From Plumapathes pennacea (taxonomy: Eukaryota > Cnidaria > Anthozoa > Antipatharia > Myriopathidae): a stretch of 64,000 nucleotides of DNA. The stretch is taken from positions 3,527,001-3,591,000 of the forward strand of contig OZ038471.1 in assembly GCA_964036295.1 (NCBI GenBank). Direction: 5' to 3'. Shown one piece after another: positions 1 through 64,000 of this stretch; positions within the stretch are counted from its first letter, which is position 1; every line of letters starts with the position of its first letter. The notes under the pieces were generated by a model. It was not told the origin of the DNA. It was given only the letters and a program-made list of their open reading frames with translations, and searched no databases. A program made the translations under genes and the position numbers.

Positions 1-93
1 CTTGTTTTGCGACGGCGTTCCGTTTACAAGTTGCAAGAAAAATTGCCTTATGTGACATGGTGTGTACTGATTTTTTTTTTTTTTTCTGATAAG

Positions 94-1289
94 ATTGTCT
101 TGCTGCTAATCTGAGGTGCTGGGAAGCCCTTCAAGTTCTTGAGTCCGAAGGAAGCCACAGGGCTAATGAAGTATTGAAGAAAGCGGAGGTATCCATTAGC
201 AACGTTGCTGAAAAAGATACAGATTTGTTCAGATTAACAAAAGCGAAGTATCTTTTCACTCTTGGGAAAATCCACCGGAAGCTGTATGATGAACCAGAAG
301 GAGCTCTTCAAGAATACGAAAAGTCCCTCGGCTTAATGGATCAATTTCTGCCCGGAGATCACACAGAAAAAGCGAGGTGTCTGAATGCGATAGGGAACTG
401 TTATCAACGCCTTAATAAGCCCGACAAAGCCATTGACTACTTTCAACGTGTGCACGATATGAGAAGGAAATTGTCCGGGGAATTGCATTACGATATGCCA
501 GTGTACAAGAGCCAAATAGGTACAGTGTGCCACCGCAAAGGAGATTATGACCAAGCCATCAAGCACTACCAGAGTGCAATTGAGCTTGAAGAGAAATTGA
601 AGATTTCTGGTTATGAAAGCACGGCTGTGTACTATCGCAACATTGCCAGTGCATATTTGTTCAAGGATGAGTATGCTAAAGCCTTGGAACCAGCCACGAA
701 AGCGTACGAAATCCGGAATGAAATCCTCGGTAAGCATCCAGAGACTACACGAAGCTTGTATCAGTTAGGGTTGATTTGGGATTTTCAAAACAAACTTTCG
801 AAGGCACTCCCGAAGTATAAAGAAGCCTGGGAAATGGAGAAATCTTTACGAAAAGGTAATCACAGTGAAGTGAGGGACGAAATTTTTAAACGTCTCAGGT
901 CACTGTCTCCTGGCGGCTTTTTCCACAGAAAGGAAAAGAAATTGCTTGAAGAAGATGCACTGGAGTTTTATCTCAAACTTTGGGAAGAGGAGAGGTCCTT
1001 TGAAGAGTTCGAACCTTCAGCTTCAAGTGAGAAGATCATGAACATGATAATTGATTTGTACAAGAGCCTGGGAAGCAACAAGGATCCCGAATACGAAAGA
1101 AAGAGGCTCAACTTTTTCCAGGAAGCTTTGGAGGACTATAAAGGGCAATGGAAGGAGCTTGAAAGAGAGAAAGAAAAGGAGTTAGGTGATTCCAAACCTC
1201 ACAGGGAACAAGTGGTAGACAAAATATTACTGTTGGCTTCAAGTCTCAAGGACAAAAAAACAGAAAAAGAATACAAGGATATCAAGAAG
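94..1289 (+). CDS. G1 exon: TPR array
   Basis: The exon opens with a Leu-Arg-Cys-Trp-Glu-Ala-Leu motif shared by all paralogues. About five kinesin-light-chain-type TPR units follow (ARCLNAIGNCYQ, PVYKSQIGTV, VYYRNIASAYLF, TRSLYQLGLIW signatures). Two looser helical repeats with an F/Y-Y-x3-W core come after them, against about five in G3 and G4. The donor gtatgt at 1290 is in phase 0. Confidence 0.85.
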
Positions 1290-1495
1290 GTATGTACGAA
1301 ACACACGTACGCAACTCTCTCTTTTCACCATCATCTGCAATTATATCTTGTTGGAGAGTTAAAGCTGCGAAGTATAACTCATATATCGCAAGGCAATAAT
1401 CTTTTTTGTTCCTTCGTAGATATTGAAAAAGGGGAAATATGTTGCAAGAAGAAGAGAATCTCTTAGGGAACCTGAAGGTAATAAAAGGACAATAG

Positions 1496-1557
<62 letters not shown>

Positions 1558-4500
1558 GTTTACTATTATTTTTAGTTATATTATTTTATGTAGACTTGCA
1601 CGAATACTTGGGATAACCTTCCCGATAATTGCAAGGATGCACAATGAAAGTATTGTGCTAGCCAAAGCAATTTTGAAGGGATAAAAAATGCTGATTTTAA
1701 CGATTAATATGTACAGCGGCCAAACACTGCTTCTCTCTATTACAGGTGCGTTAGTGAAGACAGAGGAAATGGAAGAAGAGGAAGTTAAACTTAGAGAAGA
1801 GGCGAGGAATGTAGAGGACGATTGGGAGGACGCGAAAGAAGAGGAACATACAGCGGCTTTCAGTGATGAAGATGATGACTATGAACAGATCTCTGAAACG
1901 TAAAGCAATTCAGTTGTTTATAGTTGTATATTGCGTCTAGTCTTGTTACTTATACACAAAGAATATTTTATAGTCACATGCAATTCTTTTAATTTTTAAT
2001 GCGTGGCACTCCATATCAATGAAGAGACATTTAGTCGTCTTTAAATTATAATACCGCAACCTCGAAGGAGATTACTAAGAAACCTTCAGGCCAATAAAAT
2101 GGCCGTGAAAATGAATTAATATAAAACTGTCTTGTGCATAGAATGTGGCGTGAGAATATAACATCGTGGTAAACAAGTTATTAATAATATATTAATGATA
2201 ATGTAAGTTAATAAGTATTTATTTTTTTATGTAGGGTCAAAGTCAGTTCACAAGGTTCAGTGTGTGACTTCAAAAGTGCAGGAGTGCACATCACATTTCC
2301 TCCTGGTGCTGTCACCAAGCCACTTCACGTGACCTGTTCCGTGGTCAACCCTGACACCTGTAAACTCCCAACGGCTGAGACTGAAGTGCTGGTGAGCAAT
2401 GTTGTTGAACTGTCACCTCTCGATCTGACGTTTTCCAAGGACGTGACCTTGGCCTTGTCGTACAGTGCCACGAAGCTGCGTGATTATGAAGTTATTGTCA
2501 AAGAGTTGAATAACAAAGAAAGCAACACGTGGAAAGAACTCCACACAGTGGACACAAAAAAAGACACTGGTAATGATGTTTGTGTTCTGTGCTTTATGTA
2601 AATTCACTGGTTTGCTGTGCATGCGGTGGACGGACTAATTCCTGTGAGGCTAACTATCTTTGGTCTGCGTTACCGTATTACTATATTGTCACGCAAGGTT
2701 AATACGAGCGGAATAAAGCATAGTAGTCATGGGACCTCAGCGGAAGGGGCCACGACAAATGGTGTTGGCACTGGCATTAGCCTTATGGCTGTTTATTGGA
2801 ATTTTTCCAAAAATTATTTTGTTGCAGATGAAGGTCATCAAGAGGCGGCTGCGCAACCACCAACAATTAAGACAACGATACGTCGTGCAGGAATCTTTGC
2901 GGTGATCTGCCGACTCGCTTCACACAGTTTTAGCGTAACGGCCAAAGGTTACAAATTTTCTCATCCCAAGTTTTCCAGCCTGAAGGTCGATATTCCTGCT
3001 GGTGCTGTTTCAGGAGAAAGCCAGATTAAAGTCAACGTCAAGGTTGGTCTTTTCGTTGGGGTAAACCTCAGGATGTTGTAACAGTACGATTGTTTCCGTT
3101 CTACATACAGTTTCCGTAGGCAGATACCATTGGGACGAAAAAAAAAAGTGTCTGTAACGTGAAACTGTCCGTGTAAATACAGAGTCTGACTTAGCTAGAG
3201 TTTAGACGGGGTTTCGTAGAGGCTTCTGGAAGTAGAGATGTCCGCTTACGAAAGTGTCCGCCCAGAAAGTTTCGACTGTAACTGACTCTCGTGATATTGC
3301 TAAATGTTATTTTCCCAGGAGAAAAAGGAGGATAAGGCTTCCCAATGAGGTTGAACATCAGATTAATTTTGAGCTGCTGATACATATGGTTCACATGCAA
3401 TTCAATTGTTATGACTAAGGAGATAGACATTTAAACTTTAGACTGAAGTTACATAATTATTGTCATAATCGCCATTTTTCCCTCGATGTCAACGTTGTCG
3501 GGTCGAGTCGTTGTTGTAGTTGTCGTCGTCATCAGAGAATTTGCTATTTGGACAATAGACAGGTAGGAAGTGTGAGGAAACGTCATCATCACTTCCTTGT
3601 TTGTGTGAGAATATCTCAATCGGGTTTTCTTTTGTTTCCGAAGAATGCTGCCGAACTTGTTATAATTGGAAAAGCATAAAAAAGTAGCAAACCTAAAACC
3701 AAGTAACAACAGAATTATTTTTGACAGTGGTACTCGTACACCGCCGCTCATCTTGGTACAGTCAGCACCATCGCTGTCTTCTATAATGAAAGTAACAAAC
3801 CAATTTTACCCGAGCACAAATAGTGCGCGAAGCGCTCGTTCGTAAAATATCGTTTTTACCACTTGAAAATAAAATTCATATCTTCGCGCCGCCGTGTAAT
3901 ATCCTCTATATATTCAATGGCTGCTTTATTCTTATTTTCCGTCTCAGGTGCAAGAGATTCCTGCAGAAGACTTAAATAGTCCTCATGGTTATGCCTGCGC
4001 AGTCCTCCATCTTCACACTTCCACGGACGTTTCCGAGTTCCTAAAGCCGGTGATGATGTCGATTCCTGTGACACTGGGAGACAAGCACATCATTCAGAAG
4101 TCCTCCTGGCAAGCAAGAGTTTTCTTTTGTAGATCAAGAGGTAGCGTTGAAGACTGGGAAGACGTAACCGATAGATTGGATGAGGCACCAACTCTAAATA
4201 ATGGCGTGGTTAGGTTCCAAGTATACCACTTCTCTGCGTAAGTATTGTTACAGATGGCTATTGGTTGTCTATCCGTTTAGAATATTTCCTTCTCCTTTTT
4301 GTGAACTTCTGCCTGCATGCCTGGTTTACGTCGTTCTTTCGGCTTCGGCGTCCCTTGTTTTGTGTCCTTCATTCTTTCATACCTTTTCCTATTATTCTAT
4401 AAACCGGGGTAAACATTCTTAAACTTCCCGTTTTATCCTTCAGATCACTTTTCAATACCAATCAGGCTGGAAAACGTTCACTCTTTTGTTAATTTCGTTG

Positions 4501-5250
4501 CTCCGGAGTGGTTCACTTGTAAAATAAGTATTAAAGCAGCAGCATCGCTTACTACTAAACAGACTTGATTCCCTCTCTTAGGTATTGTCCAGTTTGGGTT
4601 ACAAAAGTGAAAGACGAGGCTTCTGAATTTATAAGGAAGTTAGGTCGATTCATAAAGAGAGGGCCTTCTTTCCCAGCCATGTGCCGCGTTTGTATACGGA
4701 AAAATCAGCTACGGGACGAATTGGGCTCCATCGTCAAATTACATCTGTTCTGCATGCCCATTGGAATTAAGAACGAGCAATGGGAGATCTACGAAATGCT
4801 TGATGAAGATGTCTCCAGACAAGACCTAAGGCCTGAAGAAGAGGTTTACGTTACGCTTGAGAGTGGAGAACTAACCCCTGTTAAAGACATGGAAGACTTC
4901 TGTCTTGTGTGAGCATTCAGCTATGATGGTTGTGTTGATTGAAGCTGTATTCATTTTAATGTAGCGTTGTTGTTGATGTTGATTATAGATTAAGTTATGC
5001 TACTCTAAGTTTTGCTTTCTCGATTGTCTAATCAATTATGAAGTACGTAGTATATTTTTATTTTGTTTTTTAAATAGCCTGACCATGACTCTACTTATGA
5101 TTTTGTTTTTACGATTTTGGCAAAAAATCTATTTGAGCAGAAGCGTGAAGTATCATCAGGATCCTCCAAACAAGTTGGAAATCAAACTATCTTCACGCAG
5201 CTATATTAGCATATATCATATTAAGTATTATATAACAAAATCATAAGTAG

Positions 5251-5299
<49 letters not shown>

Positions 5300-6908
5300 G
5301 CATTATAGATTTATATACAAGTTTCTAGTTTTATTTCCTTCATTTCAGATTCAAAATATGTGGTTTTAAGAAAGGCCTTTCCGCTCGTATAATTGCTGAT
5401 CAGTACAGAAATAGCTCGCAATACAAAGAAGCTTGGTTTTACTTTTACAAGGATCGTTCCAGAACAAAACTCCTCTGCGACTTTTCAGTAAAAGTCTCGC
5501 TTCCAGGACAACACATGACGGTCAGTATTTTCATTCATATATTCTTACATAATGATGATAATGATAATGATAATAATATTAATATTAATATTAATATCTC
5601 GCGGGGCTCCCGTAAAATACGGGGAGCCTTTCTACCTATATGCTCAAAAATACGACTCAGTGGTCTATTTTTTATTGCTATCGGTGAACATTGCAGAAAG
5701 GAAGGCAAACTAGGTTTAGGCATTGCTGCAGTAATTATAATGTCCAATGTTGTGAAAACAAGAAAGGATTTGCGGAATGGTGATGACATTTTTAGCCACT
5801 CTTGTGGGCAGCCAACGGAGGCGTCTATTAAGCTTATCAAGGCACTTCAGTGTCTAATGTAATCTGACTGTATATTTCTTTATGAACAGATGAGGCATGA
5901 ATTACTGCTCAAAGAGTAACACGCACATCGTCATTTTTCTCTTCCTTTGTCCAGGAAGACCAGCGAGGAAAACAAGAGAGGGGGGAACAAATACAAACCT
6001 CAAGCAGGATTTTGCCACTTTCAGAAGACAAGGAAAAAGTACACTACCCTGAGCCAGACAGCAACCAAGAAAAGTGCACAAGTGGCAGATGGCGGAACGC
6101 CGTACTCGCTATTGATAGCCCTTACCACGTCAAACCCGCTATTGCGTATATCCGTGCAGATAGTGGTTCTCAAGGTACTGGATTCAGAATCTCGAAACGA
6201 CTCGTCATGAGTAGTAGACATGTTCTGAAAGACTGTAGGAGTGGGGGTCATGTTATTTTCAATTACTCTGAACCCTTGCCACCAAACGTACCTGGTAAGC
6301 CCGTGCAGAGCAAACGGGCGTCTGAACTTCAGTTGGATACGTTTTACTATGAAAACGCAAAATTGGATTTTGCAGTGATGGGAATGAGCAAGCCTGAAGG
6401 GGAACCGGGCGATTCAAGTGATGTTGCAATAATATCCCATGTCATAGAAAGAAAAAAGGATCTGGTCGGTGCTAGCGTTAACATATTAAGCCACCCTCAT
6501 AGTCGGCCAATGATGGTCTCCACGCACCATAACGAAGCGGTCGCGTATCCCACTGATAAGAAATTTGTGGGAGAGAGCCTACCCTCAAAAGAACACATCA
6601 TAGTGCACAAGGCCGATACCGAAAAAGGATCTTCAGGTGCTCCAATGTTTAATGACTCTTGGCGACTTGTGGGAATTCATCAAGGATTCTTGAGTGAAGA
6701 CCTGGGTGATGGCAAGCCGAAGTTTTTTGCTAATTATGGAACTCATATTACTAAAATCTTAGAGGATATGTTTTCTCAGCGTGACAGAGGACTTACAAAA
6801 TTTGAGACACAGCTGAAAGGACGAGTAGACGAGCTGGGACTGCCATTTGAAGGCTCCAATTACACCAAACATTTCAGGGACCAGTTAAGAGCAGACAAGG
6901 ACAAATAA
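94..6908 (+). CDS. G1: TPR / ZU5-ZU5 / UPA receptor with C-terminal trypsin-like protease (5' partial)
   Basis: This is the 3' part of a large receptor gene; the NB-ARC exon expected from the paralogues lies upstream of the window. Exons: 94-1289, 1420-1477, 1746-1899, 2235-2569, 2828-3042, 3948-4237, 4582-4908, 5349-5520, 5955-6908. The phases join without a stop, giving 1232 residues in the window. The order is TPR array, basic hinge, acidic spacer, ZU5-1, ZU5-2 ending in His-Phe-Ser, UPA, then a trypsin-like serine protease in place of the Death domain of the paralogues. By analogy with PIDD1 and NLRP1 it would cut itself at HF|S and keep or release a UPA-protease fragment (inference). The first acceptor is an unusual AAG (91-93) after a T-run. 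Domain calls rest on reading motifs, not on a profile search. Confidence 0.8.
1420..1477 (+). CDS. G1 exon: short hinge
   Basis: A 58-bp exon matching the 61-bp hinge exon of G3 and G4 (a lysine-glycine-lysine/glutamate-tyrosine-valine-alanine core ending in Arg-Glu-Pro-Glu). It lies between ccttcgtag and gtaata. It was identified from the paralogues because it has no long frame of its own. Confidence 0.65.
1495..1556. repeat. (TTA)n microsatellite
   Basis: About 20 uninterrupted TTA units in a G1 intron. Confidence 0.95.
1746..1899 (+). CDS. G1 exon: acidic spacer
   Basis: About 51 residues, mostly Glu and Asp, ending in a DEDDDYEQ stretch. It occupies the place of the 12-residue glutamate-rich minisatellite of G3/G4 but is not repetitive. 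Acceptor tacag, donor gtaaag (phase 2) as in the paralogues. Confidence 0.75.
2235..2569 (+). CDS. G1 exon: ZU5-1 domain, main part
   Basis: It contains the ZU5 hallmarks: a PPGAV turn, then a VVELSP segment and a hydrophobic Val-Thr-Leu-Ala-Leu-Ser-Tyr strand. Length 335 bp, identical to G2. Donor gtaatg, phase 1. Confidence 0.85.
2828..3042 (+). CDS. G1 exon: end of ZU5-1 and start of ZU5-2
   Basis: The first half carries the last strands of ZU5-1 (an RRAGIFAVICRL segment). This is where PIDD1 has its first HFS site; here there is none. The second half starts ZU5-2 with a D-I-P-A-G-A-V turn. Confidence 0.75.
3826..3921. repeat. half of a palindromic MITE
   Basis: This stretch matches the right half of the 15786-15922 palindrome and its flank (cgaagcgctcgttcgtaaaa ... 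cgccgtgtaat ... cctctatatatt). Only one arm is present. It ends just upstream of the splice acceptor of the HFS exon. Confidence 0.8.
3948..4237 (+). CDS. G1 exon: ZU5-2 domain ending in HFS self-cleavage motif
   Basis: It continues ZU5-2 (FLKPVMMSIPV strand, W-x-D-V-T-D-R-L segment) and ends with His-Phe-Ser (codons 4227-4235) two bases before the donor. HFS at this position is the autoproteolysis site of PIDD1; cutting would fall between Phe and Ser. Confidence 0.8.
4582..4908 (+). CDS. G1 exon: UPA domain, first part
   Basis: It directly follows the HFS exon. It contains a beta-rich region with a V-K-L-H-L-F-C strand, a D-L-R-P-E-E turn and the MEDFCLV end conserved in all paralogues. The UPA assignment rests on position after ZU5 and on this pattern. 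Confidence 0.7.
5254..5296. repeat. (TA)n microsatellite
   Basis: About 21 TA units in the intron between the two UPA exons of G1. Confidence 0.95.
5349..5520 (+). CDS. G1 exon: UPA domain, last part
   Basis: Aligns with the matching exons of G2 to G4 through an F-Y-F/K-L-L-C-D-F-S-V core. It ends in phase 0 at gtcagt. Confidence 0.7.
5955..6908 (+). CDS. G1 exon: trypsin-like serine protease effector
   Basis: About 317 residues to a TAA stop. A polar linker is followed by a chymotrypsin/HtrA-fold protease. A GSQGTGF oxyanion-side strand precedes the candidate catalytic His in SSRHVLKD (codon at 6219). The candidate Asp is in KLDFAVM (codon at 6366) and the nucleophile Ser is in EKGSSGAPMF (codon at 6633). 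All three residues are intact and in the right order and spacing. There is no signal peptide, so the enzyme should act in the cytosol. The other three genes have Death domains here. Confidence 0.85.
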   Translation, partial: EDQRGKQERGEQIQTSSRILPLSEDKEKVHYPEPDSNQEKCTSGRWRNAVLAIDSPYHVKPAIAYIRADSGSQGTGFRISKRLVMSSRHVLKDCRSGGHVIFNYSEPLPPNVPGKPVQSKRASELQLDTFYYENAKLDFAVMGMSKPEGEPGDSSDVAIISHVIERKKDLVGASVNILSHPHSRPMMVSTHHNEAVAYPTDKKFVGESLPSKEHIIVHKADTEKGSSGAPMFNDSWRLVGIHQGFLSEDLGDGKPKFFANYGTHITKILEDMFSQRDRGLTKFETQLKGRVDELGLPFEGSNYTKHFRDQLRADKDK

Positions 6909-7106
6909 ATGAGACTGTGGAAGTAAACAAAGCCAAGTACAGAAGTGGCACAAACAACAACAACGCCAAAGCCTGTATTATTAAAAGTATAAACTAAGGA
7001 AAGCAAATGCAATTTTAACTAGAACTAATCTTAGAGCCAAAACCAAAAGAAGCCGTTATCGTTGGTAGGGTGCAATCGAAATACGATCTATTAATGATTA
7101 AGAATC

Positions 7107-7112
7107 AATAAA
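7107..7112 (+). terminator. candidate poly(A) signal of G1
   Basis: AATAAA 199 bases after the G1 stop. Two further AATAAA copies occur near 7375 and 7569, so the exact site is open. Confidence 0.45.
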
Positions 7113-7622
7113 TAGACGGTGCAAGAAATACACTGATAAAGTTATAGCTTGGAAGCCAGTAGTCAGTGTTACGCTAGTAATTTGTCATAGCTTTCAGGTT
7201 TTTATCTTTTATACAACGAACGTACAGCGAGTTAAACTAGACTAGTGCACTTGAGCTCATTATATATTGGACAACTCGATAGGACTTCATTTGCTAAATT
7301 TAGTAGTAGTGTTTTGTATTCGACAAATTAGCAGCACATTAGCGTTTAGTCGTTGCCGCTTACTTTCTTGGATGAATAAATGAAATGCTGGTGATCTTTG
7401 CGTTCACAAAGTTTCCCGTGGGAGGAGATGGGGGGAGGGTGATAAAACCAATACGTTTTTTCCTCATTTTGCCTTTTCTTTACTGAGCCTTTGGAGTAAC
7501 AACAAGCATCCTACCTTTCTCTATTCTCTTTATTGCTTAAGGCATCTAAGGATGCATCGAATATTCTGAATAAATGGAAAAATGTGTTGCTATTTTATCT
7601 TCTCTCACTTTGGACTGTCCAG

Positions 7623-7631
7623 TTGGCGCCA
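7623..7631 (+). promoter_or_regulatory. E2F-like TTGGCGCCA site upstream of G2
   Basis: The palindromic TTGGCGCCA followed by a T-run matches the E2F consensus core. It lies 80 bases before the G2 start codon in a GC-richer patch. No expression data. Confidence 0.3.
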
Positions 7632-7710
7632 TTTTTTTAGCGTGGGAGCCTGGGAGGAGCGAGTAAATTATTAACCAGCTGGACGCCAGCTGCAGCAGCT
7701 CGGAGCTCCG

Positions 7711-9346
7711 ATGATGGCGTCCCTTGAGATTCGTCCGGAGCTCGACGAACTTTTACGAGACGTCGCCGGCAGTTTCACACCAGACAGTCTAAAACAAGTC
7801 ATTCAGTCGACGAAGGAAACCCTTGGCGGCAAATTTAAGAGTCTCCCTGATGATGACTTGTACCCGTTGTTACGCCGTCTCCGACAAGAAGGCCATATCA
7901 CAGATGACAATGTTACCATGCTGGACAAGGTTTTCGCATCGCAAACAAGTAAACAAGAAGCTATGGTAAAGAAAGTCAAAAAGTACAAAGGTTTGGGTTT
8001 CCACAAGAAGGAGCCTGTGGCAGAGGCCACCAGTAGAACAGAAGAAATCTCAGAAATCTTGCGAAGACTCAGCGCGGACGAAATCCACATGGTGAATGTG
8101 TACGGCTCGGGAGGTGTTGGCAAGACGACTGTAGCAAAGCAGATTCACTCTCAGTGGCAAGGGAAGCACTTTATGGTGGATCTAAGAGAAGTCACGAGCA
8201 TGGAGGTGTTGCACTTTAAAGTTTTGCAAATCTTCGAGCCATCGACAACAACCATTTCGTATGAGGCCAAGCCTGTAATGGATCGAATTCAACAGGTTGT
8301 TAAAGATACTAAAGATCCTGTGCTTCTAATCCTGGATAACGTGGAGCAGTTCATCACGGAGAAAAACGACCTAAAGAAGCATTTTGTGGGGTTTCTGCGC
8401 CGTCTTTCAGAAATCGAAAGACTCAAAGTTTTGTTGACTTCCAGGTGTGAAGTTGGTGACACTAAAGTCGTGAATGACTATTGTCTCGAGCCACTTCAAA
8501 GCGACAGTTCCCAAGAGCTGCTGCAGTCCATGGCCGAGGTGCATCTTGATGTGGATAAGAGAGAGAGGCTGGTGAAGCATTGCAGAGGTAAACCTCTATT
8601 TTTGAAAGGCATGGCATCTGTGCTGAGGCAAGAAATAGAGAAGGCTGAAGATCTGCTGAGCAAGATTGAGAAAGAAGCAGGGGAGAAACCTGAAAAAAGC
8701 ACAAAGCCAGAAGGACAAGAACCAGCTCAAGCACAAGAAGAAAGCAAGGAAGAAATAGAGCCAGAAGACCTAATTGTCCTCAAAGAAATGTTTTTAAAGA
8801 TTTCTTCCCATGAGTTGAAAGATGCAGCACTAGCTATCTCCCTATTTCGCCTGCCATTTACTGCCAGTTCAGCTGCAGCAGTTCTTGATGTGCCCATTGA
8901 GAAAGCATTTCTTCTCCTTGAGAGCCTCAGAAATAATGGGATCATCAATGTCAGTGATCCAGATGCAAAGGAACTGTTGTACGACATTCATCCTTTGATG
9001 CTATCTTTTGTCAGCAGCATAAAAAACGAGCCTGAATTCAAAGAGAAGTATGGAGCAGCAGAAAATATATTCTGCACGATTTTCATTAAGAAGATGACCA
9101 ATTTATCTTCAATGCTGGATGCTGACTACCTTGGTGCACACAAGCAATTCCAAGCTGAGAGAGCCAATTTTGAGCTGGTTTTGGACATATCATTGAGGGA
9201 GAGCAACTATGTTCATCAACTGCTTTCAACAGAGTATCAGGAGAATGCCATGCTGTACTTCCTGTTTGAAGCAATGCTCACTAGTCCTAATGCAAAAAAA
9301 AAAATTTTCCGCAGTTGGGCAGAGAGTGCCGAAGTAGATCATAAAG
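7711..9346 (+). CDS. G2 exon 1: death-fold N-terminus and NB-ARC ATPase
   Basis: Residues 1-95 form a helical segment with an LLRRLRQEGHITDDN pattern typical of death effector domains. NB-ARC follows: P-loop GSGGVGKTT (132-140), Walker B VLLILDN (204-210, Asp-Asn rather than Asp-Asp), LLTSR sensor strand (241-245), GKP motif (293-295), a Glu/Pro-rich loop (310-350), a winged-helix region and an IHPL motif (426-429) in place of plant MHD. Donor gtaaaa, phase 1. Confidence 0.9.
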
Positions 9347-12300
9347 GTAAAATATAGTGCTGCGCAAAGTTCTGATCGTAAGGTACTTTATACTGTACAT
9401 ACCAGTATATAATGCATGGATACTGTATATACAGTACACAGAAATTGTCTCACAGCCACAAATCCTTTCCACTCTTGTACACACATTCCCAATTCATTGT
9501 TCTCAGGGCATAAAGTATTGCTGTGGGACAGTCTGTGTACAGTATTTCAATGTGTGTTTGTGTGAGCAACCTTTTTCAAGCAGGTGTGAGAACAAAACAA
9601 AGGATTCATAAATTTTGATCTAATTGTGACTGCATCCCCCCTCCTCCTCCCTCTCTTTTTTTGTACAAAGTTGTGCTGCATGTTCATTTCTTACAGGTAT
9701 TCTCTCTGCAAACCTGAGATGTTGGGAAGCTCTTCAAACTCTGAATTCTGAGGGAATACATGAAGCATTTGGAGTTCTGAAGAAGGCCAAGTCCTCCCTT
9801 GATAAAGTGAAGAAAGAGGAGACAGGAAGCAAAGAGCTTCAGCTGACGCAAGGTCTATATCTCTTTGTAGAAGGAGAGATGTATCTGAAAAGAGGGCAGC
9901 CAAGAGTGGCTCTTGACAAATTGCTGAGTTCCTTGGAAACAAGAACGAAGCTGCTGGGAGCACATGCCGAAACAGCCAGATGTTTCAATTCAATTGGAAA
10001 CTGTTTCTGTGAGCTGGACAAACTTAATGATGCTATGGAGTATTACAAGAAAGCTTATGAAATGCGGAAAAATCTCACAGGGTCAGAAAATCACATAGAG
10101 ATGCCAACCTACAAGAACCAGATGGGAGGAGTTGAAGAAAAGATGAAAAACTATGTCAAAGCTATTGAACTTTATGAAAGTGCACTAGAGCTTGAGAAGA
10201 AATTGAAGTTGATGACATATGCAAACACTGCAATTTTTAAGCGGAACATTGCAAATGCTTGCATGTGGAAGGGTGACTATAACAAAGCTCTGAAACCAGC
10301 AAAGGAAGCATATCAGATTAGACGAGAACTTCTAGGAAATAACCCTGACACTGTCCGCAGTGCCTTCCAGATGGGCTTAATCTACAGAGAAAGAGAAGAT
10401 CAGATGCGGGCTCTGAAGTTTTTGAGAGAAGCATGGGAAATGGAGAAGGTCCTCCAGAAGGGAAACCACAGTCCAGTTAGAGACCGCATTCCTACAGAGA
10501 TTCTCTACTGCTTGAGGAAAGAAGAAAAAGCTGCTTTCAAGGCTGACATGTTAGAGTTTTATCAGCAAATTTGGGAGGAGGAGAAATCATTTGAAGCATT
10601 TCAGCCATCTCCCCAAACTCAAGCAATCATTGATAAGATCATGCAACTCGTAAGTGATAGACAGGCAAATGAGGATGTGGACCTGAGAGAGAAGTATGAG
10701 GAGGAAGCACTCTGGTACTATGAGAGAGCCTGGGAAGCTGAAGTGGGATTTTTTAGAGAATTGAAGCGAGAAGACAGGCCAGAGAAGCAGCAAGAGATGG
10801 TCTTCAAGAGAGATCAGATACTTGACAGGATCCTTTATTTGTGTGGAGAACTGGACAAGGAGGAAGAGAGTAAAAAGTATGAAGAAGTGCAGAAGAAATT
10901 TAAGTACAAGTTGCTGAAGACTGAGGAATTCCAAGGGTGTGGTAGATACAGCAGAGAGAAACTGCAGCAGGCACTTGGAGATGGTAAGGACTGCCTCATA
11001 AATTAAATGTTGTCTTGAGTAAAATTTAGTAGCCTCCAAGAAGACAAATAAAATATGTGTTGTGTATTTTGACAGCTCCACCATCTGACTTGTCTGATGG
11101 AGAGGATGAAAAGAGTGATAGTGATGACTCACAACAACAGGAAGACCCTTCTTTGAAACACAAGTAAGGATCTCTATACAATAATATGCTTAGAAACTGC
11201 TGGCCTGGGTCATGTGTGTGTGTGTGTGTGTGTGCACGCATCCTGGTGGGAGATTACTAAGAAGTCTTCAGCCAATAATATGGCCAGGAAAATGGCTGTG
11301 AAAATACAACTGTCTTTTGCATAGAATGTGACCTGAGAGAATATAGAATCACAGATAACAAGTTATTGATAATGATAATGATAATGTAAGTTAATAATTA
11401 TTTATCTTTTCATGTAGGGTCAAAGTCAGTTCAGAAGGTTCAGTGTGTGACTTCAAAAGTGCAGGAGTGCACATCACATTTCTTCCTGGTGCTGTCACCA
11501 AGCCAATTCACGTGACCTGTTCTCTGGTCAACCCTGACAGCTGTGAACTCCCAACAGTCGAGACTGAAGTGCTGGTGAGCAGTGTGGTTGAACTGTCGCC
11601 TCTCAATTTGACATTTTCTAAGGACGTAACCTTGGCCTTGTCGTACAGTGCTCTGAAGCTGCGTGATTATGAAGTTGTTGTCAAAGAGTTGAAGGACAAA
11701 GAGAGCAATACGTGGGAGGAACTCCACACATTGGACAGTAGAGAAGAAAATGGTCAGTTATGTTCTTTATGCTGTGCCTTTCTGCAACTTACCGCACGGC
11801 TTTTCCCTGTAGTTACAGAACAGAACACAAATTCTCTGAACCAGTCCAATAAAGCATGTACAATACACTAGCTAGGTGATACAGTCCAAAAGTCCTGTTT
11901 TCGTTTGAAATAAAGATCCTCCACACTGCATGAAATTACTGAAGAAAATTTAAAACTTGATCATTCTCTAAAGTTCGAAGCCTAGATGTAGGACAATAGT
12001 GTACATCAAAATCATACCAACAAAGACACAACAAATGCGTGGATGTCACTCCATAGTCAGGATGTGTAATTATATTACTTGTGTAGCTATATATTTGTTT
12101 ATGACCCATCAAATATTTCCTCCCGCGCGTGATTGGTAGAATCGTGACACGTGACCGAATAACGTCCGCTCGTGAGCGGACATTATCAGCGAATAACCCC
12201 CGCCTGGCGAACTAACGCTGTTTATTGACAATATCCGAACACAGTTCTATTTATTTAGTCACAAAAATCATTACAAGACGACTACTGAGGAGGACATCAA

Positions 12301-15300
12301 TTTATTGGTCGAAAATGCAGTTCCAGAAAGCACTAAAAAGCTTCACAGTTTCCGCGCCGTTATTTGCGCTGCGAGAGGAAATATTTGAAGGATAATAAAG
12401 ACAATAAACTACTTTTGGCTTCGGAAATATGCACAGATAATTGTCCTTGGACATTATCTGTTCCTCGAAGCTCACAGTTGCCCTCGAGCTTCGCTCTCGG
12501 GCAACTGTTCGCTTCTCGGAACAGATAATATCCTCGGACAATTATCCATGCATATTTCCTCGCCAAAAGTAGTTTATTGTTTATTTATTGTTAGGTCCAG
12601 ATAGTTCACTGGATCAACAGGAGGTAGCCACATCCCTGCCGGAGGTCAAGGCCGTGATACGTCATACAGGAACCTTTGTGGCGATCTGCCGACTCGCTTC
12701 ACGCAGTTTCACAGTGACAGCTGAAGGTGTGGTCTTTTTTCATCCAATATTCTGCAACTTGAAAGTTGATATTCCTGCGGGTGGCGTTGCAGAAGAAGTC
12801 CAGTTTGAAGTAGCCATGAAGGTTGGTATTCTCTTCTTACAGTTTCCAAATTAATCCGTAATAATGTTTCATGGTGTCTTATTCGTAAAATTGGTTGCGT
12901 TGAGGAGTATTTTTATCAGGGCGAAACTGAATGTAAAATGATCGTACTTTTGAGAAAGTTAAATATTTACCCTTTCACTACTAACCTGAAAGTATAGATT
13001 ATTTGAACCTCCTAAGAAGAAACTGCACATATATGTGGGATATACTGAGAATTTATAGTTTAATCAGCTGTCATCTGAGCAAGCTATCAAAAGCCAATTT
13101 CTCTGTACTGTGTGATATATCTCTAGCGAGAAACTGATGGAGAATATTGAAGTTGAGCAGCCTTGGGGGCGGGAATTAAGAAGGCCTAAACTCAATAAAA
13201 AAGTCAGTTTGATGCCTAAAATCAGAAAAGTTTTCGTGATTTTCCTATTAAGTCAATATGGGTGTAATTAAAGATGGGGACATGTTGGTCAACAGTGGGT
13301 CTCGCGCCGTGTAGATCGATCGTAATACTCTTTAATGTTATGTCTTGATCATTTAACCTAAGGTGCAAGAGATTCCAGCAGAAGACATAAAAAACTCCGA
13401 AGTTCATGTCTCTCCAGTTCTCCATCTTCACACCTCAAAGGAGGTTGACTTCCTCAAGCCGGTGGTTATATCAATCCCTGTTGATATAGGAGACAAAAAA
13501 ATTCATCAGAGTCCCCCCTGTCAAATAAGAGTTTTCACCAGTAAATCAGGAGGGAGACATGAACACTGGGAGGACATTACCGAGCGGCTGGAAGGGACTG
13601 GTCCCACTCTGGAGAATGACGTCATAGTGTTCCAAGTGAATCACTTTAGTCTGTAAGTATTGTTGTACGCCCACTGCATCAAGTGTGAACATTTGTTGCT
13701 TTTATTACCGCATCCTATACTCACACAGTATAGAATAAATTCTTACTAACCAGCTTAAGTTTGGAGATACTTTAACAGAGCAACCCTAGCATGTATAATA
13801 AAGATTAAACTTTAAACAGCTGAGCTGTTTACTTTGTTTGAGTCTATTCCGGAATATAGGAATATTGAATTAGGATCAGACAAATCTGTATTTTAGGTAG
13901 GTGACGCCCTCTTTTTCCTTCTTGAGCTATTGCAACTTTTGTACCATTCTGCAATACAGGGAGTCTCGCTTTTGACTACAACCTTTCTTGGGGGAATGAT
14001 ATAAGCCTGCAATACTAAAATGTAGAAAAAATATTCGAATTCTTGCATAGTTGCTATGTACAATAATATAGATAAGATTTTATTGGGTAGACGACAATAA
14101 TTGTTGGCCCCTGACTTCGTGAAAGACATGTTTATATTTTTGTAGGTTTTGTGTGGTGCTGTCCCGGACCAGAGATCCAGTGCCTCCGACTATGAAAAAG
14201 GTGGCTGAGTTGGTAGTCCTAAAGCCTAAATTTGAAGCAACGTTCCGCGCATGTGTGTCGGAGGGAACGGGAGCGAATCAAGTCGAACAGTCCAGTTTTA
14301 TATTGGACCTCTTCTGTCTGCCGGCTGATCAAAAAGAGAAGGATGAAAAAGGCTACAAAAGGCTTAACCAAGCTGACTCCAAAATAGATCTGAGACCAGA
14401 AGAGAAGTGTTTTGTGAAACTTGACGACGATGGAGACTTGAAGCCTGATCAGAATATGGAAGACTTCTACCTTATGTAAGATTTATGTTAGGTACTGCAA
14501 TGACCAGCGTTATTCATCCAGTTGTATGTTGTTACATAGAAATACCATACTGCTCTCCTTCGTTGCTACAAATTGAAGCAGGATAATTCTGATAAGTTTT
14601 CTTAACCTGGATTATTATCACTATCATTTAAATATTGTAATTTTATTATCATAGTTGTAGCTCTATAATTTTTTCTTTTTTCTTTTTTTCTTTCTTTTTC
14701 TTTCTTTTTTTTTTTTTTTTAGATTCAGACCAACCCGTTCATTTCAGTATCCTCTAAATGTCTGTGCAAAAACTGAGGACAAAGAGAATTTACAATGCCT
14801 AAAAACCAGACTTTACTTCTCTGGACCCAGCTCAGAAAAGCTTTGTGACTTTTCAGTTACTATACTGAAACGGAATCTGAAACCAACGGTCAGTATCAGT
14901 TTATATATCTCTAACGCACATACTAAAACACATACGCTCAGATACGTACATACATAAAGTAGGAACGGGCGCAGACAGATTTTTCTCTGTTTGATCTCTC
15001 AATATATGTCGTTATATACATATCAAGTTCATTCTTGGAAAGATTTTGGGTATAAATTTTGTTGGAAAAAATATCGAAATACAGGGAAAAATACGTTTGA
15101 ATGATTATTCATCTGACATGAAGGCTGTGGATTTTAAGAGCATAAAGCGTTCCGGTCTTGTTTTTCGACTGTCGTCTTCATATATACTCACATCGGCTCA
15201 CATGCGCAAAAGCCGTTACGGTGTTAGTATTCAAGAGCATTCGCGGGTTCTGGGTTTTGAAATATCGACTGTCCTCCCAATCTAATAACCCTGTAAGACT

Positions 15301-16323
15301 GCATTTCTTCAATCATTTACATAATTATATCTTACCCTATAAATATACAGAGAAATGATGAAGACAATGCAGTGGGAATGAAAGGTAAGTAACTATTTAC
15401 ATAATATTCAAGACTCATTATCCAATTTCCTTAGTAACGTGCGATTATTGCATGATAACCTCTAGAAACAAGCAAAACATACAGCCGTATTGCATGTTGC
15501 TATGGAAAACAAAATAGTAGCGTTGCACGTTACTAAAGGAGTTGGGTAATAAATAATTTATTAGATATGTAAGCGTGTAGTACTGCTGTTTATTATATAG
15601 ACACGAGTGTTTTACTGGGAAATATACCGTGCGTAAAATCCATATGAATTTACATCCGGGACCCGAGTGGCGTATTTTCCATATCCTCACCTAGTGAGGA
15701 TATCGATAGCATCATTTCCCGCTTTTGCACGGTTGTTTGTGCAATTTCTCGTAAAACACTCGTGTCTAATATAATAAAAAGAAAATTACACGGCGGCTTG
15801 AAGATATGAATTTTATTTTCTCGTGGTAAAAACAACATTTTACTCACTCGCGAAGCGCTCGTTCGTAAAATATTGTTTTTACCACTCGAAAATAAAATTC
15901 ATATCTTCAAGCCGCCGTGTAATCTCCTCTATATATTTTTTCTCGTCGTTTGTGCATGACTCGTAAAAATATAGAACCGCACTACATTCATATATATTAG
16001 ACAACATTAGGACCAACTATCTTTTTTTGTTTCTTTGTTATTGTTTAGAATGGAAAGAAGGTGCACCAACGCCAGTAGAACTAGGCAATGTAGCAGAAAA
16101 CATCGCGGATTGCTGGTCGTTTTTGGGCCTACGACTAGGTGTGTCACAAAGTGAAATAGATAATATCCAGTACGACAACGTGAAATACGATGTTTTGAGA
16201 AAGAAGACGTTTCGAATGCTCCAGGTCTGGCGTGATCAGGGCAGGTCTTCGACATATGCTCAGCTCGCAAATGCCCTTTGTGACGAAGGGAAAAAAAGGC
16301 TTGCTGAAACCTATTGTACGTGA
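7711..16323 (+). CDS. G2: DED-like / NB-ARC / TPR / ZU5-ZU5 / UPA / Death-domain receptor
   Basis: Complete gene, 10 exons: 7711-9346, 9697-10983, 11076-11163, 11418-11752, 12595-12821, 13363-13652, 14146-14475, 14723-14888, 15351-15384, 16049-16323. The joined frame is 1555 residues plus stop. Order: N-terminal death-fold, NB-ARC ATPase, TPR array, short acidic spacer, ZU5-1, ZU5-2 with terminal HFS, UPA, short linker, Death domain. It resembles PIDD1 (LRR-ZU5-ZU5-UPA-DD) with the LRRs replaced by NB-ARC and TPR, and NLRP1, whose FIIND is ZU5+UPA. A cytosolic STAND switch or sensor assembling through its Death domain is the likely role (inference). The start was chosen as the first Met of the frame; a second Met follows directly. 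Confidence 0.85.
9697..10983 (+). CDS. G2 exon 2: TPR array
   Basis: Five TPR units (for example ARCFNSIGNCFCELDKLNDA) are followed by two F/Y-Y-x3-W helical repeats. Unlike G3/G4 there is no separate hinge exon; the exon runs on through a Lys-rich end to the donor gtaagg. Confidence 0.85.
11076..11163 (+). CDS. G2 exon 3: short acidic spacer
   Basis: 29 residues rich in Asp, Ser, Gln and Glu. It is the shortest member of the spacer position that is 520 residues long in G3. Acceptor gacag, donor gtaagg, phase 2. Confidence 0.75.
11213..11234. repeat. (GT)n microsatellite
   Basis: About 11 GT units in a G2 intron. Confidence 0.9.
11418..11752 (+). CDS. G2 exon 4: ZU5-1 domain
   Basis: 335 bp, with the LPGAV turn and VVELSP strand. 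It is very similar to the G1 ZU5-1 exon. Its 3' end (REENG and donor gtcagttatg) recurs in the mosaic exon 30359-30687 of G3. Confidence 0.85.
12095..12580. mobile_element. intronic insertion with 180-bp palindrome (MITE-like)
   Basis: The same intron of G3 (31021-31050) runs straight from gtagctatatat to the acceptor; in G2 about 490 bp intervene. The last 180 bp (12401-12580) are a near-perfect palindrome with ends acaataaactacttttgg / ccaaaagtagtttattgt. Boundaries at the left are approximate. It has no coding capacity. Confidence 0.8.
12595..12821 (+). CDS. G2 exon 5: ZU5-1 end / ZU5-2 start
   Basis: HTGTFVAICRL segment, then the DIPAGG turn of ZU5-2. The acceptor lies only 14 bp after a palindromic element (12401-12580) that is absent from the paralogous intron of G3. 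Confidence 0.8.
12967..13170. mobile_element. MITE of the ccctttcac family, diverged copy
   Basis: It starts ttaccctttcac and contains, in reverse orientation, blocks found in 25438-25646 (aagctatcaaaag, ctcatctcag-like). The right end is unclear. Confidence 0.5.
13363..13652 (+). CDS. G2 exon 6: ZU5-2 with HFS
   Basis: FLKPVVISIPV strand, W-E-D-I-T-E-R-L segment, ends His-Phe-Ser (13642-13650). Almost identical to 31844-32133 of G3. Confidence 0.85.
14146..14475 (+). CDS. G2 exon 7: UPA domain, first part
   Basis: FILDLFCLPA strand, DLRPEE turn and MEDFYLM end. 330 bp, the same length as in the second half of G3. Confidence 0.7.
14723..14888 (+). CDS. G2 exon 8: UPA domain, last part
   Basis: RLYFSGPSSEKLCDFSV core after a long poly-pyrimidine tract (14665-14720). 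Phase 0 donor gtcagt. Confidence 0.75.
15351..15384 (+). CDS. G2 exon 9: mini-exon linker
   Basis: 34-bp polar linker (RNDEDNAVGMK) between UPA and Death domain. Its counterpart in G3 is 46 bp (33840-33885), which supports it as a real exon. Confidence 0.7.
15600..15766. mobile_element. palindromic MITE with gacacgagtgttttac ends
   Basis: 16-bp perfect terminal inverted repeats, gacacgagtgttttac and gtaaaacactcgtgtc, with a further inner palindrome tatcctcacctagtgaggata. No open frame of interest. It lies in the last intron of G2. Confidence 0.8.
15786..15922. mobile_element. long hairpin MITE (ttacacggcggcttgaag)
   Basis: A nearly perfect 137-bp inverted repeat with arms of about 58 bp around a GCGAAGCGC centre. 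One arm also occurs in a G1 intron (3826-3921). Confidence 0.85.
16049..16323 (+). CDS. G2 exon 10: Death domain
   Basis: Six-helix Death-domain pattern: ENIADCWSFLGLRLGVSQSE, IDNI, then FRMLQVWRDQ and AQLANALCDEG, ending ETYCT and TGA. Tryptophans and hydrophobic spacing fit the family (homotypic adaptor recruitment). Confidence 0.85.
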
Positions 16324-17270
16324 GATGAAAAAAATTAAAAACTAATTTATGTCACAGAACCGGTTCTGCAATGCTTTATAGCTCTTTACAGTTATTACAT
16401 TATTAGCCTTTTTAGAACTTTCCTGTATCAAAACACAGGCGAATCATTTTAGAAGGAAATGTTTTGGAACACGCAATCTATATTATCTAGATTGTTTAGT
16501 GTTGCATTCAGTAGTATTTCATAAACCTTGCACTGATATTATTGTCAAAACTGCAACATATTAATAGTAAGTTGTAAGCTCGCTCAAACTATGATATGTA
16601 AATTTTGTATTCTATGTACGATTAACTCACACGTGCAACCTGATAAGGGGCCGCTCGTTTGATTGATTTGTCCTTCCATTATGAACTATAATCAAATGCA
16701 AAATGGTGGAGGCACTTGCAAAAAATACCCATTCTTCTCTTTTATTCCCTCATTCTCATCTTGATTTCATTTGACAGCATCTTCCCCTCCCCCGTTTCAA
16801 TGTTGAGTATCGAAAATCGCGGAAAGGGATTTTAGCGGCCCGAACAACACTGAGACGGGGGGAGGGGGTGCAGAAATGAACAATACTTAAAAGCCGATTA
16901 ATTGCTCAAATATGCACAGTGTCTCAAATACTTTTGCATTTGATTGTAGGAAACAAAACTAACAACGAAATAAAAGCAGATTGAAAAGATATGTCAGTGA
17001 GAGTTGGATCGAAGATTATCTGCGCGAAAGTTGCCCTCTGGCACAAACTGCAATAAAAAATGCACAATTGAGTTTTCAAACGCGTTCATGTTGATAAATA
17101 TTACTTCTCATTTTGTTACACGATGCGGAGGGTGTCTTGGAACAAATTTTCGTTTAAACGGGACCTCGAGCTCTACGGAGCGTGGACGACTGTTACATTT
17201 CTAACTATCATATGACTATAAAAAAATCTGCAATCTGATTGGCTCAGAACAAGCAAGTAATTCATTAATT

Positions 17271-17310
17271 TGCACTGAGTGCATTTGAATTGTAATCTGC
17301 ACTGAGTGCA
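17271..17310. repeat. two copies of TGCACTGAGTGCA
   Basis: Near-palindromic 13-mers at 17271-17283 and 17298-17310, flanked by inverted aattaat sequences. Weakened copies lie at about 34455-34515 upstream of G4. Could be a small foldback or a binding-site pair. Confidence 0.5.
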
Positions 17311-17815
17311 AATTAATATTACCATAAAACCCAATAATTTTCGCATTTTCTAGTACTTTCTGTAGCTATTCCACTCCTTTATCCAACAAGGGTTAGTCAA
17401 AATGAGAGAATGTTGTTCAGTTGCAACGGACGTTTTGATAGTCATATCATAAACAAGTAATCGTATGAGTTACTCGCGAAATTACTGATTTACACTACTT
17501 GTGATGTTTGAAAATTGTGTCAAATTGCACTCGCTTTACTGTGTGTGTAATTTTGGGTAAAAAGAGCATCGGTATAAATTTAAGTTCAGTTTCTGACGGA
17601 ATTATTGTAATTGTTGAATTACGCTGGTGAAGGTACGTAAAAATACTTATAAAATAAAAGGATTAAAATAGTCTGTATGACTAACACGGAGAAACCTTGA
17701 TTATTCCCCGTTTCATTGTACAAACCAACGTGATTAAATCCCCTAATCCTCCCCCTCTCCAAGATATGCATTTTTCGTGTATTTCAAATGTCTCTGTTCA
17801 GACAGTTTCACCAGC

Positions 17816-17817
17816 TT

Positions 17818-17861
<44 letters not shown>
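17816..17861. repeat. poly(T) tract
   Basis: About 45 T with one C, upstream of G3. It is much shorter upstream of G4. Confidence 0.9.
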
Positions 17862-17862
<1 letters not shown>

Positions 17863-18194
17863 GCAGTTCAAAAACAATATTTTCGTGACTGAAGTGAGCA
17901 CCTAAAAGAAATCGCCTCGTGTCAATCCGTCCTTTGTTTATAGTTTAACAGTTCCAGGAATCGGGCATAAACAGCGGTTGTTTTCTCGGAACGACACGTG
18001 CAGATTTTCTGGGCACTCAGCACGCCAGCATGGTATACATGTACCAAACAACATCACCTACATCCATTGATCGTGTTTGTCGATACAACTTTTCGGCCAA
18101 GTAAAAATTCAGTGAAACCCAGGCTGAAACTATCGAACCGAATTAGTATCCAGTTCACTTGGCCCCGCTCGGCGGGATCTGGGTACCACAGCAG

Positions 18195-18206
18195 CCAAGA
18201 TGGCGG
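18195..18206 (+). promoter_or_regulatory. YY1-like CAAGATGGCGGC over the G3 start codon
   Basis: The start codon sits inside CAAGATGGCGGC, which matches the YY1 consensus often found at animal translation starts and is also a strong Kozak context. The same 12-mer covers the G4 start. Confidence 0.45.
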
Positions 18207-19886
18207 CTGATGTGGCTGTGAGGCCTGCATGGCTTTCTCTGGAACAAGACAAACTCTTCAGGGTCGTAGATGAAAACTTTACTCAAGTAGGGAAGCAAAA
18301 GGTCTTCGGAGATTCAAACAAGATCCTAGGTAATGCTCCCCGAGACAGTATGTATGAGTGGTTGGTTCTGTTACACAAACAAGGACAGATCACGAATAGC
18401 AACATTGTTGTGATAAAAGACTACCTTGTGGAGCATTCATCTAACAAAGAGAAAATCGAGACAGCCGTTAAAGAGTACACGGAAAAGCTCCCAGAAGAAA
18501 GACCAGATTTAACTGGAAGAGAGGAAGAAATTGGGAAAATCATCGCTAAGCTACGAACCGACGAAAGTGCCATAGTCAACTTGTATGGAGTGAGTGGTGT
18601 TGGAAAGACGACTCTCGCGAAGGAGATCTGCTATCGCTGGGACAAGAATTCGCTGGGAAGATCGCTTACAGTAGATTTGAGAGAAGTAAAAGAAATGAAG
18701 TTTGTCTATTTCAACATTTTGCAAGCTCTCGAACCCAAGAAGACCACTCCGATCTACGAGGAGGAAGCGGTGTTTAAGCGTGTTCGACAACTGAAGAAGG
18801 AGGGTGAACCTGTCCTTGTTTTGTTTGATAACAGCGAGCAGTTTGCAGGTGGTAACACCGAGGAGAGTAAGAGATTACGTGCGGATTTTCTGGGTTTTAT
18901 GAAGCGGCTGAAAAGCTCAAAAAATGACCAGTTCAAGAAGCTCAGGATCCTGTTGACTTCCAGAAAGGAGTTCACTGCTGCGGAACTCATGGAAGATTTC
19001 TGCCTGAAACCTCTGGAGAAAGAACAGTCAGGGGAACTGCTGAAGTCTGAAGGAGAACCACATATTGCTGAAGAACAGAAAACCAAGGTGTTGCAACTAT
19101 GTGGAGGGAGGCCCCTGTTACTCAAGACTGTGGCTGCTGCAGTGAAGCAAGAAGGAGTGAAACTCAAATACTTGATTAGTAAGGTAGAAGAGGGGATTGC
19201 TAGAGTCACAGGTAAACCAGTGGAAACAGTGAAGCCATCAGGAGCAGAAAAACCAGAAGTTAAAGAGAGTGAGCCAGAAAGAACCACAAGAACAGAGCCG
19301 GAAGTTGATGTACAAGATTCCTCATTTCTGGGATCAATGTTTTTCAATCTTCCAAGCAAAGACCTCCAGGATGCAGCTGTCTCATTGTCACTGTTTTGCA
19401 GTCCATTTTCCTTGAAGGCAGCAGCTTGTGTTCTTAATGTTGGTGAGGATAAAGCTAGTCTTATCCTGGAAAGCCTGAGGAGCTACAACTTCATCGTAAC
19501 TGCAGATTCCGATGCAAGGGACATGGCTTATGACATTCATCCTCTGCTCAAGGCAGTTTTGAAAGGCATGAGGAAAGATGAAGATTTCAAGCAAGTTTTT
19601 CAGAATGCTGAAACTCGGTTTTCGCATCTTTTCATGGACTGGGCTTCTCGTCTGGGCAAAGCACTTGACAAGCAATATGTTGATATCCACCGGATTTTCA
19701 ATGCACAACAGGCCAACTTTGAGCTTGCCCTTGATATTACCACAAAGAGGGACTACCTTTTCATTCCTGAAACACAGTACCATGATGTGGCAATGACTGC
19801 TTTCCTTTTCGATGCCATGCTTGATTTGGAAATGAGAATGAAGCTTTACAGATCTTGGGCAGACACTGCAGAAAAAGAAGGAAAAG
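18200..19886 (+). CDS. G3 exon 1: DED-like N-terminus and NB-ARC ATPase
   Basis: Residues 1-95 are helical with a WLVLLHKQGQITNSN death-effector-like pattern. P-loop GVSGVGKTT (130-138), Walker B PVLVLFDN (204-211), LLTSR (251-255), GGRP (302-305), an acidic loop (330-375) and IHPL (446-449). About 93-95 percent identical to G4 exon 1 by eye. Confidence 0.9.
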
Positions 19887-22800
19887 GTAAGAATATACAG
19901 TACTGTACTTGCATTTTAAAAAATATGTAATATGTACGTAGTCAAGAAGGCCTAAATTTGTATATAATGTGATCCAAAGGGAATTGTCTTCTTATAAGTA
20001 TTGAATATTATTTATTGGAGGCTCAATAATACACATACAGTAAATATTAGATTGATATACCAGGGATGTTGTGAAGCACTAGCTGAGAAACAGTACATTG
20101 TATACTGCTGGCTAAAATTTGGCCAGTGATTGCCCCAAAAAGGGCATAGAGCAGAAAGCCTTCTACTGATATGTACTGTACTTTAGCTGACTGAGCTCAA
20201 TTCTAGACCTGAATGCATTTTTTCGAAGCTGCAGCACATCTCTGATATACCACACAATAATGTATATATAAGAAACAAGCATGTTCAATGTACAGTGGAA
20301 TAAAGCCACAGAAATGTAATACTGTTTACTACAGTATATGTAAGAATAAAAATTAATATTACTGTGTGATGGTATGCTGAGGATAATTGGCTAAAAATGG
20401 CATGCTAGATGAGAGAATATTAAATGTTGACACATCCTTGTGATATCCCTACCCTATTCTCATGCTCTACAACTTTCTGCTTGTTTGCATATAGATGAGG
20501 CTAATATATAACATAGCAACAGGTTATATATTATAATTCTTTAAATATCCTATTAATCAGGGCTTATAAATATATATTGTATCTCACTTCTGGACAAAGT
20601 CTAGCAGCTACCACAACTGTAACATAATAAGTGTGATAACCTGACTTCAGGGAACTCTAGTCCTGAACTTAAGACTTAGACTAAGCCTGTAATTGTACAA
20701 TACATGTATGCACTCTACAGTCACTCAAAGAAAACCATGCAGTACCTTTCTTGATTAGCATTTAGAGTTACATCTGTACTCTAAATTACAACATTCTAAC
20801 CATTTGCCATTCTACATGTATTTATTCTCTTTCCATTTACAAAAAATGGCTAATTTCTGGACTGTGCAACCATACAACCTTTCTACATTAATTGCACATA
20901 CTGTATAAGTCTAACCTCCTACAATTTGTTTGTGTTTAGACTGCCTTGCTGCTGACCTAAGATGCTGGGAAGCCCTGCAAGTCCTTGATATTGAAGGCAG
21001 CCACAAAGCTCATGAAGTCCTGAAGAAAGCAAAGACCTCCCTTGACAAAGCTGACAAAGAAGACACCGAGATGACAGAAGAAGACACCGAGATGCTGAGA
21101 CTAACAGAGGCAAAGTATCAGTTTGCACTGGGGAAAGTCTACCAAGACTTGTACCAAGAGCCAAAGCGAGCTCTTGAAGAATTCCTCAAGTCCCTTGCTA
21201 TTATGGAGGAACATTTGGGAGACCACACAGAAACGGCAAGATGTCTAAATGCAATTGGAAACTGCTATCAACGTCTCAACGAGCCACACAGAGCCATTGA
21301 GTACTTCAGGCGTACATACAATATGAGGGAAAGATTGTCCCGGGAAGAGCATTTGGACATGCCAGTGTACAAGAGTCAAATTGGTGCTGTGTTTGACCGC
21401 CAAGGAGATTATGACCAAGCCATTCAGCATTACAGGAGTGCAATTGAGCTTGAAGAGAAATTGAAGATTTCTGGTTATGAAAGCACAGCCATATACTATC
21501 GTAACATTGCCAACGCATATTTGTTTAAGGATGAGTATCCTGAAGCCTTGGAACCAGCCACGAAAGCGTACGAAATTCGGAATAAGATCCTTGGGAAGCA
21601 TCCAGAGACTACGAGAAGTCTGTTTCAGCTGGGATTGGTTTGGAACTTACAGAACAAAGGGGATAAGGCACTACAGCACTACAAAGAGGCCTGGGAAATG
21701 GAAAAATCTCTAGAGACAGGCCATCACAGTGTAGTAAGGGACAGAATTGTTGGAGATCTCCGGGATTTGTATGATGAACTTCATCGCAAAAAGGAGAAGA
21801 AATTGTTTGAAGAAGACGCACTTGAGTTTTATTGTAGAATCTGGAAAGAGGAGAAGTCGTTTGAACAATTTCAATTTTCGACCCCAAACCGGACGGTCAT
21901 GAAGATGATTATTGAGTTGCTCAAGAGCCTGGGCGGCCGCAAGGCAGAGATGAAGCGTTATCAGGAAGAAGCTCTTGGCCTGTACGAGAAGACATGGGAG
22001 GAGAGAGACACGCTACCGGAGCTCAAGTGGGACAAGACAAGCCCAGTAGAGAACAGCGTGGTCAGAGCGAGAGGTGAGATCCTGGAGAAGATTCATGAAC
22101 TAGCTGAAGGCCTCCGTGACAAAGGCAAAGCCAAACAATATGAAGTGGAGAAACTGAACTTCTACAGGGAAGTGTATTTTGCCGAAGGGTCAGTGGATAT
22201 CGATGAGTACAAGCGGCGAAAGTTGTTTAAAACTATTGTTGGCAAACTCAGCAAGTCACACAAGAAACAAGAGTTTGCTGAAGAGGCTCTGAGCTTCCAT
22301 TACAGACAATGGGCTAAGCTTAGAAATCAAAAGGAAGAGAGGTATGGTCCTTCTATAGATGACGCCATTAGTGCTCTTTTGAATATCTGCAGCAAGTTTG
22401 GCTCAAAGCAGAGGCTGTCAGAATATCAAAGAGAAGCACTGGTCTTTTACAAGGAACTGTGGGTAGAAAATGCGAGTGAGATGGACGAGTCTCGCAGGAA
22501 GAAAGTTGTACAGACCATAATGAAGTTGGCTTCAAGTTTGAAGGACAAAGCAACGGAAAACGAGTACAACAAGATCAAGCAGGTAAAGACTGTTGTGTTA
22601 CTTATTGACATAACAACCTTCATGTTGATCTACGTTTACGGTTAGTATGTACATTTACGTCCTACATGTATTGATGGTTTCCAATCCCTTAAGATTTAAG
22701 ACGCCCATGCTGGATTCACTTACAACAGTTCAACTAACATGGCCGCTATGACGTCACTCGAAACGAAGGAAAAAGTAGTAGCCGTACAAATTATGGTAAC

Positions 22801-25800
22801 ACGCGGGATGCACAGTACAATACGTCTGCACACAGCACTTTAGTGACGTGGTGTCCACTCCACCCCCCTCCCCCCTCCCCCCCCTCCCCCCCAAGAAAAT
22901 ACTCTTGTTCTCGTTCTTTTCCCTGTACTTGTATATACAGTACATGTACATGTATCCTTCTATTCGCCAATCAGTCGGCCAATTGACTTGCGCTTGTCAT
23001 TCCGTTAAAGTGGAGCACTGTGGAGCAAAGAAGAAAATGAGTAATTTTTGTCGTTCTGTTCGCAGATGTTAGATAAGGGAGAGTATGTTGCTGCAGAGAA
23101 GGAGGAACCATCGAGAGAAGCTGAAGGTAATATCAGAAGGACTATTCTTATTTCCCGTTATAATGATTAAAAGAAAAAAGGTGTCTTGGGGTTTAATTAA
23201 ACGATACCCGTTCTGAAAATGTGTATGCACAATAGCTGATAGCGTGCTTATTTTCAGTACCAGAGGCGTCAGCAGGGGCAGAGACAGACGTGGAGGGGGA
23301 AGTTGAAATTGGAGAAGAGGTGCAAGAAGAAGGAGAACAAGCACTTGAAGAGGTGGTACAACCAGCAGTAGAACAAGAGATTCAAGAGGTGGTACAACAA
23401 ACCGGGGAACAAGAGCTTGAAGAGGTGGTAGAACCAGCTGGAGAACAGGAGGTTGAAGAGGTGGTACAACCAGCAGTAGCACAAGAGGTTGAAGAGGTGG
23501 TACAGCCAGCTGGGGAACAAGAGCTTGAAGAGGTGGTAGAACCAGCTGGAGAACAGGAGGTTGAAGAGGTGGTACAACCAGCAGTAGCACAAGAGGTTGA
23601 AGAGGTGGTACAGCCAGCTGGGGAACAAGAGCTTGAAGAGGTGGTACAACCAGCTGGAGAACAGGAGGTTGAAGAGGTGGTACAACCAGCTGGAGAACAG
23701 GAGGTTGAAGAGGTGGTACAACCAGCAGTAGCACAAGAGGTTGAAGAGGTGGTACAGCCAGCTGGGGAACAAGAGCTTGAAGAGGTGGTACAACCAGCCG
23801 GGGAACAGGAGCTTGAAGAGGTAGTACAACCAGCCGGGGAACAGGAGCTTGAAGAGGTGGTACAACCAGCCGGGGAACAGGAGCTTGAAGAGGTGGTACA
23901 ACCAGCCGGGGAACAGGAGCTTGAAGAGGTGGTACAACCAGCCGGGGAACAGGAGCTTGAAGAGGTGGTACAACCAGCTGGAGAACAGGAGGTTGAAGAG
24001 GTGGTACAACCAGCTGTAGAACAAGAGCTTGCAGAGGTGATACAACCAGCTGGAGAACAGGAGATTGAAGAGGTGGTCCAACCAGCTGGAGAACAGGAGC
24101 TTGAAGAGGTGGTACAACCAGCCGGGGAACAGGAGCTTGAAGAGGTGATACAACCAGCCGGGGAAGAGGAGGTTGAAGAGGTGGTACAACCAGCTGGAGA
24201 ACAGGAGCTTGAAGAGGTGGTACAACCAGCCGGGGAACAGGAGGTTGAAGAGGTGGTACAACCAGCTGGAGAACAGGAGGTTGAAGAGGTGGTACAACCA
24301 GCTGTAGAACAAGAGCTTGCAGAGGTGATACAACCAGCTGGAGAACAGGAGATTGAAGAGGTGGTCCAACCAGCTGGAGAACAGGAGCTTGAAGAGGTGG
24401 TACAACCAGCCGGGGAACAGGAGCTTGAAGAGGTGATACAACCAGCCGGGGAAGAGGAGGTTGAAGAGGTGGTACAACCAGCTGGAGAACAGGAGCTTGA
24501 AGAGGTGGTACAACCAGCCGGGGAACAGGAGGTTGAAGAGGTGGTACAACCAGCTGGAGAACAGGAGGTTGAAGAGGTGGTACAACCAGCTGTAGAACAA
24601 GAGCTTGCAGAGGTGATACAACCAGCTGGAGAACAGGAGGTTGAAGAGGTGGTCCAACCAGCCGGAGAACAACAGATTCAACCAGGAGAAGAGCAAGAGC
24701 AACAGCTTGAGGAGATGGTTCATCCTGAAGAAGGACAGGAGCTTGAATTGGTGGAGGAAGTTGACGAGGAAAACGTCGAGGGTCCCAGCGATGATGAAGA
24801 TAATTATGAAGAGAAAACGTAAGGCAACAATTCGTTTCGTCCTTGTTGTAGTTGTGTTAGTTACCAGAGTCACGCATTAAGGTATTTCTGACTCACTCGA
24901 TTACAAATACTGATACAGCTTACAAAGAATACGATTGTTCTTCCCGTAAAACTCAGCATACATTTTCCTGATTTCACTTTTGCAGAGTCTCGCCCCAAGG
25001 TTTAGGTTGTGTCTTCAAGAAAGCTGCCGTGCGTGTCACATTTCCTCCGAATGCTGTCACTGAAGCCAAGTCTGTAAAATGCACTGCGCTGAATCCTGAT
25101 GACTGTAGACCTCCAACAGTCGAGACTGAAGTTCTGGTAAGCAATGTCGTTGAACTGTCGCCTCACGATCTGAGGTTTTCTGAGGATGTGACCTTGGCCT
25201 TATCGTACAGTACCACGAAGCTGCGTGATTATGAAGTTGTTGTCAAAAAGTTGAGGGACAAAGAGAGCAACACGTGGGAGGAACTCCACACAGTGGACAC
25301 AAAAGAAGACACTGGTAATGATGTTTGTATTGTGTTGTCCTTTCACTTGGTCATGTTTGTCTGTCCAAATTAAACTCAAATAGCAACAGGAGCTATCATT
25401 GTAAGATGTGCTTTATCGATAGCTTGCATATGAATGGTTAACCCTTTCACTCCCGACAGTGATCAGCTTCGATTTTCTCTTTCAGTTTCTCACCAGAAAC
25501 ATATGATACAGTAGGAAGAACTTGGCTTTGATAGTTTGCTGAGATGAAAGCTGATTGAGCTATCAATTCTCACTGCATCACTCATACATTTCCTTTTTAA
25601 ATGGTTGGAAGAATCTGCATTTTGAGCTTGGGAGTGAAAGGGTTAAATCTTTGGGTTTGATCTTACAGTTGACTGGAGGTGAAAAGTTCTTAAAATGTTG
25701 AATTTTTTGTGTCTTTGCCATTTGATCTTTTCTTGAGTCTTGGCGTCACATCTGGAATATATGCTGAACATAGTGACCACTCCAAGTGTTTTACTGTTCA

Positions 25801-28800
25801 TTTCTTAGAAAGCTTCCATCTCCTGAACTGTCGAAGGAAACCTATAGATGACCACCCAAAGGAAAGCCATTGTACACATTTTGAAAGCAGTACTCACGAT
25901 ACTGTAGCGCGAAGTTCTGCTTTCGGTCCTCAACTTTCAAAATATGAACAGAGAAGCATACAGTAACTGTAATGCGATTAACGTAGTTAAAAGCTTGTGT
26001 GCGCAGACCTTTGATATTCCCAGTACCTTGTAAAAGTCAGTTTGTTAGCTGCTGGCGTTGGTTTTGTTCCCTTACTATTTTGTTTACTGCACATTCAGGT
26101 AGTTCAGCGCAGCTGGAGGCAGGTGCACCATTACCGACCGTCAAGGTCACAATACGTCACGCAGGGACCTTTGCAGCGATCTGCCGTCTCGCTTCGTGCA
26201 GTTTTGACGTGTCGGCTGAAGCTGTGATCTTTCCTCACCCCAAGTTTCCCAGCCTGAAGGTTGAGATCCCAGCCGGTGCTATTCCTTCAGAAAAGCGCTT
26301 TAAAGTTCACATGAAGGTCAGTCTTGTGCTGATTTCTACGTTTCTCTTTGTATTATTGCATTTTGTAAGATCCTAATATCTACCCGGAAGATTACAATCG
26401 AGTTTACTCCACCCCAGGGCTGATCTGTCTGAAGTTTCTCTTATCTTGTGATGTCATACGGTTGCCCACGTTACAACCTTTGACGTCACGAGATTCAAGA
26501 TGGCGGCGCGCGGGAAATTCAAAGAAGTTTTGTGGCCAAGAAAGTTGGTCCATAAATAGCAATACGGTGTACAATTTAAGGATATAACCTCAGGAATTAG
26601 AACAAGTTTAATAGAAGGGTTAAGTTTAAACAAGGGTAACATTTCATCAGGTACAAGAGATCTCAGCCGACGACGTGAACACCTCTGAAGGCCATGCCTG
26701 CCCTGCCATCCATCTTGATGCCTCCGAGAACGTGACGTTCCTAAAGCCAGTTGTGCTGTCGATTCCTGTGACTTTGGGAGACAGTCATGCCCTTCGGATT
26801 CCCCCCTGTCGAATTAGAGTTCTATTTTGTGGATCAAGAGGGGCTCTTGAGGACTGGAAAGACATAACAGACACTTTGGACGAGAAACCCACTTTGGAGG
26901 ATAATGTGATTCATTTTAAAGTAAATCACTTTTCAGGGTGAGTATTTGCGGTATTTTAAGTTATAATAGCTCTCTCTCTATCGACTCCGTCGGTCTTTCA
27001 GACTATTAGTCACACCTGCGACTAATGTAAGGGGCGCGAGAAGCCTCTGGTGGAAACAGTAGAAAATGTACTTTACAGTAGAAAATGTACGTTACTCGTT
27101 ACTTTTAACTCACACTTGTAAAACCGTTTTGGATTGGATTCACATAACACGATTCGACCAATCCTGTCTAAGAACCTGGTGTCGTATTCATTAAACTTTT
27201 GCACGACAATATTCTTAAGTTTAACTTACGCACAATATCACACGAAATTCCATATTCACCAAAGGTAAAGTTTGTAAATTGCGTTTTTATCTTTACGCAA
27301 GCTCTTGACTGCTACTGATTTTCCACGTTCGTATGAACAGTCCAGGGCTTGTTGCAGCAATATATTGTACGCAAGCCATACGAACATCAGTTATAAACTC
27401 TCTTCCGACATTTGTAGCAATTTTCATTCGTACATACCTTCTTTTGTGGAGAGAAATTTGATACTGTACTCCTGAAAACTCGTAGTCTGCTCCAAATCCT
27501 TCTAACAAGACTTGCTCATTAACTTGAACAAACGTTTCCTTCCACCAGGTTTGGGATAATGTTGGGTTGGGGTAGCACAGCTGCACTTGGTGTTTGGGAA
27601 TATGCGGCGTCCTTGTTCAAGCCACCGCCTTTGCCGGTTCTGTTCCGTGCGTGTGAGCGAATAAGCAATCCGCGAGTTGGCTCCACGACGCAGCTGATTC
27701 TTATCTGTCTACCTGCTCACAAGCGCAACGAAAAAAATGAAGAGTACAAGACTCTTAGTCAGGGTGACTCTGATGAAGACCTAAGACCTCAAGATAGGTC
27801 TTATGTGCAACTTGATAAAAAGGGAGGCTTAAAAGCTGCTCAAGACATGGAAGACTTCTGCCTTGTGTAAGAGTTTATCTGAAAGAGTTCAGGTTTGGTC
27901 AATGCGCCGCTTTTAAAAGGCCATTTTCTCCAGGTTTTATGTGTTCTGTTAGGAGCAGTTCCAGCTACATTTTCAGGAGAAATTGGATTAAGAAACACAT
28001 TGATTAGTGCTGAAGGGGGGAAGGGATGATATACCAACTTTTTTTTCAACATTGTTTGAATTCAATACAGTATAGAAGAGAGTTACATTTTGCCTACCAG
28101 TAACACACTGGCCTTTTGTGTTCTTAATTTTGTTCTTCTGTTATATATTTCAGCTTCAAAGAAACGAATCCTTTTGAGAAACCTCTCGACGTTCGTGTTG
28201 TCCAGTGCAGAAAGACTCGACTTTTCTTCTTTGGCGATCCAGCTAGAAAAGAAAAGCTCTGCGACTTTTCGGTTGAACTCACGCCTCCAGAACTATCGAC
28301 GAACAAGGTAGGTGGACCTTGGGGCGAGGGACACTTTTTTGTTCATATAAACACAAGTAACTCATGTTACGCAAACTTATCTCGTCAAAACCAAAATCGC
28401 AGATAATTGAAAATATTAGAGTGCAAACATTAGTAATTGAACAGTCATCTCTCGATCCGCGGAGAATGCTGAATGCCCTGGTCTCCGAACCTTAAGGGAC
28501 AAATCTGACCCGGTTCACACGGGACAACTCTTTTCATATAAACGTATAGCTCGGGAGAGGGCGGCTCTGGAACAACGTTTGTTCTGTATAAACGTGGCCT
28601 TAACGTGACTTTCTATTGCCTGTTTCCTTTTCTCCCTTAGGCCCCGGTTGAATTTTTTGGAGTTCCGATCATTGGCAGGCTGTCTGATGAATCACCTCGC
28701 GAAATTGTGAACGCTTGTAATCAGACTCTGGAGGAGGAGCTTGTCAAAAAGGCCTGGGGATGCCTTTTGGATGAAGTACGTTTTGATGCAGAGAAATTTT

Positions 28801-31800
28801 ACAAATTGTTGGCGAGTTGTGAAGAAGCCATACAGGACGCTTGTTTGGTCGCTATTCTGAAAGAATTGGAATCCATGAAAGGAGCCTTGGGAGTGAAGCA
28901 TATCAAGGAGGCTCTCCAAAAAGGTAACACGGTATTGTCTGTGTAACGGCATCGATAAATCATTTTTGACGAAAAAGAAACAATCTGTCAATTGATAATG
29001 TAACTAAAGGCATTTTGGATAAAGTTACGCATGATTTTACCAAATATTTATAGTTCTCACAGGAAAATAAAGCCTGTGAGATATGTCTTTGTTCTGGATA
29101 TTTTAAAAGTGATATCTATATAATAATCAGAACATTACATGGCCGCTTTGAGATAAGAATTTTGTCTTCTCATGTTCATATACCTCACTCATTTGTCTCG
29201 CTCCCTCCAATCACTTAGGACGCAAGAATGTCCAAGGGAGGGTCGATCAAGTTGTCATGACACTTGTTTCTAATAAAGAGGATGCCGTCAAACACTGGAA
29301 ACCTCTAGCGAGGGAACTGCAAATCTCGGATACTGTTATCAATAACATCGCTGCTGATTATGAGGAAGATAGAGAGTGCTGTCACCAGTTTCTGCTAAAG
29401 TGGACGCAAGAAAAAGCTTCAGATGCAACAATCAGGAAACTGTTAAGAGCGCTAACTCAAGTAGGACTTGGACCAGTCGCTCTCGAGATTTGTGACAGAT
29501 TTCCAGTGTGGGAACTGCAGATGTTACATAAGGGAGAATATGATGCTGCAGAGAAAGAGGAACCCTCGAGAGAAGCTGAAGGTAATATCAGAAGGACTAC
29601 TCTTCTTTCCTCATAACAATTAAACAAAAAAAGGTGTTTTGAAGTCTAACAAAACGATGCCAGTTCTAAATTGCACTTAATTTTTAATATATTTCAGAAT
29701 GTTTCACCATTGTGATTGATATGCACAATAGCTGATAGCGTGCTCCTTTTCAGTTCCGGGGGCGTCAGGAGAGGCAGAGACAGTCGTAGAGGGGGAAGTT
29801 GAAATTGGAGAAGAGGTCCAAGAAGGAGAAAGAGATGTTGAAGAGGTGGTGCAACCAGCCGAAGAACAAGAGATTCAAGAGGTGGTACAACCAGCCGAAG
29901 AACAAGAGATTCAAGAGGTGGTACAGCCAGCTGGGGAACAAGAGGTTGAAGAGGTGATACAACCAGCAGTAGCACAAGAGCTTGCAGAGGTGGTACAACC
30001 AGCTGGAGAACAGGAGGTTGAAGAGTTGGTACAACCAGCCGGAGAACAACAGGTTCAACCAGGAGAAGAGCAAGAACAAGAGCTTGAGGAGATGGTTCAT
30101 CCAGAAAGAGGACAGGAGCTTGAATTGGTGGAGGACGTTGATGAGGAAAACGTGGATTGTCCCAGCGATGATGAAGATAATTATGAAGAGAAAACGTAAG
30201 GCAACAATTCCTTCCGTCTTTGTTGTAGTTATAGTAGTTACTGGAGTTTTAAGATATTTCTAACTTACTTGATTACAGAACACTGATACAGCTTACAGAG
30301 CAGACGATTGTTCTTCCCTTAAAACTCAACAAACATTTTCCTGACTTCACCTTTGCAGAGTCTTGCCCCATGGTTCAGATGTTGTCTTTAAGAAAGCTGC
30401 CGTGCGTGTCACATTTCTTCCGAATGCTGTCGCTGAAATCAAGTCTGTGAAATGCACTGCGCTGAATCCTGATGACTGTAGACCTCCAACAGCCGAGACT
30501 GAAGTTCTGGTGAGCAATGTCGTTGAACTGTCGCCTCACGATTTGATGTTTTTCGAGGATGTGACCTTGGCCTTGTCGTACAGTGCCACGAAGCTGTGTG
30601 ATTATGAAGTTGTTGTCAAAGAGTTGAAGGACAAAGAGAACAACACGTGGGAGGAACTCCACACAGTGGACACTAGAGAAGAAAATGGTCAGTTATGTTT
30701 ATTTTTATGCTGTGTCTTTCTGCAGTTTACCCGGTACGGTTTTTCCCTCTAGTTATATTTAATTTTTTACTGGCAATGATCTTCATTTGCACTTTCATTC
30801 CTGAACTGCACAAAACAAAATTCTCTCAACCAGTCCAATAAAGCATGTACAGTATACTAGCCAGGTGATACAGTCCAAACTACTTTCGTCTGAAATAAAA
30901 ATTCTCCACACTGCATGAAATTAGTGAAAAATATTTAAAACTTGATTCTCATAACAATCAAAGACGCGACAAATGTGTGGCTGTCACTCCATAGTCAGGA
31001 AGTGTAATTATATTACTTGTGTAGCTATATATTATTTTGTTTATTGTTAGATCCAGATAGTTCACCAGATCAACAGGAGGTAGCCACATCCCTGCCGGAG
31101 GTCAAGGCCACGATACGTCATACAGGAACCTTTGCGGCGATCTGCCGACTCGCTTCACGCAGTTTCACAGTGACAGCTGAAGGTGTGGTCTTTTTTCATC
31201 CAATATTCTTCAACTTGAAAGTTGATATTCCTGCGGGTGGCGTTGCAGAACAAGTCCAGTTTGAAGTAGCAATGAAGGTTGGTATTCCCTTCTTATAGGT
31301 TCCAAATTGATCCGTAACATTGTTTCATGGTATCTTATTCGTAAAATTAGTGGGTTACGTTGAGGAGCATTTTTATCAGGGCGAAACTGAATGTAAAATG
31401 ATCGTACTTTTGAGGAAGTTAAATATTTACCCTTTCACTACTAACCTGAAAATACAGATTATTTCAACCTCCTAAGAAGAAACTGTACATGTATGTGTGA
31501 TATAGTGAGAATTTATAATTTAATCAGCTTTCATCTGAGCAAGCTATCAAAAGTCATTTTCTCTGTACTGTGCGATGTGTCTCTGGCGAGAAACTGATGG
31601 ACAATATTGAATTTGAACAGCCTTGGGGGCGGGAATTAAGAAGGCCTAAACTCAGTAAAAAATGTCAGTTGGATGCCTAAAATCTGACTCCTGAGTCAGA
31701 AGAGATGTAAGTCTTTGTGATCTTCCTAGTACGTCAGTATGGGTGTAATTAAAGATAGGGACTTATTGGTCAACGGTGGTTCTCGCGCCGTATAGATTGA

Positions 31801-34228
31801 TCGTAATACTCTTTAATGGTATGTCTTGATCATTTAACCTAAGGTGCAAGAGATTCCAGCAGAAGACATAAAAAACTCCGAAGTTTATGTCTCTCCAGTT
31901 CTCCATCTTCATACCTCAAAGGAGGTTGACTTCCTCAAGCCGGTGGTTATATCAATCCCTGCTGATATAGGAGACAAAAAAATCCACCAGAGTATCCCCT
32001 GTCATATAAGAGTTTTCACCAGTAAATCAGGAGGGAGACATGAACACTGGGAGGACATTACCGAGCGGCTGGACGGGACTCGTCCCACTCTGGAGAATGA
32101 CGTCATAGTGTTCCAAGTGAATCACTTTAGTCTGTAAGTATTGTTGTACACCCACTGCATCAAGTGTGAACATTTGTTGCTTTTATTACCGCATCCTATA
32201 CTCGCACAGTATAGAATAAATTCTTACTAACCAGCTTAAGTTTGGAGATACTTTAACAGAGCAACCCCAGCATGTATAATAAAGATTAAACTTTAAACAG
32301 CTGAGCTGTTTACTTTGTTTTAGTCTATTCCGGAATATAGGAATATTTGAATTAGGATCAGACAAATCTGTATTTTAGGTAGGTGACGCCCTCTTTTTCC
32401 TTCTTGAGCTATTACAACATTTGTTTCATTCTGCAATACAGAGAGTCTCGCTTATGACTACAATCTTTCTAGGGGGAATGATATATAAGTCTACAATGCT
32501 AATGTAGAATAAACATTCGAATTCTTGCATAGCCGCTACGTACAATAATATAGATAAGATTTTATTGGGTGGACGACAATAATATTGTTGGCCCCTGACT
32601 TCATAAAAGACATGTTTATATTTTTGTAGGTTTTGTGTGGTGCTGTCCCGGACCAGAGATCCAGTGCCTCCGACTATGAAAAAGGTGGCTGAGGTAGTAA
32701 TCCTAAAGCCTACATTTGAAGCAACGTTCCGCGCATGTATGTCGGAGGGAGCGGGAGCGAATCAAGTCGAACAGTTCAGTTTTATATTGGACCTCTTCTG
32801 TCTGCCGGCTGATCAAAAAGAGAAGGATGAAAAAGGCTACAAAAGGCTTAACCAAGGTGACTCCAAAATAGATCTGAGACCAGAAGATAAGTGTTTTGTG
32901 AAACTTGACGACGATGGAGACTTGAAGCCTGATCAGGATATGGAAGACTTCTACCTTATGTAAGATTTATGTTAGGTACTCAATGACTAGCTTTATTCAT
33001 CCAGTTGTATGTTGTTACATAGAAATACCACACTGCTCTCCTTTGTTGCTACAAATTGAAGCAGGATAATTCTGATAAGTTTTCTTGACTAAAAGACGCC
33101 GGAAAGGAAAAAAAAAAAAAAAAAACTGTTGTATACCTGATTCCAACGTTCTTGACCGGTTTTACTTATGGGGGTCGAGTGACAAGGCACCTGGATTATT
33201 ATCACTATCGTTTTAATATTGTAATTCTGTTGTCATAATTGTAGCTATATTTCTTCTTCCAGATTCAGACCAACCCGTTCATTTCAGAATCCTCTTGATG
33301 TTTGTGCAAAAATTGAGGACAAAGAGAGTTCACAATTCCTAAAAACCAGGCTTTACTTTGTTGGACCCAACTCAGAAAAGCTCTGTGACTTTTCAGTTAC
33401 CATATCGAAACGGAATTTGAAGCAATTACCAACGGTCAGTATCAGTGTATATCCCTAACGCACATACTAAACCACATACATACATACATACATACAATAG
33501 AGTACGAACGGGTGCAGACTGATTTCCCTGTTGAGCTCTCGATATATGTCAGCTGTATATACATTATATTGAGTCTATTTTGGGAAGGATTTTGGGTCGG
33601 TAAATTTTATTGAAAAATTAAATCGAAAATACAGGGGAAAATACTTTTGAAAGATTATTCATCTGACAAGAGTTCTGTGGATTTTAAGAGGGGAAAGAGT
33701 CTCGGTCTTTGTTTGTTTGTTTTTTATTTGACAGTTTTCTGGGGTTCGAAATATCAACTGTCCTCCCAATCTAAGAACTTGGTGAGATTGCATTTCTTCT
33801 ATCGTTTACACAATTATATCTTATTACATAAATTTACAGAGAAATGATGATGACAACGCAGCGAGTGGAAGGATGAGTGTGGAAGGTAAGCAGTTGCATA
33901 CTATTCAAGACACACTAAGTAACACTTGCACTATAACTAGTTTTTGTTTCTTTTTTATTGTTTAGAATCGAAGAAACTAGACGATTTAGCAGGAAATCTG
34001 GCGGATTGCTGGCAGTCCTTGGGTCGACAGCTATGTGTGCCACAAAGTGAAATAGATAATATCCTGCGCGACGTAAACTACTATTCTCCAAAGGATAAGG
34101 CATTTCGAATGCTCCAGAAGTGGTACGATAAGGGCAGTTGTTCGACAAATGCTCAGCTCGCAAAGGCCCTTTGTGACGTAGGGAAAAAGGGGCTTGCAGA
34201 AACCTACTGTGAAATGAAGCATCACTAA
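18200..34228 (+). CDS. G3: NB-ARC/TPR receptor with two ZU5-ZU5-UPA-Death cassettes in series
   Basis: Nineteen exons: 18200-19886, 20940-22582, 23066-23126, 23258-24818, 24986-25314, 26099-26316, 26651-26937, 27549-27866, 28154-28307, 28641-28923, 29219-29581, 29754-30195, 30359-30687, 31051-31277, 31844-32133, 32630-32959, 33263-33434, 33840-33885, 33966-34228. All phases agree, and the joined frame is exactly 3000 residues plus stop. The first cassette resembles G4. The second has its own hinge, Glu-rich spacer, ZU5 pair with HFS, UPA and Death domain but no NB-ARC/TPR or start region. The link is exon 29219-29581, where the Death domain reads in frame into a hinge sequence. The alternative is two transcription units, the first stopping by read-through at about 29616. 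The fusion is supported by phase only; a transcript would settle it. Confidence 0.7.
20940..22582 (+). CDS. G3 exon 2: TPR array plus YxxxW repeats
   Basis: About five kinesin-light-chain-like TPRs, then five looser repeats built around F/Y-Y/H-x3-W/Y (FYCRIW, LYEKTW, FYREVY, HYRQW, FYKELW). This exon is 450 bp longer than the G1 equivalent because of the extra repeats. Confidence 0.85.
22749..22756. promoter_or_regulatory. TGACGTCA (CRE-type) in G3 intron
   Basis: Full palindromic CRE 8-mer preceded by ATGGCCGC, inside the intron before the hinge exon. It is kept in G4 at 39850-39857. It may be a chance motif; the 8-mer also occurs at 49889 and in two exons. Confidence 0.25.
23066..23126 (+). 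CDS. G3 exon 3: hinge
   Basis: 61 bp, MLDKGEYVAAEKEEPSREAE, phase 1 donor gtaata. The same element appears at 40123-40183 (G4), at 1420-1477 (G1) and fused to a Death domain at about 29521-29581. Confidence 0.8.
23258..24818 (+). CDS. G3 exon 4: glutamate-rich 12-residue minisatellite spacer
   Basis: A 520-residue exon made of about 36 copies of a 12-residue unit (consensus VVQPAGEQELEE, 36 bp), with a 96-residue higher-order unit of eight repeats present in tandem (288-bp period, compare 24163 and 24451). It is strongly acidic with regular Pro. It is probably an extended or helical spacer between the TPR sensor and the ZU5 pair. Splice sites match G4. The antisense frame is also open, only because of the repeat composition. 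Confidence 0.85.
24986..25314 (+). CDS. G3 exon 5: ZU5-1 (first cassette)
   Basis: RVTFPPNAV turn, VVELSP strand. Almost identical to 41139-41467 in G4. Phase 1 donor gtaatg. Confidence 0.85.
25438..25646. mobile_element. MITE with ttaaccctttcactccc inverted ends
   Basis: 209 bp with 17-bp perfect terminal inverted repeats (ttaaccctttcactccc / gggagtgaaagggttaa). Copies at 41588-41800, and related ones near 12967, 31427 and 61140. Confidence 0.85.
26099..26316 (+). CDS. G3 exon 6: ZU5-1 end / ZU5-2 start
   Basis: HAGTFAAICRL then VEIPAGA turn. Phase 0 donor gtcagt. Confidence 0.8.
26481..26517 (+). promoter_or_regulatory. intronic CRE / YY1 / E2F-like cluster
   Basis: TGACGTCA (26481-26488), CAAGATGGCGGC (26496-26507) and GCGCGCGGGAAA (26506-26517) within 37 bp, just upstream of the HFS exon. 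Repeated at 42596-42632 in G4. Promoter-like, function unknown. Confidence 0.35.
26651..26937 (+). CDS. G3 exon 7: ZU5-2 with HFS (first cassette)
   Basis: FLKPVVLSIPV strand, W-K-D-I-T segment, ends His-Phe-Ser (26927-26935). Confidence 0.85.
27549..27866 (+). CDS. G3 exon 8: UPA first part (first cassette)
   Basis: LILICLPAHK strand, DLRPQD turn, MEDFCLV end. Only about two residues differ from G4. Confidence 0.7.
28154..28307 (+). CDS. G3 exon 9: UPA last part (first cassette)
   Basis: LFFFGDPARKEKLCDFSV core. From here on, similarity to G4 drops abruptly. Confidence 0.75.
28641..28923 (+). CDS. G3 exon 10: uncharacterised helical domain (X)
   Basis: About 94 residues, predicted helical, with motifs FYKLLASCEEAIQDACL and KEALQKG. 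Found only in G3 (first cassette) and G4, between UPA and Death domain. I do not recognise the family. A divergent death-fold is possible but not shown. Confidence 0.75.
29219..29581 (+). CDS. G3 exon 11: Death domain fused to hinge
   Basis: Death-domain pattern (HWKPLARELQISDTVINNI, FLLKWTQE, IRKLLRALTQVG), then directly in frame the hinge (MLHKGEYDAAEKEEPSREAE) and a phase-1 donor. G4 stops after the Death domain; here the stop is missing. The ctgcag before ATG is an old splice acceptor now inside the exon. Confidence 0.75.
29754..30195 (+). CDS. G3 exon 12: glutamate-rich spacer (second cassette)
   Basis: The same 12-residue repeat but only about 6-7 copies, with the same start (VPGASGEAET) and end (SDDEDNYEEKT). 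Phase 2 donor. Confidence 0.8.
30359..30687 (+). CDS. G3 exon 13: ZU5-1 (second cassette), mosaic
   Basis: The 5' nine-tenths match the G3/G4 ZU5-1 exon. The last roughly 20 bp and the intron after it match G2 (REENG, gtcagttatg). The switch lies near 30661-30675. Confidence 0.85.
31051..31277 (+). CDS. G3 exon 14: ZU5-1 end / ZU5-2 start (second cassette)
   Basis: Nearly identical to G2 exon 5 (HTGTFAAICRL, DIPAGG). Confidence 0.8.
31427..31640. mobile_element. MITE of the ccctttcac family, diverged copy
   Basis: Same insertion as 12967-13170 in the paralogous intron; it came along with the G2-type segment. The right edge is not defined. Confidence 0.5.
31844..32133 (+). CDS. G3 exon 15: ZU5-2 with HFS (second cassette)
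   Basis: Ends His-Phe-Ser (32123-32131). G2-type. Confidence 0.85.
32630..32959 (+). CDS. G3 exon 16: UPA first part (second cassette)
   Basis: G2-type, about seven residues different from 14146-14475. Confidence 0.7.
33263..33434 (+). CDS. G3 exon 17: UPA last part (second cassette)
   Basis: RLYFVGPNSEKLCDFSV core. Two codons longer than in G2. Confidence 0.75.
33840..33885 (+). CDS. G3 exon 18: mini-exon linker
   Basis: 46 bp, RNDDDNAASGRMSVE, counterpart of 15351-15384. Confidence 0.7.
33966..34228 (+). CDS. G3 exon 19: second Death domain
   Basis: GNLADCWQSLGRQLCVPQSE, IDNI, FRMLQKWYDKG, AQLAKALCDVG, then TAA. Recognisably the G2 Death domain but much more diverged than the exons before it. 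Confidence 0.85.
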
Positions 34229-35342
34229 ATTTAGAAACCAGTTTATGTCATAAAACCGGTTCTGCATGTTTTATAGCTCTATACAATAATTTTTTTATTA
34301 ATCTGTCTCTTTAGTACATTTCTGTATCAAGACAGGCGAATTATTTTAAAAGGAAATGTTTTGGAGCACGCAATTATGATCAGCTAGATACTAGACATAC
34401 TATCTTCAAAACTGCAACATATAGTAAGTTGTAAGCTCATTGTAAGTAATTTATTAATTTGCACCGAGTGCACTAGAATTGAAATTTGCACTGAGAGCGT
34501 AATTTGCTCTGATTGTAAATTAATGTTACCATAAAGATCAATATTTTGCGCATTTTGTAGTACTTTCTGTAGCTATTCCACTCCTTTATCCGACAAGAGT
34601 TATTCAAAATGAGAGAATATTGTTCAGTTGCAACGGAAGTTTTGATAGTCATATCATGAACAAGTAATCGTATGAGTTATCTGCGAAATTATTGATTTAA
34701 ACCTCTTGTATTGTTTGAAAATTGTGCCAAATTGCACTTGCTTTACTGTGCGTACGATTTTGGATAAAAAGAGCATAGGTGTAAGTTTTAGTTTTTAGTC
34801 TGACGGAGTTGTTGTATTTGTAGAGTTACGCTGGTGAAAGTAGTAATACTTATAAGAAGATTAAGATAATTTATTTGACTGGCATGGACAAACCTTGGTT
34901 ATTCCCCGTCTCACACTACAAGCCAAAGAGATTTAAAAACCCCCCTTCCCTTCCCCTCTCCAAAAAAATGCCTCTATGTTCAGATAATTTAACCAGCCAT
35001 TTTTTTATGTAGTTTAAAGACAATATTTTGGCAACTGAATTAAACACCTAAAAGAAATCGCCTCGTGTCAGTCCGCCTTTGTTTAGTTCAACAGTTCCAG
35101 GAATCGGGCAAAAACAGCAGTTGTTTTCTCGGAACGACACGTGCAGATTTTCTGGGCACTCAGCACGCCAGCATGGTATGCATGTACCAAGCAACATCAC
35201 CTACATCCATTGATCGTGTTTGTCAATACAACTTTTCGGCCAAGTAAAAATTCAGTGAAACCCAGGCTGAAACTATCGAACAGAATTAGTACCCAGTTCA
35301 CTTGGCCCCGCTCGGCGGGATCTGGGTACCACAGCAGCCAAG
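34229..35342. other. G3 3' flank and G4 promoter region
   Basis: No exon. Collinear with 16324-16575 and then 17254-18199, lacking the roughly 680-bp block between them. Confidence 0.7.
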
Positions 35343-37035
35343 ATGGCGGCTGATGTGGCTGTGAGGCCTGCATGGCTTTCTCTGGAACAAGACAAACTCT
35401 TCAGGGTCGTAGATGAAAACTTTACTCAAGTAGAGAAGCAAAAGGTCTTCGGAGATTCAAGCAAGATCCTAGGTAATGCTCCCCGAGACAGTATGTATGA
35501 GTGGTTGGTTCTGTTACACAAACAAGGACAGATCACGAATAGCAACATTGTTGTGATAAAAGACTACCTTGCGGAGCAGTCATCTAACAAAGAGAAAATC
35601 GAGACAGCCGTTAAAGAGTACATGGAAAAGCTCCCAGAAGAAAGACCAGATTTAACTGGAAGAGAGGAAGAAATTGGGAAAATCATCACTAAGCTACGAA
35701 CCGACGAAAGTGCTATAGTCAACTTGTATGGAGTGAGTGGTGTTGGAAAGACGACTCTCGCGAAGGAGATCTGCTATCGCTGGGACAAGAACTCGCTGGG
35801 AAGATCGCTTACAGTAGATTTGAGAGAAGTAAAAGAGATGAAGTTTGTCTATTTCAACATTCTGCAAGCTCTTCAACCCGACCAGACCACCCTGAAGTAC
35901 GAGGAGGAAGCGGTGTTCAAGCGTGTTCGACAACTGGAGAAGGAGGGCAAACCTGTCCTTGTTTTGTTTGATAACAGCGAGCAGTTTGTAGGTGGTAAAG
36001 ACAAGGAGAGTAAGAAATTACGTGCGGACTTTTTGAGTTTTCTTGAGCGGCTAAAAGGCCCAACAGTTGACAAGTTCAAGAAGCTTAGGATCCTGTTGAC
36101 TTCCAGAAAGCAGTTCACTGCTGCGGAACTCATAGAAGATTTCTGCCTGAAACCTCTGGAGAAAGAGCAGTCAGGGGAACTGCTGAAGTCTGAAGGAGAA
36201 CCACACATCGCTGAAGAACAGAAAACCAAGGTGTTGCAACTGTGTGGAGGAAGACCCCTGTTACTCAAGACTGTGGCTGCTGCAGTGAAGCAAGAAGGAG
36301 TGAAACTCAAATACTTGATCAGTAAGGTAGAAGAGGGAATTGCAAGAGTTACAGTAAAACCAGTGGAAACAATGAAGCCATCAGGAGCAGAAAAACCAGA
36401 AGCCAAAGAAAGTGAGCCAGAAAGAGCCACAAGAACAGAGACGGAAGTTGATGTACAAGATTCCTCATTTCTGAGACCAATGTTTTTCAATCTCCCAAGC
36501 AAATATCTCCAGGATGCAGCTGTCTCATTGTCACTGTTTTGCATTCCATTTTCCTTGAAGGCAGCAGCTGGTGTTATTGATGTTGATATGGATGAAGCCA
36601 GTTTCATCCTGGAAAGCCTGAGGAGCTACAACCTTATCATTACTGTAGGTGGAGATGTGAAGCCTGGTGCATTGACTTATGACATTCATCCTCTGCTCAA
36701 GGCAGTTTTGAAAGGCATGAGGAAAGATGAAGATTTCAAGCAAGTTTTTCAGAATGCTGAAACTCGGTTTTCGCATCTTTTCATGGACTGGGCTTCTCGT
36801 CTGGGCAAAGCATTTGACGAACAATATGTTGATGTCTACCGGATGTTCAATGCACAACAGGCCAACTTTGAGCTTGCCCTTGATATCACCACAAAGAGGG
36901 ACTACCTTTTCATTCCTGAAACACAGTACCATGATGTGGCAATGACTGCTTTCCTTTTCGATGCCATGCTTGATTTGGAAATGAGAATGAAGCTTTACAG
37001 ATCTTGGGCAGACACCGCAGAAAAAGAAGGAAAAG
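35343..37035 (+). CDS. G4 exon 1: DED-like N-terminus and NB-ARC ATPase
   Basis: P-loop GVSGVGKTT, Walker B PVLVLFDN, LLTSR, GGRP and IHPL motifs at the same places as in G3. Start in the same CAAGATGGCGGC context. Phase 1 donor gtagga. Confidence 0.9.
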
Positions 37036-40000
37036 GTAGGAATATACAGTACTGTACTTACATTTTAAGAACATAATATGTACATAGTCAAGAAGGCCTA
37101 AATTTGTATATAATGTGATCCAAAGGAAATTGTCTTCTAAGTATTGAATATTATTTATTGGAGGCTTAATAATACACATACAGTAAATATTAGATTGATA
37201 TACCAGGGATGTTGTGAAGCACTAGCTGAGAAACAGTACATTGTATGCTGCTGGCTGAAATTTGGCCAGTGATTGCCCCAGAGCAGAATACCTTCTAGTG
37301 ATGTGTACTGTACTTAAGCTGACTGAGCTCAATTCTAGACCTGCATGCATATTTTTGAAGCTGCAGCACATCTCTGATATACCACACAGTACTGTATATA
37401 TAAGAAACAAGCATGTTCAATGTACAGTGGAATAAAGCCACAGAAATGTAATACTGTTTACTACACAGTATATGTAAGAATAAAAATTAATATTACTGTG
37501 TGATGGTATGCTGAAGATAATTGGCTAAAATGGCATGCTATATCATCCTTGTGATATCCCTACCCTATTCTCATGCTCTACAACTTTCTGCTTGTTTGCA
37601 TGTAGATGAGGCTAATATATAACATAGCAACAGGTTATATATTATAATTCTTTAAATATCCTATTAATCAGGGCTTATAAATATATATTGTTTCTCACTT
37701 CTAGACAAAGTCTAGCAGCTACCACAACTGTAACATAATAAGTGTGATAACCTGACTTCAGGGAACTCTAGTCCTGAACTTAAGACTTAGACTAAGCCTG
37801 TAATTGTACAATACATGTATGCACTCTACAGTCACTCAAAGAAAACCATGCAGTACCTTTCTTGATTAGCATTTAGAGTTACATCTGTACTCTAAATTAC
37901 AACATTCTAACCATTTGCCATTCTACATGTATTTATTCTCTTTCCATTTACAAAAAATGGCTAATTTCTGGACTGTGCAACCGTACAACCTTTCTACATT
38001 AATTGCACATACTGTATAGGTCTAACCTCCTACAATTTGTTTGTGTTTAGACTGCCTTGCTGCTGACCTAAGATGCTGGGAAACCCTGCAAGTCCTTGAT
38101 ATTGAAGGCAGCCACAAAGCTCATGAAGTCCTGAAGAAAGCAAAGACCTCCCTTGACAAAGCTGACAAAGAAGACACTGGGATGACAGAAGAAGACATCG
38201 AGATGCTCAGACTAACAGAGGCAAAGTATCATTTTGCACTGGGGAAAGTCTACCAAAACTTGTACCAAGAGCCAAAGCGAGCTCTTGAAGAATTCCTCAA
38301 GTCCCTTGCTATTATGGAGAAACATTTGGGAGACCACACAGAAACGGCAAGATGTCTAAATGCAATTGGAAACTGCTATCAACGTCTCAACGAGCCACAT
38401 AGAGCCATTGAATACTTCAGGCGTGCATACGATATGAGAGAAAGGTTGTCCGGGGAAGAGCATTTGGACATGCCAGTATACAAGAGTCAAATTGGTGCTG
38501 TGTTTGATCGCCAGGGAGATTATGACCAAGCCATTCAGTATTACCAGAGTGCACTTGAGCTTGAAGAGAAATTGAAGATTTCTGGTTATGAAAGCACGGC
38601 CATGTACCATCGTAACATTGCCAACGCATATTTGTCCAAGAATGAGCATGCTAAAGCCTTGGAACCAGCCACGAAAGCATACGAAATTCGGAATGAGATA
38701 TTTGGAAACCATCCAGAGACTACGAGAAGTCTGTTTCAGCTGGGATTGGTTTGGAATTTACAAAACAAAGGGGATAAAGCACTCCGCCACTACAAAGAAG
38801 CCTGGGAAATGGAGAAATCTCTTGAGATAGGCCGTCACAGTGTAGTAAGGGACAGAATTGTTGGAGATCTCCGGGATTTGTATGATGAACTTCGTCGCAG
38901 AAAGGAGAAGAAAGAAATTGAGAAGAAATTGTTTGAAGAAGATGCACTCGAGTTTTATTGTAGAATCTGGAAAGAGGAGAAGTCGTTTGAACAGTTTCAA
39001 TTTTCGACTCCAAACCGGACGGTCATAAACATGATTATTGAGTTGCTCAAGAGTCTGGGCGGCCGCAAGGCAGAGATGAAGAGTTATCAGGAAGAAGCTC
39101 TTGGCCTGTATGAGAAGACATGGGAGGAGAGAGACACACTACCGGAGCTCAAGTGGGACAAGACGAGCCCAGTAGAGAAGAGCGTGGTCAGAGCGAGAGG
39201 TGAGATCCTGGAGAAGATGAAAGAACTAGCTGAAGGTCTCCGTGATAAAAGCAAAGCCAAACAATTTGAAGTGGAGAAACTGAACTTCTACAGGGAAGTG
39301 TATTTTGCTGAAGGGTCAGTGGACATCGATGAGTACAAGCGGCCAAAGTTGTTTAAAACTATTATTGGCAAACTCAGCAAATTACGCCAGAAAGAATTTG
39401 CTGAAGAGGCTCTGAGCTTCCATTACAGGCAATGGGTCAAGCTTGGAAATCAAAAGGAAGAGAATTATGGTCCTTCTATAGACAACGCCATTAGTGCTCT
39501 TTTAAATATCTGCAGCAAGTTTGGCTCAAAGCAGAGGCTGTCAGAATATCAAAGAGAAGCACTGGCCTTTTACAAGGAACTGTGGACTGAAAAAGCAAGT
39601 GAGATGGACGAGTCTCGCAGGGAGAAAGTTGTACAGACCATCATGAAATTGGCTTCAAATTTGAAGGACAAAGCAACGGAAAAAGAGTACAACAAGATCA
39701 AGAAGGTAAAGACTGTTGTGTTACTTATTTACACAACAACCTTCATGTTGATCTACGTTTAGTACGTACATTTACGTCCTACATGTTTTGGTGGTTTCCA
39801 ATCCCTTGGAGTCACTTGCAGTACAACAGTTCAACTAACATGGCCGCTATGACGTCACTCGAAACGAAGAAAAAAAAAGTCCCGTGACAAGTCCCCGCAA
39901 CACGCGGGATGCACCTTACAATACGTCTACACACAGCAATTTACTGACGTGGTGCCCCCCCCCCCCCCCCCCCAAAAAAAGGAAAACCTTGTACTTGTAT

Positions 40001-43000
40001 TTACACGTTCACGTATCCTTTCATCCGCCAATTAGGCCAATTGTCTTGCGCTTGTCATTCCGTTAAAGTGGAGCACTGTGGAACAAAGAAGAAATGAGCA
40101 ATTTTTGTCGTTCTGTTTGCAGATGTTACAGAAGGGAGAATATGTTGCTGCAGAGAAAGAGGAACCATCGAGAGAAGTTGAAGGTAATATCAGGAGGACT
40201 ACTCTTCTTTCCCGTTATAATAATTAAAAGGGAAAAAAAGGTGTCTTGGGGTTTAATTAAACGATACCCGTTCTGAAGAAGATGTATATGCACAATAGCT
40301 TATAGCGTGCTCATTTTCAGTACCAGAGGCGTCAGCAGGGGCAGAGACAGACGTGGAGGGGGAAGTTGAAATTGGAGAAGAGGTGCAAGAAGAAGGAGAA
40401 CAAGAGTATCAAGAGGTGGTACAACCAGCAGTAGAACAAGAGATTCAAGAGGTGGTACAACCAGTAGTAGAACAAGAGATTCAAGAGGTGGTACAACCAG
40501 CCGGGGAACAAGAGTTTGCAGAGTTGGTACAACCAGCCGGGGAACAAGAGCTTGCAGAGTTGGTACAACCAGCAGTAGAACAGGAGGTTGAAGAGGTGGT
40601 CCAACCAGCTGTAGAGCAAGAGCTTGCAGAGGTGGTACAACCAGCTGGAGAACAGGAGGTTGAAGAGCTGGTACAACCAGCTGGAGAACAGGAGGTTGAA
40701 GAGGTGGTACAACCAGCAGTAGAACAGGAGGTTGAAGAGGTGGTACAACCAGCTGGAGAACAGGAGGTTGAAGAGGTGGTACAACCAGCAGTAGAACAGG
40801 AGGTTGAAGAGGTGGTCCAACCAGCCGGAGAACAACAGATTCAACCAGGAGAAGAACAAGAGCTTGAGGAGATGGTTCATCCAGAAGGAGGACAGGAGCT
40901 TGAATTGGTGGAGGAAGTTGACGAGGAAAACTTCGAGGGTCCAAGCGATTATGAAGATAATTATGAAGAGAAAACGTAAGGCAACAATTCGTTCCGTCCT
41001 TGTCGTAGTCGTAGTAGTTACTGGAGTTTTAAGATATTTCTAACTTACTCGATTACAGAACACTCATACAGCTTACAAAGCAGACGATTGTTCTTCCCGT
41101 AAAACTTAGCATGCATTTTCCTGATTTTACTTTTGCAGAGTCTCGCCCCAAGGTTCAGATTGTGTCTTCGAGAAAGCTGCCGTGCGTGTCACATTTCTTC
41201 CGAATGCTGTCACTGAAATCAAGTCTGTAAAATGCACTGCGCTGAATCCTGATGACTGTAGACCTCCAACAGCCGAGACTGAAGTTCTGGTGAGCAATGT
41301 CGTTGAACTGTCGCCTCTCGATCTGACGTTTTTCGAGGATGTGACCTTGGTCTTGTCGTACAGTGCCACGAAGCTGCGTGATTATGAAGTTGTTGTCAAA
41401 GAGTTGAAGGAGAAAGAGAGCAACACGTGGGAGGAACTCCACACAGTGGACACAAAAGAAGACACTGGTAATGATGTTTGTATTGTGTTGTCCTTTCACT
41501 TGGTCATGTTTGTCTGTCCAAATTAAACTCACATAGCAGCACTAGCTATCATTGTAGAATGTGCTTTATCGATAGCTTGCATATAAGTGGTGAATCCGTT
41601 CACTCCCAAGAATGATCAACTTCGATTTTCTCCTTCAGTTTCTCACCAGAAACATATGATACAATAGGGAGAACTTGGCTTTTGATAGTTTGCTGAGATG
41701 AAAGCTGATTAAGCTATCAATTCTCACTGCATTACTCATACATTTCCTTTTTAAATGGTTGGGAGAATCTGCATTTTGAGCTTGGGAGTGAAAGGGTTAA
41801 ATATTTGGGTTTGATTTTACAGTTGACTGGAGGTGAAAAGTTCTTGAAATGTTGAATTTTTTTTGGTGTATTTGCCATTTGATCTTTTCTTGAGTCTTGG
41901 CGTCACATCTGGAATATCCATTCCAAGTGTTTTACGGTTCATGTCTGAGAAAGCTTCCATCTCCTGAACTGTCGAAGGAAACCTGAAGGTGTGACCATCC
42001 AAGTGAAAGCCATTGTGCACATTTTGATGGCAGTGTTCGCGATGCAGTTGGGCGAAGTTCTGCTTTCGGTCCTCAACTTTCAAAATATAAAACGGAGAAG
42101 CATACAGTAACTGCGCGCGCAGACCTTTGACATTCCCAGTGCCTTGTAAAAGTCAGTTTGTTAGCTGCTGGCGTTGGTTTTGTCCCCTTAATATTTTGTT
42201 TACTGCACATTCAGGTAGTTCAACACAGCTAGAGGCAGGTGCAACATTACCGACCATCAAGGTCACAATACGTCACGCAGGGACCTTTGCAGCGATCTGC
42301 CGTCTCGCTTCGTGCAGTTTTGACGTGTCGGCTGAAGCTGTGGTCTTTCCTCACCCCAAGTTTCCCAGCCTGAAGGTTGAGATCCCAGCCGGTGCTATTC
42401 CTTCAGAAAAGCGCTTTAAAGTTCACATGAAGGTCAGTCTTGTGCTTATTTCTACGTTTCTCTTTGTATTGTTGCATTTTGCAAGATCCTAATCTCACCC
42501 GGAAGATTACAGTCGAGTTTATTCCACCCCAGGGCTGATCAGTCTGAAGTTTCTCTTATCTTGTGACGCCACACGGTTGCCCACGTTACAACCTTTGACG
42601 TCACGAGATTCAAGATGGCGGCGCGCGGGAAATTCAAAGAAGCTTTGTGGCCAAGAAAGTTGGTCCATAAATAGCAATACGGTGTACAATTTAAGGATAT
42701 AACCTCAGGACTTAGAAAAAGTTTAAACAAGGGTAACATTTCATCAGGTACAAGAGATCTCAGCCGACGACGTGAACACTTCTGAAGGCCATGCCTGCCC
42801 TGCCATCCATCTTGATGCCTCCGAGAACGTGACGTTCCTAAAGCCAGTTGTGCTGTCGATTCCTGTGACTTTGGGAGACAGTCATACCCTTCGAATCCCG
42901 CCCTGTCGAATTAGAGTTCTATTTTGTGGATCAGGAGGGGCTCTTGAGGACTGGAAAGACATAACAGACACTTTGGACGAGAAACCCACTTTGGAGGATA

Positions 43001-45995
43001 ATGTGATTCATTTTAAAGTAAATCACTTTTCAGGGTGAGTATTTGCGGTATTTTAAGTTATAATAGCTCTCTCTCTATCGACTCCGTCGGTCTTTCAGAC
43101 TATTAGTCACACCTGCGACTAATGTAAGGGGCGCGAGAAGCCTCTGGTGGAAGCAGTAGAAAATGTACTTTACAGTAGAAAATGTTCGTTACTCGTTACT
43201 TTTAACTCACACTTGTAAAACCGTTTTGGATTGGATTCACATAACACGATTCGACCAATCCTGTCTAAGAACCTGGTGTCGTATTCATTAAACTTTTGAA
43301 CGACAATATTCTTAAGTTTAACTTACACACAATATCACACGAAATTCCATATTCACCAAAGGTAAAGTTTGTAAATTGCGTTTTTATCTTTACGCAAGCT
43401 CTTGACTGCTACTGATTTTCCACGTTCGTATGAACAGTCCAGGGCTTTTTGCAGCAGTATATTGTACGCAAGCCATACGAACATCAGTTATAAACTCTCT
43501 TCCGACATTTGTAACAATTTTCATTCGTACATACCTTCTTTTGTGGAGAGAAATTTGATACTGTACTCCTGAAAATTTGTAGTCTGCTCCAAATCCTTCT
43601 AACGAGACTTGCTCATTAACTTGAACAAACGTTTCCTTCCACCAGGTTTGGGATAATGTTGGGTTGGGGTAGCACAGCTGCACTTGGTGTTTGGGAATAT
43701 GCGGCGTCCTTGTTCAAGCCACCGCCTTTGCCGGTTCTGTTCCGTGCGTGTGAGCGAATAAGCAATCCGCGAGTTGGCTCCACGACGCAGCTGATTCTTA
43801 TCTGTCTACCTGCTCACAAGCGCAACGAAAAAAATGAAGAGTACAAGACTCTTAGCCAGGGTGACTCTGATGAAGACCTAAGACCTCAAGATAGGTCTTA
43901 TGTGCAACTTGATAAAATGGGAGGCTTAAAAGCTGCTCAAAACATGGAAGACTTCTGCCTTGTGTAAGAGTTTATCTGAAAGAGTTCGGGTTTGGTCAAT
44001 GCGCTGCTTGTAAAACGCCATTTTCTCCAGGTTTTATGTGTTCTGTTAGGAGCAGTTCCAGCTACATTTTCAGGAGAAATTGGATTAAGAAACACATTGA
44101 TTAGTGCTGAAGGGGGGAAGGGATGATATACCAACTTTTTTTTCAACATTGTTTGAATTCAATACAGTATAGAAGAGAGTTATATTTTGCCTTCCAGTAA
44201 CACTCTGGCCATTTTTGTTCTCATTTTTGTTCTTCTGTTATATATTTCAGCTTCAAGGAAACGAATCCTTTTGAGAAAACTCTTGACGTTCGTGTCGTTG
44301 AGTGCAGAATGACTTTGCTTTCCTTCTATGGCGATCCAGCTAGAAATAAAAAGCTCTGCGAATTTTCGGTTGTACTTATGCCTCCAGAACTATCAGGGAC
44401 AAACAAGGTAGGTGGAGCTTGAGGAGAGGGACACCTTTTTGTTCATATAAACACAGGGACAACTCGTATTACGCAAATTTATCTCGTCAAAATCAAAATC
44501 ACAGTATAATCGAATATCTTAGAGTGCAGAATGAATAATTGGACATTCATCCCTCGGTCCGCGGAGATTGCTAAATGCCCTGGTCTCCGAAGCTTAAGGG
44601 ACAAATCTGACCCGGTTCACACGGGGCAACGCTTTTCATATAAACGTTGCTCGGGGACAACGTTTGTTCTTTATAAATGAAGCCTTAAAGGGACCCTCTC
44701 AGCCTTTTCAATGTTTTTGTTTACATCTGGAAAATGCAAGGCTGAATTCAAACGAAAAATAGGTTAGTAGAATAAATTAGTTTTCAAAAGAAACTAATTT
44801 TCTCCCCAAACGAGTCTGATGGAAGTGGATTGCTATTCAGTTTCCTTTTTTCTTTATATCTTCTTCAGCGCGCAGTTGAATTTTTTGGAGTTCTGATCGA
44901 AGGCACCCTGTCTGACTCACCTGTTGAGATTATTGACGTTTGTTTGGGGACTCTGGAGGACAAAGATCTTGTCGAACAGGCTCGGGAATGCCGCCTTTCC
45001 AGTGGAAGTTTTGATACACAGAAGTTTTACGAATTGTTGGCGAGTTGTGAAGAAACCAAGCAGGACGCTTGTTTGAACCATATTCTGAAAAGATTGGAAA
45101 CGATAAGTGGAAAAAAGGGAGTGGAACACGTCAAGGAGGCTCTCCAAAAAGGTAACACTATTGTTTGTGAAATGGCGTAAATAAATCATTTTGGAGGGAA
45201 AAGAAACAAATGAATCTAACAATTGATAATGTGGCTAAATGCAATTTAGGCAATGTTAATGTCGAGACTTGCTGATCACGGGTGAACAGCCCCGTCCCCC
45301 CCGTCAGAGGGCTTCTGGGCCGAGTTTTCGCCCCTGCATTGCTTGACTTTTGCTCAACCTTGGCGGGTCGATTTTGTTTGCTCGATCACAGCAGATCAAT
45401 TATGTTTGCCCGATTGTAGCTGATAGATTCTGCCATGGATACCCCCTTCCACCCTAATGCCAACCGCATCTCAAACGTTGAATGTAGGCCATTGAATGTA
45501 TTTGATTACTGAAAACAAGTTTAATGACATCTCGATTAAGAATATTTTGAATACGGTATACTAATGCATTATTTAACCAAACATTTATAGTTATGACAGG
45601 AAATAAAGGGTGTGAGAGTTGTCTTTGTTCTGATATTTTAAAATTTATATCTATATAATTGGCTTGGAGATTCGAATTTTTTCTACTCGTGTTTATATAT
45701 CTCATTCATTCGCCCCGCTCACTCCAATCACTTTTGCTTCTCAGGACGCGACAAGGTCCACAGGAAGGTCGATGAAGATGTCGTGAAACTTGTTTCTAAT
45801 AACGAGGAAGCTGTCAAATACTGGAAACTTCTGGCAAGGAAACTAGAAGTCTCGGATAATGAGTGTTGTTACCAGTCTCTGCGAAAGTGGACGCAAGAAA
45901 AAGCTTCAGACGCAACAATCAGGAAGCTGTTAAGAGCGCTAACTCAAGTAGGACTTCGACCAGTCGTTCTCGAGATTTGTAGAAAAGTTTCCTAG
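35343..45995 (+). CDS. G4: DED-like / NB-ARC / TPR / Glu-rich / ZU5-ZU5 / UPA / X / shortened Death domain
   Basis: Eleven exons: 35343-37035, 38051-39705, 40123-40183, 40321-40975, 41139-41467, 42215-42432, 42748-43034, 43646-43963, 44251-44407, 44869-45151, 45745-45995. The joined frame is 1968 residues plus TAG. It is the duplicate of the first part of G3 (start-to-start distance 17,143 bp), including long intron stretches. It differs from G3 in a shorter spacer, a divergent C-terminal half, and loss of 13 residues from the core of the Death domain. It ends in a stop where G3 reads on. Role as for G2 by architecture; whether its Death domain still folds is open. Confidence 0.85.
38051..39705 (+). 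CDS. G4 exon 2: TPR array plus YxxxW repeats
   Basis: Same repeat order as G3 with a 5-residue Lys/Glu insertion near 38910. Phase 0 donor gtaaag. Confidence 0.85.
39955..39973. repeat. poly(C) tract
   Basis: 19 C in the intron before the hinge exon of G4; G3 has a C/T-interrupted version at 22861-22892. Confidence 0.9.
40123..40183 (+). CDS. G4 exon 3: hinge
   Basis: 61 bp, MLQKGEYVAAEKEEPSREVE, phase 1. Confidence 0.8.
40321..40975 (+). CDS. G4 exon 4: glutamate-rich 12-residue repeat spacer
   Basis: 218 residues, about 12 copies of the 12-residue unit without the 96-residue higher-order structure seen in G3. Same ends as the G3 exon. Confidence 0.85.
41139..41467 (+). CDS. G4 exon 5: ZU5-1
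   Basis: RVTFLPNAV turn, VVELSP strand, phase 1 donor gtaatg. Confidence 0.85.
41588..41800. mobile_element. MITE with ttaaccctttcactccc ends, G4 copy
   Basis: Same insertion as 25438-25646. The right end gggagtgaaagggttaa is intact; the left end is mutated. Confidence 0.8.
42215..42432 (+). CDS. G4 exon 6: ZU5-1 end / ZU5-2 start
   Basis: HAGTFAAICRL, VEIPAGA turn. Nearly identical to 26099-26316. Confidence 0.8.
42596..42632 (+). promoter_or_regulatory. intronic CRE / YY1 / E2F-like cluster, G4 copy
   Basis: TGACGTCA, CAAGATGGCGGC and GCGCGCGGGAAA in the same order and spacing as 26481-26517. Confidence 0.35.
42748..43034 (+). CDS. G4 exon 7: ZU5-2 with HFS
   Basis: Ends His-Phe-Ser (43024-43032). 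Confidence 0.85.
43646..43963 (+). CDS. G4 exon 8: UPA first part
   Basis: DLRPQD turn, MEDFCLV end. Confidence 0.7.
44251..44407 (+). CDS. G4 exon 9: UPA last part
   Basis: LSFYGDPARNKKLCEFSV core. One codon longer than in G3. Confidence 0.75.
44869..45151 (+). CDS. G4 exon 10: uncharacterised helical domain (X)
   Basis: Same length as G3 exon 10 but only a little over half identical by eye; FYELLASCEETKQDACL and KEALQKG are kept. Confidence 0.75.
45745..45995 (+). CDS. G4 exon 11: Death domain, 13 residues deleted
   Basis: YWKLLARKLEVSDNECCYQS: compared with G3 the 39 bp coding for the helix 2-3 region are gone without a frame change. The second half (SLRKWTQE, IRKLLRALTQVG) is intact. 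Ends in TAG. Confidence 0.8.
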
Positions 45996-46253
45996 TGAGA
46001 GAACTGCAAATCTAGCACACTACAATCCAAGTTGCTCTAAATATTTCACACACGGTCAGTGTGCTTAGTTTTAAGTACTGGAATAAGGTCAGTTTTTTTC
46101 TTTTTTCTTTCTTTTTTTTCTTTTTTCTTTTTTTTTTTTGCATTTTTCAATTTGGAAAAAGATGTTGCTCATGCAGTATCGAGTTTAATATAATTGGGTT
46201 ATTTTTTTTTATGAACGATTTTAAACATTTGTAACAAGTGGTAGGCAATATAG

Positions 46254-46395
46254 TTGGAGTAGTAGTAGTTGTAGTCATAGCTGTAGCTGTAGTGTTGTTA
46301 GCTAGTAACGTAGTAGTAGTAGTAGTAGTAGCATTTGTAGTAGTAGCATTTGTAGTAGTAGTGGTAGTAGTAGTAGTAGTAGTTATAATAGAATT
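46254..46395. repeat. (GTA)n-type imperfect trinucleotide repeat
   Basis: gtagta/gttgta/gcatttgta units over about 140 bp. It yields only spurious Val-rich and Thr-rich frames. Confidence 0.85.
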
Positions 46396-47007
46396 TTTAG
46401 TAATAATTTTAATATTTAATTTTACGTTTTTCACTGCATGTTAGTGCCAGAGAAACACCGAGAAATGAATAAGAGATGCATATTTTAGATAATGCTAAAA
46501 AACAAACGATTTTTTGTTATTTATTAGCTGTGCATTCGATGCACTATAATCATATATAGCCGGTAAGTTTGTTTTATACGAAGTATAAGTTAGTATTATC
46601 AAATTAGTCTACAGATATATATATACATATAGCACAGTGACCAAAGGCCACTTTTCAGTAATATTTACCTCCCTATGTAAAGTAATCTAACCCTGGATAC
46701 CAAAGGTTATCTCGCTCTCGGAAGCTCTGCGCTGTTGCAGTATTTGAACCGATATGTTTTTAAAAATACTTGTAATTTGTAAGAATGTATAGTGGCTACT
46801 TTCCAACATGCTCTGTAGTAACGTTCTTGTATGGAAATATTAGATTTTAGGTTCAATAGGTTTTGTATAGTGTCTCTAGTACTCTTTTATCAGTAGATTG
46901 TAGGCTTTAATGTTTTAAGTAATTAACTAGGATGTTAATATAAAAGATTTATTTAGATATCTAGTCTCCCCAATTAGTTTGATGAAATCTAAATCCATTG
47001 ACACTCA

Positions 47008-47013
47008 AATAAA
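47008..47013 (+). terminator. candidate poly(A) signal of G4
   Basis: AATAAA followed by a T-rich stretch, about 1 kb after the G4 stop. Confidence 0.4.
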
Positions 47014-47049
47014 GTTACTGTTTTTATTATACATTTTTGTGACGAAAAC

Positions 47050-50000
47050 ACTTGCTGATTCACTGACTGAAATAGACTAACTCCTCCTAATAGTAATCAA
47101 AATATTTAACTAAGAAGGCCTCACCATCCGCGAGGATTAGGCGTTTCCGCCTCCGCGGGCAAAGGAGGGGTACAGTATGCCCGGCGAAGGGGGGAAGGGG
47201 TGGCGACGTTTTGAATTGATCGGCGCATAATTTCTCAGCGGTCAAAGCTCGACAAATTAAGCTATGGAACACTTTACATACACGAATAAAATTACCCTAA
47301 TTTTACTTTACTCTTGCATGTTTTAATTACCTCACAGTCTCTCTGGCCCGAGGAGAGTGTTGTTGTCGAATAAAAATAAACTTTAGCACGAAGTGATAAA
47401 CAAAAGCGTTAAAGTTTTCCAATCTTCATTTCAGGCCTTATCCGCCAGTGAAGCGCTACTCGCTTCAGTCCTCCAACATTGCATCCACACGTCACGGCAT
47501 CCCCTTCCCTCCCCCGGTAAGTCTGTGTACTGGTTTTAACCATAATTATGAATATTTAAATATTTAAAAATATTCCATGAGGCTACAAGCATGCAAGAAT
47601 CTTTTCACGCCTCTTCTGTATTCATTATTTCGACGTTGCTGTTGTCGAATGTCGAAGTATTTGGTACGTTTCGTGTTTATTCCTGCTGTATGTTTTACCA
47701 AGAAGATGGGTTAGCTGACCGAACGTGTTCTTTGACTTAAGGGCAAAGATAAAGTGCAGGCAGACGGCAACTGAGCAAAACTACACTGTCGAGTATCGAT
47801 ACACGTGGAGACGAGTTATTTTCCTGGTGAGTTTTGAGTTCACTGCCTTCGCATTACGTTTAGGGTTTCATCCCAGTTAGTAAATGTACTTTTAACCCAG
47901 CCAAAAGACATTGTTAGCTTACAGAATGCGTTTCTTTGCACACACAGCTCAAGCAATGAAACGTGGAATGGACAAATGGACTGTTGGAATTGAGTAATGG
48001 TGGAACTGGATGGGATGGAGAAATGGACTGTTGTAATTGAGAAATGGACTGGCATGGAGTAACAAGCAATGGTTTCTGCAAGGTCACAAGCGCTAGACTA
48101 CTGCAAAGTAGGGCTTACTGTTGTTATTAGTTTGATCAGGTTTATGAAGGCTGGTCGGTATCATGCATTTCCGTACTGATAAAATTACTGACTAAATTTG
48201 GCTTATAATTTACTGTCGACAAACTTATTGGATTTTATTTTACAAAACGGAGCTTCGCGTCGTTTCTTTGCTTCAAACAAATTTGCCCATCTCCAAAACA
48301 GTTATTTTATGATGCATGGAACTTATCAGCCTGGTAAATTCGTTACTGCAATGAGGTGTCTTGATAATTTTTCGGAGTTCGCGTTTTTTCTCATGTCAGA
48401 AGTATCCTTTCAGTCAGTCCAGATTCAGCAATGACTTGGCTTAAACGGACATTCCTTTATGTTATTTGAATTAAACATTCAATATGTTCACCCAAAAAAC
48501 ATGGCAAATAAATGTTGTTATGATTTGCTGGAAATCAGTGCTTCAATTCAAGTGTATATGTTCTATCGAGGCACCTCATTTCGAAGTTAGTCAAGCTTTA
48601 CTTTAAATGACTGCAAACCTGCGAGATTCAAAATCATTTTTATGGCAAACGCAAACCTTCAGCTCAGTGCTACAGATACTGGCGGAGTTTTAAGTCGCGA
48701 AAACATTTTTTTCGGAGACCACACCAGTGATACTCAACCTATTGTTTCTTAAAAAAAAGTATTCGCCTTTTTTGTATCTCGCGAGTTCGGCGCAATATCG
48801 AGCGCGAATCTTTTATGTAACAGCCGATTATGTAACAGCCGAGAATTAACGGTATGCGCGCTTATACTCGAAATTAGCTCATGTTTTTCTGCATATCTGC
48901 TATTTTGTTGATTTATTTCATATTTAAATGCAAGCTGAGCGAACGGAGTGTTTTCCTTTCTTACGAAACGGTTTCTCGTGCGATTTTCTCTTGCGAAACG
49001 AACACAAAACATTCATCTGCTTCTTATCGTGTCCAATTTCGCGTCAACGGCATTGCAGTCATTTTAGTATGCTTGATCTGTGTATGTAATGGGATATGGT
49101 TGTTTCTTTCGAATCACTGAAAATTTAATCGCAAGTTTCAAATGGAAATTTGTGTTCGAAATAGGAATCTTGCTCAATTGGTTAGTCGCATATTTCAAAT
49201 GGAACTTTGCGATGGTCAATTGGAACATTGTTTTGTATGCTTGTATGTACAGATTTTCTTTACATTTTGACTTCGGGTTTTCAGGCTAAATAACAGCCAT
49301 TTGAGCAATTTGGTGCGAAGCTAAAACTTTCATTCTACCTTTATGATTTTCTAGTGATTCAACAACCATGTCTCATATTGTGCGTGTTTATTAGAAGCAA
49401 GGGAATACTTTCCCTCCTTATATCAAAAAGGACTTGAAACGGGAGGCTCTAAGAAACGTCTTTCATTTTGGCTCCGATATTCTTGATTTGGCTAAAGACT
49501 TCGGCCAACTTCATGCACCGAATTTAACGTGAACGGAAGCAACGCAAAAGGTTCTTTTGCCTCAAACATTGTGCAATTGAATATCGTAATTTTCATCAAC
49601 TTTTTTCCTTCGCGATATCAGCTTTAGTTTCCGTTTCTCAGAGCCTCTCCTTCAATTTACTTTGCTTAACTACTAGTTCGCGGAAGGGCTTTGAAGTAGT
49701 AATAGTAATAGTAGTTGTAACAGTTTAGTAGTGCTCTTGTACTACTAGTACAACTCTATTACTCTTGCTGTTTCAAAGTCCGATCATTAACCTCATTAGG
49801 TAAGCAAAAAAATTTGACTATAACTGGTGCCATCCGCTAACCCCGACCAACCTCCCCTACCGGAAAATTTACTTATATACACTCTGAATGTGACGTCAAT
49901 AAAGTTTGAAAAGCATCATGGTCTTATGTCATCTTTAATTATAAAACAGGTTTTGCAGGTTACACTGCATATTACATATTCATGTACATCATATCCCTTC

Positions 50001-52730
50001 CCCCCCCCCACAGACATCTTTATTAAGCACATCATTTAACAGAAATATAAAATGCACGCATCAAATTGGAAGTCCTTCACTAAAAAGCTAAAGGCTACAA
50101 ACATTTCAAAATACACCGACTACGCTTTTAGAGCCTTCGCGAAAGAAAACAGACACCGATTGCCTGCATCAAACTAGGAGTCCTTCAATAAAAGCAAAGG
50201 GCTACAAACATTTCAAAATATACCGACTACGCTTTTTGAGCCTCTGCGAAATAAAACAGACACCGATTGCCTGCATCAGTTGCTCCGAGCAATAATCCCC
50301 GGAATATAAAGTTCAAGAAGCGCGCGCCAAATGTACGGTGTATATATGAAATGATGCATTCAATACATCACAAGTAAAAATAAGTCATGCCTCAATAAAA
50401 TTTGGTGCGGAATTGCTGTTCAATTCCCGCGGTTATAATTCTCCAAATCTCTCCCGAAAATGCAAGCAGTCAATTTATTTCCCTCGACAGTGAAAGCAAA
50501 TATACTTTAGGCATGAGATAACTTTATAAAAGTTATGTGACGCACCCACAAAACTTGGTATAAATAATCGAAAGAAGAATACAAGTAGATGCTTAGCCGA
50601 AGGGATCGTCTGATAAACAAGGATGGAGGAAGAGAAATGCGCACTGCTCGCAAATGAAAATGAATAATATATTTGAAATTGTCCAACAGGAAAGTGAGTA
50701 AATAAAATTAGTTTTTGCTACAACGACGTAGACATTCTCTTGAAATTGAACCGCGTTAGCTTCGTGAAGCATCAGTTAATTCAGAACACGGCGTCAAGAG
50801 CTAAAATTTAACAAGAGTACTCGTTGAAGAATAAAAATATGACATCGCGACTTTCTGCAACCGAGGTTAGATGAAAAATTGTCCGACGAAAATGAAAACG
50901 ACTTCAAAATAATCTAATCAACGCGAAAAGAAAGCGCGTGATTCTCTTCCAACCATCCCAACTTAACAGAGCCACAAACTAAACAGTTCTAACTCAAGCA
51001 ATGCATAAAACCTAAACGCTGGTACGCCTGAAAATTCGAAGAAGAAGCCTGGACAAACTTCGGAGAAAATTTAGTCGGGCCACCAAAAGTTGGCAGTTAA
51101 TGAATAGAGAAGACACAAGCTATTGAAAACTTTCAACGTAAAATTGTTCCGTTTTGATTACGCAAAGTTCCATTTGAATTAATTTTCAGGTCGTACCAGA
51201 TAAAAATATACCCTTCAGAAATATAAACAGCACGAAACAACTGGCTGTAACACTTGTCCGAACAGAATTCCACATTATTGTAATATTTCTGGCGCTTAGA
51301 AATACTCAGATCAAAATTCTCGTAAAAAATAATTTAATAAAATTCCTGTGCTAAAAAAAAGTGCAGACTTTCGATTTCTGAAGGGTATATAACTAACAGC
51401 ATCAGCAAAAAAGAATAATAACAACTTGAGGTGTTCAAAAGAAATCTATTAGATAATCACGGTTTACTCGTCAAATCGGGAGAAACTGATGTACCCGAAT
51501 TTGAAGCGACAAGAGAAATATTGTACGTAACTTTGCAAAGATAAACGCGAGGGCAATTAAAAAACAGTTTCGAAGACGAAAATGATGCTTCCGCACTTCA
51601 CAGAAAGCACGAGAAAAATATGCGACAACACAAGCCGTATTACAAGAGAGATAAGCGGTTTTTATACGTCGAAAAAGAGAACGATAAATTTGCAAGCAGA
51701 AGCAAGAATAACGTAAAATCAGTGTCTGCGTTATCACAACTTCGTAAGAGAACAAAAAAGTTTCGCGCAAAAACAAGCGCCAATCGTTCACGTTTTCAGA
51801 AAAAAAAAACAGTCAGTTGACAAGAAAAGAACACGAACAAAACAAGCATTCTTTGTGAATCAAATTGATTGGACGTTATTGTTTTTGCAGCCGATATTGG
51901 CTGTTCCAGATATCTGTCATTTGCATAGTTTATCATTTTTTATTTTTCTGCAAATTAATTTGGATACCGGACCTGGAAATTTTGGCATTTTCTTAAAGGT
52001 CAAATACAGTCATCCAGTGAAATAACCACTTCCAATAAAATGCTGTTCACACGTATGCGACAGATAGAAAATTAGGAGTTTGCCCGAAGTATAGTAGTAT
52101 AATTATAAAACAAATTCAGAAAGTGCCCTCGTGTTTAAAATCGTTCTTGATAGTGAGTTCAAGAAAAGGAAAGTCTTGGAGCGAATTTGACTCAGTCTAA
52201 AAACGTTTGGAACACCTCTTTCAAAGACAAATATATGACATCATACACCACACATGTCATGCGACTGTAGAATATGAGAATATCATTAACGTATTGGAGC
52301 TTACGGTCTGCTGTTGTAAAATATATTCCTTCAGTCGTTTTCCAGTTTGAAGCCATAATCCTCCAGCCAAATATTCCTTGTAAACTTTGAGTCAAGTCCA
52401 TATGCAATGCTTCTTTTTCATTCCATGTCCCGAAAGCTACGTGGCGCCGTGAACGCACTCTGCGAGAAAAGAGAGCAATGTATTAAATAACCTGGAATGT
52501 TTCAAACAACTCGGTGAGGAAACTAAGCGTACGTTCGTTTCGTTTCGTCCGTTCGTACGTCGAAAGTTTCAATTTGGTGAAACTCACCAGAAAGTCTAAC
52601 TTTGCTTGCTCCACCATTTTAGGTCTCACGGAACACGTCCTTCTTCGTCGGAGTCTTCTCACAAATGGCTGCTGTGCACGATGGAATGAAACGTGTGAAA
52701 AATGTGGTCAAGCCGGTTTTGGCACCCTTA
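47050..52730. other. long stretch without a supported gene
   Basis: Only short frames without recognisable motifs occur on either strand. An inverted repeat of moderate quality spans about 49437-49665 (gaggctctaagaaacg / cgtttctcagagcctc). A TGACGTCA lies at 49889. Likely intergenic DNA or an intron of an unseen gene. Confidence 0.5.
50050..50276. repeat. two-copy tandem repeat, about 113 bp
   Basis: 50050-50162 and 50163-50276 share gggctacaaacatttcaaaa-like and ccgactacgcttt blocks and both end cagacaccgattgcctgcatc-like. Noncoding. Confidence 0.85.
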
Positions 52731-52732
52731 TT

Positions 52733-55700
52733 ATATGGCATAGCCTTTGTATTTTGATGAAATACGGTCATTTTTCGACCAACTCAGAATCGCATGAAAC
52801 TTTCGGGAAACGTTCTTGGTACTATTCCGACGGTTGTTATATAATTTTTGTAAACATTTATCCAGCGGGTCTTGAGATAAAGCAAATTAGAGCAAATCAT
52901 CGACTAATTCAAAACTTCACACCTTTCATAGTTTGAAGTGTTTTTGTTCCTTTATCTCGCCAACGGATGAAGATAGATAAAGCAAATGTATTGCAAAAGG
53001 TCTTCTTATAGTCCAAGGAAGGTTTCCTGAAAGTTTCAAGAGTTTTCAGTTTTTGGCCAAAATCGGCAAAAAACCCTGTGCTATAGCCTTAGTATTTTGT
53101 CAAAATTCCAACATTTTTCGACCATCTCAGAATCGCATGAAACTTTCAGGAAACGTTCCTGGGACTATGCCGACGGAGTTTGCATAGTTTTTGTAAACTT
53201 TTAGGCCGCGCGTCGTGAGAAATTAGAGCAAATTACAGCTAATGATGCACTAATTAATTCATCACACCTTTCGAGCAAAGGAGCAGAGTTTAAGCTGCTA
53301 TAGCTCGGCAACGGATGAAGATAGATAAAGCAAATGTATTGCAAAAAGTCTTCTTATAGTCCAAGGAAGGTTTCCTGAAAGTTTCAAGAGTTTTCAGTTT
53401 TTGGCCAAAATCGGCAAAAAACCCTGTGCTATAGCCTTAGTATTTTGTCAAAATTCCAACATTTTTCGACCATCTCAGAATCGCATGAAACTTTCAGGAA
53501 ACGTTCCTGGGACTATGCCGACGGAGTTTGCATAGTTTTTGTAAACTTTTAGGCCGCGCGTCGTGAGAAATTAGAGCAAATTACAGCAAATCATGCATTA
53601 ATTAATTCATCACACCTTTCGAGCAAAGGAGCAGAGTTTAAGCTGCTATAGCTCGGCAACGGATGAAGATAGATAAAGCAAATGTATTGCAAAAGGTCTT
53701 CTTATAGTCCAAGGAAGGTTTCCTGAAAGTTTCAAGAGTTTTCAGTTTTTGGCCAAAATCGGCAAAAAACCCTGTGCTATAGCCTTAGTATTTTGTCAAA
53801 ATTCCAACATTTTTCGACCATCTCAGAATCGCATGAAACTTTCAGGAAACGTTCCTGGGACTATGCTGACGGAGTTTGCATAGTTTTTGTAAACTTTTAG
53901 GCCGCGCGTCGTGAGAAATTAGAGCAAATTACAGCTAATGATGCACTAATTAATTCATCACACCTTTCGAGCAAAGGAGCAGAGTTTAAGCTGCTATAGC
54001 TCGGCAACGGATGAAGATAGATAAAGCAAATGTATTGCAAAAAGTCTTCTTATAGTCCAAGGAAGGTTTCCTGAAAGATTCAAGAGTTTTCAGTTTTTGG
54101 CCAAAATCGGCAAAAAACCCTGTGCTATAGCCTTAGTATTTTGTCAAAATTCCAACATTTTTCGACCATCTCAGAATCGCATGAAACTTTCAGGAAACGT
54201 TCCTGGGACTATGCCGACGGAGTTTGCATAGTTTTTGTAAACTTTTAGGCCGCGCGTCGTGAGAAATTAGAGCAAATTACAGCAAATCATGCATTAATTA
54301 ATTCATCACACCTTTCGAGCAAAGGAGCAGAGTTTAAGCTGCTATAGCTCGGCAACGGATGAAGATATATAAAGCAAATGTATTGCAAAAAGTCTTCTTA
54401 TAGTCCAAGGAAGGTTTCCTGAAAGATTCAAGAGTTTTCAGTTTTTGGCCAAAATCGGCAAAAAACCCTGTGCTATAGCCTTAGTATTTTGTCAAAATTC
54501 CAACATTTTTCGACCATCTCAGAACCGCATGAAACTTTCAGGAAACGTTCCTGGGACTATGCCGACGGAGTTTGCATAGTTTTTGTAAACTTTTAGGCCG
54601 CGCGTCGTGAGAAATTAGAGCAAATTACAGCAAATCATGCACTAATTAATTCATCACACCTTTCGAGCAAAGGAGCAGAGTTTAAGCTGCTATAGCTCGG
54701 CAACGGATGAAGATAGATAAAGCAAATGTATTGCAAAAAGTCTTCTTATAGTCCAAGGAAGGTTTCCTGAAAGTTTCAAGAGTTTTCAGTTTTTGGCCAA
54801 AATCGGCAAAAAACCCTGTGCTATAGCCTTAGTATTTTGTCAAAATTCCAACATTTTTCGACCATCTCAGAATCGCATGAAACTTTCAGGAAACGTTCCT
54901 GGGACTATGCCGACGGAGTTTGCATAGTTTTTGTAAACTTTTAGGCCGCGCGTCGTGAGAAATTAGAGCAAATTACAGCAAATCATGCATTAATTAATTC
55001 ATCACACCTTTCGAGCAAAGGAGCAGAGTTTAAGCTGCTATAGCTCGGCAACGGATGAAGATATATAAAGCAAATGTATTGGAAAAAGTCGTCTTATAGT
55101 CCAAGGAAGGTTTCCTGAAAGTTTCAAGAGTTTTCAGTTTTTGGCCAAAATCGGCAAAAAACCCTGTGCTATAGCCTTAGTATTTTGTCAAAATTCCAAC
55201 ATTTTTCGACCATCTCAGAATCGCATGAAACTTTCAGGAAACGTTCCTGGGACTATGCCGACGGAGTTTGCATAGTTTTTGTAAACTTTTAGGCCGCGCG
55301 TCGTGAGAAATTAGAGCAAATTACAGCAAATCATGCATTAATTAATTCATCACACCTTTCGAGCAAAGGAGCAGAGTTTAAGCTGCTATAGCTCGGCAAC
55401 GGATGAAGATAGATAAAGCAAATGTATTGCAAAAAGTCTTCTTATAGTCCAAGGAAGGTTTCCTGAAAGTTTCAAGAGTTTTCAGTTTTTGGCCAAAATC
55501 GGCAAAAAACCCTGTGCTATAGCCTTAGTATTTTGTCAAAATTCCAACATTTTTCGACCATCTCAGAATCGCATGAAACTTTCAGGAAACGTTCCTGGGA
55601 CTATGCCGACGGAGTTTGCATAGTTTTTGTAAACTTTTAGGCCGCGCGTCGTGAGAAATTAGAGCAAATTACAGCAAATCATGCATTAATTAATTCATCA

Positions 55701-56985
55701 CACCTTTCGAGCAAAGGAGCAGAGTTTAAGCTGCTATAGCTCGGCAACAGATGAAGATAGATAAAGCAAATGTATTGCAAAAAGTCTTCTTATAGTCCAA
55801 GGAAGGTTTCCTGAAAGTTTCAAGAGTTTTCAGTTTTTGGCCAAAATCGGCAAAAAACCCTGTGCTATAGCCTTAGTATTTTGTCAAAATTCCAACATTT
55901 TTCGACCATCTCAGAATCGCATGAAACTTTCAGGAAACGTTCCTGGGACTATGCCGACGGAGTTTGCATAGTTTTTGTAAACTTTTAGGCCGCGCGTCGT
56001 GAGAAATTAGAGCAAATTACAGCAAATCATGCATTAATTAATTCATCACACCTTTCGAGCAAAGGAGCAGAGTTTAAGCTGCTATAGCTCGGCAACGGAT
56101 GAAGATAGATAAAGCAAATGTATTGCAAAAAGTCTTCTTATAGTCCAAGGAAGGTTTCCTGAAAGTTTCAAGAGTTTTCAGTTTTTGGCCAAAATCGGCA
56201 AAAAATCCTGTGCTATAGCCTTAGTATTTTGTCAAAATTCCAACATTTTTCGACCATCTCAGAATCGCATGAAACTTTCAGGAAACGTTCCTGGGACTAT
56301 GCTGACGGAGTTTGCATAGTTTTTGTAAACTTTTAGGCCGCGCGTCGTGAGAAATTAGAGCAAATTACAGCTAATCATGCACTAATTAATTCATCACACC
56401 TTTCGAGCAAAGGAGCAGAGTTTAAGCTGCTATAGCTCGGCAACGGATAAAGATAGATAAAGCAAATGTATTGCAAAAGGTCTTCTTATAGTCCAAGGAA
56501 GGTTTCCTGAAAGTTTCAAGAGTTTTCAGTTTTTGGCCAAAATCGGCAAAAAACCCTGTGCTATAGCCTTAGTATTTTGTCAAAATTCCAACATTTTTCG
56601 ACCATCTCAGAATCGCATGAAACTTTCAGGAAACGTTCCTGGGACTATGCCGACGGAGTTTGCATAGCTTTTGTAAACTTTTAGGCCGCGCGTCGTGAGA
56701 AATTAGAGCAAATTACAGCAAATCATGCATTAATTAATTCATCACACCTTTCGAGCAAAAGAGCAGAGTTTAAGCTGCATAGCTCGGCAACGGATGAAGA
56801 TAGATAAAGCAAATGTATTGCAAAAAGTCTTCTTATAGTCCAAGGAAGGTTTCCTGAAAGTTTCAAGAGTTTTCAGTTTTTGGCCAAAATCGGCAAAAAA
56901 CCCTTAGTATTTTGTCAAAATTCCAACATTTTTCGACCATCTCAGAATCGCATGAAACTTTCAGGAAACTTTCAGGAGAGTGTTA
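52733..56985. repeat. 348-bp satellite array, about 12 copies
   Basis: Marker caacggatga recurs at 52961, 53309, 53657, 54005, 54353, 54701, 55049, 55397, 55745, 56093, 56441 and 56788, a constant 348-bp period (last step 347). The first unit (from about 52733) is diverged; the inner units are nearly identical. No open frame or known element inside. Confidence 0.97.
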
Positions 56986-56987
56986 CC

Positions 56988-57645
56988 CATCACGACTCTA
57001 CGCGACTTACTGACCAACGTAAAGGAGAAAGACGAACCCATCAACAGACAGGGAACAGTATACAGAATATCTTGTACTGACTGCAAAGCCACCTTACATC
57101 GGTGAAACTGGCAGAAACCTGAACACGAGACTTACTGAACACAAACGAGCTACCAGAAACGGCGACATCAGAAATCACATCTCTGAACACCACCGACAGA
57201 CTAAACACGACATCAACTGGGACTCTGCTGAATGCATCAGCCACAGTACCAGCTACTACCAACGACTTACACTGGAAAGCTGGTACACAAACTTAGAACG
57301 GAAACCACTCAACAGATGCCAACAATTACCGGCACCTTACAAACGACTGATAGATGACATCAAACGCAACCGAACGAACAATAGACTAATCAACAGGACA
57401 AAAGAACATCAACTGACCAATAACGAAACACAACCAAGCCGACTCGACCAACCATAGGCCGACATAACGGACCAATCACTTTAACAACCAGAGACATATA
57501 TACCGCCATCTGACGAATACTTTTCACTTGACTCTGAAGATGACTTCCGCTCAGGTAGTCGAAACGTCAGTCACCAACAACAGTCTTTCTGGAGACTACT
57601 CTAACCCGGACGATCACAACCAACCTACTGTTCACACTCCTGGGT
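56988..57645 (+). mobile_element. 5'-truncated, broken Penelope-like retroelement (GIY-YIG end)
   Basis: The frame from 56988 carries the first half of a GIY-YIG nuclease module (VYRISCTDC). A one-base frame break near 57090 follows, then YIGETGRNL...EHKRA in another frame, with conserved Tyr/Arg/Glu positions, ending in TAG at about 57456. This arrangement is the C-terminus of Penelope-like elements; the reverse transcriptase is missing. It interrupts satellite sequence on both sides. Confidence 0.75.
57534..57570 (+). ncRNA. hammerhead-ribozyme-like core (degenerate)
   Basis: CTGAAGA matches the CUGANGA core. A gact/agtc stem follows (with one bulged T), then GAAAC. Penelope-like elements are known to carry hammerhead motifs. 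A proper stem III and cleavage triplet are not evident, so it is probably inactive or fortuitous. Confidence 0.25.
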
Positions 57646-57737
57646 TCAAACCATTTGCCAATCCCAGTAATGTTTCCGAAAGTTTGGAAGGATTTAAATT
57701 TTCGGTCAAAATGGGCCGATTTTTGACAAAAAGTTAA
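57645..57737. repeat. diverged satellite monomer fragment
   Basis: gaaagtttggaaggatttaa ... tcaaaatgggccgatttttg resembles the gtttcaagag...ggccaaaatcggcaaaaa part of the satellite unit. Continues at 58482. Confidence 0.6.
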
Positions 57738-58481
57738 GCCTAACCTAGGCCTTTCCCGATTATGCTAGTAAAACTGGCATTTAATGCTACTAGAAATTCT
57801 CGCATAAAGCCAAAAAATGCTAAAATAATGCCTGATTTCTTTTAAAAATGCTACTTGAATTCCAAAAAATGCTTTATTTCAAACAAAATGTCATCTTTTG
57901 CTTCCCGTCTTGGTGCTTTTTAGATGAGACGTGTATTTTCAGAACACTTTTCTTCGTCGACAGGATCTCTCTGCATGCATTACAAAACAGCTTTCCTTCT
58001 CTAACAACTATAAACTTCTCATCAGGAAACTGTCGTACTCGCTCGCGTAACGGCACTTTCACAGTGTCTCTATTTCCTCGTCGCTTGTATTTACCGGAGG
58101 TGGACTCTAGTGATCGATCTCTTGCTATAGATGATGGAACTGGTCTATCTTGCAAGTTCGTGGCCGACGCCATCTTGGCTGAGCAAGAGAAAGAGTTAAC
58201 CGCTGACCACCTAGACCCAGACCTTTTTTTTCCGTTGGTCTACATACACAACACAAGTACACAACGCACAAACAGACAGAAAAAAATCAAATTAAGTAAT
58301 CACAATTGCAAACTTTAGGATTATTTATCCTTCTGAATGCTGAAATCTGGATCACAGTCATGAAAAAATGACAGAAAACGCTAGCAATTCTTTTTCAAGA
58401 AAAAACGCAAAACAATGCTCGTTTTCCCAAAAACAATGCCGAAAAAAATACTAACATAATCGGGAAGCGCCTAGCCTAACT
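57738..58481. mobile_element. hAT-like DNA element with 8-bp target duplication
   Basis: Terminal inverted repeats 57746-57770 and 58449-58473 agree at 22 of 25 positions (taggc..ttcccgattatg.tagta). Flanking 8-mers gcctaacc and gcctaact form a target duplication with one mismatch, the hAT size. Length 728 bp. It carries a small zinc-finger frame on the minus strand but no transposase domain. Confidence 0.8.
57874..58173 (-). CDS. zinc-finger fragment of the hAT-like element
   Basis: 99-residue frame with a C2H2 finger (Cys64, Cys67, His81, His87 in LFCNACREIL...IHVSSKKH), the kind found at the N-terminus of hAT-type transposases and their domesticated relatives. The basic stretch at 29-48 could bind DNA. 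The catalytic part is absent, so this is a non-autonomous or decayed copy. Whether it is expressed is unknown. Confidence 0.5.
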   Translation of the reverse strand: MASATNLQDRPVPSSIARDRSLESTSGKYKRRGNRDTVKVPLRERVRQFPDEKFIVVREGKLFCNACREILSTKKSVLKIHVSSKKHQDGKQKMTFCLK

Positions 58482-58930
58482 CAAGACTTTTTGTCTAAAA
58501 TCGACCATTTTTTGCTACTTACGCAAAACAATGTCCCGTCTCGGCCGATCATTTAAACCGCATGAATCTTTTATGGAATGTTTCTGAATAAGTTACAAAT
58601 GTGCTGGTGTAAACTCTATGTTCGTATTTTAAACCATCCGCGAGTAATAAGAGTTCAAACTTCGTATAACAAACCGTCGTTTACGGTTAAAATTACGTGT
58701 GTGCCTTTTATCAGAAGTGGTCGCTCCCAAACAGCCGTTTTTCTTTTTGTTTGTTTGGGTCTCCGTTGCGTCTCGATGGTTTCGATGTGCATTGTATGAC
58801 TAATATATAGAGCGGGTCGCGAGTAGTAAGAGCAAATCATCGCCTAACACTTCACCCTTTTCAAACAAAACAACATAACATTATGCGCAGTTTTCTTGCT
58901 ATTTCGTCAACGGCTGAAGAAAAATTTGGT
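58482..58930. repeat. diverged satellite monomer(s)
   Basis: The order tcgaccatttttt, ccgcatgaatctttt, gcgggtcgcgagtagtaagagc, caaatcatcgcctaa, tcgtcaacggctgaaga follows the order of the 348-bp unit with heavy mutation. Confidence 0.7.
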
Positions 58931-59139
58931 TGAATGAAGAATTACAAACAAATGGAAAGATGGAAAAGACGGAAATGCGAAAGAGCAAAACCGAAAGCCA
59001 TCACCGGAAGTTGAACAGCCCATTGCGTCACGCTGCGCGACGTTCTGTGTTCAGAGCTTCCGCTGTCAGTATTCGGCCGCCATCATAAGTGGCTTGATCT
59101 CGCCCTCGCTCTTTTACACTATCGTCCGATTGACGCACC

Positions 59140-59197
59140 ATGTGGTATTCATTGGTTACAGTGTTGCTCGCTCTGCGTTTGCTTCCTTGTGCTTCGG
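59140..59197 (+). CDS. G5 exon 1: signal peptide
   Basis: MWYSLVTVLLALRLLPCAS, hydrophobic core, small residues at the end; donor gtgagt, phase 1. Too short for a standard frame scan. Confidence 0.7.
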
Positions 59198-62100
59198 GTG
59201 AGTTCTCGAGTCTATAACTATTCCATATGAAGATTCACGTCATGTGATAGGGCATATTTATAGTGTTCTCAAGTTTTACAGTAAGAAGAGCTGCACGCGA
59301 TGGTACCTTCGTATCATGCTGCAATAATTCGTTTGTATAGCGTGTTCGAGCTCTGTTTGAATGTGTTCCGTGCTGGCAGTTTGAAATTTTCGCTGTTTAC
59401 CACTAAATAGTTTAATCATGCAAGAAGTCGGCGGTATGGAACTTGACCTTGACTAGTCTGAATCTATCCAAGAAAGTGTTCATGCAAAGCAGCGTTAACG
59501 GCGAGTTAACATAACCAAGTACGACAAGTAAATACCAAGGCTAAATTATAGCAAGGCAATTCATAAATCACTTAACTTTGAACCGTTGCTTTGATAATCG
59601 GCTTTAGAAAACTTTGCACCGGAAGCTGCATGTATACATAATCATGGGAGGAGCTTTCTAAAACAAAAATCAAGTCTTCCTGTTAACTAAACAACGCTAC
59701 TGTGAAACCTACCTGCTTTAGCTGCTTTAGTTGTTCTATAAAGTGCAAAAAAGCTCCCCGGAGAGCCCCCGAAGCAATAGTTTATCACTCTGACACTCCT
59801 TTCGGATTCTTTTGTGACGCGTTCTGGCGAAGAACAAGGACAAAAAACATTAGACTCATGCCCATGCCTGTCGGCAGTGTATTCTACAATTTAACTATCC
59901 TTCTACATCAGTGCACAGGCGATGCGTTCTTGTAGTTCTCTGTAGTTGTCTTCTGTAAAAAAACTTTGCCATACTATCATTTTTCTTTAATGTTGTGCAC
60001 CGGAAGTTATTGTTTTGTTGAGCAGTTGAGCCAGCAAGATCTCAGCGGACAGAGACAATGCGGTTTGGGAGTGACCGGAAATTAATAACGTTGATGAACA
60101 GTCGTGAAATTAGTAAGTAGAGTTAAGTGCGTAAAAGTTGCAGTTGAGTTTATACCGAGACAGCTTTGTAATTATGAACCAGAAGATTCCGTTATAGAAG
60201 TAAGTGAATCCAAGCTGTAAATTCTGATTATCTAAATCGAACACTGTTTTTAATCTTGTGTAATTTTGTGGTACAAATGCATTCCTATGGTGTTTGTTTT
60301 GTAGATCGAATAAAAATCCATTATACGATTTTCGGAATACTTCTGGTATTTGGAGTCCTCAATTCTGACGGTCCAGTTACAATTGAGGGAAAATGCGAGG
60401 GTATAATATACAATATGTGTCACGTCTAGTCATGTCCAGTTGATGTGGACATTCATGCCAATTCACACCACAGCTGTACATTTTGTTTGTTGGTCATACC
60501 GCTTTCCAATTGGATTGATTTCTTAATATACTCAATCGGAGGCGGCTCGATGTGAAAGTGAAACGTCTGTAAACGCTGTCGAGTAGACTTACGACAAGCA
60601 TGGGGGACAAATCTACACTGAGGTTATAAAAAATACAGAACAGTTTGGTCAGAGTCTTGACCGTGCGTCACCCAGCCAAAATTCTGAGCACCCCTCCCCT
60701 CCTCCCTCGTGTGTTGAATATGTGCATGAGTTTGCATGTGTCATTAGCCAATTCCAGCTGTAATCATCACCAGCGTTTGCCTGTCTTTCCACACGAGAAC
60801 AATCCTTGAAGCCAAACGTCGTCTTTATGAACCGACTCCGATCCACGTTCTAAAAATGCAATTTAACTTTTTGCTAACCTTGTTTTACGGTGTCTTTCTA
60901 AACTTCAATTTAGCGATAAAACAGGTCTAAGTTAGACTTTGTTTAAAAAATCGGCCCTTTGACTTTTTATGACTTTGGTGAAATTTTAGTCAGTTCTACA
61001 ACGTTGGATTTTTTTTTTTTTTTTTTTCTAATCTGCGGTTCTGGGGCCACTATTAGAGACATTTGCACTCTTTTTAAACAACCCTTTTATCTGAATTATA
61101 CAAAGGTTTGGGCAATTATTTTAGTAAACGATTTGGACCTTTTCTTAGTTTGACTTTTGATTCGACTCATGAGCCATATCACAAAGGAGTGGAGAACTTG
61201 ACTTTTGATATCTTGCCCACACAAAAGCTGATTGGACTATATAGTCTCACCACATCACCTAAAGATTTTCTACCGAAAAGGTTGGGAGAATCTGCATTTT
61301 GAACCTAAAGAATTTAGATGAGAGTATACTCACTGTTCGAGTTTGGATTTATCCCGAGATATTTCACTAACCAACCGCGCCCGAAATTTATTTATTGTTG
61401 ACAGATGTACGAAGAAAGCCGTCAGTGAAGACCTATCTCTCTCAGGACAATCCCGGTGGTAAAATTGGAGATGAGCTCATGCTTGTGTGTAATGACAGTG
61501 CTACGCCAACCGTAAACTACACGTGGCTAAAGGGAGGGATCGTGATCAGTTACAACAAAGAGACGCGAATACAACTGAGGTCTGATCAAGACTTTGGCAA
61601 ATATGAATGTGTGACGACCAACAAAGTCGGCAACAATTCTGCAAAAATAGAGATTTTTGAAATGTCTAAATGTGAGTTCTGGTTATTCGTTCGTTGATGT
61701 GCCTTCACTTGTGCTAGCTTACTCTCTGTCCCGAATCGTTTGAACACAAATTGTACCAATAGATCATATGGTCTCTTGAATGTTTTCGTTGAGAGCTTTG
61801 ATCTGAGTGGTCACACGTTTAGGTTTCATTTGATAGTTCAGGAATTGGAACTGAACACTGCTATTAGAATGTACTTGTTGAGAGCTTCCATTTGAGTGGT
61901 CACACGTTTAGGCCTTATTTGACAGTTTAGGAGTTGGAAGTGGCCTTTGCTATCACAATGTGGAGTGTTCGTTTGAGTGGTCACAGCTTTGGGGCATTCA
62001 TTTCAGCAGTTGCAAGTTAAATTCGTTTTCTGCAGTAAAAGGGTTCCGCACTCAAACATTCGAAGGGACCCTATTACACGATGAAGTGCCGCGACGTTTA

Positions 62101-62584
62101 GAACTTAACCTCATCATGTTAACAAATTCTAAACCACGTGTTTTCGTACATTTCCGTTCCAGGTAAGGCTCCTTTTTATATATGGATCACTATTGGGGTT
62201 CTCTCGGGGCTAGTGCTTATACTGTTCCTGGTTGTCATCGTTCTGACCAGAAAAGTTTGTAAAAAGAAGGCTTTCGCACCAAAACAAAACGATTTGGTAC
62301 AAGAGGAGATACCCATGGAAAGGCTCGAAGCGGTGCCGGAAGATTCAGCTAGTGTATATACAGACCTGTTACCACGCGAAAACAACGACAAAGATTACAC
62401 TGAACCAAACGATACCAGGCCTGCGTACGTCAACACCGCGCCACGTGACCCGAACAAAAGCCGAGCCGACTCCGATTGCCTGTACGAATCATTGCAACCT
62501 TCCCATGATGCCAAGAAAGTTACCAATGCTAGTTTCTCTCCGAGTTACGTAAACGTAAACAAAAACCCTTTCAAGTATACTTAG
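59140..62584 (+). CDS. G5: single-Ig transmembrane receptor with tyrosine-motif tail
   Basis: Three exons, 59140-59197, 61405-61671, 62163-62584, give 248 residues. Residues 1-19 are a signal peptide; 20-108 one Ig domain with Cys48, Trp60 and the Y-x-C Cys88; about 113-137 a membrane segment followed by a basic stop-transfer stretch. The cytoplasmic tail has tyrosines at 174, 187, 197, 216, 237 and 247, two of them in YVN contexts (197, 237) that fit Grb2-type SH2 binding. Predicted type I cell-surface signalling receptor, ligand unknown. Intron 1 is 2.2 kb; I saw no further Ig exon in it. Unrelated to G1-G4. Confidence 0.75.
61140..61305. repeat. fragment of the ttaaccctttcactccc MITE family
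   Basis: gttgggagaatctgcatttt and caaaagctgatt blocks match 25438-25646; the terminal repeats are lost. Confidence 0.6.
61405..61671 (+). CDS. G5 exon 2: Ig domain
   Basis: Acceptor ttgacag, donor gtgagt. ELMLVCND, YTWLKGG, DFGKYECV mark strands B, C and F of an Ig fold. One complete domain per exon with phase 1-1 boundaries, typical of Ig exons. Confidence 0.85.
62163..62584 (+). CDS. G5 exon 3: membrane segment and cytoplasmic tail
   Basis: A hydrophobic run of about 24 residues, Arg/Lys-rich border, then a 105-residue polar tail with six tyrosines. Confidence 0.8.
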
Positions 62585-63560
62585 TAATTGAACAGCACCT
62601 TGTGACGAGAACAAAGGCCGAGCCGACTCGCATTGCATGTGCGAACCTTTGCAGCTTTTCAGGGGCTTGATTCAATAAACATTTACACGTGTATTTTACA
62701 AGTTGGACCATTATTTGAACACCACTAAACGGTCTCTACTCCAGCACAGTATGTACAATATTACAGATACAGGTCCCCAGTGCACAATCACAACAGTATT
62801 TGGCCATTGTATTGGGTTAAAGTGTGTTTTAACGTGTGGAGAAATTGATCTGACTTGTAAAATACACTTGTAAATTCTTTATAGAACTGACCCCAGAACT
62901 GCCAAACTAAAAACTGTTATTATTATTAGTTCTGGTTCTAACCGGTTTCCAGGTCTTGACTTCTTTCCCTAGGCTCAGAAGCTCTGGAAGCCAGCGAAGG
63001 CCTGGGATACTACTTTTAAAAATCTTAGCAAAAGGTCCTTTAAAAGACAAGTTTTAGAACCTCTGTGACATGCTAGTACAATTTTCCTTTAGCTAGCCTT
63101 TCTTACCGACCCTTTGAAATACCAAAAGCTATGTTTTTCCACACCTTTTTTATATCAGAGGCTCTAAAAAGGACCCCTTTCAGATGGAGTCTCCCCATAT
63201 ATAGTCGGTTATAGGTAGTGCCCTCCACCCCCCCCCCCCCCCCCCCCCGGGAGATGAAGACGGTGAGTTAAAGCGTTAGTTAGAAATAAACATTCCACAT
63301 TTGTTTACAAGTTGTCTGCCCAGGAACGCCCAGCAAGTGGTGATCCTTTGGATACATGATCGAGCATGTACGCGGATAGAGGGCCGTCAAAACAAGAGGC
63401 AGATACGACTTTTCCGACCATGCGCTGTATTGGTCTCATGTTCATCGTAATGCTGTAAGAACCAAAAATATGTATATTTGTAAACTAATTTGACACAATA
63501 AATGCACTATTACGTTCCAGTTTAGCCTGTAGGAACACCACTGGTCAGCGTCTGTCGCCA
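62585..63560. other. G5 3' flank
   Basis: Contains a decayed repeat of tail-coding sequence (62604-62665) and a poly(C) tract (63228-63248). No other gene seen. Confidence 0.6.
62674..62679 (+). terminator. candidate poly(A) signal of G5
   Basis: AATAAA 90 bases after the G5 stop. Confidence 0.55.
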
Positions 63561-63561
63561 T

Positions 63562-63796
63562 AAAGCCTGGTTTCCATATAATCGTCTCTGACGTAAGGAT
63601 CGTCTCTGTCGCAGAATTTTTTGTCAGGCAATCGGGAAGATTATATGGAAACACTCTTGGGATTGTTTCAAACGATCCTTGCATCAGAAGCGACTCGATC
63701 ATCCCGATAGAACCGTGTTCTATCCTTGCGTCGACACAAAATTCTGCGACAGAGACGATCCTTACGTCAGAGACGATTATATGAAAACCAGGCTTA
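63562..63796. mobile_element. palindromic MITE with about 63-bp inverted arms
   Basis: The left arm aagcctggtttccatataat and onward through gtcgcagaatttt is repeated inverted at the right end (cttacgtcagagacgattat, ccaggctta). Flanked by TAA/TTAA. No transposase. The minus-strand frame through it is not a gene. Confidence 0.85.
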
Positions 63797-64000
63797 ATAT
63801 CACAATCTAATATACTTCTAATTCGAGGTACAAGCGTCATTTGTCTTACGCACAACTTATGTCATAGAAAATGAATTGAACTAATTTATACTTAAGGCTT
63901 GTAGCCTGGGGACCACCCCCAAGCCGATAAAAAGTGGACAGATCCCTTAGCAAATTCAAAATTACACCAAATCTTTATTTTAACTCACAGGCAAAACAAG
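63797..64000. other. window end, nothing recognised
   Basis: No motif or exon seen. Confidence 0.5.

What the first reader, a model, noticed from the sequence alone, without database searches (positions are those of the whole stretch)
94..45995. Tandem cluster of NB-ARC/TPR receptors with a PIDD1/NLRP1-type self-cleaving module
Four neighbouring genes combine a STAND ATPase, TPRs, a ZU5 pair, UPA and a C-terminal effector. Seen: motifs and collinear exons. Known: PIDD1 is LRR-ZU5-ZU5-UPA-DD, and the NLRP1/CARD8 FIIND is ZU5+UPA; both are cut autocatalytically. Inferred: the cluster is a cnidarian immune or death-signalling system in which a sensor half holds a releasable UPA-effector half. 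I know of no description of this exact domain order, but could not search.
Basis: partly seen in the sequence, partly recalled or inferred. Interest (0 to 1): 0.92.

Follow-up and report, generated by a model that had tools for sequence, protein, structure and literature searches.

The report
Coral-type receptors with self-cleaving effector modules
A cluster of animal, coral-like genes appears to encode intracellular sensors that may cut themselves in two so that a death-signalling or protease piece can be let go, a design close to two human immune and cell-death proteins but in new arrangements.

Summary
Hand-built, phase-consistent GT-AG models give four genes at window 94-45995: Apaf-1-like NB-ARC, TPRs, acidic linker, ZU5-ZU5, UPA-like domain, C-terminal effector. 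Profiles confirm NB-ARC, TPR, ZU5 and Death; UPA is only moderately supported. The window holds five modules; each has HF/S, the PIDD cleavage motif, at the end of ZU5-2. The 16 coral relatives in which I found the module carry S, T or C there.

The finding did not mention three things. (1) G1's effector is a trypsin-like protease with an H-D-S triad; a related gene on another contig has a different one behind its UPA. (2) G3 has no stop after its death domain and stays open into a second module; upstream gene G0 stays open through four (36 exons, 4249 aa). (3) The cluster extends both ways.

Closest relatives are uncharacterised Acropora and Montipora proteins; in eight literature searches I saw no paper describing this order. 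Cleavage, release, expression and immune function are inferred. Best reading: a cnidarian sensor/death system working like PIDD1/NLRP1, a new variant with swappable and apparently multiplied output modules.

The parts
94..1289 (+). G1 TPR exon (gene starts upstream of the window; open NB-ARC frame at C10:3524476-3526221)
   Evidence: 58-61% identical to the TPR exons of G3 and G4; upstream NB-ARC exon 62% identical to G4
1420..1899 (+). G1 linker and acidic exons (1420-1477, 1746-1899)
   Evidence: phase-consistent exons
2235..4237 (+). G1 ZU5-1 and ZU5-2 (exons 2235-2569, 2828-3042, 3948-4237)
   Evidence: Pfam ZU5 6.3e-17, two stretches
4227..4235 (+). G1 predicted self-cleavage site HF/S
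4582..5520 (+). G1 UPA-like domain (exons 4582-4908, 5349-5520)
   Evidence: UPA support moderate
5955..6908 (+). G1 last exon: trypsin-like serine peptidase, triad H89-D138-S227 of the exon product, stop codon at its end
   Evidence: Trypsin_2 2.3e-14; H and S motifs align with Spl proteases; no ATG upstream of the domain, acceptor score 11.2, phase 0 as in G4
7711..9346 (+). G2 exon 1: DED-like helical domain and NB-ARC/ARC
   Evidence: NB-ARC 6.5e-16, DED 7.9e-05 below cut-off
9697..10983 (+). G2 TPR exon
   Evidence: TPR_12 1.5e-28
11418..13652 (+). G2 ZU5-1/ZU5-2 (exons 11418-11752, 12595-12821, 13363-13652), HF/S at 13642-13650
   Evidence: ZU5 8.5e-18; site
14146..14888 (+). G2 UPA-like domain (14146-14475, 14723-14888)
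   Evidence: UPA support moderate
16049..16323 (+). G2 Death domain, last exon (joined through linker exon 15351-15384)
   Evidence: Death 1.1e-09
18200..19886 (+). G3 exon 1: N-terminal helical domain and NB-ARC
   Evidence: 89% identical to the G4 frame
20940..22582 (+). G3 TPR exon
   Evidence: 90% identical to the G4 frame
23258..24818 (+). G3 acidic exon with about 37 copies of a 36-bp coding repeat
   Evidence: TRF 23332-24671, 37.2 copies
24986..28307 (+). G3 first module: ZU5-1, ZU5-2, HF/S at 26927-26935, UPA-like (24986-25314, 26099-26316, 26651-26937, 27549-27866, 28154-28307)
   Evidence: ZU5 not scanned separately for this copy, 77-98% identical exons in G4
28641..28923 (+). G3 X domain (about 95 aa, no family match)
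   Evidence: 61% identical to the G4 copy, 24-25% identical coral forms; the G4 copy has no Pfam match; profile's best PDB E 0.14
29219..29581 (+). G3 Death exon, continuous in frame with a copy of linker exon C; no stop between
   Evidence: Death 1.8e-14; open frame 29152-29613; joined model open
29754..33885 (+). G3 second module (M5): acidic, ZU5-1, ZU5-2, HF/S at 32123-32131, UPA-like, linker
33966..34228 (+). G3 second Death domain and stop
   Evidence: Death 9.7e-10
35343..37035 (+). G4 exon 1: N-terminal helical domain and NB-ARC
38051..39705 (+). G4 TPR exon
   Evidence: TPR_12 3.5e-28
40321..40975 (+). G4 acidic exon with about 12 copies of the 36-bp repeat
   Evidence: TRF 40394-40835
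41139..43034 (+). G4 ZU5-1/ZU5-2 (41139-41467, 42215-42432, 42748-43034), HF/S at 43024-43032
   Evidence: ZU5 6.9e-14; site
43646..44407 (+). G4 UPA-like domain (43646-43963, 44251-44407)
44869..45995 (+). G4 X domain (44869-45151) and Death domain with stop (45745-45995)
   Evidence: Death 5.9e-10; 13 residues lacking relative to G3

Best explanation
The locus is a tandem family of cnidarian STAND receptors. An Apaf-1-like NB-ARC switch with a TPR sensor is followed by an acidic spacer and a ZU5-ZU5-UPA module that cuts itself at HF/S in front of UPA, as PIDD and NLRP1/CARD8 do. The halves stay together, so the sensor half holds the UPA-effector half in check. Activation, by oligomerisation or loss of the sensor half, frees or clusters the UPA-effector. 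In G2, G3 and G4 that part carries a Death domain for homotypic recruitment; in G1 it carries a trypsin-like protease that would act directly. Shown here: open joined frames, domain order, site motif and its conservation, protease triad motifs. Inferred: cleavage, association, release, trigger, downstream targets, expression.
For: Phase-consistent models; NB-ARC, TPR, ZU5, Death and Trypsin_2 profiles; Apaf-1-like fold of the G4 first exon; module-wide alignment to ankyrin-2 ZU5-ZU5-UPA plus DD, 4d8o 5.9e-24; HFS in 5 of 5 window modules, in 11 of 16 coral relatives, and S, T or C in 16 of 16; at the end of ZU5-1 xFS occurs in 0 of 5 window modules and 2 of 16 coral ones; among 25 aligned modules 22 have the F-S pair, with variable residues directly outside the triplet. 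Published mechanism (PMC3210808, passages): nucleophile S, T or C, Phe important, first residue tolerant. Separately annotated coral proteins: of 15 listed with ZU5, 13 also list NB-ARC, 9 Death, 7 both. dN/dS 0.24-0.47 in 10 of 14 comparisons.
Against: No transcript, protein or cleavage data. UPA alone finds nothing in PDB or Pfam, and Pfam UPA_2 has its two genome matches elsewhere. The amphioxus relative and ankyrin-2 share the domain order without HFS, so order does not imply cleavage. Three of 16 coral relatives lack the F-S pair (HLS, HFT, AFC); two have GFS or RFS at ZU5-1. The 16 include isoforms of one annotated locus, so they are not independent. The other 4 of 14 dN/dS values are 0.66, 0.66, 0.73 and 1.00 (X plus DD of G3/G4), and the G4 Death domain lacks 13 residues, so some copies may be relaxing. 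The protease model failed (pLDDT 29.6).
Confidence: 0.7

Rival explanations
1. The module is an ankyrin/UNC5-like rigid scaffold: ZU5-ZU5-UPA folds, but no cleavage occurs and the receptors signal as intact proteins through the Death domain.
For: Best PDB match of the module is ankyrin, aligned over the whole module plus DD; the amphioxus relative lacks the motif; UPA is not recognised on its own.
Against: The F-S pair is kept in 22 of 25 aligned modules, with variable residues directly outside the triplet, and the motif is the published PIDD site (PMC3210808 passages).
Confidence: 0.17
2. The trypsin exon 5955-6908 is a separate gene, or part of G2, not the G1 effector.
For: Twenty-seven other matches to this exon lie elsewhere in the genome; in the 19 of them that were fetched, none of my UPA exons matched at E 0.01 within 1.5 kb.
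Against: No ATG upstream of the domain in its frame, strong acceptor, phase 0 like the G4 effector junction, stop at its end, 434-bp intron behind the UPA exon; a different trypsin-like domain begins inside the UPA exon of the related gene on C1.
Confidence: 0.12
3. The multi-module genes G0 and G3 are not polyproteins: transcripts end or are spliced alternatively, so each mRNA carries one sensor and one module.
For: Two annotated isoforms of one Acropora digitifera locus (P0006, P0051) are identical over their first 1199 residues and differ in the ZU5-UPA module, which looks like a choice between modules. Without splicing at the exon C donor each fused Death exon ends at a stop about 30 bases on. 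Units 2 and 3 of G0 differ at only 9 of 5284 positions, so their open frames say little about selection.
Against: The full 36-exon frame is open with all junctions in phase and the final acidic exon supplies a stop; the Death exons of G0 and of G3's first module have no stop before the exon C donor; unit 1 differs from unit 2 at 133 of 5278 positions with ZU5 dN/dS 0.26.
Confidence: 0.45
4. Much of the cluster is decaying tandem-duplication debris without function.
For: Hybrid module M5, shortened DD in G4, X plus DD dN/dS 1.0; a frame break in the NB-ARC exon of the C1 copy.
Against: The four window genes and G0 have open frames, and all five have an intact P-loop motif in the NB-ARC exon; dN/dS 0.24-0.47 in 10 of 14 comparisons.
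Confidence: 0.1

Closest known systems
Uncharacterised coral NB-ARC/TPR/ZU5 proteins (e.g. P0005 Acropora palmata, P0003 Montipora capricornis)
   Same: Same order of N-terminal domain, NB-ARC, TPR, acidic linker, ZU5-ZU5, UPA-like, X, Death; site HFS in P0005, HLS in P0003
   Different: About 33% identical to G4's first 1110 residues; none of the 16 examined lists Trypsin_2, and each shows one full module
PIDD1
   Same: ZU5-ZU5-UPA-DD with HF/S (finding text; paper passages)
   Different: PIDD has LRRs and cuts after both ZU5s; here NB-ARC plus TPR, and only ZU5-2 has the motif
NLRP1 / CARD8 (FIIND)
   Same: A single cut directly before UPA with a death-fold effector behind it; NLRP1 also has a STAND ATPase
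   Different: FIIND has one ZU5, the site is SF/S and the effector CARD; here two ZU5s, HF/S, Death or protease, NB-ARC plus TPR instead of NACHT plus LRR
Ankyrin ZU5-ZU5-UPA-DD
   Same: Same tandem, 4d8o aligned over the module and DD
   Different: No HFS at the aligned position; no STAND ATPase
Bacterial trypsin-effector conflict systems (NucA-trypsin, STAND-trypsin; PMC8195603 passages)
   Same: A trypsin-like protease as output; a Streptomyces protein with Trypsin_2 and Endonuclease_1 is one of the 2 hits to the G1 query
   Different: That protein lists no ZU5; the tie is one search with limited sensitivity

Membership tests
STAND NTPase, NB-ARC class | NB-ARC profile with P-loop | tested here: met
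   6.5e-16 and 6.7e-14; Apaf-1-like fold
Autoproteolytic ZU5-UPA proteins (PIDD/FIIND kind) | ZU5 domain(s) | tested here: met
   Pfam ZU5 in three joined modules, two stretches each
Autoproteolytic ZU5-UPA proteins (PIDD/FIIND kind) | UPA domain after the site | tested here: inconclusive
   Collinear with ankyrin; hhalign 25-65% against 0.08-0.16% for controls; Pfam and PDB with UPA alone: no match; UPA_2 genome search: none here
Autoproteolytic ZU5-UPA proteins (PIDD/FIIND kind) | [H/S]F/S motif at the end of the last ZU5 | tested here: met
   HFS in 5 of 5 window modules; the four upstream G0 units have YFS
Autoproteolytic ZU5-UPA proteins (PIDD/FIIND kind) | self-cleavage, halves stay associated | not testable with these tools
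   needs protein
PIDD1 | N-terminal LRRs | tested here: not met
   NB-ARC and TPR instead
PIDD1 | cut site after ZU5-1 as well | tested here: not met
   ZU5-1 ends RHAG, RRAG or RHTG in 5 of 5 window modules
NLRP1/CARD8 (FIIND) | single ZU5 before UPA and C-terminal CARD | tested here: not met
   two ZU5 stretches; Death or Trypsin_2 at the C terminus
Death domain proteins | PF00531 match | tested here: met
   G2 1.1e-09, M5 9.7e-10, G4 5.9e-10, G3 1.8e-14
Trypsin-like serine peptidase (G1) | profile match and H-D-S triad motifs | tested here: met
   Trypsin_2 2.3e-14; triad columns invariant against a Streptomyces homologue
Trypsin-like serine peptidase (G1) | predicted fold | tested here: inconclusive
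   model pLDDT 29.6 with two sequences
DED at the N terminus | PF01335 above cut-off | tested here: not met
   G2 23.3 and 19.8 bits, G1 18.2 bits against 35.9; no DED match for G3 or G4; the helical fold there was not tested on its own

The most novel reading that the evidence does not exclude
These are concatenated, self-processing receptors: one NB-ARC/TPR sensor chain followed by two (G3) or four (G0) copies of acidic-ZU5-ZU5-F/S-UPA-(X)-Death, which would cut themselves into a daisy chain of non-covalently held UPA-Death pieces, so that one sensing event frees several signalling units; and the same slot is also filled by proteases (G1 and the C1 gene, with two different trypsin-like domains), making a self-cleaving sensor whose released half is itself an enzyme.
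Probability: 0.3. Interest if true: 0.88.

Novelty: new variant of a known kind. Interest (0 to 1): 0.75.

Why it matters
It would place the ZU5-UPA cut-and-release device on an Apaf-1-like STAND receptor in cnidarians, far from vertebrate NLRP1 and PIDD1, and show that its output can be swapped (Death domain or protease) and apparently multiplied behind one sensor. That makes the origin of cut-and-release sensing testable, and gives coral immunity a concrete receptor family with a simple biochemical readout (one band or two).

Tried and rejected
Considered and rejected: trypsin exon as 5' exon of G2 (no start codon upstream of the domain, stop at its end, phase fits G1). M5 as an independent gene: it has no NB-ARC/TPR exons, and G3's Death exon runs into it in frame. 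A DED label for the N-terminal domain: below cut-off or no match; left as 'DED-like' for G2.

Led nowhere: protease fold prediction; UPA-only profile against PDB and Pfam; X domain against PDB, best E 0.14; NCBIfam for the protease, 0 families; PADLOC gave only RT-Protease_XI for it, best 1.7e-07; plasmid tblastn with the G2 first exon, no match. The VIA-align second look tests mainly model residues 99-478, so the N-terminal domain is barely tested. A whole-genome count of ZU5 domains was never obtained. The first homologue search returned only 2 proteins and missed coral relatives that one search found, so absence of a UPA-protease protein in the database is not established.

Rows dropped: of 25 coral proteins scanned for the module, 8 had no match and P0063 matched only model positions 2-81 with confidence; 16 were used. 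One search lists 120 of 441 hits; I did not see the rest. Of 28 genomic protease matches, 20 became loci, one of them G1 itself; the ORFs of 9 were read.

Full report
What is there. The window lies at C10:3527001-3591000 of an unnamed 290-Mb genome in 24 contigs. Four plus-strand genes at 94-45995 were rebuilt from paralogue-conserved frames and splice sites. All internal junctions are AG/GT, all phases agree and no frame holds an internal stop, though several sites score low on my crude matrix. G1's first exon is outside the window; an open NB-ARC frame 62% identical to that of G4 lies just upstream, its splice to position 94 unchecked.

UPA is the weakest call. A UPA-only profile finds nothing in PDB and none of five members matches Pfam; Pfam UPA_2 has two matches in the genome, about 2.8 Mb away, and none in this cluster. 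Profile-profile comparison with ankyrin UPA gives 25% probability with two ankyrins and 65% with an amphioxus relative added, over 102 columns, against 0.08-0.16% for three controls; the segment borders came.

The cut site. HFS closes ZU5-2 in 5 of 5 window modules; ZU5-1 ends RHAG, RRAG or RHTG. In 16 coral relatives the ZU5-2 place reads HFS in 11 and RFS, QFS, HLS, HFT and AFC once each; the amphioxus protein has EAS. At ZU5-1 two of the 16 have GFS or RFS (P0058, P0069), so a second site cannot be excluded there. In 25 aligned modules, several of them near-identical copies or isoforms, S is found in 23, T in 1, C in 1, F in 24, H in 20 and the F-S pair in 22, while the residues directly outside the triplet vary; S ranks 51st, F 29th and H 115th of 403 scored columns. 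Passages of PMC3210808 report HF/S in PIDD, SF/S in CARD8 and NLRP1, that S, T or C can be the nucleophile in this chemistry, that the Phe is important and that the first residue is tolerant. So cleavage is a reasonable but untested prediction.

The G1 effector. The last exon, 5955-6908, matches Trypsin_2 at 2.3e-14. H and S motifs align with staphylococcal Spl proteases (best 1.1e-05 for the chain, each stretch weak), and H89, D138 and S227 are invariant against a Streptomyces protein, P0002, annotated as endonuclease and carrying Trypsin_2; which residues form the triad I judge from recalled motifs. No ATG precedes the domain in its frame, the acceptor is strong, and the junction is phase 0 as in G4. 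Genome-wide the exon has 28 matches including itself. In the 19 other fetched ones none of my UPA exons matched at E 0.01 within 1.5 kb. Of nine whose ORFs I read, L015 lies before a NACHT-like frame (1.5e-05, 25.3 bits against a cut-off of 26.7) and L013 before a Death domain (7.9e-08); L009 and L016 have weaker Death-like tblastn matches, and a P-loop-like piece near L022 has no Pfam match. So this protease recurs, at least sometimes beside receptor-like parts, and here sits behind UPA. On contig C1 a related gene (HFS present) reads from UPA straight into a different trypsin-like domain; its second exon matches Trypsin_2 at 9.2e-08 and shows D and S motifs, the H motif lies in the UPA exon, which has no Pfam match on its own. 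That gene has a frame break in its NB-ARC exon.

Several modules behind one sensor. In G3 the Death exon has no stop and runs in frame through a copy of linker exon C (open frame 29152-29613) into a second module, M5, which ends in its own Death domain: 2998 aa in one frame. M5 is a hybrid of G3-like front and G2-like back. The exon holding the cut site has 11 matches in the genome with G4's copy as query, 10 on C10 between 3502767 and 3603820 and one on C1. Upstream of the window I assembled G0, C10:3495581-3521947: 36 exons, 4249 aa, NB-ARC-TPR followed by four modules, one stop at the end. Its four sites read YFS. Units 2 and 3 differ at 9 of 5284 positions, units 1 and 2 at 133 of 5278, units 3 and 4 at 207 of 5183, the last count including the diverged end of unit 4; this argues against an assembly duplication for all units but not for units 2 and 3. 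A diverged minus-strand member with HFS lies beyond the window's right end (L035). In Acropora digitifera two annotated isoforms of one locus (P0006, P0051) are identical over the first 1199 residues and then carry different ZU5-UPA modules (names). That supports one sensor with several modules, but as a choice rather than a chain, and it may also be an annotation artefact.

Selection. Pairwise NG86 dN/dS, 14 comparisons: 0.24-0.47 in 10; 0.66 twice (M5 against G2), 0.73 (ZU5s of G3/G4, barely diverged) and 1.00 (X plus Death of G3/G4). G4's Death domain lacks 13 residues. Most comparisons look constrained, the effector end of G3/G4 less so.

Relatives. G4's first 1110 residues find five coral proteins at 32-36% identity (best 5.7e-160), named uncharacterised. 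A profile search reports 441 proteins at 1e-30 or better; of the 120 shown, 15 list ZU5, all from Acropora or Montipora; 13 of these list NB-ARC, 9 Death, 7 both. They are separate annotations of the same exon order. No Trypsin_2 appears among the 120 shown.

How it probably works. In PIDD and CARD8 the cut halves stay together (PMC3210808 passages) and in NLRP1/CARD8 the N-terminal part restrains the C-terminal part (PMC11760013 passages). By analogy the NB-ARC/TPR-ZU5 half would sense and restrain, and the UPA half would signal through Death or act as a protease. If G0 and G3 are translated whole, each cut would leave UPA-X-Death-acidic-ZU5-ZU5 middle pieces, each held by the previous and holding the next. 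All of this is inference.

Literature. In eight full-text searches I saw no paper describing NB-ARC, TPR, ZU5 and UPA in one protein; with exactly those four terms found 0 papers. For most listed papers I saw only the listing. PMC8260672 (passages) lists ZU5 among domains found with NACHT in cnidarians; PMC12909245 (passages) mentions NACHT-Zu5; PMC8195603 (passages) reports FIIND and UPA-ZU5 fused to TRADD-N and predicts autoproteolysis; PMC10236652 (passages) reports TPR as the usual partner of coral NB-ARC. The word ZU5 does not occur in the held main texts of PMC10236652, PMC4083563, PMC6321704 and PMC11797021. So ingredients and prediction are known; this order, the protease outputs and the multiplied modules I did not find described. 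Preprints and most subscription papers were not searchable.

Noticed in passing
C1:37728001-37743600 (L042, L036, L029, L043): Related gene elsewhere in the genome whose UPA exon runs straight into a second, different trypsin-like domain; its NB-ARC exon shows a frame break.
   Followed up: partly
C10:3495581-3521947, upstream of the window: G0, 36 exons and 4249 aa in one frame, with four successive ZU5-ZU5-UPA-X-Death modules, all with YFS.
   Followed up: yes
P0006 and P0051 (Acropora digitifera, isoforms of LOC107327669): Two annotated isoforms identical over the first 1199 residues carry different ZU5-UPA modules, as if one sensor could be joined to alternative output cassettes.
   Followed up: partly
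L004-L022 (C1, C2, C3, C4, C8, C11): Nineteen fetched further genomic matches to the G1 protease exon (27 in all); some lie beside NACHT-like or Death-domain frames.
   Followed up: partly
window 23332-24671, 29825-30058, 40394-40835: A 36-bp coding repeat (12 residues, acidic) with about 37, 6.5 and 12 copies in the three paralogous exons.
   Followed up: no
window 28641-28923 and 44869-45151: X domain of about 95 residues beginning with the pattern VEFFG, related forms in coral relatives, no known family found.
   Followed up: partly
window 52740-56973: A 348-bp tandem array of about 12 copies, 97% matching.
   Followed up: no
window 62123-62584: Open frame with, by eye, a probable membrane helix and several tyrosine motifs in its tail; no Pfam match above cut-off.
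   Followed up: no
L035 (C10:3601001-3606000, minus strand): Diverged member of the same family beyond the right end of the window, with HFS, UPA-like and X exons.
   Followed up: partly
C10:722267-723052 (L001, L002): The two Pfam UPA_2 matches of the genome search lie about 2.8 Mb away and not in this cluster.
   Followed up: no
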